From positions 42,997,501 through 43,061,500 of the forward strand of contig CP142458.1 in NCBI GenBank assembly GCA_038049695.1: 64,000 nt of DNA, in the 5' to 3' direction. This document shows, piece after piece, positions 1-64,000 of the stretch. The stretch comes from Cinnamomum chago. Its lineage: Eukaryota > Streptophyta > Magnoliopsida > Laurales > Lauraceae. The notes beneath the pieces were generated by a model. That model was not told where the DNA came from and made no database searches. It saw only the letters and a program-made list of their open reading frames with translations. Numbering within the stretch: the stretch's first letter is position 1; the number at the start of each line of letters is the position of its first letter. The position numbers and the translations under genes are program-made.

Positions 1-1460
1 AGAAGCAATGAAACAAAAGGGGTGAAGGACTTTCTCTTACTTGCTATGATGGCAAGAATCTTACTTGCTGACGACTGGAGAATGGAGATGCTGGGAAAAC
101 ATCGAAGAGCAGTGGCTGGCTGGTGACGTGGCGGAGATGATTGTGTTGGAGATGGTGGCTAGATACCTTTTCTGTCTTCTTTTTTCCGTTTCTCCCTTTT
201 TCTTTTTCTTTTTTCTTTCTTTTTTTGTTTCTCCTTTTCTCTCTTCTTCTGCCCTTTTTCTGTTGCCTTTCCTTCCTTCCTTTTTTTTTTTTTTTTTCCT
301 GATACCACTTTTTTCTTTTTTCTTCTGTTGCTCTCTGCTTCTCTCTTCTTTTTCTGTGCTGGTCTGATTTTTTTTTTAATTTTTTATTTGGGTATGGAAT
401 GGAAGCGAAGGGGAGAGTGGTTTTGCTGGGTTTGGGGACTGGCTGGGGTTTTTGTTTCTAGAGAGGTTTTGGAAAAGGATTTGGGTTTTTGGTGAGGAGT
501 TATGTGGACTGGGAAGTAGGGTTTAGGAGATGTGGGTTTTGGGGAAAATTTATTTAGGGTAGGGATTTGGGACGAGAGTGACCGATGTACTGTGATGGTG
601 ATGAACGACTGGCTGGAGTGTTGGTTACGGTGATGGGGGATGGGTTCCAGATTGATTGCAGGGGTGGCAGATGGCTGTTTGGGTGAAGATCGATGGGTTT
701 GTGGCTCGATTTGGGGTGGGCTAGCTTCGGACAGTGGATTGGGTGATTGATGGTTGTTGGGGTTTTTGCATTGGAATTGAGTTTGGAATGCTGGGGATGG
801 TTTGGAAAGGTTGAGTTGTAGTGGTGTGGTTCTTATTTCGCTGGGCAGGGATGATCTGGACGATGATGATGATGGGTTGGGATGATTTGTGGAGGATAAT
901 GATGCAACTGATGGAAGGAAAGTTCACCGTTACCTCGAATCGGCGATCTGGACGGCGATCCGAAATTGGATCTTTGCTATGATACCAATTGAAGCAGCCT
1001 GGATCCACAAGCGGTGATGAAACGAGTGTAGACAAGCCCTGCGAGAGAGTTTGCCGAATCCTGGACGGATTCAAGTGAGGACTAACTACGCATATGGGAA
1101 TTAGCCGAATTCCTCTCGGAACTCAATAACAATCTTCCATTGAAGATAAAGAGAAAACCAAACAAACAAACCAATCTTTATTATTGAATAATGATGAACT
1201 ACTCTCCTAATAGAGGGATTACATATTTATAGAAAGGGTTGGACATCCCCTTTCCTAATAGGACTCTGCTTTCCTAAACAATAAAGGAAACTAAACTTGG
1301 TTACAATCCAAATAAAATAAAACTCCTAATTTTAATGACTTCTAAATAAATAACAACTCTCTAAATAAGACTCGTAATTAATTAAAACTAACTAAATGAA
1401 TGACCTATTGGGCTTGTGGACTGGGCCCAATTAGTTGGCAGACCATGGGTTTGGCCTGCA
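1..1460 (-). mobile_element. LTR retrotransposon B, 5' LTR plus leader (runs off the window)
   Basis: A fossil LTR element read on the minus strand. The proposed LTR is 990-1460 (+ strand begins TGAAGCAGCC and ends GGCCTGCA). It is followed inward by an initiator-Met type primer site (minus strand TGGTATCATAGC, 976-987). The rest, 1-975, is a leader rich in T on the + strand, with no recognisable gag inside the window. The outer LTR end abuts the gag of Copia A, so B seems to have inserted into A. Its coding part would lie left of base 1, and the superfamily cannot be told. The LTR ends are inferred from the TG/CA rule and the primer site; no second LTR is available for comparison. The hydrophobic reading at 65-367 is only a poly-T tract. 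Confidence 0.5.
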
Positions 1461-2919
<1,459 letters not shown>

Positions 2920-5028
2920 CAAAATCCTATCCAAAGTCCCAGCAGGGAGAATTCAAAGGTTCTGCTGAAGGTTTTATCCATGGAGCAAGGGGCTTTTGTT
3001 AAGGGGGAGAGGCTTCCAGGGATTATTTGCAAGCTAGACTTGGAGAAGGCCTATGATAGGGTGGATTGGAAGTTTCTTCAATATATGTTAAGTAGAATGG
3101 TGTTTGGGGAAAAGTGGAGGATGTGGATCCGGGAGTGTCTCATCAGCATGGTTCTCGATTTTGGTGAATGGTTCTCCGAAGGGCTACTTTTCGGCAGAAA
3201 GGGGGCTTAGACAAGGGGATCCTCTTTTCCCTTTCATCGTCCTAATAGTGGCAGAAGCGCTGGGTAGAATGGTTACAAAGGCAGGCAATGCAGGTTTATT
3301 TGAAGGCTTCAAAGTGTCTAGAAATAACCCTCCAATCAGCCACTTACAATTTGCAGATGATACTCTTATTCTGTGGAGTTGAAGAAGACCAGGTTAAAAA
3401 CGTCAAAGCTACTATCCTATGCTTTGAAGCGGTTCAGGTCTAAGAGTCAACTTCTTCAAGAGTGAGGTGATCGGGCTAAGAACGGAGCAACCGTTGCTTC
3501 TTAAGTTTTCAGAAATAATGGGGTGTAAGGTTGGGAAGTTGCCAACTTTAGGAATGCCATTGTGCTCGGGGCGGGTAACGACATCTCTGTGGAACATGGT
3601 TGTGGAAAGGGTTGAGAGGAAGCTGTCTACATGGAAAGCTAATTACCTGTCTATCGGAGGACGGGTCACCCTTATCAAATCAGTTCTGTCTAACCTGCCA
3701 GTCCATTACTTCTCCATCTTTAAATGCCCGGCCTCGATTCTAAAGAGACTAGAAAGGCGGTAGAGAGAATTCTTATGGTATGGAACTGGTGCTCAAAAGA
3801 AGTTTCACTTGGTAGATTGGGCTTCCATCTGTAAACTCAAGGAAGAGGGCGGCCTGGGAATAAGGCCTCTCAAGCAGATGAACCAAGCCCTTTTGGGCAA
3901 GTGGTTTTGGAGGATAGGAGATGGTTCAGAAATGCTTTGGAGATAGGTTTTGGAAAGGAAATATAATCTTCCAAGACACGGTTGGGATGTCCAGGAAGCC
4001 CAAGAGAACTCGTCTGCAATATGGAAAGGGATCCTCTCGGTAAGGAGGCTTTTCATGGAGAACATAAGAGACCAAATTGGATCGGGGGAGAGGATTCTAT
4101 TTTGGAAAGACCGGTGGATTGGAGAAAGGACTCTGAGAGCTCAATTCCCAGATCTATTTAGGTGTGTGCAGGATAAGGAAGCCATAGTCAGCTCTTATAT
4201 GAATACAAATGGAGGTCATGTTGTTTGGTGTCCTACTTTCAGAAGAAACCTGAAGGAAAATGAGGAATCTCAACTCATTTCACTCCTAAGCTTCCTGAAC
4301 GGTGTAAATATTCAAGATAGAGGGGAAGATGTTAGGGTGTGGGAAGCCTCAAAGAATGGATCCTTTTCAGTGTCCTCTTTCTTCAAGGTAATCCTTAATA
4401 ATTCAGGGGAGAGGAGCGTTGTGAGCGGCATTTGGGAGTTGAAGGCTCCCCCAAGGGTGCATGTCTTCGGGTTGGCTCTCAAAAACAGGATTCCTACTAT
4501 GGATCAATTAAGGAGGAGAGGGATGACTATTGTTAATGGCTGCCCTATGTGCTTGAGACACGAGGAATCCGTGAACCATCTTATGCTGAATTGTAAAACA
4601 GCTCAGTTTATTTGGATGTCGGTGGTAGGATGGTTTGATTGCTGTTGGGCCCTCCCTAACTTTCTTATCGAGCTCTTTCAGGCTTGGAAAACCCATATTG
4701 GGGATTCTAGAGGAAAGGTGATGTGGAGGTTATCTTTTCTGGCGGTGATTTGGACGATCTGGAAGGAAAGGAATTCAAAATGTTTTGAAGCGATAGCTTC
4801 TAACGAAAGCAATTTGGTGGAGAAATCAAAGTTTCTTGTGGCTCTATCGGTGTCAGTCAACCTGTCTTTTAGAGGATATTCCTTATAACAAATGGTGTAT
4901 CATTGGAAAGAGTTGGCCTTCTCTAATGCAGGGCCTTAGTTTGTTGGATTTTGGATGTTGGTTTTCTTGTGTTTTCATGCTTCCAGTCTTTTGTTGTCAG
5001 TACTTACTTATCTCTTGTAATGTTCGGG
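2920..5028 (+). mobile_element. L1-type LINE fragment: reverse transcriptase and zf-RVT domain
   Basis: A plant L1 LINE on the + strand, missing its 5' part. Reverse transcriptase is readable from about 2985 (MEQGAFVKG, then CKLDLEKAYDRVDW, then GLRQGDPLFPF), with the catalytic box LQFADDT at about 3346-3363. Downstream come the thumb region (WKANYLSIGGRVTLIKSVL, 3630-3690) and a long open stretch 3950-4888. That stretch ends in the zf-RVT zinc-binding domain (CPMCLRHEESVNHLMLNC). Compared with typical plant L1 RT, the segment between QGAFVKG and ICKLDLEKAYD is shortened, and there are frame changes near 3200 and 3385 plus stops near 3760 and 3945. It cannot encode a working protein. Copia A abuts its left end, so the missing 5' part may lie beyond A and B, left of the window. 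Confidence 0.9.
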
Positions 5029-5070
5029 TTTTTTTTTTTTGAATGGTTACTTTCATTGAAAAAGAATGAA
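5029..5070 (-). repeat. Possible truncated LINE 3' tail (poly-T then GAATGGT)
   Basis: Twelve T residues (5029-5040) are followed by GAATGGTTACTTTCATTGA. The same T-run plus GAATGGTA/GAGCGGTAA signature recurs at 33690-33760 and 34732-34752. Read on the minus strand this is a short 3' end with a poly(A) tail, as expected for a very 5'-truncated LINE copy. It sits between the LINE at 2920-5028 and the TRIM at 5071. No target duplication was found, so it could also be the real 3' end region of the flanking LINE. Confidence 0.4.
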
Positions 5071-5518
5071 ACCTTGCATGAGGCCTTTTGATGGGTTGAG
5101 GCCCATTAGAAACAAAATCGTGAGGCTCGTGGGCCAAAGCGGACAATATCATGCACGCGCGTGGGGTGGGGCGTTACAAATGGTATCAGAGCTGACTCTC
5201 TACTAGTTCGAGTGTGGGGCCCTGTCATGGTCTAGTGCAAGTGGGCGGGTTTCCATGTGAGCGGGCCAAGAGGGCTGGCAGGCTACAGAGACTGGCAGGC
5301 TACTGCACAGGGACGTGCAGCCTTAAGGGGGGTGGAATGTGACGCCCCGGAGTCCCACATCGATTATAGAGAGGAAAGTGAATGACATTATATGTAGAGC
5401 TTACACCCTTACTTTGCATGAGGCCTTTTAATGGGTTGGGGCCCATCAGAAACAAAACCGTAAGGCCCGTGGGTCAAAGTGGACAATATCATGCATGGGT
5501 ATGGGGTGGGGCATTACA
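5071..5518 (+). mobile_element. TRIM (short non-coding LTR element), 5' LTR partial
   Basis: Two direct repeats frame a tiny non-coding core. The 3' LTR is 5338-5518 (181 bp, begins TGTGACGCCCCGGAGTCC, ends GGCATTACA). The left copy, 5071-5178, matches only the last 108 bp of it. Primer site TGGTATCAGAGCTGAC follows the left LTR at 5181-5196, and a polypurine run AAGGGGGGTGGAA precedes the right one (5325-5337). The core of about 160 bp codes for nothing, which is the TRIM plan. By eye the two 108-bp LTR parts differ at about 14 sites (13%), nearly all C/T or G/A, so the element is old and its CpG sites have decayed. Broken: one LTR is incomplete. Confidence 0.85.
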
Positions 5519-7664
5519 ACACCAAGAAATTCCACATACCTTAAAATGCTTCCAAATAAAAGTTGTAAAGTCACAATGAAGAAATAAATGGTTGATCATT
5601 TCATCCTCTCCCACATAACGAGCATCTATCAGCAATATTCTCCAGAGTTAACCCCTTCCTGCGAAGAACATCAACAATCTAAACCTTGCCAGGTACTGCT
5701 AGCCAGCAAAAAACCTCAACTCTAGGGGGAGCCAAACCACACCACATAAATGCTCCAGGAACCTGAGTGAGAGAAGGTCCTACCAAGGCCATATAAAAGG
5801 ACTTGGTCGAAAACTTTCCCGAAGTAGAAGGTTTCGAAATGCGAAAATCTTTCTCATCCCTGCAAATAAAAGTATTAGAAAGAAGAACCAACAAAGACTC
5901 ATATCATCCATTTCATGTTGACGCAAAACTCTCCTAAAAGAACCTACCCAAGACACATTACTCCATGAAGGAACATAACATTCTTTTACCGACACATTTT
6001 TGTTACTCACAACTCTAAACAATCTAGGAAAAAACTCATATAAAACCCCCACCCCAAACCAATTATCGAACCAAAAACGGACTGAATGTCCATCCCCCAC
6101 TTTAAACCCGACCCCCTTATTGAAAAGAGCCCCCTTAATAATGGACACATCCCCCAAACTAGCAATAACACCCCACCCACCCGACACCCTATATCTAGGG
6201 ATAGATTTTGGGACCCAACCCCACACATCCTCACCGTACTTAGACACAATAACCCTTCTCCACAAAGCTTCCTTTTTCCCCAAATCTCCACCCCCACTTT
6301 GCCAATAAAGCCCAATTTTTTTATGAAAGGCAACCAATACCTAAACCACTTGCAAACTTCGGTTTCACCACTTCGCTCCACTTCATCAGCTGAATTCTCT
6401 TCTTATCACTTTGCCCGTCCCACGTCCCAAAGGAAATTTCTTCTATTACGGTCCAACCTATCAACCACCATCTTTGGCATCTTAAACAAAGACATAGTAG
6501 ATCGGAAGATTAGATAAGGTTGCTTTTATCAAAGTAATTCTTCCCCCTAAAGACGAGTATTGTCTTTTCCACATAGATAATTTCTTTTCAAACTTCTCCA
6601 CCACCGGATCCCAAAGAGCCTTTGATCTTGGATTGGCCCCTATCGGCAACCCCAAGTACTGTATAGGAAATTTTCCAACCCTACAACCAAAAGTAGAGGC
6701 CAAAGACTTGACCGTTTCCTCCGAACAACCCAATCCAACAATCATACTTTTTGAAAGGTTAACCTTTAGGCCTGAAACTAGTTGGAAGCATCTCAAGATC
6801 CTCTTTAAGGAAATCACACATTGCCGTTCCGAAGAAGTAAACACCATAGTGTCATGTGCGAATTGTAAGTGAGTAATAGGTTCCCTATTCCCACTCGCTT
6901 CAAATCCTTCTATAAGGCCAATATTCTTTGACTTAGCAAGCAAATTGCCTAAAGCTTCACCAACTAAAGTAAATAAAAATGGAGATAAAGGATCACCCGG
7001 CCTCAACCTCTAGAAGTTTTGAAAAGTCGCGAAGGAGATCCATTCACCAACACTGAAAAAGAAGTAGAAGAGATGCACTCACTGATCCAACTCCTCCAAA
7101 TAGTACCAAAACCAAACCTGTAGAACATATAATCCACAAACTCCCATTCTACATGATCATGGGCCTTCTCCATGTCTATTTTAAAAATGACGCCCTCCTT
7201 ATGAGATCTCTTTCTTGAATCTATGAGTTCATTAGCAATCAAGACTCCATCGAGAATTTGCCTGTTCCCCACGAATGCCCCTTGCGAAGGACCAATAATG
7301 AGAGGAAGAACCACTTTTATCCGATTGGCCAAGATTTTTGACAATAACTTGTAGTCGCATCCCACCAAACTAAGGAGCCTAGCATACTTTAACTCCATGG
7401 GATTAGGAACCTTGGGAATAAGAACAATGAAAGTCAGATAACATAGCACAAAAATCTTCCTTGAGAAAAACCCAAGCCGCTTTTATAAAGGAGAAATTGG
7501 AGCCATTTGGGCCTGGAGCTTATCTCCCCCACATTCTTCTAAGGCAATGGAAATCTCCTTTGGCTCAAACTCCCTTTCCAACCAAGTTTGAAGATTAGAA
7601 GGAATCGTAGGAAACTCAACCCCATCCAACTTTGGTCTATGAAAGTTCTCTTTGGTGTACAGAT
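5519..7664 (-). mobile_element. L1-type LINE fragment (reverse transcriptase to zf-RVT)
   Basis: A plant L1 LINE on the minus strand. In element order: FHRPKLDGVEF and the EEISIALEECGGDK-like fingers region (7660-7490); RT with YKLLSKILANRIK, GPSQGAFVGNRQILDGVLI and FKIDMEKAHDHVEW (7400-7150); GDPLSPFLFTLVGEALGN (about 6995-6945); the catalytic box as LQFAHDT (the expected first Asp is His) near 6865; YLGLPIGANPRSKALWD (about 6650-6600); SLGGRITLIKATLSNLPIYY (about 6550-6495); and a degraded zf-RVT region ending ADRCSLCGR near 5620. Its left (3') end is cut by the TRIM at 5518, and no poly(A) tail remains. The right edge at about 7664 passes without a gap into Copia C pre-integrase sequence, so this 5'-truncated LINE apparently landed in that Copia. 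Several frame changes and the lost catalytic Asp make it dead. Confidence 0.9.
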
Positions 7665-10343
7665 TTTTCATTTCATGAATCAAACCAGATTTAAATAAAG
7701 AGACCAACACTTTAGAGTTCGGATGACCTAATCTATTGTGCCACAATTGCGCATTATTTGAATGCAAACAAGAGAAAGCAAACTCAGATTTATTCCTTGG
7801 TTGTGTAGATAGTTTTAGAGGGAACAGACGTCCGCACTTAGGTCCCTTAATGATCACCTTCCCGACTCCTGATCTTGTACCGCACAGCCAGAAGAAGAAA
7901 ATGATACGTCACAATTATTGTCAACAAGTTGACGAAAAAAAAGTAAATTTGTAGATAAACCAGGAGAAAGGAAAACATGTTGTAAAGGTAAAGGATGAGG
8001 TACATCACCAATTGCGGTGATAGGAAGTTTCTCACCATCAACAGTGTGAACTTGAAGTTTACCATCATAAGGATGAACATTTGAAAGATTAGAAGGAGAG
8101 AAAAGTCATATGGTTGGAAGCTCCAGAATCAAAATACCATATGGAAGAAGAGGATTTATGTTTACCAGAGATACCCAAAGTGGAGAAGGCATGAAGGATC
8201 ATTTGTTGGATCATTTCTGGAGTCACAGGAGGAACACTGGTAGAAGAAGATGGCAGTGTAGGCATGGATGAAGACTGGGCTGAAGCAACTGATGTTGTAT
8301 CTGATGATGAAGCGGCAACATGGTAAGCACGAGGAGTGTTATTGTTGGGCCTTTTCCTGCAGTCCGAGATGACGTGTCCTGAAGCCTTGCAATAATTGCA
8401 AAATTTCTTTTTTGTAGTGGGAAGCATAGTGACCATACTCTTTGCATCGATAACATTGTATTTTGCTCATATCCCGAGTCATTACTGAAGATGTGGGCCC
8501 GTGTGGGCCACCAGTTGGCTGATATGATGATTGACGTTCATCTTGTGGAATCTGTGCTGGAAGTTTCCCTTTGACTGCATATGCCACTTCAAGTGCACCA
8601 TTAGAAGTCTGCTTGGTGAGGTGAGTTTGGGTCACTTCTTGTTCTTCCCTAAGAATTTCATTTAGACAAGTCTCCAAAGAAGGACATGGTTGTGTACTCA
8701 TCAAATTTGAACGAACAGTTTCAAATTCTGGAGGGAGTTTCATTAGAAATTGGTCACGTTGACTAATGTTATGAAATTCCTGAAGTCCAGTTAAATTGTC
8801 CCGTTACAGATGCTTATGCAATTATCTGTGAATTCCATCCATGAGGCACGAAACCCTGAGTAAAAATCCTGGACAGATTGATCCCCTTGGTAGTACTGTG
8901 CAATCTCATGTTCTAACTGGAAGCGCCTCGCAGGATTTTCTTGATGATAAATTTTGTTAAGGTAATCCCACATTTCTTTTGCTGTTTTGTAGGGTTTGAA
9001 TGCATAAAAAACTATGGGTCTACCGATGCCGAGATCCAGCTCATTATTTGAGCCTCATCGGTTTCCCATTCTTCCATCTTGTCCTCTCCAGTGGGTTTGG
9101 ACTTGGACCCACTGATGTGACCCCGTAGTTTCGTACCTTTAAGATATAATTCCAACTGGAAAGCCCAAGAGTTATAATTCTTTTTGTGTGAATTGAATTA
9201 GATTCATATCTGATTTTCCCATTACTTCGGTAAATGTAGCAAAGAAATCACAATGTGGGGTCCACAAATGGATCAAAATTCTGATCAGTAGTCAGGAAAC
9301 TATCAACAGCAGCAAGAGAAACCAACTGATAAAGATAAACAGCAATAATGAGGGAGTAATCTGCTCTGTTACATCAAATAGAGAACAGCAGTAGCACAAT
9401 GGTCAAGATAATGGCCAGAAAATACCAACCCAGGCGACCTTGGATTTTGGAGTAGATTGTTCATAGTAGCAAAACTAAGTGTCCAATGAGCAAGCAGACA
9501 CTATAGATGCAAGACAGAACAACTAACGCACCAACAGAAACAGACCTTTCTCAAAAATGGGCCAGATCCATCATTTTGTACGGCTGTGATAAAAAATTAT
9601 TGCTAAAACTGAAAATCCACGAGAAATTACAGAAATCCTACCTCTCTGATGCCGACAACTCCCAAAAAATCACCGAAAACATCAAAATATTCAGGCGACC
9701 AGGATAGTGGTGCTATTCAGAAGTGTTTATGATGATCTGAGGTGGGCCATGTATGATCAGAGGATGATCAGACCTTCGTTTAGCTGGATTCTTGGAGCAG
9801 ATGTGAAGAAGAGAAACTCCAAAGGCTTCCAATGCTTGGAAGATGAAAGAAAACTTCACCCCGAAACTCAGCAGATGTGACGAAGAGATATATCGATGGC
9901 TTCCAATGCTTGGAAGATGAAAAAAAACATCATCCAGAAACTCTGTAGAGAGTTTTGTTAACTCAGAAACATCACCCTCTTTCTCACGAGAATGATAGGA
10001 TCAAATAGTTTGAAGCTCTGATACCATGTAAATACCATTCACATGATAACAGAAATACACAAACAGTTTCTGTGAATAATTTCTGATGATCTCAATGAGA
10101 GATTTCATCTTCTTATATAGAGTATTTTGTCTCTAAATACAATAAGTTTGACAATTACAATCCCTTTGTTTGGGTAATTACAATTAATGATTATATAATC
10201 AAATCTCCTAAAGAGGAATGTTACAACTGTACATGATTGCATATTTTGATCACATGTGAAATATGGTAATTAGTAAGTGGGTCTGGGCTTAAGTGGTTGA
10301 CATTGACTTGGCCCATGTAGGTCCAAATGAAGCTACTTTAACA
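7665..10343 (-). mobile_element. Ty1/Copia element C: 5' LTR, leader, gag, protease, pre-integrase
   Basis: A fossil Copia on the minus strand. The LTR is 10027-10343 (317 bp; minus strand opens TGTTAAAGTAGC and closes GGTATTTACA). Next to it is primer site TGGTATCAGAGCTTC (about 10013-10026). Gag runs from about 9235 to 8340 (WDYLNKIYHQENPARRFQLE) with a CCHC knuckle pair (CYRCKEYGHYASHC-like, then CNYCKASGHVISDC). The protease core is WYFDSGASNHMT at about 8110-8150. The pre-integrase motif LWHNRLGHPNSKVL is near 7720-7760. The LINE at 5519-7664 lies directly against the pre-integrase part. Several breaks are present, and integrase, RT and RNase H are not seen. The outer LTR end is set inside the gag of Copia D, so C inserted into D. 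Confidence 0.88.
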
Positions 10344-12001
10344 CCTGTAGTGCCAGTCTGCCAGAAAAGCTGCCTCTTCAGTTTTTGGGACAACAAAAGC
10401 TTTGGTGTCACTAGTAATGCTACTTTGAGATTGTAGCCTGGTTTCTTCCTAAAGAACTTCCTGAACTCTTGTTTTTAAGGTTGGAGAAACTTCCCTGTTC
10501 ATGAGGGCTGAGCGAACGGACTCGAATTCAGGTCACAGGTTCATAAGGAATTGGCTTATATGCGACTCTTCTTGGACTTTAAGAACTTCAGGTTGGGATT
10601 CCTTTTTAACAGTAGAATGGATCATTGAATCCTTCTCAGTCCGTAAAGTCAGAAAGCCACAATAATTTTCCAGTACAATCTTATCGCCTAGAGTATATTT
10701 TGCAAGTTCTGTATCAAGGAAAAATTTCCTAGCTTTGTTCACTTGATGATAAATAGACTGCAAATGTGACCACATCTCAGCCGATGTCGTGAAGGATTGT
10801 AGGGAACTGGCAATTGATGTATCAATGGAGTTTCGAATCCAAGTCACCACCTTGGAGTTATTTTGTTCCCAAGTAGATTTATTTTTCTCATCTGCCACAA
10901 TGGATCCATATAGGTACCCCAAAAGACCTTGTCTAGTGAAAAAGTGTCGAAGATGGAAAGCCCATACAGTATAATTTTTTCCAGTATACTTAATTAGGAT
11001 AGTCTCATTCTTGTCCATGATTAAAGGGAACAAGTACTGTAGCAAAAGATGCGAAAAAAAAAAAAAGAAATTTGCTGAAGAACCTGTTTTTCTGCTACAG
11101 GAATGCAGTTTTCTCCCTAATTAAAAGAGAAAATCTAAATCTAACTTTAAGATAGCATGGATGATAAAATTACTCAAACTTGCTACAGAATGTGAACCAG
11201 ATCTGACCGTTGGCAGCAAAAATCAACAGAGTTGATGAAAACAATGTTTGAAAACTGTCAAAATAGAAGATGGGATTGAAACTGACCTGTTTGTACTCAA
11301 TAAATCCAGAAGAAATTATGGAAAATCCTTGAATAATCAGACGACCAGATTTGTAAAGTTTCGTCCAGATCTAATCAACAGACATAGGGCCCATTTGATG
11401 AACACTTCATCACAGAGCTGCTGCAGAAGGGTCGACCAGCACAAATGAGAAATTGCAGTGGCTGAGAGCAATTTCTGAGAGAGATTTTGATTATCAGAGA
11501 TGCACAGATGCAGTGAACTGATGTAGGGTAGTATCCAATAGACAGTCCGTAGTGTCTATTGTTCAGAACAGTCGAGAGATCCTTGGAGTTGAAAGGAAAG
11601 GAGTCAGAAATCTTTTGTAAATGCCGAATCTGAGTCACTGTTGTGTCCTTAGAAACTTTCAGAAATGAAAAAAAATATTTCAGAGATGTACCTGCTTTGA
11701 TACCATATAACTTTGAGCAGAATATCAAAAATAAAGGGAAGATTTGGGGAATTTCTGTGTCACCCTTTGAGGGCCAACACATCTGTATATATTGCTTTGT
11801 GTGCCATTCGAGGCAAATTACAGTGAATGGATATTACAATCAATTAGGCTACGTATGGAAAGATACAGGTGATATTACAGCCAATGTAATCTTTCAAGTG
11901 TAGAAAGTTGACTCATTTTTATCCATGTGAGGATATGACACATTGCTGAATGACTCAGCAGATCTCCACTAGCTGGGCCTTGGGCCCATTTTCTCTACAC
12001 A
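10344..12001 (-). mobile_element. Ty1/Copia element D: 5' LTR, leader, partial gag
   Basis: A fossil Copia on the minus strand, distinct from C. The LTR is about 11706-12001 (296 bp; minus strand opens TGTGTAGAGAAAATGGGCCC). A slightly altered primer site (TGGTATCAAAGCAGG, about 11691-11705) follows, then a leader to about 11018. Gag begins MDKNETILIKYTGKNYTVWA and includes MWSHLQSIYHQVNKARKF and FESVRSALMNREV (10440-10490). It resembles the gag of Copia H near 55300-55620. Gag ends abruptly at 10344, where the LTR of Copia C starts. D's outer LTR edge at 12001 marks the start of readable PIG-N intron sequence. Broken: no protease or pol part is seen. Confidence 0.82.
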
Positions 12002-12393
12002 ATATACCATTATTGCAAATATCCTTCTTGGAAGTTATTGTCCATAGAAAAACTGTGTTTAGGACAATATATTAATGAATACTTTTGTGGCCCCTTTTCA
12101 ATCTATGATTGCATTGGAATTCTTTACCAACTTCTAGTTCTATGTCAGAGACTCAGATGCTCCAATATTGAACCAACTGCGTTGGCCCAAGGAATTCTAC
12201 CCATAAGACAATATAAAATAGAAAATGCTGTGTATATTTATGTTCTTTCGTTTTGCTTTCTCTGGAAACATCCTGTTCCATTGTCTACCCTTCCATGCTT
12301 CAGTTCCTACTACTAAAACTGGTTTTTGTTTACTCTGAACTACTAGTGTTTGTGCTGTTTGTGATTTTGACACAATCACGGTCTTACTGATAG
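12002..12393 (+). other. PIG-N intron sequence upstream of the first visible exon
   Basis: A host intron tail between the LTR of Copia D and the first exon seen. It is AT-rich, with a pyrimidine-rich stretch (12240-12360) before the acceptor TAG at 12391-12393. The 92-codon open frame at 12038-12316 shows no family likeness and is not called. The exon that should encode the DHGM metal-binding motif of PIG-N is not here and is expected left of the window. Confidence 0.6.
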
Positions 12394-12611
12394 GAAGCCA
12401 TGGAGATGGGCAACCTGCAAACACTGATACTCCACTTGTAGCTTGGGGTGCTGGTATTCAGAATCCTAGGCTATTGGTCCACAGTAGCCATTCTGATGAT
12501 GGTGTTCGATTTGTGGATCAGCACAAGCATGATATGCCCACACCTACAGAATGGGGCCTCAGCAGTTTAGAAAGAGTGGATGTTAATCAAGCTGATATTG
12601 CACCTCTCATG
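12394..12611 (+). CDS. PIGN: PIG-N exon (visible exon 1), end of catalytic phosphodiesterase domain
   Basis: A 218-bp exon between acceptor ATAG (ends 12393) and donor GTTTTTTT (from 12612). Reading G|GA from a preceding exon gives SHGDGQPANTDTPLVAWG, then RFVDQHKHDMPTPTEWGL and ERVDVNQADIAPLM, all hallmark stretches of PIG-N/Mcd4. In the family this follows the DHGM motif and closes the alkaline-phosphatase-like active site facing the ER lumen. The family reads GSHGDGHP or GSHGAGHP. Here the second His is Gln (GDGQP), while the GSHG-type His is kept. The frame is open throughout. The preceding exon with DHGMSDK is not found between this exon and the Copia D LTR. Identification is firm; function is uncertain because of the His-to-Gln change and the damaged exon 8. 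Confidence 0.93.
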
Positions 12612-12724
12612 GTTTTTTTCCCATTATCCTTACAACAATTCTATTGTATCTATGAAAGTAAATCATGTTGCTACTCTTTGTTCTTATTGATTTATTTCTG
12701 TTAGTACCCTTTTAACTTTTCTAG

Positions 12725-12799
12725 GCAACTCTCCTTGGTTTACCTTGCCCCACTAACTCCGTTGGAAATTTGCCATTGGGGTATGTTAACTTCAGTGAG
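12725..12799 (+). CDS. PIGN: PIG-N exon (visible exon 2)
   Basis: A 75-bp exon (25 codons) after acceptor CTAG (ends 12724) and before donor GTGCGT (12800). It encodes LLGLPCPTNSVGNLPLGY followed by VNFSE, a strongly conserved PIG-N segment directly downstream of DIAPLM. Phase 0 at both ends fits exon 1 (ends ATG) and exon 3 (starts GCA). The 113-bp intron before and 185-bp intron after are of ordinary plant size, unlike the next one. Confidence 0.93.
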
Positions 12800-12984
12800 G
12801 TGCGTTATATGATTTTTTCCTCTTCTACTAGAGTTTACAGTTTCATTCCAAGATTTTTTATTTTTGACTTTTTTGGAGTATTCTATTTTTAGTTCATAGC
12901 TCTTTATTCTGTTCTTTTATGTTGTGAATTGAGGAGGAATCCAAATACTAAAAACTGATTTGGACTTTATCCTTTCTTTACCAG

Positions 12985-13051
12985 GCAGAAGAAGTTGAGG
13001 CGACACTGGCTAATACAAAACAAGTTCTAAATCAATTTCTCCGCAAGTCAC
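12985..13051 (+). CDS. PIGN: PIG-N exon (visible exon 3)
   Basis: A 67-bp exon after acceptor CCAG (ends 12984). It encodes AEEVEATLANTKQVLNQFL then RKS, matching the family stretch after NLPL. It ends with one base (C) of a split codon before donor GTATCC (13052). That C joins AG at the start of the next exon (35457) to give Gln, as the conserved RKS-x-IKQS reading requires. The intron that follows is about 22.4 kb and filled with mobile elements. Confidence 0.92.
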
Positions 13052-13439
13052 GTATCCTCTGCATAGTCAAAGCCCCTGCTAACATTTTTGTTTTTCCCTT
13101 TCTTTCCTTTGGACAGTAAAGGTTTAAATGCTTAACTGTTAGAAGCATAAATCAATATAACATATTTTTCTGTTGTTTCTAGGAAGTTGGTTACACTTAT
13201 TTTGCTTCTACCAACTAGCAGAGCTAGCAGAAAAACTTATAAATGGTTGATTTCAAGATAAGAACCTCTTCAGTAGGTTCGGAAATGGAACGAAAATTGT
13301 TGCTCAAGAAAAAAAATCATTTTTTAAAAGTTTTAATGATGAGAATTGATAAGTATTTTTAGATATTTTCTATTTTTTCTTACTGATCCAGTTTGGTAGA
13401 TTTCATATTTATAATAGCTGATTGAATTGGTTTCTGATG
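13052..13439 (+). other. Start of the 22.4-kb PIG-N intron
   Basis: AT-rich host intron sequence between the exon 3 donor and the first recognisable LINE sequence. No open frame, repeat or element end was recognised in it. The exact 5' edge of the LINE is uncertain by some tens of bases. Confidence 0.6.
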
Positions 13440-14432
13440 GAAGGAGATCGAGCAACAATTGCAGACTATGATTGAGTGATTGTTGGCGTGATTGAAGGGG
13501 ATTCATGCATTAAATGTCCAAACCCTAATCGAGGAAAGGATTTCACTAGCCCTTTGAAAATGGGACCTGCTGCTATGAAAAAGAGAGAGATTGTGGAGGA
13601 TTCTTGTCGCAGTGCTGGGGATTACTCATCAATGGAGAATTTGCATTCGTTTCGTTGCACTCCACTAAGGCAACCAAAGTTGTCTAGTTGCCCTTCTATA
13701 AAAGGAATTTTTGGGAAGCTGAAGAATGACCTATCTGCCGTTCCGAAATAAAACAATTTGCAAAATGACCCAAGTGTGGATCGTGGTTTACAGGAGCCTT
13801 CGGTAATTGGTCAAAGGGACCAGTTTCGAGCCCAATTTCTTAAGTCACAAGCTGAAATTCCTAATCGGTATGGGGACCCAACAGTTTCCAACACAAGCCT
13901 TCTAGATGCTGCTTTTACCCATTTTTCTGAAAATCTCTCTAGCAAAGGTGTAACAGAAGACCAAGAAATTGGGCTTATGTTTCCAACAGCTGTTGAAGGC
14001 AAAATCGAGATTACTTGGAGGGATAGTGTTGATCGATTGGGCGATTGTTCCTCAGATAAGGATGTTTCATCGACTGAAGATGTTGATGAAGATACTGATG
14101 ATTTACCAGGTGATCGTGCCTTAATGGTAGTGGATTCCAACGAAAATATTACTGCACTTTCAGTGGATTGTTCTAATGCTTATTTTGACAAAGAAATAAA
14201 ATTTTCAAGTGAAGAAACGATGATTGATATAGAGAAGATTTTCAGAATATTGATGGAGAATCGATTAGGAGAGTTAAGGAGTGTCATCCGTGAAATGGTG
14301 AAAGAAGAAAATAGTAGAGGTAAGGATGTCCATCATACTAAGAAGAAATTCAGAGCTCAAAGAGAACTAGACAAATTGGCGTTCTCTGTTAACTATGGCC
14401 AGCCTATGGGTAATAAAGAGTCGTGCATGCAA

Positions 14433-14972
14433 TTGTTGGGATTGAAGTTTATTTCTTGGAATTTCCGTGGTATGAATTTGAGCTCTAGGAGAGTAGTAAT
14501 GAAAGGTGTATTTCAATCTTTTAAAAGAGAGCTTTTGTTTATTTAGGAGACAAAAATGGAGACAATCGATGATCAGCTGTTCCTTGGTCACAGTTTCTTT
14601 GCAATGGGTCCTTCAATTGGAGCTTCTAAGGGTATTCTTTTAGCATGGAATGCAACACTCTGGCATAAGTTAGATATTTATGTAGGCCGGTTTTCTGTTT
14701 TTGTGCTGTTAAAAGATGCTAGAAGTCACGCAGAATGGGTGGCAACTTCAGTTTATGGTCCTTCTAAAGCTAGTGATAAGGCAGATTTCTGTGTGGAGCT
14801 CTCTCAAGTGGGTGGAATGGGGAATCATCCTTGGTTGCTTGGAGGAGATTTCAATTCTATTCGATTTCCAAATGAAAAAAGAGTGGGTTGTGTTATTAAT
14901 CCGCTTATGAGGACTTTCAGTGATTGGATTCTTCATCATGATATTGTTGATCTGCCGCTGAGGGGGGGCTGA
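14433..14972 (+). pseudogene. LINE E endonuclease (EEP fold)
   Basis: After a 300-codon N-terminal region, the motif KFISWNFRGMN marks the start of the exonuclease-endonuclease-phosphatase domain. It is followed by ETKME, ATSVYGPSKASDK and LLGGDFNSIRFPNEKR, the usual order of catalytic Asn, Glu, Tyr and Asp-Asn in L1 endonucleases. A stop (TAG at 14545-14547) separates the N-terminal frame from ETKME, where the catalytic Glu lies. The frame ends at RGG near 14972, and the domain continues in another frame (LTWSNMQEDL-like, then SRLDRFL-like), so at least two lesions occur here. The acidic N-terminal part (DVSSTEDVDEDTDDLPGD) is not a recognised domain. Confidence 0.85.
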
Positions 14973-15654
14973 TTTTACTTGGTCGAATATGCAGGAGGAC
15001 CTCGTTATGTGTCGTTTGGATCGGTTTTTAGCTTTGACGAATTTGCTGGAAATTTCTCAAGATTGTGTTCAATGGGCTTTGGCTAAGCCAATTTCGGATC
15101 ACTGCCCTTTTGATGCTTGAAATTGGTTTGGAAGATTAGGGACCTCCTTCGTTCAAATTTGAATTAATGTGGCTTTGTAAAAAGGTTTCAAAGATCGTGT
15201 CAGACTATGGGGGGACTCTATATGATGGATGCGCTACCAACTGGTCCAGAGGTTGAAATTTCTGAAAATAAAAATGAAAAATTATAAGAAGGAAGATTTT
15301 GGTAATTTATCAGAAAAGAAGTCTTAGTTGCTTGCAGATATTCAGATTTTGGATGGAAAAGAGGAGGAAGGGAATTTTAATGAGGGGGACTGGATTAGTA
15401 GACAGAATCTGCAAGAGCAATTCTGTCCAAAATGCTGTTTCAGGAAGAAATTAAATGGAAGCAAAGATCTTGAAATAAATGGTTGGAAGCAGGAGACCGT
15501 AATACAAATTTCTCTCATGCAATTACAAGTGCTAGGCATTGTGTTAACCAAATTACTACTATAGTTGCAAATGGAAGATTGTGGGAGAAAAAAGTTGATA
15601 TAGAAAGAGAAGTTGTTTATTTTTTCATAAATTATACACAAGTGAGAGAACAAA

Positions 15655-16860
15655 TTGAGGCCTCGTATGAATGGGGTTCCTTTGAAACAACTCTCTCCTT
15701 TAAAGGAGTCTATCCTTGAAGTTCAGTTTTCTAAACAAGAGATAAAAGAAGCACTGTTTGGTCTAAAGGGCAACCGTGCCCCTAGTCCAGATGGTTTTCC
15801 TATAGCTTTCTTTCAGCATTTTTGGGATTTATTAGAGAAAGATTTCCTTGTTTTCATTAATGAGTTCCATGTTAATGGAGTTACAATCGGGGAGTTGGGT
15901 GCTTCTTTACTTGCTTTGATTCCTAAAAGAGATGGTGCTATTAGCCTTATTGGCAGCCTTTACAAGATTCTAGCTAAAGTATTGGCGAGTCATTAAAGCA
16001 GGTGCTTCCAGATATTCTTTTTGACATCCAAGGTGCTTTTGTTGATGGGGCGTCAAATTCTTGATTCTGTTTTAATAGCCCATGAGTGTGTTAACTTAAG
16101 GTGTAGACAGTAGCATTCGAGTTTGATATGCAAGTTAGACTTCAGAAAGGTTTATGATATGGTGGATTGGGGATTTCTTCATTACACGATGGATAGGATA
16201 GGGTTTGGATCAAAATGGAAAAAAGTTTATTCATAGTTGTGTTTCTTTAGCTCATTTTTTCAGTAATGGTGAATGGCTCTCTGAAAGACTATTTTTAAAG
16301 CTTCAGAGGATTTCGGCAAGGTGATCCTTTATCTCTAATTCTTTTTGTTATAGTGGCTGAGGCTCTGAATGCTTTATTGGAGAGAGCCAAATAGACGAGG
16401 TTACTAACGGGTTTTATTGTTGCAAAGTTTGTTCAAGAGGTCACCCATTTACAATTTGCCAATGATACTGTAATTTTTTTGGGATGCTTCTTTGGATCAG
16501 ATGGATTCTTCAAAGTTATTGTTGAAGTGGTTTGAGATGTTATCATTTAAGCGGTTTGAGATGTAATCGGGGTTGAAGATTAACCATGGTAAGTGTGAGT
16601 TGATTGGTGTCCGGACTGTCAGGTGGCCTCCTTAGCTGATTCTTTTGGTTGTAGGTTCAGGAAGATTCCTTCTAAGTATTTGGGGTTGCCTTTATGTGTG
16701 GGTTTACCTAAAAAAGATTTATGGGATTTGGTAGTAGAATTTATTGATAAAAAGTTAAGTTCTTGGAAGGAAAGGTATTTGTCTATGGGTGGTCAGATTA
16801 CTTTAATCAAATCGGTTCTTTCTAGCATCCCTATTTATTTCCTTTCTCATTTCAGATGAA
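15655..16860 (+). pseudogene. LINE E reverse transcriptase
   Basis: RT begins with EVQFSKQEIKEALFGLKGNR and APSPDGFP (15720-15800), then SLLALIPKRDGAISLIGSLY (to 15970). After a shift come the QGAFVDGRQILDSVLIAHE-like stretch (16030-16090) and LDFRKVYDMVDWGFL (about 16135-16185). The catalytic box reads LQFANDT near 16450-16470, where the first Asp of FADD is Asn. YLGLPLCVGLPKKDLWD and SMGGQITLIKSVLSSIPIYF (16675-16845) finish the thumb. Multiple frame changes and the altered catalytic Asp make it non-functional. Confidence 0.87.
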
Positions 16861-17032
16861 AGTGTTATATGAAGAATTGAAAAAATTCAGTGGGATTTCA
16901 AAGAAAGTATCACTTGGTTAAATGGGAGACAGCGTGCAAACCTATTGTTCGAGGTGGTCGGGCAATCATTCCATTGATAAAGTTAACAAAGCTTTACTTG
17001 GGAAGTGGCCTTAGAGGGTGGGGGAAGGCCGG

Positions 17033-17382
17033 CATGGTTCAAAACATTATCGGCCGTAGCTGTTGAGGCCGCTACACTATTTTAAAAATAGCAGTGCTAC
17101 AGTCTAAGGCCTAGTAGAGCCAAGTAGTTTTAAATTGAAACACTGCTTTTCCTATTTCTTTTCCTCAATAGCATTTCATAAAGTTGTCTCTACCCTTATA
17201 TCATTCCAAATCACTAAAAGCGCACAAGATTGGCTACTACAGGAGATTAGAATTCTCCCGACCACTCAAAAAGTTCACACCGCTATGCCACTATGTATTT
17301 CCCCAACCGCTATGTATTGCCCGCTATGTAGTGTTTTGGCCACTAGTTGCGACGCCCTCCACAATCGATATTTTGATCCTTG
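17033..17382. mobile_element. hAT-type MITE, GGCCG-word family, inserted in LINE E
   Basis: A 350-bp insertion interrupting LINE sequence (…LLGKWP before, LWRQIILSKYK after). The ends are imperfect inverted repeats: CATGGTTCAAAACAT at the left and, on the other strand at the right, CAAGGATCAAAATAT. The flanks read GAAGGCCGG and GAAGTCGG, a degraded 8-9 bp target duplication. The left interior is rich in GGCCG/GCCGC words (TATCGGCCGTAGCTGTTGAG). The TIR resembles those of the elements at 50314 and 27255. No coding capacity. Confidence 0.72.
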
Positions 17383-17837
17383 GAAGTCGGTCAAGGTTTG
17401 TGGAGGCAAATTATACTAAGCAAGTATAAGTTGGGTAATGATGGTTGGTGGGTGCTGAGTCAGTGTTATAATGCTTCTGGTTTACGGAAGTCTGTCCGTT
17501 CTGTTAAAGTTGAATTTGATCAGAGGATCTGATATAGGGCTCATGATGGTCATTGGGTTCAGTTTTGGTATGATGAATGGTGTGGCCAGCAAGTGTTGAA
17601 TTCTCTTTTTCCTAATCTTGTTTGTTTAGACAGGGGGCAACATGCTATGGTTGCCGATTTTTGTTTCTCTATGTTTGGCACAATTGTTTGGGATTTTTCT
17701 TTTTGGAGGGATTTAAATGATCGGAACGCTTCTGATTTTACTAGGTTGCTTGGCATTCTAGATAAAGTTTATTTGTCAGGTGGAAAGGGTGATAAAAGGA
17801 TTTGGAAACCTGATGTTAAAGGTAAGTTTTCGGTAAA

Positions 17838-17934
17838 GTTTTTATTTTTTTATTTTTTTATTTTTTTATTTTTTATTTTTTATTTATTTTTATTTTTTAT
17901 TATTATTAAAAAAAAATTAGGATTTGATTGCTAA
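17838..17934. repeat. T-rich simple repeat, (T6-7A)n
   Basis: About 60 bp of TTTTTTTA-type units followed by TTATTATTATTAAAAAAAAA. It lies between interrupted LINE E coding sequence (ending FSVKF) and the Helitron 5' end. It is probably simple-sequence expansion; no target duplication that would make it an element of its own was established. Confidence 0.75.
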
Positions 17935-18059
17935 TCTAATATACTAAGGGAATGTAGACTCCCTTAGTATGCTGACACCTGTCTGCCTACATGCAGACCC
18001 ACGTCAATAGCATTCTCATTCTCTATGTCATCCCCACTCCCCACTCTTTGTAACTGATA

Positions 18060-18290
18060 CCAACTGGTGGAGAATAAGCAGCGATTTTTAAATTCATATT
18101 ACTTTCTCTCTTCTCTACCATTTCATCAAAAGAACGGAGGCGCTGAAACATCAATGGCGGTTTCCTTATGCACGGTTCTACGACTCGGAGCGGCTTTCAA
18201 CTGTGATTTAGATCAAACCAAAACCTCTCTCTCTCATGATATAGATTTCAAACAGTAGGAAGAATAAGCTTCCATCGGATTTTCTGACAT
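18060..18290 (+). pseudogene. Possible captured 5' end of a host gene inside the Helitron
   Basis: A pyrimidine-rich leader-like stretch (TTTCTCTCTTCTCTACC) precedes an ATG in good plant context at 18153 (AACATCAATGGCGG). The frame MAVSLCTVLRLGAAFNCD runs to a TAG at about 18256, and TAGGTATGC at 18290 could be a splice donor. This looks like a 5' UTR plus a short first coding piece, the kind of fragment Helitrons carry. The parent gene is not recognised and no function is claimed. Chance is possible, as the frame has only about 34 codons from that ATG. Confidence 0.35.
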
Positions 18291-18465
18291 AGGTATGCTT
18301 ATCTGTATTTGATCGTCTCCGGTTTGATTCTTTCTGTCTTCTACTCTTTCATTTGTGTTGAAATCTTTTCATTACGGGGATCTGTGTGTTTTGGGCTATG
18401 CATGCGTGTGTTGGATTGGGCTTGGATAGGTGGATTGGCCTTAGATAGGTAGAGGGGTGCAGGGG

Positions 18466-19400
18466 TGGAGTGCAATGCGGGGAGAGAGAGAGAGAGGAGG
18501 GAGTCGGGCAATGAGAGAGAGAGAGTGGGGGGCGGAGTGAGGAGAGGAAGTGAGAGAGAAAGAGACAGAGAGAGTGGCATGGAGAGGGAGAGGGAGAGTG
18601 AGTGGGCGGAGCCAGAGAAAAATAGAGAGAGAGAGAGGGCCAGAGTGAGGAGAGGAAGTGAGAGAGAAAGAGCCAGAGATAGAGTGGCAGGGAGAGGGAT
18701 AAAGAGAGGGGTGGAGTGAGGGGGGAGAGCAGCAGTGGAGACAGGGAGAGAGGGAATGATGCAGGGAGACAGGGAAAGGGGAAGACATGAGGGAGAGAAG
18801 AAGGAAAGAAAGAGGAAGAGATGAGTAGGTGGCAAAATGGGTTGATGAGTAGGTGGGTTGTGTGTAGGGAGATAGAGTGACGCAGGGAGAGGAAGAAAGA
18901 GAAGATGGAATTATGCAGGGTGTAGGGACTATGTGCAGGTGGGTGTTACGTGGGAAAGGGGAGGAAGAAGAGAGAGAATAAATAATGAGATGGGTGTGCA
19001 AGTGGGTGAAGTGCAAATGAAGATGAGGCAGAGAGAGTGGCAGGGAGAGGGATAGAGAGTCTTTATATCACGTGGGAAAGGGGAGGAAGAAGAGAGAAAG
19101 AAGAAAGAATGAGATGGGTGTGCAGGTGGGTGAAGTGCAAGTGAAGATGGGTGACGCATGTGGGTGTTACGTGGGAAAGGGGAGGAAGAAGAGAGAAAGA
19201 AGAAAGAATGAGATGGGTGTGCAGGTGGGTAAGGTGCAAGTGAAGATGGGTGACGCAGGTGCTGAGTGCAGAGGAGGGAGAAGGCGAGGGAAGAGGGAGG
19301 AGCACAGGGAGAGAAAGAGAAGAGAAAGGAAGAAGACAGAGAGGGAAAGAGGGAGAGAGAGAGAGAAGGAAGAAAGAAAGTAAGAGGAAGAGATGGACAT
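18466..19400. repeat. Purine-rich (GA)n block with about 100-bp minisatellite units
   Basis: Nearly one kb of GA-rich + strand sequence. Three units beginning GTGGGAAAGGGGAGGAAGAA occur at about 18950, 19072 and 19171 (spacing about 122 and 99 bp), each with ATGAGATGGGTGTGCAGGTG-like text. The long open frames on either strand here (up to 191 codons, Ser/Leu/Pro-rich on the minus strand, Arg/Glu-rich on the plus) follow from the skewed composition and are not called genes. Confidence 0.88.
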
Positions 19401-19745
19401 GGATATCCTAGCAACAACGAGGTCGATAGAGAGAGGGCCAGCACTTAATGTTGCCACCATTTCTCAGTTTTTAAAGATATGGAAATCAAAGGTGGGCCCT
19501 GTCAGCCAAACCATGTTTTAGGAGAGGAATAGAATGCTGATGGTCAATAAAGATTTGTTGATTACAAGTATTGAGGAGCATCTGATTACAAGTAATTAGG
19601 ACGATGTCTCTCACTTACGATGACCGTCGATTTAATGAGGCCCACCAAGGATGAGGAATCGCAGCCATCAGATCCGATGAAACCCCTTTGATTTAGATTG
19701 TATGGATTGATTTTGTGTGAATGCTCAGGTGCGAATTAATATAGT

Positions 19746-21111
19746 GATGATTGTACATGGTTGTCTTTGAATTTGAATTTAGAAACCCCATTTCTCAGTT
19801 TTTAAATATATGGAAATCAAAGGTGGGCCCTGTCGGCCAAACCATCTTTTAGGAGAGGAATAGAATGCCGATGGTCAAACCATCTTTGAATGATCATGAC
19901 TAAATGAGTCAGGTTTTGATATTAAAAAAAAAAAATGGAAAGTTGGTTGGTAGACTGTTCTAATGAGGCCCCACTGATAATCAATCACAATCATCCAAAT
20001 ACTCATCCATCTTGATAAGTACTTTTGTACTACTGATATTAATACTCATCCATGTCAAACGGCAAACACTATTTTAGATGAGGCACAGAGCCAAATCACC
20101 ATGCCACTTTCTTTTTAGTCATGATCCATATATAGATCGAATGACCCACCAATTGGATGGTTGAGATTTCAATGGATCCATGCAAATTAATTAACCGAAG
20201 TAGTGCAAAAGTACTTAGATCAAGATGGATGAGTATTTGGATGATTGTGATTGATTATCAGTGGGTCCGCACACATTGTAGATCTTGGATGCATCATAAC
20301 TCAAACACAAGGGTGTTGGGCATGAAAATTAACAGTACTTGATGAAGAGTAAATGATCAAGAGTACCAATTAGGTTAATCATATCATAATCATCGGCCCA
20401 TCATGAGATGATGATTGTACATGGTTGTCTTTGAATTTGATTTTAGAAACCCCATTTCTCAGTTTTTAAAGATATGAAAATCAAAGGTGGGCCCTGTCGG
20501 CCAAACCATCTTTTAGAAGAGGAGTAGAATGCCGATGGTCAAACCATCTTTGAATGATCATGAATGATCAAACCATCTTTTAAATGAGTCAGGTTTCGAT
20601 ATTAAAAAAATAAATAAATGGAAAGTTGGTTGGCAGACTGTTCTAATGAGGCCCCACTGATATTAATGAGGCCCCATTGATAATCAATCACAATCATCCA
20701 AATACTCATCCATCTTGACCTAAGTACTTTTGCACTACTGATATTAATACTCATCCATGTCAAATGGCAAACACTGTTTTAGATGAGGCACAGAGCCAAA
20801 TCACCATGCCACTTTCTTTTAGCCATGATCCATATATAGATCGAATGACCCACCAATTGGATGGTTGAGATTTCAATGGATCCATGCAAATTAATTAACC
20901 CAAGTAGTGCAAAAGTACTTAGATCAAGATGGATGAGTATTTGGATGATTGTGATTGATTATCAGTGGGTCTGCACACATTGTAGATCTTGGATTAAGCA
21001 TAGCCCAAACACAAGGGTATTGGGCATGAAAATTAACAGTACTTGATGAAGAGTAAATGATCAAGAGTACCAATTAGGTTAATCATATCATAATCATCGG
21101 CCCATCATCAG
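19746..21111 (+). repeat. Tandem duplication, two units of about 0.66-0.70 kb, each with inverted arms
   Basis: Unit 1 (19746-20407) and unit 2 (20408-21111) both begin GATGATTGTACATGGTTG and end near CATCGGCCCATCAT. They match closely, apart from short extra copies in unit 2. A third partial match to the CCATTTCTCAG region lies at 19455-19545. Within each unit about 65-bp inverted arms face each other (unit 1: 19969-20033 and 20200-20265, starting CCACTGATAATCAATCACAA), so each unit carries a MITE-like hairpin. Short open frames of 61 codons in the two units are identical shadows of the duplication. Confidence 0.85.
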
Positions 21112-21282
21112 GATCTTTGAAGCCTCAATTTGCTCAATAGGATATTATATAAATGAATAATGTCAAAAGATGGCTTAGTGAAGGTAAATGAAAAGGGGCT
21201 GCCAACCTACTACAGGTACGTTTGAATGATCATGACTAAGGTGTTCATACTAGAACAGTTTGTTTGTTAAAACCTGAATGCC

Positions 21283-24200
21283 TAGATTGTCAAATGGGTC
21301 AGTGGGTCATGGTCCAATGGGTCAGTGGGTCACAACCCATGGCAGAAAAGGCCCAACTTGTGGGTCAAAACAAGCATCGATTGTACAGCTATGTATTTTA
21401 TTTCCTGCCTTATTAGGAGATCTAATTAGAATAGAATTAGAATAGAAAGATTGTAATTTAGCTAGTTGCCTCAATTCCTGTAACTCTTATAGCAACTTGT
21501 ATCTATATAATCAAAGAATGAGACCCTCAAAGGGATCATCGAATTCACAGAGAATATTGTCTCTTCTTCCATTGCTGCCTTTCACATGGTATCAGAGCTA
21601 TATGTGTCTGAGCCATCTTCCAAGTGTTGGAAGTTGTCATAGTCTCTGAGAGACTCTCTGGGTATTTTTCTTCATCTTCCAAGCATTGGAAGTCGTCAGA
21701 TCAACGTGTGATCAGAAGTGGCCCACCCTAGATCAACATTAGTAAGCCAAACCATTGCAACCAATCTGGTCGTCTGCTTCCTCTGGTGATTGAGGACATT
21801 GGTTGAGGATTTCTTCACTCAGATCAAGGATCTGTGCTCTGCAGAGGCATCCCGTGGCTGTTTCTTCATCTGATCAACTGGTGGCCCACCTACGATCATC
21901 TCACAGTCCCCAAGTTTCACTCCAGACTTGGTCGACCATCCTTCCTGGTTATTTTAGAGATTTTTTCAGCAATTTTCAGTGAGCAGAGGTAGGCGTTTTG
22001 CTCCTTCTTGTGGTTAATCACTTTCTTTAAATAGTTTTTATCACCACCGTACAAAATCTTTGATTCAGATCCGATCTGGATAAAACTTGGACTGCTGGAA
22101 AGGAAATTCTCTCCTAGTCTCTAGCTACTGATCTGATCACCATTCAGATCTTTCTGTGGGACCCACGTCAGGCTATAACTCCAATTTTTTTGGTCGCCTG
22201 GGCTGTTTTTTTGTGCAATTTTTGCACTCTGTGGTCTGTTCTACTTGGACTCCTCTGTTACTGCATCTGCTATCTTCTATTGTTGCTGTGTGCTGTCTTA
22301 AGGGATCTGATAAGATTACTGACATGGATAAACATGAAATTACATTGATCAAATTTAATGGGAAAAATTATACTTCCTGGTCCTATCAACTTCAAGTATA
22401 TCTTGAAGGTAAGGAGATGTGGGGCCTAGTTGAAGGATGGGATCCACGACCTAAGGAAGATGAGAAAAAAATTCTTTCTTGGAATACCAAAGATGCCAAG
22501 ATCAAAACATGGATTCTTGGTTCTGTGGAACCACAATATATCTTGAACCTCAAACCGTACAAGACATCCAAGGAGATGTGGGAATATCTGAAACAAGTGT
22601 ATCACCAAGGGAATTCTGCCCGACAATACCAACTTGAACTGGAGATTGCTCAATATTCCCAAGGCACTTCTTCCATCCAGGACTATTATACGGGTTTTCT
22701 TAATCTGTGGGCAGAGTATGATGAAATCAAATACCTCCATGTCTCTGAGGCAGCTCTTTCTGAAATACAACAATTACAGGCAACTTCTCATCGAGATCAG
22801 TTTCTCATGAAATTGAGATCTGAATATGAGATCATTCGTTCTAATCTGATGAGCCGAGTTCCATCTCCATCCCTGAATGAGTGCCTTCATGAACTCTTGC
22901 GAGAGGAACAGAGTCAGCTTACTCAGCATGCTTTGAAGCAACAGTTCTCAGGAACCTCTTCTAGTGTTGCATATCCTGCCATTGCCAGTTACAACCCGGG
23001 TGTTTCCCACAGTCCTGCGTCTACTGCTAAAGGACAAACCCCTGCACGGGATCTCAGCAAAATCCAATGTTTTGGCTGTAAGAGTTATGGACACTATGCT
23101 TCACAGTGTAAGACCAAGTTTTGTAATTACTGCAAATCCAATGGTCACGTCATTAGTGATTGCAGAAGGCGACCACAGAATCGCACTCCACGGGCATATC
23201 ATGTCAACGCTGCTGATGCTACTACTTCCAGTGACAGTTCTTCAACACCGGTCATGCCTTCACCACCTACTGCCTCCAATACTGCTCCTCAGATCACCCC
23301 TGAGCTTATTCAACAAATGATCATAAATGCCTTCTCTGCACTGGGCATTTCAGGTAACCACCAATCCTCCTCCTCCATATGGTTTATTGATTCTGGAGCT
23401 TCCAATCACATGACCTCCTTCCCCTCTCATCTTACTAACCTGCAACCATACAATGGCAATTTGCAAGTTCATACTGCTGATGGTCAAAAGCTTCCCATTA
23501 CAGCCACTGGTGATATCATTCATTCATTACCTCTCACAAATGTCTTTCTCTCTCCACACCTCACCACGAATCTCCTGTCTGTTGGACAACTTGTTGATGA
23601 TAATTGTGATGTTTCCTTTTCTCGCTCTGGTTGTGTTGTGCAGGATCCAGTGTCGGGGATGGTGATCGCGAAGGGGCCTAAGTGTGGACGCTTGTTTCCT
23701 CTTGTTATGCCTATCTCTCAGAATAACCAGATTTCTGCTTTTTCATGTTTTTCTCCGCAAGATGTTTGGAGGCTCTGGCAAAATAGATTAGGCCATCCTC
23801 ATTCAAAACTGTTATCTTTGATGTTAAACACTGGTAGTCTTAATAAAAATGCAATTTCTTTTAGTCGTATTTCTGATGAGTGTTCTGTTTGCAAACTTGG
23901 AAAAAGCAAAGTTCTTCCCTTTCCCTCAAACTCTACTATGGCTTCTAATTGCTTTGACATTATTCATAGTGATGTCTGGGGGATTACTCCGGTAATCTCT
24001 CACACACAGTTCAAATATTTTGTTACTTTTATTGATGATCATAGTAGATTCACATGGGTATATTTCTTGCACACTAAATCTGAAGTCTTCGATGTTTTTC
24101 AAAATGGGTCAGTGGGTCACAACCCATGGCAGAAAAGGCCCAACTTGTGGGTCAAAACAAGCATCGATTGTACAGCTATGTATTTTATTTCCTGCCTTAT

Positions 24201-24378
24201 TAGGAGATCTAATTAGAATAGAATTAGAATAGAAAGATTGTAATTTAGCTAGTTGCCTCAATTCCTGTAACTCTTATAGCAACTTGTATCTATATAATCA
24301 AAGAATGAGACCCTCAAAGGGATCATCGAATTCACAGAGAATATTGTCTCTTCTTCCATTGCTGCCTTTCACATAGAT
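21283..24378 (+). mobile_element. Young Ty1/Copia copy with identical LTR sequence and TAGAT target repeats
   Basis: A Copia element on the + strand in the Helitron. The 5' LTR is 21288-21586, the primer site TGGTATCAGAGCT starts at 21587, and the 3' LTR portion is 24102-24373. Target repeats TAGAT flank it (21283-21287, 24374-24378). Over the shared 272 bp the LTRs look identical, so insertion was recent, probably well under a million years ago. The reading frame 22156-24216 holds gag (MDKHEITLIKFNGKNYTSWS at 22324), CCHC knuckles (CFGCKSYGHYASQC, CNYCKSNGHVISDC), protease (WFIDSGASNHMT), pre-integrase (LWQNRLGHPHSKLL) and the start of integrase (DIIHSDVWG, FIDDHSRFTW). RT and RNase H are not present between the LTRs. 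It is therefore broken (one large loss) and can only be non-autonomous. Confidence 0.95.
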
Positions 24379-24869
24379 TACACATGTGGATACCTAGATT
24401 ATCAATGTTATCAATGACTGATTATGGGTCAATTATGGACTGAACTAATAATAGGTACTGATCACTATGAGTTATACCATAATTGTGAACCTGATTTATC
24501 ACAAAGGCCGGGCCAGACTGTGTTCCTAAGACCCAATTTTAATATGGGCTTGGATCGACAAAGATTCTCTCCGAAGCGTTTATTTTAAAACTTTATTTTG
24601 ATATCTCTTAGACTTTAGCATCCTGATAACTCAAAAACCATCTAATTGTAGGTTGTGTAGCCTACATCTGCCTGTGCTTCAGCAAGCTCCATTTATACCT
24701 CACGTAAATAATAAAACATCTGGAAAAACTCATAAAAATCAAAATAACAACAAAGAAATGACTAAACAGTTTACTAAATAAATTATTTAATAAAAATAAT
24801 ACATCTTAGTCTGTACGTTTAATGGTTCCGTGGTCCGTGCATAGCACGGGGTGTTGCTAGTTTTTATAG

Positions 24870-25220
24870 AATGGAAGGTTGGAAAAGCTTTTGGAATCCT
24901 TTAGTTCTGCCTAGAGTGTTAGCTTTTTGTTGGTTTGGAAGATGGCATATCTCACTATTTATAAGCTGAAAAGAAGAAATCATATCATAGTCAGTGGTTG
25001 TCCTGTGTATTTACAAGATAAGGAAGCAGTGCATCACCTATTGATTCACTGTAGATTTGCTTATTATGTTTGGTTGGTTGTTTTTAATATGTTGGCTTTG
25101 CAGTGGGTTATATCCAGACATGTCGATGATCTATTTTGCCAATGGAGGGTGGGGAGCAAGTTTTTTCATGGTAAGATTCTTTGGAAGTTAGTAATGTATG
25201 CTACACTTTGGAAGTTATAG
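24870..25220 (+). pseudogene. LINE E zf-RVT domain
   Basis: LINE sequence resumes after the Helitron: a WNPLVLPRVLAFCW-like stretch, then ISLFISLKRRN / KLKRRNHIIVSGCPVYLQ and HHLLIHCRFAYYVW, the CxxC...HxxxxC pattern of zf-RVT. It continues the frame broken off at FSVKF before 17838. Small frame changes near 24940 and 25200 are visible. The tail runs to about 25471, where a hAT element interrupts it. Confidence 0.82.
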
Positions 25221-25471
25221 TTGGAAAGGAATCAGAGTTTTCCATAACAAAAGTCATTCAGTGGAGGATATTGTTGAATCTATTGTTTGGTCTATGTCAG
25301 AGTAGACACATGCGAAAGGAGTTTGATGGTGTTAATTTGTTTGACCTTAATCGGTCTTGGGCCGCCATTTTTATGGGGGGGTTGGCGTGTGAATCCCTTG
25401 TAGAAAATTTAATGGATGAGCCTTCCAATGGGAGTTTTTAAATTAAATTTTGTTGGTAGCTTTGTTATAAT

Positions 25472-26006
25472 CTGGGAAGCACGGACACCTCTCCGGGGCC
25501 GGAGTGTCGGTGTCCGACACGTGTCGGACACGGACACGCTCCGGACATGCTACGACACGTGTCGGACACGCAAAAAAGAGTGTCTAGTTTATTTTTTAAC
25601 TTTTTATATTTCGGACACGCTGGGGACACGTCCGGACACGTCCGGACACGCTGGGCCTCTTTTTAATTGAAAAAAAATAGAATAAAAGGGTCATCCTTAA
25701 AAAAAGAAAAGCAAAGAGGGCTATTTGTAAAAGGAAATTGATGATGCTCCCTTTTTCTTTGTATGAATTTTATGGAACTACGGATATTTCATGTTTAATG
25801 ATTATTAATTATGTTTCAATTTTGTATTGCTATTTGATAATTTGATTTGTTTGTTAGTTGGTACAGTGGTACTTGATTTTTTATTTATTTGATTGCTAAA
25901 TTGATTACAAAGTTAAAATGATAGTATCTTTTAGTATATTATTAGATATATTATTATTATTATTAACGTGTCCGTGTCCGTGTCGTGTCGTGTCCGTGCT
26001 TCTTAG
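25472..26006. mobile_element. hAT-type element, CGGACACG-word family, perfect 8-bp TSD
   Basis: A 535-bp insertion in LINE E. The target duplication GTTATAAT (25464-25471, 26007-26014) is perfect. The TIRs are CTGGGAAGCACGGACAC at the left and CTAAGAAGCACGGACAC (minus strand) at the right. Both subterminal regions are packed with CGGACACG/CGTGTCCG words in both directions, including GTGTCGGACACG palindromes, around a T/A-rich non-coding centre. The 8-bp TSD and 15-17 bp TIR fit a hAT MITE. The word clusters would suit transposase-binding sites, as the AAACGG repeats do in maize Ac. Confidence 0.9.
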
Positions 26007-26014
26007 GTTATAAT

Positions 26015-26376
26015 AAAGGAGGATTTGGAGGGGTTACTCATGATTGGTCTGGTAGAATTGTCTGAAGCTTTTCAGGGCTAGTGGAGTCCTCAGATGCAAA
26101 TGAAGTTCAAGTTTTGCTCTTCTGATTGGTTGTCGAGAATTACCTAGATTGGGGGGAATAAATGCTTTTATTGAAGGTGATTCTTTGTCGGCGGTTCAAT
26201 GGGGTTCAGGAAAGTCTTCTTTTCCTTGGATATTGGTTGATTGAGTTGAGGAGGTTCAGGATACCTCAAGTTACTTGGGTGCTTTATTTTATCACATTTT
26301 ATGGGAGGCAAATTCTGTGGCTAATAATCTTGCAAAGGAGGGAGTTTTTCGTTCTTTTCTGACTTTTGATGTTTAA
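26015..26376 (+). pseudogene. LINE E C-terminal RNase H-like domain
   Basis: After the hAT insertion, LINE sequence reads GGFGGVTHDWSGRIV, then INAFIEGDSLSAVQWGSGKS (26155-26215), a WILV(D) and VEEVQDTSSYLG-like stretch, and ANSVANNLAKEGVFRSF (26320-26360), ending at a stop near 26374. The EGDS and VANNLAKEG motifs are typical of the RNase H-like (RVT_3) domain that closes many plant L1 ORF2 proteins. It is frame-shifted in at least two places. Confidence 0.8.
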
Positions 26377-26689
26377 TTTATATTTGTCTGTTTAGTATTT
26401 TGGTTTAGTTTTGTACCCCTTTTTTTAGGTTTTTTTTTTAGGAGCATTAAAACTTTTACAGTTATAAAAAAGAAAGATTCGGTGTCCATCTGTGATTAAA
26501 GTTAAATGGTAAAAAAATGATTAAAGAAAATCCAAGCGACCAATTTAAAAATGATTTAGATGAACCATATATATAAATGCAACAAAGACATTGACAATAG
26601 AATTCAACTAAAATTTTCTTCTACAATTGTTTAATAATCCGTTGGAAAGAAGGAAAAAAAATTGAAAGTTAAAAACACTATATTGGCAG

Positions 26690-27060
26690 TGGCAAAAATT
26701 CTTCATAACCCTTTGCTATCCAAGTGGCAAGACCAATTTCAAGTGAGAAGGTTGGTGGCATTGAGGCTTGGTGGGGATCTCCGTTGGTTGGATGTGGAAG
26801 GCTTTTGCGGAAGATCATTCCTTTTTCCATTCTTTGGTCAATTTGGAAAAAGAGAAATGAGAGAATTTTTAGAATAAAAGAGATGTCTTGGCAAGTCTCT
26901 TGTCAGCTGTGTATTTGAGGTTTGCAAAGTGGGCATGTGCTAGGAAGGAATGTTCTGTTCTCAAGATAGATAATATCCTACAAAGTTGGGGAGCTTGTTT
27001 GAAAATGGGTGTAGCAAAGAAGAAAACAAAAGAGGCCTGGTGTTCTCTCATGATTGGAGT
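26690..27060 (+). mobile_element. Short L1 LINE fragment (region after zf-RVT)
   Basis: A separate piece of plant L1 ORF2. VGGIEAWWGSPLVGCGRLL then PFSILWSIWKKRNERIFR (26740-26870) is the conserved stretch just downstream of zf-RVT. It is followed by GLQSGHVLGRNVLF-like text up to about 27060. It cannot belong to LINE E, whose 3' end lies upstream. The far end adjoins old Copia F integrase sequence. Frame changes occur near 26880 and 26920. No poly(A) tail was identified. Confidence 0.7.
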
Positions 27061-27254
27061 TTAATATATGCAAGTGGTTTGAAACTCAATTGCTTTCTTA
27101 GATAGATAGGTTTGAAATCTTTTTGAAATATATTCACCTATGTTATGAAATCTTATGATCCTATTTTTGCATTATTTATAGACTTTTGACGGTTATAAGC
27201 ATATGCAACGGGTTATCTTTAGTCTTCATGATATAAACAATGGTCATTTAGGTG

Positions 27255-30008
27255 CTTGGTTTAAAATCGCAGCTGCGGTCGCCATCATGGGTGACCTTAA
27301 AAACAATTATGATGCAGCATCGTCGTAGGTCCGAATTTTTATTTGACCCCAAAAATTCGAAAAGTATCCAAAAAATCTAAAATGTTATAAAATGCCAAAA
27401 AAAAAAAAATATTTCCCATTAGTAAACGCTTTAAAGCAAAATATCGGTCCCCTAAATCAACATCCTGTATCGTTGTCTTATCTGAAACTTAGAATGTTTG
27501 TTACGAACTAAATGGATTTATATGTATATATATCAAAATAAGTTAAAATAATTAAAAATTTTACAGCATGCATTGCAACCATAATTTTGAAATGACCATC
27601 AGTGTTAAACACTTAAGAGTCAAGAAACTACTACTAGTAGTGCAACGGTTAATTACTCAATCACCAAGTAAGTTGAGAGTGAATTTCAACTTTCTAGTAA
27701 CATTTACTACTACATCAAGATGAATTAATTAATTAAAATAGAGGAGTATTGGTATGCACCAAGCAACCTAGAAATAAGCTACTTAATATGCACAGAACTT
27801 AAAACTCGTAAGCGCACAAGATCACTATGTAGTGTAGTGAATTGTAAGTACGAGGTCGATCCCACGAAGACTTGTGATAAAACAATGTCAAAATTAACTA
27901 AAAATCAGAATATTAAAATAAACAATTGAATGATGAAAAGTGGAATTAAACTATTAAAAACAGTAATTTAAAGTATCAAAAGCTAATTGGAAAGTAACCT
28001 AAAACACAACTAGTATGAGAATTGAAAAACAGTAATAATGAATGAACTAGGGTTTCATCTACTACCCTAACCAATCCTATGCATGTCCCTTATTATCTTT
28101 TAATCAAAAATCAGATTTTATTAGCGACATCTATCAACCTAGACCATGGCATATGTATCTAGATTATTATTCCCCTAAACCTAATTCATGAGTGGCATAC
28201 TACATGAATTGTTCATTATGATGTAAAAACTAAGCATGGCATATGTCCCAGTCAAAACAAACATAATGCATAAAACAATGGGAAAGATAAATGCATGAGT
28301 CGAAGCATGGCATATACTTAGATTATTCATGGTTCTAAACCCTAGATGCTTAACATCAATATCAATCAAAATTAAGTTAGCTACTCTTAAAATTAATTGA
28401 ACATAACATGGTTGGCGTGGCATATACACAACTCATCAATTAAAAACATGGTTTAGAATCTCAACTAATAAAACTGAAATCTGAATTAAAAGACGCCAAA
28501 AGAGACTACATAGAACTAGGTTAGGGTTTCAATTACACCTTAGCCCTAAAAAGTTTAGCCACTCATGTCTGGAATTGAAAACAAAATAGAAAATAGAGCC
28601 ATAAGAAGAATTCTAAATATTGAAGAAGAAGAAAATTTCGGCTAGCAGCTTTTTTCCTTTTTCCTCGCTCCAAAAGCTCTCCAAAATATGCTCCAAAGGT
28701 GCTCCCAATAGTGCTGTATGGCTGCTAGGGTTTGTGGATGATTGTAGCTGATTTGTGGATGGTTTGTATGATGTTTTATGGCCTGTATTATGGATGGACG
28801 TGGCTAGGTTTTTTTTTTCTATTTATAAGTCTTGCAACAGCCCTCTTTTGTGAAGAATCTCCTCCTTTTTAGGCTTCTCTCCTTGTATGATTAGATCTCC
28901 ATCTTTCTTTATAAGTATGCTTCCTAATTAGATTAGAATAGGAGTCTTCTTTTCTTGATTAGCAAGCTTTCTAAATCTGGTCCCACTTGTATCTTCTAGA
29001 AACTTATTCACATGGACCCACAAATCTGAGATTAATTGCAAGGAATTAAATCTGAACTTTTGACATAAAAGTGGCCCCTATTTGGTGCATGTAACATAAG
29101 TGTGGGACCCCTCTTTTAGGACTTCTATCTTGACTTGAACTCTTGCTCCAGGTTTTCCTTCTTTCTCTCCTTGTTTTTCTCCATTCTGGAACTCCACTTT
29201 TAACTTGAATAGGACTTCCTAAATTCTGAAATTCTTCTCTTTGCAATGGATGTGGACCCCGCCACACGCGCCCCCCCCCCCCCCCCCTTGGGCGTGTAAC
29301 CTTCTCTTCTTTCTTTCTTTTGCTCTTCTTCTTTGATTAGAATTTCTTTATCTAATTCTTTCCTTCTTTGATTTGAATTGTAAGTTATCCAAATAATTAG
29401 AAAGTCTTCTTTGAATCTGAAACATCTTGAATAGGACCCACCTTGGTCCTTCTTTGGGATTCACGCCCATTAATTACTCTCTTTTTGCTCCTAATTAACA
29501 AAAACTATGTAAAATCAAATAAAATAAACATGAACTAGCATAGGATAAACAGAATATTAGGGCTTAGATTACAAATAATTAAGCACTTATCAAGTATGGA
29601 CATAGGTGTATTGTGGTTGAGGAGGGAAGAAGCCTTCATATTAGAATTTTTCAAAACATTGCAAATCACTTGAGTTTTGGTGAAAAAAGAGGCTTGGGAA
29701 GCTCTAGAAAAATGTTAGGAAGCTCCACAAATGATTTGAGAAAAAAAGGAGTAAACTAAAGAAGGGAAAATAAAATTAAAAAAAAAATCATTGTCGGCAG
29801 ATATTTTCACCGTTATTTTCAAAATAATGGCCGTTATGACTGTTATATTCAAAATTGCGGCCGTTATTACTGTTATGGACTGTTGTTTTCACTTTTTTTT
29901 TAGACCATGATTGTTATGACCGTTGTATTAAAAAGAATAAAACGACATATTCTGTTACTGTTTCATAACAGCTGTTATGAAACGGTAACGTCTTTTTTTT
30001 AAACCATG
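27255..30008. mobile_element. hAT-type element with perfect 8-bp TSD, inserted in Copia F integrase
   Basis: The target duplication TTTAGGTG (27247-27254 and 30009-30016) is perfect. Integrase sequence of Copia F continues on both sides, which confirms the limits. The TIRs are CTTGGTTTAAAATCG at the left and CATGGTTTAAAAAAA (minus strand) at the right. The right interior repeats CCGTTAT/ATAACGG words (29805-29990), reminiscent of the AAACGG motif bound by Ac transposase. The left interior is different (GCAGCTGCGGTCGCC). Without the nested solo LTR (27750-29592 plus its duplication) the element is about 0.9 kb and non-coding. Confidence 0.88.
27750..29592. mobile_element. Solo LTR (1.84 kb) of the family also at 44535, TSD AGTAT
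   Basis: The sequence starts TGGTATGCACCAAGCAAC and ends AATTAAGCACTTATCA, that is TG...CA. Target repeats AGTAT flank it (27745-27749, 29593-29597). A second copy of similar length at 44535-46326 has its own target repeats, so both ends are firm. No primer site, polypurine tract or coding frame was found in either, so a solo LTR left by recombination is the likeliest reading. Marked stretches include GTACGAGGTCGATCCCACGA near the start and a poly-C run at 29271-29287. Orientation is not settled. Confidence 0.82.
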
Positions 30009-31145
30009 TTTAGGTGTGCTCATCAATCAATGTAACTTGATTGATATTCATAACCAAATATAGATGTTTCAGGAGTTGGTTCCCATACATCAGGACATAT
30101 CACAGCAAAAGATAACTATTATTATTAGTTGGTTGAAAAGATTGTCTACTATGTATTGCTAATTGACACTTTTGGATAGCCTAATGTTAAAACTGATGTT
30201 GGAGTGTACTAGTACGAATATGTCAAAGAACTTCATCTCTAATAGATTTTGTTGAAAGTGAATGAATACTTGACTTATGTGGCAATGACAATAGTAAAGC
30301 CCGCCAATTTCATGAACGTATCCAAGGATATTCCTCAAAGGCAGGTCCTGAAAAAAAAAAAAAGAGACAGGGAAGAAGAAAATTACACAACAATTGAATT
30401 ACTTGGTTAAATGGCCAACGAGTAATAAATTAATAAGCATCGTCGGTACATGCAGAGTGAAGGAACAGAACAATTGTTGGAGCAGCTAAGATAAGACCTT
30501 GTCCCCTAATAGTTTGCTATTTAGAATGACTTAATTTTAGAAGAGAAATTATGTTGCATATGGATAAAATATGTTTTGTAGCACCCAAGTCAATAACCAA
30601 TGGCAATGAAGAAGTGGAACATTAGCATCTACCTTCGGTAAACTGCACATATCTTGTAACAAGCATGATCTCTTGTAATAGTGTAACAACTCTACGTGGA
30701 ATAGACTAGTTCCCATAACATATGGTACAAGGGCCTTTCTTTATTCTGGGTCAACCCAATGGGTGCTATGGTCCATTTTGTCTCTTCACAGACCGATTAC
30801 TCAAGAACACTTACAACTTCTCCTTCGTTAGAGATGGTGTAATTGGGTGCATTTTCCACATTAGTTCAAATAGTATTATACTATTATATGACTTCCCACA
30901 GTGCCGTTGCTTCTAATGATTCTGAAATTTCTGTGGACATCCAATTAAATCCTATCATGATTCATATCTCCTTTTTGTCTTGTTTTACCATAATTGATGT
31001 AAACAAGTTATCTTTTTTTTTTTCTTTTTTATTTCCTTCAATAGACTTTGCCTTTTATTTTCTTTTCCTAGTTTACATGTGTCTTGATTGCATGGCACGG
31101 CCAGCTTTGAGGCTGGCCTAGCCGTGCCGTGCCTAGGTAGCCTAG

Positions 31146-32789
31146 TGTCACGACCCCGAATCCCTAATTAGGATTAAGGGCTAAGGGGCCGTGATTGTGC
31201 ACAGAATAGGATTCCACTATGTAAGATTCAACGGGGTCCTCGAATACTCGAGGGTCATCATGGCGGAAGCTTGCAGGGCCTTTTCAGTAAACAGTTATAA
31301 ACAAAATAAATCTCATGATGGAATTCAGTGGATTGGAAGCAGAAAGAAACACATTTCCATATGTTAACATTAAAGTTTAACAAAAGAGTAGAAGTAGCTG
31401 AATTACAGCCGAGAGTGATGGCTTGACAAAAACAATGGCCATATAAACAAAAGTACAAAAGATGAGATTCCCCCAAAAGTGACAAAACACATAAGATGAT
31501 GTCAGCTTCAGACGCTACTCTGCGTCCGCAGCTGTCCACTCTCGAACAAATGACGAATTCTATTGGACCACCTTAAACACCGGTTTAGGCACTAGCTGGA
31601 GTTCGTTACCTACAACACCAAGATTGATTAACATAGCATGCATTAGCTAATTCATTTGCTTAACTATTCTTTTTATTTTTGGATAGTTGCCAGGCTTCAT
31701 GTTTATTCTACACTTGGTGTTGTAGGTAACAAACTCCAGCTAGTGCCTAAACCGGTGTTTAAGGTGGTCCAATAGAATTCGTCATTTGTTCGAGAGTGGA
31801 CAGCTGCGTGTTGATCAACCTCCAAACACTCTCCAACACTCCAACACTCGGTTGGAAGTCCTCCTCAGAATTTCCCCAAAACTCAACTCCAAAAATCAAC
31901 CTAAAATCAAAACCCAAGATACGCTTAAAACTACCCCATGCATGTCATATATATGGTATAAATTGTGTTCTAGATCATGGAAAAGATCTAATGGGAGGAA
32001 GTTCTTAACTTTAGGAAGCTCAAACAAGGGGAAGAAAACAGTTGAAGGGACCGAGAATCACGTGAAAATGAAGAATGTCATGTAGTCGGCGGCCAGGAAT
32101 CAAATGGTGGCGATGAAATCCGCAAGTGAGGCTTCTTGGTAGATGATCTCCACCATGCACTAGAAGAAAATGAGAAGAGAGGAGAAAAAGATGAAGTTCT
32201 GCAGATGAGGGACGTGTGAAATGGGATAAGTGTGGGGTGGGTGGGAGTTTATATAGGAAATGAGGTCCGATTACAATGCAAGTCCGTCACCTAACTGATT
32301 GAAATTGTGGCGTGAAAATGGAGATCTTCGGGACCTCGGACGGACGCGGGCGAAGAACGAAAGTTGCTGGAAATTAAAAGACCTTCCCAACAAGCCCAAA
32401 ATCAAGGAATTTGGAGGTCATTTGCAAAAGTTTCAATTTTCAGGAATTACGAGTACCCTCCTAGAAGAAGTGTTGGGGTCAAACTGGACTTTCGTGACCT
32501 CGGATGAATTTTGACTGAACATGAAAGTTGTTGGGCATGACAAGAACTAACTTTTGCATCCAAGATGACAATTTTATGCAATTCCCAAATTACCCTTGAA
32601 TTTTTCGAAAGTTCTAATTATGGCCTTCTGAGTACCAAACTCGGCACGAAACTTCTCAAACTCTCTGAAACTACACCAAACTTCATTCTAACCCTTAGGA
32701 ACACTCGATTAACATCTAAACACGCATAGTTAACCTCTGAATGCAATTAATTAATGTTAATCTCAGTATTTTTAGATCGGGTTCTTACA
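31146..32789. mobile_element. LTR-like block, TGTCACGACCCCGA to TTCTTACA
   Basis: A 1.64-kb block with TG...CA ends (TGTCACGACCCCGAATCCC at the left, ATCGGGTTCTTACA at the right) set inside GC-palindromic sequence. It could be a solo LTR or a compound of two inverted fragments, because it contains a 96-bp inverted repeat (31527-31808). No clear 5-bp target repeat was found (CTAGT and CAGTT are unlike). No coding frame of any known family was recognised. Confidence 0.45.
31527..31808. repeat. 96-bp inverted repeat, one mismatch, 90-bp spacer
   Basis: The left arm 31527-31622 (CGCAGCTGTCCACTCTCGAA...) and right arm 31713-31808 are reverse complements with a single difference by eye (GTTCGTTACC against GTTTGTTACC). 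The spacer is 90 bp. An RNA copy would fold into a hairpin of about 96 bp. The arms are far more alike than anything else in the surrounding decayed sequence. Confidence 0.95.
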
Positions 32790-33689
32790 GTTGGGGGTGG
32801 CCCAACACGGCCCACGGCACGGCTTAGGTCGTGCCGTGCTAGGCATGGGCTAGGCCACGTGCCTCTACTAATTGTTTTTTAATTTTTTTATATAAATTTA
32901 AAGAGATTTTTTGGACTTTTAGGGTTCTTAACTTGAAATAAATTTGAAACTATTAAAATAAATGAACAAACGTTAATGAAAAAAAAACTTCGCTTATTTT
33001 AAATTTTAAATTTTATTTATATAAAAAATAAGCGTTTTTTTTTAATAAAAATGTCGTGTTGGGCCGGGCCTCGTCATGCTTGGCCCAGCACGGCCCATCG
33101 TTTCGGTCATGCCGCGCTTGGTTGGCCCAGTCAATGTGCCGTGCTGGCCCACGGATCGAGTTTTTTCGTGCTAGGCCGTGCCGGGCTTGGGTGTCCCGGC
33201 CAAATTTACACCTGTAATCTTGATACAAAGGCTGATCTTTCTGGTTGATGATCTGCTACTTTCGTGATCCTGTGAACCTATGACGACTTTTTCATGCCGA
33301 ATAAGTTAGAATTTAGTTCCTAAAGAAGGCTTCCAAGGCTAAGATTTTAGCCAAAAGTACAACTCATTTTTTGGATTTAGATCTCTAAAAGGGTCATAAG
33401 TATATTGATGCTCAGCCTATCCTCTCCACTTGTTAGAAGTTGGAGGGGGTTTCAGCTATAGCTCATAAATTCTTGCATAAGTTTTCTTTTGTGAATACGA
33501 AGTAGCTACGCCATCCCAAATATCCTTTGCTGATTTAGAAAACATAAATTTGTGGAAAATTGATAGTTCCATTAATGGAAGAAGGCAATAATACATAACA
33601 ATAATGTCTTTAGCTTCCCATTCACCAAAAGATGGGTCATTTCTTTTGGTGGTTTGATTCTGCCATTAACATATCCCAACATATCCTAA

Positions 33690-33760
33690 TTTTTTTTTTT
33701 TGAGCGGTAATAGTATAATTTTCATTCACCTGCAAGGGTAATATTGGCAGATTACTCAAA
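33690..33760 (-). repeat. Truncated LINE 3' tail (poly-T, GAGCGGTAA)
   Basis: Twelve T residues (33690-33701) followed by GAGCGGTAATAGTATAATTT. It shares the T-run plus GARYGGTAA signature with 5029 and 34732. Probably a short 5'-truncated retroposon tail inserted on the minus strand into Copia F. Its inner edge is not defined. Confidence 0.4.
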
Positions 33761-34651
33761 GATGATTAGACCCTTTAAAATCTACTGTAGTTAATTTAAA
33801 AGAATTTGCGTTTTTGTTTACTGACTTTACACTAATCTGGGAATTGTGTTACACTATTATTCATGCAGCCTTGTTCCCACACACAATACAAAAAATTAGT
33901 ACTTATTCAAGGGACAGAAAAGGATGTGAAGAAAAAAATAGTACTTTGAATAAGCAGCATCGCTATAGTGTCTGACAAACCATCCAGCAAATGTACTTTG
34001 TATTCTCCACAGCATAAATTGCACAATCAGCAGCGCTGCTGATATAGACAGCAGGTGCATATACTTCACAGCACTTCTTGAGTGGTACTTTTATCTACCA
34101 AAAAGGCAACCTAATTTGACCAAGTTTGGCCTTACTGGATCACCAAAAATTTGCAGAGCAGCACCTTTGCGAATTATGTGGAAATTCAGCTCACTGTATG
34201 GACTGAAACAGGAAGCATCCAGCACTTCTCTGAGGTCCAACTAGAGAAGAAACACAGTCTTGTCTTTCTTATTGATCCAGGTGACTATGAAATTCACAAA
34301 TCTTCCATAGAGTCAGCACTGCCCTAGCTGAAATTCCTCCTTTGCAGGAGGAATCAACTAAACAGCCATGGATGCCCTTACTCAGATCTATTCAAATCAG
34401 TGTAAGCCCAAGAAGGAAAACATAAACCAATCCCTTTCTTTCATACCACATTAAAAATGTAAATCTTGAATTCACGAAAGGAGGAGAGTGGTGACGAAAG
34501 AGAATATATGTGTCTGGGTTTTTATGAGAAGAAATAAGAAGGAGAAGAAGTTGCTGCAAGGAATTCCGTGGGGATTAATTTGCAATATCCTTTATGCGCT
34601 TAAAACCTCCATATTGTTATTAATAAATTGATAATGATTACACTTATGCCA

Positions 34652-35254
34652 TTATGATGTAAGATGACAGATGCACCCATTTGGTCCCCTACAAAATATC
34701 AAATTGTACCAATTGTCACTTTGAAGAAGATTTTTTTTTTTGAATGGTACTATGAAGAAGATTACCAGCACTAGATAATAGATATGCGTATATTGATTCC
34801 TAAGACAATCTCTTAAAATGCTGATATTTAGATTTGTACTTGAATCAGTCAAATTCAAAATTGAGTTGAAAGAGTTTTGGACGTTTCTTATCTTTGGCTT
34901 ATTGATTTGTGATGTCATAATGGACATGATAGTCATAGCGTTTATATCTTTTATAGTGAGTGATGCAGATGATCCATCCAGCAGCCTCTTCAACCTTGTT
35001 TCCATGATGGCATGATCCTCACTGCCTATAAAGAGAATATGACATGGATGGTTTGACCGAATTTGGTATAATTCTATTTCTATATGGTTGTTCCTTACGT
35101 GCAACCCATCATTGGATCTAGTTGAGGAGTGGTTTGGATCACCTAATGATGGAGCAGCACAGCCATTTCTCTTTTGTAAATGAATGAATAAATAATAGCA
35201 GCACCCAAGACCCAAATTACTAACCCACTCAATTAGAACCCTGATAATAGTCAA
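34652..35254 (-). other. Unrecognised 200-codon open frame (probably not a gene)
   Basis: The frame opens MTIIRVLIEWVSNLGLGCCY and includes ETRLKRLLDGSSASLTIKD. No family was recognised. It overlaps the LINE tail insertion at 34732-34752 and possible LTR sequence of Copia F, and lies just upstream of the PIG-N exon at 35457. Codon use looks unselected (runs such as INAMTIMSIMTSQINKPK). It is kept only as the longest unexplained frame in this stretch. Confidence 0.15.
34722..34762 (-). mobile_element. Minimal retroposon insertion, 21 bp between 10-bp target repeats
   Basis: TGAAGAAGAT occurs at 34722-34731 and again at 34753-34762. Between them are only TTTTTTTTTT and GAATGGTACTA (34732-34752). 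On the minus strand this is about 11 bp of unique 3' sequence plus a poly(A) tail, the signature of a LINE copy cut off almost completely at its 5' end. The same GAATGGTA tail occurs at 5041. Confidence 0.75.
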
Positions 35255-35456
35255 TTAAAACATAGCAATAATGATCCACAGTAAATGGAAGGCTAGGAGC
35301 CACTTGTGGAAACATAGCAACAGTAATGGGTGCTTGAAAATGCAATCACTTTGTTATGATTAGCAAGTTCTGAAGTGATGTCATGTAATGTTAATGCATA
35401 AATTGTATCTCACTGTTGATTCATATTCCATGGTTTTTTCTTGACAAGATGGACAG
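34763..35456 (+). other. End of the 22.4-kb PIG-N intron
   Basis: AT-rich intron sequence leading to the exon acceptor GACAG at 35452-35456, with a pyrimidine-rich tract (TTTTTTCTTGAC) just upstream. The upstream part may still belong to the degraded LTR region of Copia F. No other feature is supported. Confidence 0.5.
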
Positions 35457-35785
35457 AGATCAAACAGTCAAATTCGATAAAGTTTAAGCCTTTCAAACTA
35501 TTGGCAAATTACTCCTCTGTTTTAGATCAAATCGAAGATCTGATATCTAGAAGAGACTACAAATCTGCTATGAAGCAATCTATGAATCTCAGAAGCTTGT
35601 CCTTGGTGGGCCTTCATTATTTCCAAACTTATGATTGGTTGGTGTTGATGACCACAGTCACTCTTGGTTATATTGGTTGGATGGTCTTTATTATTCTTCA
35701 TGTACTGCAATCTTATTCTTCTTTGGTGGAGACTATATATGAGAAGAAAAATCAAGTTGCACATCTGTGCAAAAACAGTAAAAAA
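35457..35785 (+). CDS. PIGN: PIG-N exon (visible exon 4), start of the transmembrane domain
   Basis: A 329-bp exon between acceptor GACAG (ends 35456) and donor GTAAGG (35786). AG plus the C carried from exon 3 gives Gln, then IKQSNSIKFKPFKLLANYSS, DQIEDLISRRDYKSAM, GLHYFQTYDWLVLMT and LGYIGWMVFIILHVLQSY. These are clear PIG-N landmarks: the linker after the phosphodiesterase domain and the first membrane helix (about residues 62-88 of the exon). The frame is fully open, and the exon ends on a complete codon (NSKK). The upstream intron is 22.4 kb. Similarity to the family is strong along the whole exon. Confidence 0.95.
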
Positions 35786-38700
35786 GTAAGGAATTCATGA
35801 ACTTTAGTACCATATTTGCAAGTGATTATTATTTACTTCTTCAAAGAAAAGGAAAAGTGACTACAAAGGCATTGTTGAAGCAACTGCAAGTCATGGGGAT
35901 ATTATTTTCATCACTGCCGATGTACTGAGGACATAAAATTGTTTCTTAACTGAACATGCACACTCATTTTCAGCCTCTTTTAAGTAGAATCCATCCTTTC
36001 TTGCATTTGTGTTGTTCTTATTTAATATAATTTCCATTGTTGGAATATGTGTGTTTCTCTGTATATATGATCTTCTTAATGATAGGTATGGTGTGCTACT
36101 GCGCCACACCATTGTGGGGCTCATTTGGGAGATCTCTGAGTGAGGAGGATGAGAGGCTAATGAAAAGGTTAATTGGTTAAGGTTTGAATCAATAATCACC
36201 TTGATTGGATTTCAATTGGCTTAGATTTTATGGCTTCAAAAACAAGGGTGAGAAAGTGATAAAAGACTTCCATTAAAACTCAATGATGGATATAGTCTAG
36301 ATAAGTGTCAAGTTGGGTTTGGTTCCAATTCACTAATAGGGGTGGAAATTGGACCTTAGGTAGCCTCACATGGGCTATTGCTCATTTTAGTCCCTTGTGT
36401 GTATGTTTGGTAGCATTGTTCTGCAAATCGGAATCATATTTCAATTGTTCAAGGGGATGAATCGATCGTATCGTGAATTGTACTGCGAATCATATATTTT
36501 TTTATTTTTCTTATTAAAATGAAATATAATTAAAAATAAATAATATAAAACTGTAATTATTCATAATTCATTCATAGCAGCATAAATACAATGACGAATA
36601 AGACTATGATACAATTACATGAAGAACATCATTGACATATATTAACATAACACATAAATGTTTCTAAAAAAAAAAAAAACCTTAATAGAAATGATGTGTA
36701 AATAGTTAGTATGTTTAAGATATCAATGCTCAAGGGAAATAAGCAAGTTGCAATAGTGTTTTTATTTATTTTTGGTTATATTTGATCAAAATAAAAATAA
36801 AACCCCAATCATCATTCCTACACGGTATGATATCTTCTAAAGTTAAAAAAGTGTTCATGGAGAAATTTTTGATTTTTTTTAATGGATGCAGGACAAAAGC
36901 TATGTTTAGTCGAATGCTTGAGTCAAATATCCATTTAATATTCACCTTTAAAACCTTTCACAAAACCATAAAAAAGTCTTTAGAGGTTTCATTAATAAGT
37001 AAATAACCTTTTTAAAAAATGCTGAATTTCTGAAAATTGCAAAAAAACTCCTAATGATAGAAATGTTGAGTTTATGATCATACGAAGCATTGAGTCGTCA
37101 AAGTCAAAGAACAAAAGTTGCTCAGAATAACATTCCCTATCCAACGAGCCAAAGAATATGAAAATCTAATATTTACAAATATCCCTTACCTGCTCTCAAA
37201 TTACAGATAGGTCCTTTCTAGGTTCAAAACCCCACCAGATCTATCCTATTATTAATCTAACACATAAAACTAATTATTTAACTAATAAACAATGTTATTT
37301 AGGTAAGATAAAAAAAAAAACAGAATTAAAAAATCAAGAATCTCACACACGAGACATGGGACGATGTGCCTTGTGAGAGCTTTTACCCATGTGGGAGATT
37401 TTCGAATGGTCATATTTATGGATGTAGGTTTGGGCTGCATATGCATGAAAGGATCATATTATACGGTGAGACTTGAGAATTGTGTAGTCTTGTCTTCTCT
37501 TGCCACATTTTATTATTTGGTTTAGATCTTCAAAATGCTGATTTACCATGAAAGAGTTTTGATGCTACAACTATCTACATCATTTTAGGCGGCTCTTCTG
37601 TTTGGAACTCTTTTGTGATGAACTAAATCTATTGTGCGGTCCTCATGCATTTGTCCAAGTGCAATCCAACGGAAGTACCACCACAGCCGGGCGCATCTTC
37701 TATGATTTATGTATATTTTTTCATGGATTTTCTTTTCTTCTGACAAAAGGTCAATTGTGTCTGCCATTCTTCATTTTCGACTGAAACTGGGATTGTATCT
37801 GATCTTGATTGTGGGATCTCCTAATAGTTTTTCTTATTTAATTTGAAACTTGAAGGAATGGATTTTTATTTATTTATTTATTGTTTGTCCTATCTATTCC
37901 CAACTTCTCAGCTGTGAGTGTCTCTGTCTGAAAGGAGTGTGAGTTCCGGTTTCTTTGTCAACAGGGCCCTTGGAATGCTTGACTGAGGTCTGAGTAAAGC
38001 TATGGCCTTTTGTTTTAATGTTGTCTGAGATTTCTCTAGAATTTTCTAACCCCCGCCCCCTCCTCCTCCTCCTCCTCCTCTCTGAATAAGTCCTGAACCT
38101 TGCTTCAATTCCTGAAGATCCAGAAAAAGACAAATAAGGAATGCTCAAGTAAACATTTGATGGAAAATTTTATGGGGCGGAGTCCTATATGAAAATACCT
38201 GAACTTATATTTTCTCCAACTTTTCTGTCGTGTGAATATATTGGAGGCTTTCGTGGTCCTTTTGCACCTATTTTGGAAGATCAAAACTACCTTTTGTGGA
38301 TTGTCTAAGCATCCAAAGGTCAGAGGTAACATTCATTTGATTGAATAAAAATCAAATGCAGCTGTCCACAATCGCTTAAATTCTTTCTTTGTTCTAAATT
38401 ATTAAAACACGCAGGGATGAATTCATAGGATCATTTACTACTTTTAAGCTTTTTATCATTTTTAAACTCTCTCTGTGTGTGTGTGGGGTAGTTCGTGGGG
38501 GTGGGATTTGGGGGTTGGCGTGGATTTCACTGGGGCCTTACATTGTGATTTGGTTCTACAGCTGAGTCAACTCAACTTGAGGGTGACTGAGTCACCCATG
38601 AGTCCTGGGTTTTATAGTTTTGCCGCCTCCAGTGATGGGCCCCATTGCAATCATTTTTCTTTAAGATCACCTCTTTGATATTGAGTGAATACTATATGTC

Positions 38701-38818
38701 TTTACACAAACATAGACATAGACACATGGCTCTACTATTATATTTGGATCATTGCACTTCTCAATCTCTTCTGTGGTTGTCTACTGCATCTTGATCGTCT
38801 TTTTTGTTTCTGGTGCAG
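35786..38818 (+). other. 3.0-kb PIG-N intron, no recognised element
   Basis: AT-rich sequence with microsatellite-like patches (GGAGGAGGAGG on the minus strand near 38057, TGTGTGTGTG near 38475) and many short A or T runs. Texture such as GGGATGAATCGATCGTATCGTG (36455-36475) may be an old MITE. No TIR pair, target repeat or coding similarity could be established. The acceptor is GGTGCAG at 38812-38818. Confidence 0.5.
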
Positions 38819-39052
38819 ATATACATATATGGATGCCTGTTGATGGGGCCCGTTTCCATTCTACTCTTTGTGGAGAATGCTTCTCTTCTTTACCATGCTT
38901 ATGTTGCAATGACTGTGTTTCTTTGGACTCACATATTTAGTTATTTTACATTTATAAAAACTCTATGGAGATATGTATCTGGGAGGAAGTTCAGTTATAT
39001 CTTGGAGCTTCTAGCTTACTCTGCTGTTTCGATTTGTACTCTTGAACTCCTG
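38819..39052 (+). CDS. PIGN: PIG-N exon (visible exon 5), membrane segment
   Basis: A 234-bp exon (78 codons), phase 0 at both ends, acceptor GTGCAG and donor GTATAT. It encodes IYIYGCLLMGPVSILLFVEN, LLYHAYVAMTVFLWTHIFS, LWRYVSGRKFSYILELLA and SAVSICTLELL. The AYVAMTVFLWT and WRYxxGRK motifs are characteristic of the PIG-N membrane domain, with two or three predicted helices. No lesion was seen. Confidence 0.95.
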
Positions 39053-39145
39053 GTATATCAGCCTTGACCTACTATCACATTCGAGCCACCTACTGTACTA
39101 GATATGCAGATTGAAAATTTTGTCTCATCTGTTACCTTGATGCAG

Positions 39146-39333
39146 GTAGCTAGCTTCTTTGAAAGGATGCTCTACACTTGGTGTTTCCTGATTTTGGGGG
39201 TTGTAGCTGCTCTATATGTTTTTCTCTCAATTCCTGGGCAGCTGTTTATTCCGACCTTTATATGGTCTACTTGTTGGTTTTTGTCAATGTTCACATTAAT
39301 GCCAGCAGAAATCCCTGATAATACTCACTTGGT
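39146..39333 (+). CDS. PIGN: PIG-N exon (visible exon 6), membrane segment
   Basis: A 188-bp exon separated from exon 5 by a 93-bp intron. The acceptor is GATGCAG (ends 39145). The donor is taken as GTAAGA at 39334, leaving two bases (GT) of a split Val codon, which fits T at the start of exon 7. It encodes FFERMLYTWCFLILGVVAAL, then CWFLSMFTLMPAEIPDNTHL. LYTWCFL and FTLMPAEIPDN are family signatures. The frame is open. A 13.3-kb intron follows. Confidence 0.95.
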
Positions 39334-40029
39334 GTAAGACTCGCAGTTGACTTGTTCTAATTTTTTTTCTTCGGTAGTGTTACATAAAGATGTGATATAC
39401 CATATATGGCTGAAGGCTTAGATGTTTATTGTCCTTTACACAAATTTTCACTAATTAAGTTTTTTTTCTTTTTTTATTTGAATGTGTCTGTCCGTTCTTA
39501 TTTCATTCTCTCTATTTTCACATATTGCTTTTAGCTCTGTATCACTTGAATAGCCCATTCCATCTGTATTGTGAATGCTAGTTAGCTTATATGCATGATG
39601 TTAGAGATTATGTGGTGAAGAAGCGGATCTCAAATGACAGATTTGTTGCCCATAGATGAGATCTTGAACTGAGATCCCAAACAGGTATATAAGCTTAGGC
39701 GGAAGGTTTCGGCAAATAGTATTTAGACCTTAATCCTTGGAAAAATCAAATCTAAGTCTAAGAAATCAAGGAAAGAATAAAATTGGAGATGAAAAAAGAG
39801 AGTTTTGAAAGTAGTTGAAGAAGATTAGTGATCGTCCTTACCAGGGTTGGCGGCCAGCCGAATATATTTATATTAATATAATTTTTTTAATTAAAAATAC
39901 CACATTTATGTTTCTCATAATTACAAATTAGTACCAGAGTTTACATAAATTACAAATAAGTCTTCTGCTGACTCTCAAACTCCCTTTCAAGCTAATGCAT
40001 ATACACGGCTTATAATGAACATCAAATAA
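39334..40029 (+). other. Start of the 13.3-kb PIG-N intron
   Basis: AT-rich intron sequence. The part from about 39880 to 40029 (AATTAAAAATACCACATTTA to AACATCAAATAACTG) adjoins Copia RNase H sequence and may be its degraded LTR. No primer site or target repeat was found, and nothing else is supported. Confidence 0.45.
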
Positions 40030-40860
40030 CTGCTTCTTGGTTGCTTCCTTGTGAGAAAATCTGCTGACTGATCCTTGTATGCGTTTACTTGAGCGTCATC
40101 TCTTTCTTGTTAACTTTTTTCTTTTTATTATTATTATTTTTTGGATAAAGTGACAATCACTTCAATGTGCTTCATTTGCTCTTGATAAACTGACTTTGAA
40201 CAAATATGATGTGCTGTTGTACTGTCACAAATACAACAACAGTGGACCATTACATATAAATCCCAACTCTTGCAACCGAACATGTAGCCACTACAATTAA
40301 ATTGCCCACTGAGCAACCGAACATCTCTTTATATTTTGTTTCTAAGGTTGATCTTGCTACTACTGGCTGATTTTTGCTCTTCCATGAATCAAGATTACCA
40401 CCAATTAGAGTGCGATTACGTGTAGTAGATTTTCTGTCAACTTTGAACCTGCCTAATCAACTTCATTATACGCTTGTACATTCAAATTTCCATGAATAGA
40501 ATATAGACTTGTTCTGGAGATTTCATCTGATATTTCAGAATTCTATAAACTACATTAAGATGATTCATACAAGTAGCACACATAAACTGACAGTGTGATG
40601 CATCTGGCATTATAGTCAAATACATCAATTTTCCAACTAACTTTGGAAAGCACTGACACTATAATGTAACTCATTGATTCCACACTTATGTTGTGATTCT
40701 GCTCTTTAGGAGTATTGTAATCTACATCCGAGGATATGCATTGAAGAGCATAGTTTCCTATGGACATGAGTTGTGCACTCTGGTATAGAGACAGAGGGAC
40801 CCTACTGGTACCCATTGTGTAATCTTGTAAAAAGGAGTCACCACTAAATTATATGGGAAA
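40030..40860 (-). mobile_element. Ty1/Copia remnant (RT tail and RNase H)
   Basis: Minus-strand readings resemble the end of Copia pol. One is CDSTTAHHICSKSVYQEQMK followed by HIEVIV (40240-40150), which matches the RNase H stretch CDNxSAxxIxxNPVxHxRTKHIEV. Upstream (40820-40560) is SRVPLSLYQSAQLMSIGN with YVCYLYES-like text from the RT-RNase H connection. Highly decayed with many breaks. LTRs were not delimited. Confidence 0.6.
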
Positions 40861-41006
40861 TGAGATTATTGTAATTAGATTATATTTCCTCTTGAAGGGG
40901 TTAGATTTTTAAACTAATTTTCCTCTTGGCTTATCCTTTGTTGCTTATTTATAATTATTTAAGTGATTATACACATGTATTTATGATTAGTGATTGATTA
41001 TAATTA

Positions 41007-42435
41007 GAGGATTTTACCCCAAAAAACACTTTATTTGAGCATAGGGACCGAAACAGACAAATTAGCGAAATATGCACCAAATAGGTCATTTCGCCCAAAA
41101 CCCTTTTTTTTTTTTTACCATTTTTTTCGAGGGCCATGTACGAGTCGAGCCCATAGTGACTCGGACTCGGCTCGGAAGTCATTTTGAACTTGAAGTAAAA
41201 CCTGAAAAAAAAAAAAAAAAAAAAAACAAAAGGGGTCTTTGATAAAAAAATTCTTTAAATAGAGTGGGGAAGGGGGGAGAAACAATTATAAAATTGAAAA
41301 AGGAGAAGACTTTTGGCAGTTTTGGGGGGAAATGAGAGGAGAGAGAAAGGCAGCCCGTGGAGATGGGAGGACTGGAAGAGAGAGAAGACAGCTGTTGATG
41401 TTGTTGTTCTGTTCTGCCTGCTGTAGCTGCTTTTTGCTGCTGCCTGTTGCTCACTGACTGCTACTGCCAGCTTTTCTGCTCACTAGCTGGCTGCTACCAC
41501 CTGCAACACTATTGCTTTGTTGACTGTTGGTACACATTTTCTTTGTTTTTTTTCTGCTTCAAACCTTTATTAGACCCATACAGCAGCAGCATCAACTTCT
41601 TCCTCTTCTTATATTTCCTTTTTTTTTTAGCATTGCAAAGGGACTTGGCCGAGTCCCATGCGACTCGCCTGAGACTCGGACTCGGGCCTAGGCGAGTCGG
41701 GTCCCGAGTCTGTTCGACCCTCATTTTATGTGTTGAGGGTTGACGTCGACCCTGGGCAAGCAGAAAAATCAGTTTTCCTTATCTTCCTTCTTTCTCTCTC
41801 CCCCAGAACCAATCCAATGATGGAAAAATTCCCCATCGCCAGGTATAACAGAACCATCGTCAGCCCTCAGTTGCATGTTCTTATCCTTTTTTTTGTTCGA
41901 TGTTGCTTAGGAGGCTCTATCTTACTCATGTGTTCACTCGGTTTTGGTTTGCTCACATTCAAGCTGTGTAGGTCTGTAATTGTGCGGTAGTTTGGGCCAT
42001 TCATTCAATCGCATGAACCACCATTCAGTTTGTGAAGACACAGACATGCACTAAGATTTTCCATCATTTTTGAGGGATTCACAGAGAGCTCTCTGCTATC
42101 AACCAAATGGCAATGTCCCCGAATTGGTCAGGCATAAAGATTTCCTCATTCCAGAATAGCACAACTCCAAATAGGCCCCAAAGATTGTTTTTCCCATCAT
42201 CTGGATTGGGTTTGGGGAAGAGAGGAAGAAGGAAGAAAAGGAAAATTGTTTTTTCTACCTGCCCAGGGTCGGCGTCGACCCTCAACACATAAAATGAGGG
42301 TCGATATCGGCCCTAAAAAAAAATGGTAAAAAAGAAAAGGGTTTTTGGGCGAAATGCCCTATTTGGTGCATAGTTCGCTAAATTGTTTGTTTCAGTCCTA
42401 TGGCCAAATAAAGTGTTTTTTCGGGTAAAATCCTC
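41007..42435. mobile_element. Mutator-like non-autonomous element, about 240-bp TIRs, 9-bp TSD
   Basis: The target duplication TTATAATTA (40998-41006 and 42436-42444) is perfect. The terminal inverted repeats begin GAGGATTTTACCC. The outer part, 41007-41133, pairs with 42310-42435 (CACTTTATTTG, GCACCAAATAGG, TTTCGCCCAAAA shared). The inner part, 41714-41827, pairs with 42190-42305 (CGACCCTCATTTTATGTG, CGACCCTGGGC shared). The left TIR is split by a separate 0.58-kb insertion at 41134-41713. Long TIRs with a 9-bp TSD are diagnostic for Mutator-like elements. No transposase frame is present. The arms have diverged by roughly 10-15%, so the insertion is old. Confidence 0.9.
41134..41713. mobile_element. 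Insertion in the MULE TIR, GAGTCGG-word palindromic element
   Basis: It interrupts the left TIR of the MULE, as comparison with the intact right TIR shows. Its two ends are rich in GAGTCGG/CCGACTC words (TACGAGTCGAGCCC and GACTCGGACTCGG at the left; GACTCGGACTCGGGCC and GGCGAGTCGGGTCCCG at the right). The centre holds an A-run (41203-41226) and CTGCTGCTG-like sequence. It has the same texture as the other word-dense elements here. A clean 8-bp target repeat was not found, so the hAT assignment is by analogy. Confidence 0.6.
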
Positions 42436-42444
42436 TTATAATTA

Positions 42445-44529
42445 TTATAAGCTAGGCCCCTTAGTTCTAGGAGTTCTTATATATATAGAGGATGGGACCC
42501 AACTTCTTATTCATGAAGGAGGTTGACACTTAGGAGTCTTATGCTAGGAATAGGACTCCAAAATCTGGTAGAACTTCGCACGACAATGTTCATAGGAGGC
42601 TTGGCTCAAACAACTATTTATAAGGCCTTTTCCCTCCCATTCTTCTCACATACAAAACAACCAAGCCTTCCTCAAATTATAGAATTAGAGATCAGCTGTA
42701 GAAGCAGTGAGATTAGTGAATCGAGACCTCTAGTGGATCCACCAGGTGAAAAGAACTTCCGATCTACTTGTGTATGAATCTAAATTCCTGTTTTTGCTAT
42801 TGTATATCCTGATTTCTCTAGTTTATGATGAGACCTTAAAAGTTGAGGATAATCCAATGGTTTTTCTAGTTTTTGCACTGTTACTGTGTCACGACAGTAT
42901 TGTCGACAATTCGGTCGATATGTTAATGTGTAAATCCCAAATCATGGTCCCAAAATCTGAAGATTAAACAAGAAGTACAAATCAGAAGTGGGTTTTTCCA
43001 ATTTCAAGTTGACGGGGAGCAGAATGGTCGTCTTTGATTGTGGGACCACGTGGCCCACCTGATGGGCAATCTGGACTGTGGATCTGGTTGGAGACTCAGG
43101 GTTGACCAGGGTGGTGCTGGACCCACATGGAGTGGGACCCATTTAGCCCACCATCCAGCTTCTTCTATTACATGAGGGTGTTACTGTAGAAGGGTTTTCT
43201 TCATATAAATACATATGGGCCTAGGAGGCCACCTGATGATATATCTAAACCGCAGATCTTAAAGTGGGCCCTGGGCAATCTTGGAGATCAGGTCCCATCA
43301 TGGATTGGGCCATTGGGACCCACTGTCCAACACACCCAGTAGTTCTAGGTGTGAACTCCCTGTTTCCAGAAGACAGTCTTCTTGAATGAGTTCTGTTTCG
43401 ATGGATATTGCCTGTTATGCGTTTCAAAAATTGCAATCAGGCCCTATTAGTTTAAGGAAATACATTAGACTCTCTTTCAACTTCCGTACTATAGGGACAT
43501 ATGAAATAAAAAACTATTGATGATTGGAATGTTTATGGATGATCAACAGTGACTAATGTACAGTGAATGGTATCCTTTAACATGTAATTACTTTATAAAG
43601 TATGGTCAAATATGAACATTAATCTGATGAATTTGATATGATATTCTCATATTAATTGATTATTGATTTAAGTTGTATTGTGGGCTTCAATGTTGTTGAA
43701 CCATGATGAATGGAGATAATAATGTGTCTCATCCTATCAAGATAATTGGGATATTATCCTTACGATAGGTACCAAGATGGCAAGGGAATGGGGCTGATGA
43801 AACCCGGAAACATCAGTAAGGACAAAATCTCAAATTATCATGGTAACAATACCGGAAAATATTATTAAAAGTTGTATTCAAAATATTGTGGACCAACCCA
43901 TTGGACACCCCTAGATGCACCATCACATGAAGCTAAGAGATGGATTCCTGTCATGACTTTTAGGCCATCTGCGTAATTTCTCTGACTTTCAGTTTCACTT
44001 TCCTTGGCTTATAGGTCACCAGTTCGATTTACTATAGTTTGTTCCTTATGTTTCAAGAGGCTGCGTAATTTCTCTGACTTTTATGTCAGTTGTAATTACT
44101 TTGGCTATAGTTGTTTCTTTTAAATTACAAAGACTATTTTGGGAATTGTGTGTTTTTATTTTTATTTATTGAACATTATTATTGGATTGGATAATCTTTT
44201 AATTACAAATTCGGATTTAGGCAAAAGCCTGGGTAATTATGCTGTAATGATTTGATTTATGTTGTGGTCATGCTACTTATTGGTTACGGTGCGGAATCCG
44301 ATAGGGCCCCGGATTCCAGGTCATTACGTAACCGTACCACAATGAAGACCTTCACATTTGATGTCTGAATTTGATGATCTTTATATGGATCTCGTACATC
44401 CCGACAAGACTAAGCCATATGTTAAAGATCTCCAAGTTCTGGCATTGTATGCCCCTTGATAACTAGGTCGCACTGTTGCTGATTTTTTCCTAGAAATTAC
44501 GACTCTACCCCTTAATGACAGCTGGCTAT
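42445..44529. other. Unassigned intron sequence with LTR-like and GGGCCCAC-rich patches
   Basis: Parts look like a degraded LTR: TATA-like CTATTTATAAGG at 42612-42624 followed by a transcribed-looking stretch, and GGAATCCGATAGGGCCCCGG near 44292. A patch at 43020-43360 is rich in GTGGGACC/GGGCCC. A short frame at 44362-44460 reads MSEFDDLYMDLVHPDKTKPY and continues in altered frames as GRTVADFFLEITTLPLND; it was not recognised. No element ends could be fixed. Confidence 0.35.
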
Positions 44530-44534
44530 CCCTT

Positions 44535-46326
44535 TGGTATGCACCAAGCAACTTAGAAATAAGCTACTAGTATGCATACAATTAAAACTCGCAAGCACAC
44601 AAGATCACTCTATGTAATGTAGTGAATTGTAAGTACGAGGTCGATCCCACGAAGACTTGTGATAAAACATTGTCAAAAGCAACTAAAAATCAGAATATTA
44701 AAAAAAAACAATTGAATGATGGAAAGTTGAATTAAACTATCTAAAATAACCAAAAGCTAAATGGAAAGTAACCTAACAAGAATACTACTAGTATTAGAAT
44801 TGAAAAACAGTAATAATGAATGAACTAGGGTTTCATCTACTCCCCTAACCAATCCTATGCATGTCCCTTATTATCTTTTAATAAAAAAATCAGAATTATT
44901 AGTGACATCTATCAACCTAGACCATGGCATATGCGTCTAGATTACTATTCCCCTAAACCTAATTCATGAGTGGCATGCTACATGCATTGTTCATTATGAT
45001 GCAAAAACTGAGCATGACATATGTCCTAGTCAAAACAAACATAATGCATAAAACAATGGGAAAGATAAATGCATGAGTCTAATCATAACATATACTTAGA
45101 TTATTCATTGTTCTAAACCCTAGATGCTTAACATGAAGATCAATCAAAATTAAGTTAGCTACTCTTAAAATTAATTGAACATGGCATGGTTGGCATGGCA
45201 TATACACAACTCATCAATTAAAAACATGGTTTAGAATCTCAACTAATAAAAATGAAATCTGAATTAAAAGATCCCAAGACAGACTACATAGAACTAGGCT
45301 AGGGTTTCAACTACACCCTAGCCCTAAAAAGTTTAAAGTCATAGAAGGAACTTAAAAATTAAAGTCATAGAAGGAACTCTGAAGAATGAAGAAGAAGGAA
45401 GAATTCGGCCAGCAGCTTGTTCCCCTTTTCCTCTAAAAGCTCTCCAAAATATGCTTCAAAGATGGCTTCAAAGGTGCTGTACGGCTGCTGGAATTATGGG
45501 ATGATGAATGGCTGATTTGATGGCTGGACGTGGCTGGGTTGTTGGCTGATGGTGTGCTTGGACGTCCAGCAGCTTGCTTCTTTATATATTATTGCAACAG
45601 CCCCTTTTAGCAAGTAGTTCCCTTGTATGATTCGATCTCCAACTTTGTTAACAATTTTGTTTCCTAATTAGATTGAATTAGGAGTCTTCTTTCTTATTTA
45701 GAAAAACTTTCTAAATCTGGTCCCACTTATATCTTCTTGACAATTCCTCACATGGACCCACAAATCTGAGTTTTAATTGTGAAGAATCAAATCTGAAACT
45801 TTAGACATAAAAGTGGGCCCATATGGTACGTGTACAATGATTGCGGAACCCCCTTCTTGAACTTCTATCTTGGCTTGAACTCTTCTTTTAACTTTCCTTA
45901 TTTTTCTCCTTTTTCTTCTCTATTCTTGGACTCCACTTTTAACTTGAATAAGACTTTCTAATTTCTGAAATTCTTCATTTTGCAATGGATGTGGGCCCCC
46001 TTTTGGGTGTGTACTTTGATTGGGAATTTCTTCTTTTTTCTGCTTTCTTTTGCTTTCCTTTTTTATTATAACATGAGTCTCCAACACGTTCCTTCTAGTT
46101 TGAATTGTAAGTTCCCAAAGAATTAGAAATTAGTCTTGAAATCTGAAATAGCTTGGATGGGACCCACCTTGGTCCTTCTTTGGGCATGATTTCTTCTCTT
46201 TTTATCTCCTTTTGACCTTCACATAAAAATTAACCAAAGCTATGTAAAATCAAATAAAACAACTATGACTAGCACTAGATCATTCAAATATTAGGGCTCA
46301 AATTGTAAACAATTAAGCATCTATCA
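44535..46326. mobile_element. Solo LTR (1.79 kb), second copy of the 27750 family, TSD CCCTT
   Basis: It begins TGGTATGCACCAAGCAAC, ends AATTAAGCATCTATCA and is flanked by CCCTT (44530-44534, 46327-46331). It is collinear with 27750-29592 over its whole length, with roughly nine in ten bases alike by eye, plus scattered indels. No internal element region remains. Independent target repeats show these are two separate insertions, not a segmental duplication. Confidence 0.83.
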
Positions 46327-46331
46327 CCCTT

Positions 46332-47614
46332 CTAATCCCTAATTGACTAAAGAGTACCAATCCTACTAAAAGTTAGGGATTCTAGGTGCATACTAGGTTG
46401 TTAATGGAAGTTCCACAAGAGGTGCAATTGACAAGTGCTATGTAAAGAGAGATTCCTGCTCATGGTCATGCAAGCAAAACAAGAGAGTGCACATCATCAT
46501 CAAGGCTAATTGCAAGTAAATTAACGGTTATGAGTACCAAGCCTATGTCTTTGGTTGTCGTTTACAATTGAGACACAATACCATTCAACACTGATCCCGT
46601 AGGATTCAGGATGTCTGATGCTATGTTCTTCGTGCTTCTGAAGGTAATTGCCATCCAAAATCTTGCGTTGTCATACCCTTGACTTAGTATTGCCTTGCCC
46701 ATGCTTCCTAGACAACTCTCTGAACATCACTACATCTAGTCTTACACAGACATCATTGGTCATGTACATGGATCCCCAAGCTACACCAAATCCTGAGTCC
46801 AATGTGTCCGGGCCACAAGAAACCAAAAGTTCCTCAATTAGCAAGGTAATAGTTGAATTGCAGTGGAGTGACTGAATTGGCAGTAGCCGATTCGCTCGGA
46901 CCAATACCCATGTGGCCTAAAGGGCGGCCAAAATGTATAGAACTAAAATCGCTGGGGCCGAAATGACCTATATTTCTCTGATCATTTTTTGTGATTGAAG
47001 GTTGCATTTTGTCCTAAAAATTATAATGCTTATATTTTCCTACACTTCTTGTAAAGAGAATAGAGAGGTCCATCGACAGAGCGCACTTATAGGCCCAATT
47101 GTATATTTAACCATATCCCCACCACGTAGAAATGAGTTAGCATAGCATTAGACAAACAGTTCATGTTTATAAATGATTTTAATTGAACCATAGTTGTAGC
47201 CTCAATTGGCACACAACTTACTATAAATTCAATTGTAGACCTAGAAGAGGGTACAACGAATTCCTCAATTCTTTTCTTTTCCTTTCTACTACTATGTTTA
47301 TCACTTATATATATATATATATAAAACCTTAGGTGAGTACCGGCACTCATAATAAGATGAGCATCGTGTGCCTAAATACCCATTGGGGCCTACCTGGTGA
47401 TCCATCCGAGTGGCCATAAAACAAGGACCCCCGTAAAAGTAAATGATCCTGAGTTTGGCACCCATCCAAATGGATTGCACCATTGGATTGATTGTGTACT
47501 TTTTTTGGATAGTGAAAACTTGTCAGTCGTTGATCGAGTGGTTGAGATTATGATTCAAGCTTCTGTCACCATACACAGGTGTTTTGTAGGTTTTTTTTTT
47601 TTCTTTGGGCGGTG
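46332..47614. other. Unassigned PIG-N intron sequence
   Basis: No known domain was found. Frames near 46648-46875 (MPSKILRCHTLDLVLPCPCF and onward) and the overlapping minus frame have no recognised relatives. A TA microsatellite lies at about 47309-47324. From about 47385 the sequence takes on the CATCCRAATGGATTGCACC texture shared with 48120-48160. Confidence 0.4.
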
Positions 47615-48260
47615 GCAGGGGTCTATGATGCACAGATACAGCAAGGACAGGCCATACATGGTAGAGACATGGATTTTACACAAAAGGTGAAGTATCGGAT
47701 ACGATACGACACGATACGTTGCCAATTTTGAAGTATCCGTGCATCATAGGCAGGGGTTGTGGATCTATCAATCCCTCTGTTCCCATCCCAACTGGGCCCC
47801 ACAAGAAATAGTGCTTAGGTTAGGGGGCCCATATATATAAATTATCCTATGCACACTCCATTGTGGGGCCCACTTGATGACCCATCTAAATAGATGATCA
47901 GATACACTAGTAGAATTAGGGGCAGGGGGTGCCAAATTCCCCCCCACGCCTCGCTCCCCCCTAAAAAAAAATCCTTTTAGAAAGCTCTATGAAGTTCTTA
48001 AATTTTTAAATATGCCCCCTCTCCTCTCTCTCCAAGATTTTTTGTTTTTTGTATGTAGTGGCCACCCCTAATCACATGCACACAGAGACCTTTTGCTAGT
48101 CACCGATCCACTTTTTCTACGCCCATCCGAATGGACTGCACGATTGGAAGGGTTGAAACTTGTGGGCCATTGATCAAGGGGTTAGGATAATCATGTGAGG
48201 CCCCGCCATCGTAAACTACTAGGACCCACCTAGTTGGATCGAAACCAACCCCCCCCCCCC
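47385..48260. repeat. Diverged GGGGCCCAC / CATCC-AATGG-TGCAC short repeats
   Basis: Two blocks share CCCATCC-AATGGA-TGCAC-ATTGGA, then TTGATCRAG and GTTxxGATxATxATG. They are 47455-47560 and 48120-48205. GTGGGGCCCACTTGATGACC occurs at 47863-47882, and related words at 47390 and 48202. They look like copies of an old MITE family. The 127-bp hAT MITE at 47623 is a separate, later insertion among them. The ends of the old repeats were not defined. Confidence 0.5.
47623..47749. mobile_element. 127-bp hAT MITE with perfect 8-bp TSD
   Basis: TIRs CTATGATGCACAGATAC (left) and CTATGATGCACGGATAC (minus strand, right) differ at one base. The target duplication GCAGGGGT (47615-47622, 47750-47757) is perfect. 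The right half repeats GTATCGGATACGATACGACA-like words. Its TIR resembles that of the 535-bp element at 25472 (AAGCACGGACAC). Too small to code. A recent-looking, very compact element. Confidence 0.92.
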
Positions 48261-48270
48261 CCCCCCCCCC
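48249..48270. repeat. Poly-C run, 22 bp
   Basis: A homopolymer run of 22 C, comparable to the 17-bp C run at 29271-29287. The exact length may be unreliable, because such runs are prone to sequencing and assembly error. Confidence 0.95.
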
Positions 48271-48879
48271 AAATTCCTATCCCTTGCCGGGCCCTATAGT
48301 GAGGGGGCGTATGTAATCCTCCATGTGCACCTCACACATAGGATAAGGCCTCACTCCACATACGCACACTTTTATTTATTTATTTTCCGAAACGATACTC
48401 CTAAATGTGTCACCTAAATTGGCTGATACATTTCATCTTGGAGCCTAACAAAAGTGGTGTCTGAAAAAAAATTGACAACTATGCCTCCAAGCAAAGTCTC
48501 AAGCCAATTTGTTACATATTGGCTTTGACTTTTCCTCACGATCTGCGATTCAGTGTTTTCCAGGAAAGTTTTGTGCTAAAGGATGCAAAGCAACTTTCCC
48601 TTATCTCCTTTTAGAGCAAGAAACAACAACAAAAAGAAAAGGAAAAGGAAAAAAAAAATTGTTAAGGTGTAGTTGGACATCGTGTGTAATGGTTGTTTGT
48701 TTCGGCCGATATGGCTTATAATCACGGCCTAACACATGATATTTTAAATCATGCCATAATCAGGTTAGTACTGATTTGTTTGTATAACACTATAACACCA
48801 GCCTTTCTTACTATTGTCTGGCAGAAGATCATTGTTGTCCGATCATATGTTATGATGCCAACTTAATAAAATGAAGATT

Positions 48880-51800
48880 AAAATGACAGAAATATGGATC
48901 AAGGAAGATGGATAGGGTTGAAATGAAGCTATATTCATTAGTAGAACATGCTTTTTTCGGAGAATTAGGGTGGTGGAGGTGAGGAAAGTATTGAAACATA
49001 TGAAGATAGGAAAGGCTACGAGTCCAAATGACATTTCGACAGAGGCTTGGAAATGGTTAGGAGAAGTTGGAGGGATTTGGTTAAACTAGGCTCTTCAATA
49101 AGATACTAATGACAAAGAAAGTGCCGGATGAATGGAGAAGAAGTGTTGTAATACCAATACATAAGAACAAGGGTGATATACAAAACTGTACAAACTATCA
49201 TGGGATTAAACTTATGAGTCAGACTATGAAGCTATGGGGGAGAGTAATGGAGCAAAGACTTAGACAGAAGACCAAGATATCTGAATACTAGTTTGGTATT
49301 ATGCTAGGGAGGCTAACTATGGAAGCTATCTTCTCAGTTAGGCAATTAATGGAAAAATATCAAGCAAAAAGGAAAAAATTGCATATGATCTTCATCGATC
49401 TAGAAATAGCTTAAGACACGGTACCTAAAGATTTAATTTGGTGGGTTTTAATTAAAAGGAATCTTCCAAGATGTTATATTGAAATTATTGAAGACATATG
49501 GAGCGGTAACGAGTGTGAGAACTACATATGGAGAGACAAGTGTGCTCCTAGTGACCATTTATTTGCATCTGGGTCAGCCCTAAGCCCATATCTCTTTGCG
49601 GTGATTATGGATGAGTGAACTGCTCATATTCAAGAGGGGGTATCTTGGCGTATGTTGTTTGGCTGTTTGCAGATAATATAGTGTTAGTGGATGAATAAAG
49701 AGAAGTTGTGAATGCAAAATTTGAGAGATAATGAGAGGCTTTAGAATCCAATGGCTTTAAAATAAGACATTCAAATACTGAATATATGGATTGACACTTT
49801 AGTGGACATATACAAAGATCTGAAATTGTTGTGAGAATTGCAGCCCAGGGATACCATAAACAGACTCATTCTATTACCTTGGCTTGATAATTAGTAAGGA
49901 TGGGGAGATTGATGAAGATATCGAATGTAGGATAGAAGCCGTATGGTTGAAGTGGAGACTTGCTTTTGGAGTACTTTATGACTAACGATTGCCAACAAGA
50001 TTGAATGGAAAATCTTACAGGACAACGATCGGACTAGGTGTGACTCATGGAGTAGAATGTTGGCCAATCAAGAAGCATAAATGGTTGTGACAAACATGAG
50101 AATGTTGAGGTGGATGTCTAGTAAAACTAGGAAGGATAAACTTAGAAATGAGCTCTTTCGAGAGCATTTAAGGGTAGCATCCATAGGGGATAAAATCAGA
50201 GAAACTCATTTCAGATGGTTTGGGCATGTCCAATGCAACTGACAATGACGCAAGTAAGGACAAGTTTGGCTATCCAGGTTGATGGCCTACCAAGGGGAAG
50301 GGGTAGGCTGAATCAAGGATGAAACTAGCGGTAGCGGCCCGCCGCCAAACCGCTACGAAGTGGGCGCTACGTAGCGGCGTAGTGGTGCGATTTGAAAAAA
50401 TTGCCCAAAAAATCTGAAAAAATTCCAGAAAATCCAGAAAATTGTAAAATGAAAGAAAATGTGGTTCTTTTGCAAAAGTAAGAAAGAAAATGGGGCGTAG
50501 TGGTGCCCTCATTATGAGGCCCTACATCGCTATCTAAATAGAAAATAGTAGTAATGATTTTTTTTTCCACATATATTTGTGTTTGTAATCAAACAATGTC
50601 ATCAAAATATTATCACCATTGTTGCTTAGAATATCACATTTCTGAGTTCTAGTTTGGAATGTATATATATAGTTTAAAACTTTTTGTTAAAGAAAAAATT
50701 GATTAGGGCCTTAGGTTGAGCCACAATTTCCTATTAGAGAGTAATTTGGTTAGGGTCCTATTTCCTATTAAAAGGAGATTATTTGGTTGCGCCCTATTTC
50801 CTATTAGAGTAAAATTTTGCTAGAGCCTTTCTTCAATTAGAATGAAATTTGTTTAGGACTTTATTTTCAATCAGTGTGAAAGTTGGCTATGTCTCTATTT
50901 CCGGTTAGAGTAAAATTTGATTGAGCTCTATTTCTAATTAGAGTAAAATTTGGCTAAGCCACTAATTTTTATTAATTTGGCTAAGCCATGATTTTTTCTA
51001 TTTTAATACCTAAGGGGCCCATTTGATTTTTATCTATAACTTTCATAAGGTGGGCCACTGTGGGGCCCATTTAATCTTTATCTATAACTTTCATAAGGTG
51101 GGCCATAGTGGGGCCCATTTAATCTTTATTTATATCTTTCATAAGGTGAGCCCAATGTGGGGCCCATAGTTACCCTACTTAGTAAATATTGGAGGGACCA
51201 AAAGAGGGGCTTTTAATGCCCTAATTCTTTTCCCAAAACAGCAGGCTCAAGAGTTATAGGGAAAAGAAAAAACAAAAGGGGCTTTTAATGCCCTAATTCT
51301 TTTCCCAAAATAGCATGCTCAAGAGTTATAGGGAAAAGAATATTTCTTTTCCCAAAACAACAGGCTCAAGAGTTATAGGGATAAGAAAAAACAAGAGGGG
51401 CTTTTAATGCCCTAATTCTTTTCCCAAAACAGCAAGGCTCAAGAAAGACAGAGAAGAGGGGAAGGAAAAGAGGAAGAAAGAAAAAAAAATGAAGAAGAAA
51501 AAGAGAAGAGGAGACAGTGCTGCCTGGCAGTGATATTGTGGCTGGTGCTGCTGTGTGATGATGATGCTGCTGCTGCTGCATGGTGCTCCTGCTGCTGCAA
51601 GATGCTGCTTCCAGGTATGTTTCTATAGTTGCTGTCCCTTTTTTTTTTTTTTCCTTTTTCCTCCTCTTCATCTCCCTTAGCCAACAAAGGCTTTTTTTTT
51701 TTTTTTTACATTTGATTGTTTGTAGCGGCCGATACATAACGTATCGGCCGCTACGTGTGCGATGGCCGATAAATCGACCGTAGCGTGGCGGTGGCCACTA

Positions 51801-52001
51801 CTACTGCCGATATATCGGCCGCTACGTAGATATTTTCATCCATGGGCCGAATAAGATGTGGATGGAAGTAGTAAAAATCGATCTGAAGAAGTGCAACGTA
51901 TTTTGGGATTTGGCTCAAGATAGATCGGAATGGAGAAACGGAATTCATGTAGCCGACCACAGCATAAGGCTTTGATTTTGATGATGATGATGATGATGAT
52001 A
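48880..52001 (+). mobile_element. RTE-type LINE, 5'-truncated, split by a hAT element
   Basis: A plant RTE-clade LINE on the + strand. From about 48960 it reads KVLKHMKIGKATSPNDISTE, then KKVPDEWRRSVVIPIHKNKG (49112-49171) and TNYHGIKLMSQTMKLWGRVM, the RT start of RTE. Next come FIDLEIA (KAYD expected, altered), a GSALSPYLFAVIMDE-like stretch (49570-49610), the catalytic box as LFADNIVLVDE (second Asp to Asn) near 49663, and LRWFGHVQ-like text at 50210. After the hAT insertion (50314-51844 plus duplication) the C-terminus resumes: KMWMEVVKIDLKKCNVFWDL, SEWRNGIHVAD. It ends in (TGA)n at 51976-52001, the simple-repeat tail typical of RTE. The endonuclease is missing, and there are many stops and shifts, so it is dead. 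Confidence 0.88.
50314..51844. mobile_element. hAT-type element made largely of tandem arrays, inserted in the RTE LINE
   Basis: TIRs CAAGGATGAAAC (left) and CATGGATGAAAA (minus strand, right). The 8-bp target duplication is GGCTGAAT (50306-50313) and GGCCGAAT (51845-51852), one mismatch. The RTE reading frame resumes right after it. Both subterminal regions hold GGCCGATA/TAGCGGC words (50320-50395, 51725-51830). The interior comprises a 34-37 bp degenerate array (about 50700-50995, roughly seven units), a 48-bp array (51014-51165, three units) and a roughly 75-85 bp array (51206-51440, about three units), then CTGCTGCTG and T-runs. No transposase. Confidence 0.86.
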
Positions 52002-52607
52002 TGCAATCCCTAATCTATGTAATAAGCCAATGCAATTCTTATTATATACAACTAGCCGCCTGACAGATGAGTCAATGACAAAAAATTCGCTGGTTGCCAT
52101 CCCATCTTCTTCCCATCCCATCTTCTTCCTAGTCTACTACAACTTTATGGTGATTAGTGTTCTGTTGTGCTCGCTTAATGTTATCTGGTTGCTTGTGTTG
52201 GTGTTGTTTCTACTAGTTCCTATTGCATTGACCTTGTTTAGGATACTCTCGCTTGGTTAATTTTCTTTTGGTATGGTTGGTAGTGCTGCTCGTGAGCTGT
52301 TTCCTTTATCATTCTTTGGAGTTCTTCTTGTCTTGATCCTACTCATCTTCTTGATGCTTGCTTTGACGTGTTGAGGCTTGGGCCTTGCTGTGCTTTATTA
52401 TCATTTTTTTTTAGTTTTGTTATTTATCTGACATTTCTTTACTTAGGGACAAGGAGCATGAGTCTTGGTTTTTACCAAACACTTCTGCCTTGTTTTACCA
52501 AAAAAAAAAGAGGCAATACAACTAGTTGGCTTAGTAATCTTACTTCTAACTATACTTTTGTTTCAAGTTTGTTTATATCTATTAACTAATCGATACTTTT
52601 ACTGTAG
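52002..52607 (+). other. End of the 13.3-kb PIG-N intron
   Basis: T-rich host intron between the RTE tail and the exon 7 acceptor CTGTAG (52602-52607). The hydrophobic frame 52030-52260 reflects T-richness and matches no part of PIG-N. A duplicated ATCCCATCTTCTTCC occurs at 52100-52130. Confidence 0.55.
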
Positions 52608-52749
52608 TGTTGCAAGTGGAGCTATAATTATCTTGATAGGAATTGCTGCCAGGTGGTTTGATTCAAGTACTAAAAGGAATAATTATTGGCTACGCATCAG
52701 CAATTACCATAAACAAAAGTCTAGGTTTCCAATGCTCTTTCATTTACAG
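52608..52749 (+). CDS. PIGN: PIG-N exon (visible exon 7), membrane segment
   Basis: A 142-bp exon. The first T completes the Val codon begun in exon 6, then come ASGAIIILIGIAARWFDSST and SRFPMLFHLQ. AARW-D and FPMLFH-Q are conserved in plant PIG-N. It ends on a complete codon before donor GTTAGT (52750). Open throughout. The NYWLRISNYHKQK stretch corresponds to the family's NKYWLSIS-HETKK loop. Confidence 0.93.
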
Positions 52750-52862
52750 GTTAGTAATTGAAATTGGTTTCTCAGATCCTGAATCTTATATGTGGAGTTT
52801 ATTTGAGTTAGTGGTTCTTTATGACATCTGAATCTAATGGATCTTCTATGCTAAGTGACCAG

Positions 52863-53075
52863 ATTCTCATAGTTGCGCTATCATCAGGGATGGTGTGGTT
52901 GTCTTCTTCTCGCAGAGCACAGGAACAAGAACTTCTCATGTTGCACCAGTTGTTAAACTGGTTATTAGTTGGTTACTCTCCAGACTCCTCTTTTCTTATA
53001 TTTTCTTTCTCATCTTTTTCTGTTGCATTTGCTATGAAGTATACAGAAGTTTACTATCTTCACATTCTTTGGATC
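52863..53075 (+). pseudogene. PIGN: PIG-N exon (visible exon 8), intact start and damaged end
   Basis: After acceptor ACCAG (ends 52862) the frame reads ILIVALSSGMVWLSSSRRAQ then EQELLMLHQLLNWLLVG (to about 52973), a good match to plant PIG-N. The family continues with about ten residues (FSMVLPLFS-like) and then LLSRLTSIFLGFAPPFLLLS and IGYEAVFY. Here the LLSRL block appears at once in a different frame (from 52973), followed by a weak ICYEVYRSLLSS match. This suggests loss of roughly 30-40 bases plus a frame change at TTACTCTC, and further small indels. No donor site was found that would make a clean exon end after LLVG. The alternative is that the exon ends early and the rest is chance; the SRL and CYE matches argue against that. 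Confidence 0.75.
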
Positions 53076-53464
53076 TTCAACTTAGGAGGTTTCTTGTTTA
53101 AATTTTCTCATGCCTTCTCTTGAATGGTGGCAAGTGTTTTCACCATCTCTTTGTTATCAGTGGTAAATTCCAATAACATAATCACTTGGATTGAAGGGAT
53201 GATTTGAGAGTTTGAGCTTTATGAGAAATGGCCCAAACCTAAATTAAAGAGAGAGAATAGAGAACAAGGGGTAGAATTTGGAAGGAAGGAAAATATGGTT
53301 GTGTTCCCCCTCTAGTTGGGCGACAAATCCTGTTTGTATAGTATATTATTTTTCATATTTACGAAAAGACCCCTATGTAACAGTCCATAATTCTGCTATG
53401 TTTATAAATTCCATATCTCATTTCATAATAATTTCCTTCAAGTTGGTTATATATGATAAAACTA
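53076..53464. other. Sequence between PIG-N exon 8 and Copia G, nothing recognised
   Basis: AT-rich sequence with no further PIG-N exon. The C-terminal PIG-N motifs expected next (ARIPLMFMVLFN-like and later helices) were not seen before the Copia LTR. Confidence 0.45.
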
Positions 53465-54038
53465 TGATCACAGAACTTGAAAGATTGAAAATACTTAGTG
53501 TACTATTGCTCCCCTTCCTTTGGAGATCGTATGTCAATATATAGGTATTACAATGCCTTAATTACGGCTCCAAGTTAAGAAACTAACTAATTACAATAAA
53601 TTAGAAACTAACTAATTACAATCAATTTCTATTCTAAGTTAGGAAACCAAATCCTTAATAGAATATGTACAGCTGAATGATATATTGACTAAATCCACCG
53701 ACGTGAGATTTGTTGGACTGGATCTTCTTATGGGCCTTGGGCCTGTTTAACACCCCTCCTCAAATTGATGCAGGAGAATCAACAAGCATCAATTTGCCAA
53801 CCAAGAACTAGTGGCGTGGTCGTGGAAGACCTTTGGTGAGAATATCAGCAATTTGAAGTTCAGTGGAGACATATGTAAGGCTGATGACGTGACGTTTAAG
53901 CTCATCACATATGAAGTGATAATCACCCTCGATGTGTTTAGTGCGTTCATGAAAAATTGGATTTTCAGTAATCCGAATTCCACTTGTATTATCTATAGAA
54001 GATAACTCATAAAAAGGCCCATCTAGGCCCAAGTAGAA
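53465..54038 (-). mobile_element. Ty1/Copia element G: RNase H end and 3' LTR
   Basis: Read on the minus strand. RNase H ends with ELSSIDNTSGIRITENPIFH, ERTKHIEGDYHFICDELKRH and TELQIADILTKGLPRPRH (54005-53808), followed by polypurine GAGGAGGGG (53753-53761). The LTR opens TGTTAAACAGGCCC at 53752 and runs to about 53465 (the end TGTGATCA is inferred). The remaining upstream part is interrupted at 54038 by Copia H and would reappear beyond it. A few breaks. The RNase H motifs are well kept, so it is of moderate age. Confidence 0.85.
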
Positions 54039-57000
54039 TGTCCCACGTGTGGGATTATATTGAGTAAATATCTCATAGATGTACTTCCTTGTATAATGAT
54101 TTACATTCTTTATTCTTTCTGATATGATTGTAATTAAACATGTAATTAGGGTTAATATTCCTTATAAAATGGTTGGTCGATCCTCTATTAAAGCATCCAC
54201 TTTTCCTCCAAACTCTTCGCTTCCTCTCTCTCTCTCTGTGTATGCTTGTTTATATTGTAACATGCTATCAGAGCCAAGGTTTTGAGAGATTCCTTCACTC
54301 TGAGAGGTTTCCTTCATTAGTCTAAGAGTTTTCCCAACCATCATCGAGTGTTTCTCCCTGGTATCTCTTCTTTTCTTCTCTTCTCTGCTGACACTGCCTG
54401 GAGAACCTCTGATCAAGGTGGCCCACCTCTGATCCATCACTTGTAGCCAGCAACCTACATGATGATGATCGACTACTCTTCAGAGTTATTTTGAAGATTT
54501 TTCTGAATTTTTTTATCATCTGTTAAGGTGGTGTTCTCCATCTTCTTCATTTGGCGAATTTGGCTCCTTTTTCTCAAAAAGATTTAATCACAACCGTACA
54601 GATTTGTGGATATATATCCAAATCCCATCAAACTTGGACTAGAGGACACACATTTGATCTCCTCCAAGATGATGTTCTCTGATCTGTGATTGGACCACGT
54701 TGTGGGGCCCACGCACCTCTCCTGCACAGAAAATCTAGGTCGTCTGGCTCCTTTTTTTTCTGTTCTGTGGTAACATCCTACTGGATGCATCTCTCGGCCA
54801 TTATAAATGCATTCTTCATGCTTGGTTAGTACAATCATCTCAGATTACATCCTTTTATCAATTGTGATTGATAATTTCTCTGCTGCTGGACTTCTCTACT
54901 GCTGGACTGTTTGAGTCCCTTTTTCTACTACTGGACTGTTGATTATTTCCTTGCTACTGCACTGTTTGAAGTCACTTGTGATTGGTTCTTCCCCTGTTGC
55001 TGAACTGCTTGGTCCTTTCTTGCACTTGTCTGGCTTACTGATTTGTGTGGTCTCTCTCATTCTGCGGGATTTGAAAATAATGGAAAAATATGATGTTATT
55101 CCGGTTAAATTTAATGGGAATAATTATATGGCCTGGTCTTTTCATCTGAAGAATTTTGTAGAGGCCAAGGACTGTTTGGTTAACTTGATGGATCGATAAC
55201 TAAACCTACTACTACAAGTACTACTGACAGAAAAACCTTAGCAACCTGGTCTAAAGAAAATGCTAAGGTAGTCACTTGGATTCTTAACTCCATTGATCAG
55301 TCTCTTGCCATTGCTCTTCAAGCATATACTACAACAGCTGATATGTGGGCTCATCTCAAGAAAGTTTATCATCAAACTAATAAAGCCCGCAAATTTCAAT
55401 TAGATAGTGAAATTGCTAAATTCAGTCAAGGCGATAAATCGGTGCAGGCATACTTCAATGAATTTCTCACTCTCTGGACTGAGAGGGATGCTATGATTAT
55501 TCAAACTGTCTCTTCTGGATTCCTGTCTGAGGCTTTTTAAGTTACAAGAGGATACTCACATCAGCCAGTTCCTTACGAATCTCAGACCCGAATTCGAATC
55601 TGTTCGGTCTGCTCTCATGAATAGAGAAGTCTCTGCGAATCTGGATACATGCTTCTGAGAAGTCCTTCGAGAAGAACTTCGCCTAAACTCACAGCATGTC
55701 ATTCTTGAAGAACCAAAGGCCTTCCTTGCTCCTCTTCTGGCTGATTCTGCTCTTCTGGCAGCCCTCAATCAGAAGCCTGCTCAATGCTATGAATGCAAAA
55801 GCTTTGGTCATATTGCCAAGAACTATCGGAAGATATTGGTTTGCAGATATTGCAAACGCTCTGGTCATCTTATTGATGATTGTCGTAGCTTACTGTGGAA
55901 GAATGGGCCCTAGCAGAACTATAATCCTTCCACCTTGCCCAGGCAAAATGCTCCAGCTGCGTTCCAAGTTCAAGCACCTTTCCTTGATACGGGAAGCACC
56001 TTTTCTGGGGCCGTATCCATGACTCTTGCCTAGATTCAAGAACTGATTCAGAGCACGGTGACCTCAACATACGCATCTATGGGCTTTAATGATGGTCGGT
56101 ATCAAACTCATTCTCCTATAGCATTTCCTGCTTTTCATTCTTCAGTCTCTCTGTCTTCATCTATCACCCCATCCACATGGTTTCTAAATTCAGGAGCATC
56201 AAACTACATGACTTCTGTAGAAAGTAACTATACAGACTCTCACCCTTATCTTGGAAAAGACAATCACCACTGCTAATGGAGACCAATTACTCATTTCTGG
56301 GATTGGTACCATTACCTTATCTAGCGTCTCTGGCCAGTCCTCACCTTTCCCCATGTCTACTTTATTCCCAAATTATCATCCAATTTGCTTTCTGTCGGAC
56401 AACTTATTGAGGATGGGTACCTAGTTAACTTTTCTACCACTGGTTGTGTCATACAAGGGCGGCAAACTGGGAAGGTGATCGCAACAGGGAGTAAACATGG
56501 TCACCTGTTTATGCTGGACATTGGACATCATTCTCTATTTTCTTCTTCTTCTCCTAATTTCAATAAATTGTGGACTGTGTAGCATAGTCGTCTTGGTCAT
56601 GTGAACAATGCTTATTTACTTTCTTTGTTTAAAATTGGTTGTTTAGAACCTACTATTGATAATAAAATGATGTCCTCTTTACTTCAGTCAAAGTGTGAAC
56701 CGTGTTGCTTGAGTTAGAGTCATACTTTGCCTTTTCCTATTCATCGTTCTCGTGCGTTATCATCCTTTGACATTATTCACACTGATGTTTGGGGAATTGC
56801 ACCCACATTGAGTAGGACAGGGTTTAAATATTATGTGACATTTATTGATGATCATTCTCGTTTCACTTGGATTTATTTCATGCGCTTCAAATCTGAATTA
56901 TTCTATCTTTTCCAAAAGTTTTACAATATGGTCCAAATACAATTTATGAAAGCAATAAAAATTCTTAGGTCTTACTCTGGTGGAGAATACATGTCCCATG

Positions 57001-57417
57001 ATTTTTCTGCCTTCCTTTATGATAGAGGCATTATTCACCAAAAATCATGCCCGCATACTCACAGCAAAATGGTGCTGCGGAGAGGAAGAACATGCATATT
57101 CTTGAAACTGTTCGTACTCTCCTACTTCAATCCTTAATTCCTCCCACTTTTTGGTATGATGCTGCACAGACTGCTGTGTATCTCCTCAATCGTCATCCTA
57201 GCTCTGTTCTAGGAAAGACTAATCCTTATGAAGCTCTCTTTGGTCATGCCCCTTCATATTCTCACTTACGTGTTTTTGGTTGCTTGTGCTTTGTTCATCT
57301 TCAACCTACAGAGCGCACTAAGTTGTCACCGCAGGCTGCCAAATGTATGTTTCTGGGTTACAGTACTGAACACAAGGGCTTTCTGTGTTATGATCAATCC
57401 GAAAAATGCATGCGAAT
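54039..57417 (+). mobile_element. Ty1/Copia element H: 5' LTR to integrase, inserted in Copia G
   Basis: On the + strand. The LTR is 54039-54262 (224 bp, TGTCCCACGTGTGGG to TATTGTAACA), with primer site TGCTATCAGAGCC (54263-54275) and a leader to 55079. Gag starts MEKYDVIPVKFNGNNYMAWS at 55080 and includes MWAHLKKVYHQTNKARKFQL. The CCHC knuckle is CYECKSFGHIAK (55780). The protease is TWFLNSGASNYMTS (56170-56215), then LSVGQLIEDGYLVNF. Integrase: FDIIHTDVWGIAPTLSRTGF (56766), TFIDDHSRFTWIYFM, NGAAERKNMHILETVRTLLL and GYSTEHKGFLCYDQSEKCM (to 57417). The 3' part is cut off by Copia I. TAGAA (54034-54038) is the presumed target repeat. Several breaks; RT is beyond I, outside the window. Confidence 0.88.
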
Positions 57418-60400
57418 TGTTGGAAGTAGGTGGGCCTTTCAAACAGGTTTCAAAAACTTTTGACCCACTTGATGCAGGGATCAACTATCTAGAAGGCTAT
57501 AAAACCCAATCCAGGATGCAATCCCTCAAACTCATAAATCATGTACACCAATATAACCTATTTAGAAGATAGAAACAGCACCTAAACATGCAACCACGAA
57601 ATCTACAACATACAAGGAAGTAGATTATACCTTTGGAGCTTAGTAGTGCTCTAATGGAGAAGTTGTGTCTTTCTTTGATGATGAAACTCTTTCACTAATC
57701 AAATCAGAATCTCCAAGACCTTTTTATCTTCCACACTATGACCCGTATTAGATTCTCTTTTCTCAAGAAGATTGGTGAAAACTTCAAGAGAAAACCCAAC
57801 TAGAAACTCCAAGGAACTAGAGGAGGAAGAGAGGAGAGAAAATTGTGCATCACTTACACTATGAGGAGGGCTGGATGTGGAACTCAATAGTGGACGTCCA
57901 AGAGGGGATATATCCCCTATTAATAGTCCTTCATCCCACCTCTTTACCTATTTGAAATAGAAGTTTAACTCCCATTACAACATAGTAACTTTCTCCCTTG
58001 CTAGTTGCTATAGAAGTCTCACTTCCACAACAATTAGTAACTTTCTCCTTTCTAATTAAAATAGAAGTCCTACTTCCATTAATAATTAGTAACTTACTAT
58101 TACCACTATTAGAAGTCTCACTTAAAATAGAAATAGTAACCTTCTAATTCCTTCCTATTAGAGTTCAAGTAGAATTAGTATCTTTCTAATAACTTGGGCT
58201 AGCGTGGGGACCACTAGGGATTCCATAGAAAGCTGGCTCCAACTGGGACATGCGACCCCATATCTCATGTGCAATCCGGGCCCACAATTAATTGCAAATA
58301 ACTCCACTATATAAATGCAATTGCACTCCAGTCTTAGGAATATATTACAATGAAAACCCTAAACTTCCCGATTACCACAAGTAGGCCCCTCTATCTATAT
58401 CCATAGATCAATTAGATTCATATCTTATTATCCTTGAGCCCCAATTAATTATAGTGATCATTAGTACCTATCCAATTAACTCTTAATTGGAATGAGTGCG
58501 CACTTACCAATGATAATTCCATTAATTGGCACAAGGGGATATTAAAGATAGATTCCATCTTGACCATTGAATGTTCCCACAGTCCTACTACCACATACCC
58601 AAGACACCGAGGTGTTGACCTACAGTTGGCCTCACTCATTGGTGACTCAAAGTAAATGAATAGATAGAGACTTGAGTTCATTAATGTCTCAGGATTGAGA
58701 GCCTATTGCTAGGAAATTATGAGAGCAGTCCTTAAAGTAAAGACAATGTTCATAAGGTGCTTCTCATGGTCCTTCAATACATTTAATGTACCAGCACCAT
58801 CATCCAGAATCTTACATTCCGATGATCGAGACAAATCACACTATCTCATAGTGATCAAAGTGTTGCAACCTTGTCAGATGAGATGCCCAATCTCATCACT
58901 GGTTTTGAAAATATTTAAGTATAAGATTTGCAATACATGTTTCCTGTATGTGGATCTCATCCATACACATGTATTACATCTAGTATACTTGTGGACTCCG
59001 GTTCATCTCATGAACCATTATGTCATTCATATTGGTTATGTGCAAGTATATAATTAAACACCATTCATCTCATGAAAGGAAAGCATGATTGTATTGATAA
59101 ATAAAGAAATTAATCAATGTATCACATCATATACTTGGTATTGAGACCCTAAAACTAACAATCTCCCACTTGGGCTCAATGCCAGTCAGGATTGCATCTC
59201 ATTCTCATCCCGTCTACATGCTGCTCAAAGACTTTGGTGGTCAAAGGCTTAGTAAAGGGATCTGCCAGATTGTCCGCAGAAGCTATCTTGGTGATTGCAA
59301 TATCACCCCTCTGCACAATCTCTCTGACCAAGTGATACTTCCTCTGTACGTGCTTTTGGCTTTTATGGCTCCTGGGTTCCTTGGACTGAGCGACCGCCCC
59401 GCTGCTGTCACAGTAAACTGTGAGCGGCTGTCGCGCCAAAGGTACCACTCCAAGTTCCAAAAGGAATCTTTTGAGTCATACTGCTTCCTTAGCTGCTTCA
59501 CAAGCCGCTACATATTCAGCCTCAGAAGTGGAATCAGCGGTATATTCCTGTTTAATACTCCTCCAGCTGATAGCTCCTCCACCAAGCATAAACACATAAC
59601 CAAAGGTGGATTTCTTGGAATCCTTATCTGACATGAAGTCAGAATCTGTGTATCCAACTGGAATCAGCTCATCACTGCCGTAAATCAACATGTAATCTCT
59701 AGTCCTTCTTAAGTACTTGAGGATACATTTTACAACAGTCCAATGGTCAGGACCTGGGTTAGACTGATATCTGCTGACTAAGCCCACTGCATGACTGATA
59801 TCCGGTCTAGCACATAGCATACATGAGGCTGCCAACAGCCGAAGCGTATGAAATTGCTCTCATCTGCTCCTTTTCCTCTGGGGTCTTGGGACCCTGATCC
59901 TTGGAAAGGTGCACTCCATGCCTAAAAGGTGTGATACCCTTCTTGGAGTCCTGCATAGCAAACCGTACCAGTACCTTATCTATGTAAGCAGCTTGAGATA
60001 AGCCAATCGTCCTATTTTTCCGGTCTCGATGGAGTTTGATCCCTAGGATGTAACTAGCTTCTCCCAAGTCCTTCATATCAAAAGTCTTTGCTAACCAAAC
60101 TTTTACTGTTGACAACATTCCTATATCTTTCCCAAGGAGAAGGATGTCGTCGACATATAAAACCAGAAAAACTACCATGTCACCTTCATTTTTCATGTAC
60201 ACACATGACTCATCCAGATTTTGACTAAAACCAAATGATTTGATTGCCCGGTCAAAATGGATGTTCCAGCTTCGGGATGCCTGCTTTTGTCCATAAATAG
60301 ACTTCTGCAGCTTGCAAACTCTTTGCTTTTGATTACTAGCTATAAAACCGTCTGGCTGCTTCTTATAGATGTCTTCCTCAAGATGGCTATTGAGAAACGC

Positions 60401-63400
60401 CGTCTTGACATCCATTTGCCAAATCTCGTAATCGAGATGAGCCGCTATGGATAAGAGTATCCGGATGGACTTGAGCATGGCTACCGACGAGAAGGTTTCA
60501 TCATAATCGATACCCTCTTTCTGAGTATACCCTTTCGCAACAAGCCTGGCTTTAAAGGTCTCAACTCTTCCATCTGGTCCTCTCTTTCTCTTGTACACCC
60601 ACTTGTACCCAATAGGTTTGATATTGGCAAGCAAGTCCACAAGTGTCCAGACCTGATTAGAGTACATAGACTCCATCTCAGATTTCATAACATCTTGCCA
60701 ACGTCACGAATCTGTCATTAATTGCTTCATTATAGTTACAGGGATCTTGTTCCAGTTCTTCCGGGATTGCCTCGTAAGACTCTCCCAAGAACGAGAACCT
60801 GTCAGGGGGCCTGACTATTCTCCCACTACGACAAGGCAATGGTGTAACTACTAGGTCTGGTAAGGGCGTTTCTTCCTCAAGTTCGGTCATACTTGGATTT
60901 GGAATTGATTGCTCTTGAATCTCTTCCAAGATCACATTTTTCTAAAGATTTTCGGTCCATCATATAATCATCCTCCAGAAAAACCGCATTGGTGCTCACC
61001 AACACTTTCTGCTCTCTGGGATTATAGAATAACCAACCTTTAGTTCCTTTAAGATATCCTACAGGTGTGCATACTTCCGACTTCGTTTCCAACTTATCCA
61101 TCTGAACCTTTAGCACGTGTGCCGGATAACCCCAAATGTGTAAATGTTATAGACTAGGCTTTCGCCCGGACCACAACTCTCAGGGAGTCTTAGGTACAGT
61201 CTTAGATGGTACGAGGTTTAGTATGTACATTGCAGTATCCAAGGCGTATCCCTAAAAGGATATAGGTAATCCTGAGAAACTCAACATAGTCCTAATCATA
61301 TCTAAAAGAGTCTGGTTCCTTCTTTACGCTATTCCATTCTGTTGAGGCATACCAGGAGCAGACAACTGGGATAGAATCCCATTTTCTGATAAGTATCCCA
61401 TAAAATCACCAGAGAGATATTCCCCTCCTCGATTTGATTGAAGAGTCTTGATACTTTTACCTAATTGCTTTTCCGCTTCCGCTCGAAACTCTTTAAACTT
61501 TTCAAAAGCCTCGGACTTGCGGTGCATAAGGTATATGTATCCATATCTTGAATAATCATCTGTGAAAGTGATGAAGTACTCGTATCCTCCTCTGGCCCTG
61601 GCATTAATGGGTCCACACACATCAGTATGCACTAATTCCAATAAATCTTTGGCCCTATTGCCCTTTGATGAATAGGGTCTTTTGGTCATTTTACCTTCCA
61701 GACAGGACTCGCAGACAGGCATTGGTTCTACCACCAATGAAGGCAGGATACCATCTTTCACTAGCCTGTCAATCCTATTTAGGTTTATATGACCTAGCCT
61801 CAAGTGCCAAAGTTTTGTTGGATTAGATGAATGTGACTTCCTCTTTAATGATGGTCTATTAATTGTTTTAGTATCATGTATCTCATACATTGTGGGAGTT
61901 AACATATAAAGCCCATTGGTTACCTTGCCATAACATACAAAAGTACAATTCCTCTTTATGACAACTTCAGTACCAAAAGTTACGGAATAACTTTTATTCA
62001 CCAAACTAGAAACTGAAATTAAATTCCGCCGTAAAGATGGTACATATAATGTGTCTAACAAAACCAATTTATTATTTGAGAAACATAAGGTAATGACTCC
62101 CACTGAAACAGCCTCCGCCTTAGCATCAGATCCTAGGTTGACAATGATTTCGCCGTCACTAAGCCTCCTGGTTTCCCGGAACCCCTGCAACGAATTACAT
62201 ATGTGATTAGTTGCACCGGAGTCAACACACCAGGATTCTGAAGTACTAGTTGCAAAACTAACTTCATAAACAAGTGACTCAATCATACCTGAGGTCCTCT
62301 TCTTAGACAGAAAATATGGACAATTCCTTTTCCAATGTCCTGTCATACCACAATGGAAACACTTTCCTTCGGTCCCCGACCCCTTAGCCTTGCCAACCCC
62401 ACCATTAGGACCATTCTCCACCTTGGGACCCTTCGGAATTGATTTCTTCTTACCTTTCTGCCCTTTGCCTTTCGGCTAGGACTTGGCAAATGACTTTTCT
62501 GTCATCAGGGCAGTTGGCTTCTTCTTCATAATCCCTTCAGTCACCACCAACTGGCTAGACAGCTCAGCCAGAGTCGGATTCATCTTATTCATATTATAAT
62601 TGACCTTGAAATTGTTGAATGACTCTGGTAGTGACTCAAAGATTATGTCAATCTGCAATTCTGCATCAATCGCAGCCCCCAGTACATCTAACTCATTCAA
62701 TGAGTCCATCATTTTCAACATGTGGTCCTATACTGGTGTGCCTTCAGCCATCTTGGTGCTTATAAGCACCCTCATAGCAGCCTGTCTAACAGGCCTGCCC
62801 TGTTCTGCAAACATTTCCTTTAAGTTTGATATAATATCATATGCAGTCTTATAGGATTGATGTTGGTGTTCCAAACACTAGACATGGATGCCTGTATGTA
62901 ACATCTGGCCATCTCATCGTCTTTGGCCCACTTGGTGTAAAGTTCCTTTTCTTCATGTGATGCTTCCGGCACTGGCTCATCAAGGGGGGGTTTGGTAAGG
63001 ACATTTATATCCTGAAGCAGTCAGGACTATATCTAGGTTCCGTTCCCCGTCTACATAGTTGGATCCCACCAACTTATTCTGGTTGAGGATGGTCGCAAGT
63101 GGATTAAAAATATTTGAATTCGTGCTTGAAATACTGTAGCACATAACCATACATTCAATTAATGAATTTAAATGATATTAGGGTTTAGTATTCTACCAAA
63201 TTTATATGGAATCCTCATAACCACTAAATTCAGAATACGTCGGAATCCCAATCCTCGGGGTATGCCTCCTTGGGGAGTGAAAATACCACCTAGATTGGTG
63301 CGGATCAAAGTTGGTCAAAATTGGGATTAAGACTAACTATCTATGATCCTCATCATTTATTATTATCTAGGTATCTCATACCAAATAATGTATGACTCCC

Positions 63401-64000
63401 GATTAGCTTTGGTTTCTAAAATACACGAGGCAAATCCTTAGGAATACTGCATCATTATTTTAGTTAAGTGTGACCCACCAACTAGCATTGCATGACAACC
63501 GTTGCTGGCAGCTCCTCCTTGGGGAGTGGGCCCCCGCCCCGTCTCACCAACACTATCCATAGGAGATCCATATTTAGTAACTGGATAAATAAAAGCCCTC
63601 CGTGGGGAACGGCCATTTTCAAGATGGCACGAGGCTAATACTTTCCTTACAATGGACCTATGGTGGAAAATCATGGGGATTTCTAAATTTAAATGCCCCG
63701 CTCCCACTTAATATTTTAGAATTGAGGATTTCTTTGTAAGGTATTAGGGCCCACATATATATATGAACATCAAATCATCTCATGATATGATCAAAGATTG
63801 GTTCCAAGTCAAGTTATTTTAAGGAAAGTCCAGTTTCTAAATTAGTGTTACCAAAGTGTCCATCTCATGGGTCATCAACACTAATTAGAACTCTTTCCAA
63901 AAATTAATTTGATTTTACCAATTTTAGTAACTTGCTATGTTTGGATCAGATTTGAAACATTCTAAATTAACCATTCATCCATAAATAGAAAGTGCTAAAA
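57418..64000 (-). mobile_element. Ty1/Copia element I (Angela-like), 3' LTR to gag and leader, runs off the window
   Basis: On the minus strand. The leader is about 64000-63145. Gag spans about 63144-62420 (STNSNIFNPLATILNQNKLV, SQLVVTEGIMKKKP). The CCHC is CFHCGMTGHWKRNC (62350). Protease WCVDSGATNHICNS (62230). Pre-integrase LWHLRLGHINLNRIDRLVKD (61815-61756). Integrase ELVHTDVCGPINARARGGYE, FITFTDDYSRYGYIYLM (61650-61520). RT YKWVYKRKRGPDGRVETFKA and LVLYVDDILLLGK (60630-60120). RNase H YCDSSGAVAQSKEPRSHKSQ (about 59430-59370). Polypurine AAGTGGGAGAT (59161-59171). The 3' LTR is 57418-59160 (1743 bp, minus strand TGTTAGTTTTAGGG to CTTCCAACA). The long LTR and the integrase and RT sequence fit the Angela/BARE group. 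Domains are complete and in order, but at least four breaks are present. CGAAT (57413-57417) is the presumed target repeat in Copia H. Confidence 0.9.

Follow-up and report, generated by a model that had tools for sequence, protein, structure and literature searches.

The stretch of 64 kb analysed here (the window) lies in the middle of what is very probably a single, intact PIG-N gene of a plant, apparently present in one copy and encoding GPI ethanolamine phosphate transferase 1, with 18 exons and 162,993 bp from ATG to stop. Only exons 5-12 are carried by the window, all on the forward strand and in order. Exon 5 (12394-12611), whose translation runs from SHGDG to ADIAPLM, has the ends TAG|GA and ATG|GT. 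Exon 6 lies at 12725-12799, and exon 7 (12985-13051) stops in phase 1, where a U12-type donor follows. Exon 8 (35457-35785; donor AAA|GTAAGG), exon 9 (38819-39052) and exon 10 (39146-39333) match the Pfam PigN profile (PF04987) with E-values of 9.8e-15, 9.6e-8 and 2.1e-8, respectively. Exon 11 lies at 52608-52749, and exon 12 (52863-52971) ends at a donor at 52972 (G|GTTACT). All seven introns between these exons are GT-AG. Spliced together, the eight exons give 453 codons without a stop, against 24 and 29 stops when the spliced sequence is read in its two remaining frames, and the resulting protein matches positions 2-266 of the PigN profile (E 6.5e-49). A tblastn search with an approximate plant PIG-N sequence as probe yielded seven matches over the eight exons (E 1.5e-6 to 2.2e-39, 42.7-150 bits); the top match among 20 shuffled probes reached 30 bits. 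The initial annotation had described eight segments as consecutive PIG-N parts with consistent phases, which agrees with these results, and its start at 12394 and its joins 13051|35457 and 39333|52608 are exact to the base; its end at 52979 lies 8 bases beyond exon 12.

A search of the window with the PIG-N probe revealed no more PIG-N exons; the rest of the gene lies outside it. Exons 1-4 (window-relative positions -77111 to -17894) and exons 13-18 (79516 to 85881) follow the order of the protein on this contig, on the strand that carries exons 5-12, which bears out the earlier proposal of a single PIG-N gene but extends it from 40 kb to 163 kb. The ATG is positioned 77 kb upstream of the window and the stop 22 kb downstream. 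Exon 4 (-18187 to -17894) is in phase with exon 5 at 12394, and exon 13 (79516-79618) resumes in phase after exon 12. A tile of 40 aa (residues 161-200) also matched 61378-61280 on the minus strand (E 6.8e-4), inside a copia coding piece; this match was rejected because the exons for these residues are found at -41542 and -18187.

The whole coding sequence comprises 2967 nt, with the terminal stop as its sole stop and the frame kept through 17 of 17 junctions, and accounts for 1.8% of the 163-kb span. Sixteen of the 17 introns are GT-AG; intron 2 requires a GC donor (GCAACT) and is GC-AG. Six introns measure 13.3-30.3 kb. Since DNA alone was read, we infer the joining of the exons from their sequence; with the exception of intron 7, ordinary splicing would make the transcript whole.

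The predicted protein of 988 aa would combine an N-terminal catalytic part of the phosphodiesterase type, as in the alkaline-phosphatase superfamily, with a C-terminal PigN part that crosses the membrane many times. The PigN profile is complete in it (2-456 of 456, E 4.3e-123, 411.9 bits, cut-off 25.4). In the N-terminal part, residues 178-294 match PF01663 (Phosphodiest; 38.9 bits, E 1.1e-9, cut-off 23), and a match to PF00884 (E 3.8e-5) stays under the cut-off of that profile. The protein contains the motifs TADHGM and SHGDG, which we take to be metal-binding. Alignment with an approximate Arabidopsis-like PIG-N sequence showed 674 identical residues in 983 aligned columns (68.6%), with 9 gaps. 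The protein resembles PIG-N/Mcd4, whose plant orthologue is of the AT3G01380 type, in its whole PigN domain, its phosphodiesterase-type N-terminal part and its sequence identity, and the gene is distinguished by its length of 163 kb. In the ER, enzymes of the PIG-N family decorate the first mannose of GPI precursors with ethanolamine phosphate; the gene is presumably transcribed, and its product is a putative, presumably active enzyme of GPI anchoring. A sequence search of the PDB for a relative returned none at E up to 1.

A PF04987 profile search of the genome (1.06 Gb in 14 contigs, 31 of 31 candidates scored) reported three matches, all at this locus, and no second PIG-N. It reported only three of the gene's own exons, so that it is not very sensitive to single exons, and the gene is called apparently single-copy on the basis of this search. 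An intact PIG-N elsewhere, whose duplication the initial annotation had named as a reason to abandon its reading, was not seen in this search, as far as DNA goes.

The large introns are rich in repeats. Within the 284 kb read, no exon base is repeated, and the repeated share of each intron longer than 10 kb is 26-74%. Pfam scans covered 146 of the 237 stop-to-stop pieces of at least 64 aa in the window: 18 of the 61 in 1-12393, 57 of the 71 in intron 7, all 8 of intron 8, all 40 of intron 10 and 17 of the 47 in 52972-64000. Weak matches to Chibby (E 0.0044) and Rad54_N (E 0.0059) were judged to be due to chance, and scanning the window for tRNA genes and Rfam families yielded no matches.

Bases 1-12393, rightly taken for intron sequence before, form the 3' part of intron 4 (30,287 bp, begun at window position -17893), through which exon 4 joins 12394 in phase. 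This part contains reverse-transcriptase pieces on both strands (zf-RVT at 3950-4885, plus strand; RVT_1 at 6485-7482, minus strand), which are presumably LINE-like, and copia-type gag pieces on the minus strand (10536-11120 and 1549-1899). At the other end of the window, 52972-64000 is the 5' part of intron 12 (26,544 bp, ending at window position 79515). Here, copia-type pieces lie on the minus strand (RVT_2 at 59810-60688; integrase-side and gag parts at 61327-62727) and on the plus strand (gag at 55184, rve at 56718, SH3 at 57026), probably as one element inside another. The initial annotation had passed over this 26.5-kb intron, and also over the U12-type appearance of the 22.4-kb intron.

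Intron 7 (13052-35456, plus strand, 22,405 bp) harbours a nest of retroelements. A copia-type element of 3.06 kb (21316-24374, plus strand) has identical terminal repeats of 272 nt, the first followed by GGTATCAGAGC, which we take to be a primer-site motif. Its one open frame of 694 aa (scanned as 22156-24213) contains gag, zinc-knuckle, Pol beta-barrel and pre-integrase domains, and neither a reverse transcriptase nor an integrase core was detected in this frame with Pfam. No target-site duplication was seen at the element, and the 100% identity of its repeats is therefore not taken as a firm date. Downstream lies the 3' end of a LINE-like element (24915-25217, plus strand; zf-RVT profile 37-85, E 6.4e-8), whose 5' part, read by eye, is probably situated at about 13.4-17.9 kb, where Pfam gave no match.

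Intron 10 (39334-52607, plus strand, 13,274 bp) has ordinary GTAAGA..TAG ends. The suggestion that the long introns consist almost wholly of nested mobile elements finds partial support: intron 7 does contain a nest, and in intron 10 no transposable-element domain was found in any of the 40 open pieces of at least 64 aa. Parts of intron 10 are repeats, among them a 1.8-kb repeat (44534-46326, plus strand) that is 80% identical to 27749-29592 of intron 7 in the same orientation. We considered whether these two copies are the ends of one element around exons 8-10 and rejected this because of their 80% identity, their unlike flanks and the ordered PIG-N exons between them. Repeats within the 284 kb make up 26-27% of intron 7 and 29% of intron 10, as a lower bound. 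Overall, insertions of retroelements and other repeats have probably swollen six introns to 13-30 kb with the exons unbroken, and repeats would be the main cause of the growth of the gene.

By its motifs, intron 7 looks like a U12-type intron with GT-AG ends. The 5' splice site GTATCCTC (13052-13059) matches the consensus [AG]TATCCTY at 8 of 8 positions and the branch site TTTCTTGAC (35437-35445) matches the consensus TTYCTTRAY at 9 of 9, with the branch A at 35444, 12 nt before the intron end, which is a fitting distance. At the motif rates of the window, about 8e-6 such combinations of donor and branch in one intron are expected among its 7 introns. Genes for U6atac RNA (5 places) and U12 RNA (1 place) were detected in the genome above gathering score. 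Because of its signals, the U11/U12 machinery probably removes intron 7 across 22.4 kb. Donors of the same form are among the examples in the consulted part of PMC7367187. A chance resemblance to the U12 type, with intron 7 belonging to the ordinary U2 type, is improbable: U2-type introns can begin with GTAT, as introns 9 and 17 do here, and the route of splicing does not follow from motifs alone, but none of the other 16 introns exceeds 5/8 at the donor or 7/9 at a branch 8-21 nt from the end. Two ordinary introns do show 8/9 branch-like matches, but these stand too near the 3' end of the intron, at distances of 4 and 5 nt. Intron 7 also has 11 pyrimidines in the 20 positions before the acceptor, the fewest of the seven window introns.

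Still less probable is a decaying or silenced PIG-N copy, in which the exons would be open and no full transcript made, its introns being too long or heterochromatic. The repeat-rich introns of 13-30 kb would fit this, as would the copia-type element of intron 7, whose identical terminal repeats and open frame of 694 aa suggest a recent insertion. However, 18 exons and 988 codons are free of internal stops and frameshifts, start, stop and splice sites are kept, and the PIG-N frame is unbroken, where most copia frames and the LINE-like frame of intron 7 have come apart into pieces. In addition, no other PIG-N matched PF04987, and a PIG-N gene is expected to be needed. A literature search on heterochromatin factors of introns found nothing, which is no proof of absence. 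Least probable of all, and very improbable, is that the exons are dispersed fragments or parts of several distinct genes, as a repeat-masking annotation might present them. The six gaps of 13-30 kb invite it, and annotation in grapevine split single genes at a large intron according to the consulted part of PMC3058033. Against this, the frame is continuous across all 17 junctions, U12-type signals stand at both ends of the 22.4-kb gap, and the alignment of the window exons to the PIG-N probe has no gap at their junctions, its only single-residue gap being within exon 8.

We therefore keep to a single intact PIG-N gene, which with its mode of growth is largely ordinary for a large plant genome. 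Transposon-expanded plant introns and the resulting splitting of genes are already published. Large introns with many LTR elements and LINEs are described, in the parts consulted, by the report on grapevine (PMC3058033), where a large intron led to single genes being split in annotation, and by that on Chloranthus (PMC8626473), with 876 of 2184 orthologues longer than 20 kb. Compared with what these excerpts describe, the present gene combines six introns longer than 13 kb, one of them of U12-type appearance, and the U12-type signals of the 22.4-kb intron are what is new here. A gene that ought to be easy to annotate could be lost: its coding sequence is spread over 18 pieces, six of the gaps between them measure 13-30 kb, and a gene finder may refuse each of the long gaps, the GC-AG intron and the U12-type intron.

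Intron 4 of CBP20 is a plant U12-type intron, and the U12 introns of CBP20 measure 76-2733 nt and are AT-AC in the consulted part of PMC5932401. PIG-N shares with CBP20 the minor-spliceosome motifs and one such intron among ordinary ones; in contrast to CBP20, intron 7 is 22,405 nt long and GT-AG. It is about 8 times as long as the longest U12 intron of CBP20, a comparison limited to the lengths given for this family in that excerpt. A search for literature linking U12-type introns with PIG-N found none among the papers examined, which does not prove absence from print, and an apparent match turned out to be an author's name. As a speculative and rather unlikely proposal, transposons would have inflated the U12-type intron of a single-copy housekeeping gene to 22.4 kb, this intron would still be accurately removed, and its removal by the minor spliceosome may set the level of PIG-N and, through it, of GPI anchoring. 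Intron 7 offers a natural test of whether the pairing of splice sites by the minor spliceosome works in a plant over distances above 20 kb.

Reading the window in three frames, scanning the open pieces against Pfam and placing splice sites by hand revealed eight exons of a PIG-N (GPI ethanolamine phosphate transferase 1) gene on the + strand, numbered after the full gene model: exons 5 (12394-12611), 6 (12725-12799), 7 (12985-13051), 8 (35457-35785), 9 (38819-39052), 10 (39146-39333), 11 (52608-52749) and 12 (52863-52971). Single open pieces at 35420-35797, 38795-39064 and 39068-39334 matched PF04987 (PigN); those of exons 5, 11 and 12 showed no Pfam match when scanned singly. The spliced exons comprise 453 codons with 0 stops, compared with 24 and 29 stops in the alternative two frames, and all seven introns between them start with GT and end with AG. 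The resulting protein matched PigN in a single stretch (profile 2-266, E 6.5e-49) and showed 59% identity over 452 columns, with one gap, to a plant PIG-N sequence used as a probe. Matches of this probe in the window scored 42.7 to 150 bits, against a best score of 30 bits for shuffled probes (n=20). Frame, splice sites and PigN match bear out the initial annotation, which read the eight segments as successive exons of a single PIG-N gene.

The genome comprises 1.06 Gb in 14 contigs, and sequence around the window (C8:42997501-43061500; C8 is contig CP142458.1) was read from 180 kb before it to 40 kb after it (284 kb in all). Matches to the probe carried on past the window on the same strand and in order, giving a model of 18 exons spanning 162,993 bp. 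It runs from an ATG at window position -77111 (C8:42920389; negative positions lie upstream), chosen by position and by its fit to the probe, to a stop ending at 85881 (C8:43083381). Introns 1-17 measure 5729, 29404, 23199, 30287, 113, 185, 22405, 3033, 93, 13274, 113, 26544, 100, 777, 100, 204 and 4466 bp. Their ends are GT-AG in 16/17 cases, GC-AG occurring only in the 29.4-kb intron 2 (-70946 to -41543; C8:42926554-42955957), which requires a GC donor, AAG/GCAACT. The CDS of 2967 nt, whose sole stop is terminal, encodes 988 aa; alignment with the probe spans 983 columns, of which 674 are identical (9 gaps). Pfam detected a complete PigN domain in this protein (2-456 of 456, E 4.3e-123). Phosphodiest was also matched (E 1.1e-9), with Sulfatase under its cut-off. 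It follows from the model that the window contains exons 5-12 only and that its flanks, 1-12393 and 52972-64000, are both intronic, as had been supposed for the first of them. The initial annotation was right and cautious overall; the extent of 12394-52979 that it gave the gene covers the middle part, but the whole is four times longer.

An intact PIG-N elsewhere, whose duplication might explain the pieces, was not found by a genome search with PF04987: the three matches (31/31 candidates scored) all fall within the PIG-N gene described here. Two of them cover exons 8 and 9 in the window, and the third is 16.6 kb past the window end. This search missed the remaining exons of the gene, so its sensitivity to single exons is limited.

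Intron 7 (13052-35456, + strand, 22.4 kb) starts with GTATCCTC (8/8 against the U12-type consensus) and carries the branch motif TTTCTTGAC (9/9), its A lying 12 nt from the final base of the intron. These correspond to the donor and branch motifs of the minor spliceosome. U12-type examples of the same form appear in Table 1 of PMC7367187. The remaining 16 introns reach at most 5/8 at the donor and, where the A is 8-21 nt short of the intron end, 7/9 at the branch; over a wider range two ordinary window introns score 8/9, but at distances of 4 and 5 nt. Across both strands of the window, intron 7's own sites included, the donor motif occurs at 5/6237 GT sites and the branch motif 8-21 nt before 12/8069 AG sites. 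At these rates a chance pair is expected about 8e-6 times over the window's seven introns and, by the same arithmetic, about 2e-5 times over all 17, which argues independently that exons 7 and 8 flank one intron. Among the best candidates scored, at least five genome places for the U6atac RNA gene and at least one for the U12 RNA gene exceeded the gathering score.

As a member of the PIG-N family, the enzyme would act in GPI-anchor assembly. We suggest that the gene would give rise to a very long pre-mRNA, from which splicing would yield an ordinary PIG-N message, intron 7 probably being removed by the minor spliceosome, a call made from motifs that do not prove the route. Retroelements and other repeats would have built up in the introns while the exons remained intact.

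The phenomenon behind this giant gene is already known. Grapevine is reported to have 2,697 introns of 3-100 kb with a repetitive content above 80%, made up of low-complexity and simple repeats, LTR elements and LINEs, and 188 transcript clusters each matched several annotated genes, the error being a gene split at a large intron (PMC3058033). In Chloranthus, 876/2184 orthologues exceed 20 kb, and LTR elements are named as major contributor to long introns (PMC8626473). Genome size correlates with the mean lengths of both U12- and U2-type introns (PMC7367187), and the median lengths of minor and major introns correlate with each other (PMC10639083). Plant CBP20 U12 introns measure 76-2733 nt, and CBP20 mini-genes showed better splicing for longer ones (PMC5932401). 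These studies provide precedent for every element of the finding. The least ordinary feature of the gene is the length of its U12-type intron 7; our literature search found no paper linking a U12-type intron to PIG-N, which is not proof of absence.

The initial description of introns made almost wholly of nested mobile elements fits part of intron 7 but is not established for intron 10, where 0/40 open pieces (40/40 scanned, Pfam) showed TE domains. A LINE-like 3' end with zf-RVT (Pfam) lies at 24915-25217 in intron 7, and its probable 5' part was recognised by eye, with no Pfam match, at ~13.4-17.9 kb. The sequence separating the two parts contains a duplicated stretch (19745-21111) and a copia-type element of 3.06 kb (21316-24374), an arrangement that constitutes a nest. 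The copia-type element has 272-nt terminal repeats that are 100% identical and one open frame, which has domains of the gag side but no reverse transcriptase; the element showed no target-site duplication. A 1.8-kb repeat occurs in the same orientation once each in introns 7 (27749-29592) and 10 (44534-46326), both copies, 80% identical, starting with TTGGTATGCACC. A 1.2-kb probe from intron 10 gave at least 44 genome matches besides itself (40/3088 candidates scored), almost all within query bases 507-965 (47306-47764). This region holds a unit of ~130 nt, found among the matches listed at 26 or more genome places (85-91% identical), and one of ~250 nt, found at 13 or more (74-80%); in size, both resemble a MITE or SINE. 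Counting repeats within the 284 kb read, which gives lower bounds, cover is at least about 47-48, 73-74 and 40-41% for introns 2, 3 and 4, at least about 26-27, 29 and 67-68% for introns 7, 10 and 12, and 0% for exons.

An inverted repeat at 31527-31808 (96-nt arms, 99% complementary, 90 nt apart) is perhaps a young fold-back element, and nested inverted repeats at 40997-42445 (arms 77-89% complementary, ~1.45 kb enclosed) perhaps a DNA transposon. Copia-type coding pieces on the - strand were detected at 59810-62727 (Pfam) and 53811-54479 (by eye, no Pfam match), with + strand copia-type pieces between them (55184-57460); 53811-62727 is probably one copia-type element inserted in another. Intron 4 contains an uninterrupted AG dinucleotide run of 49 units at 2605-2702.
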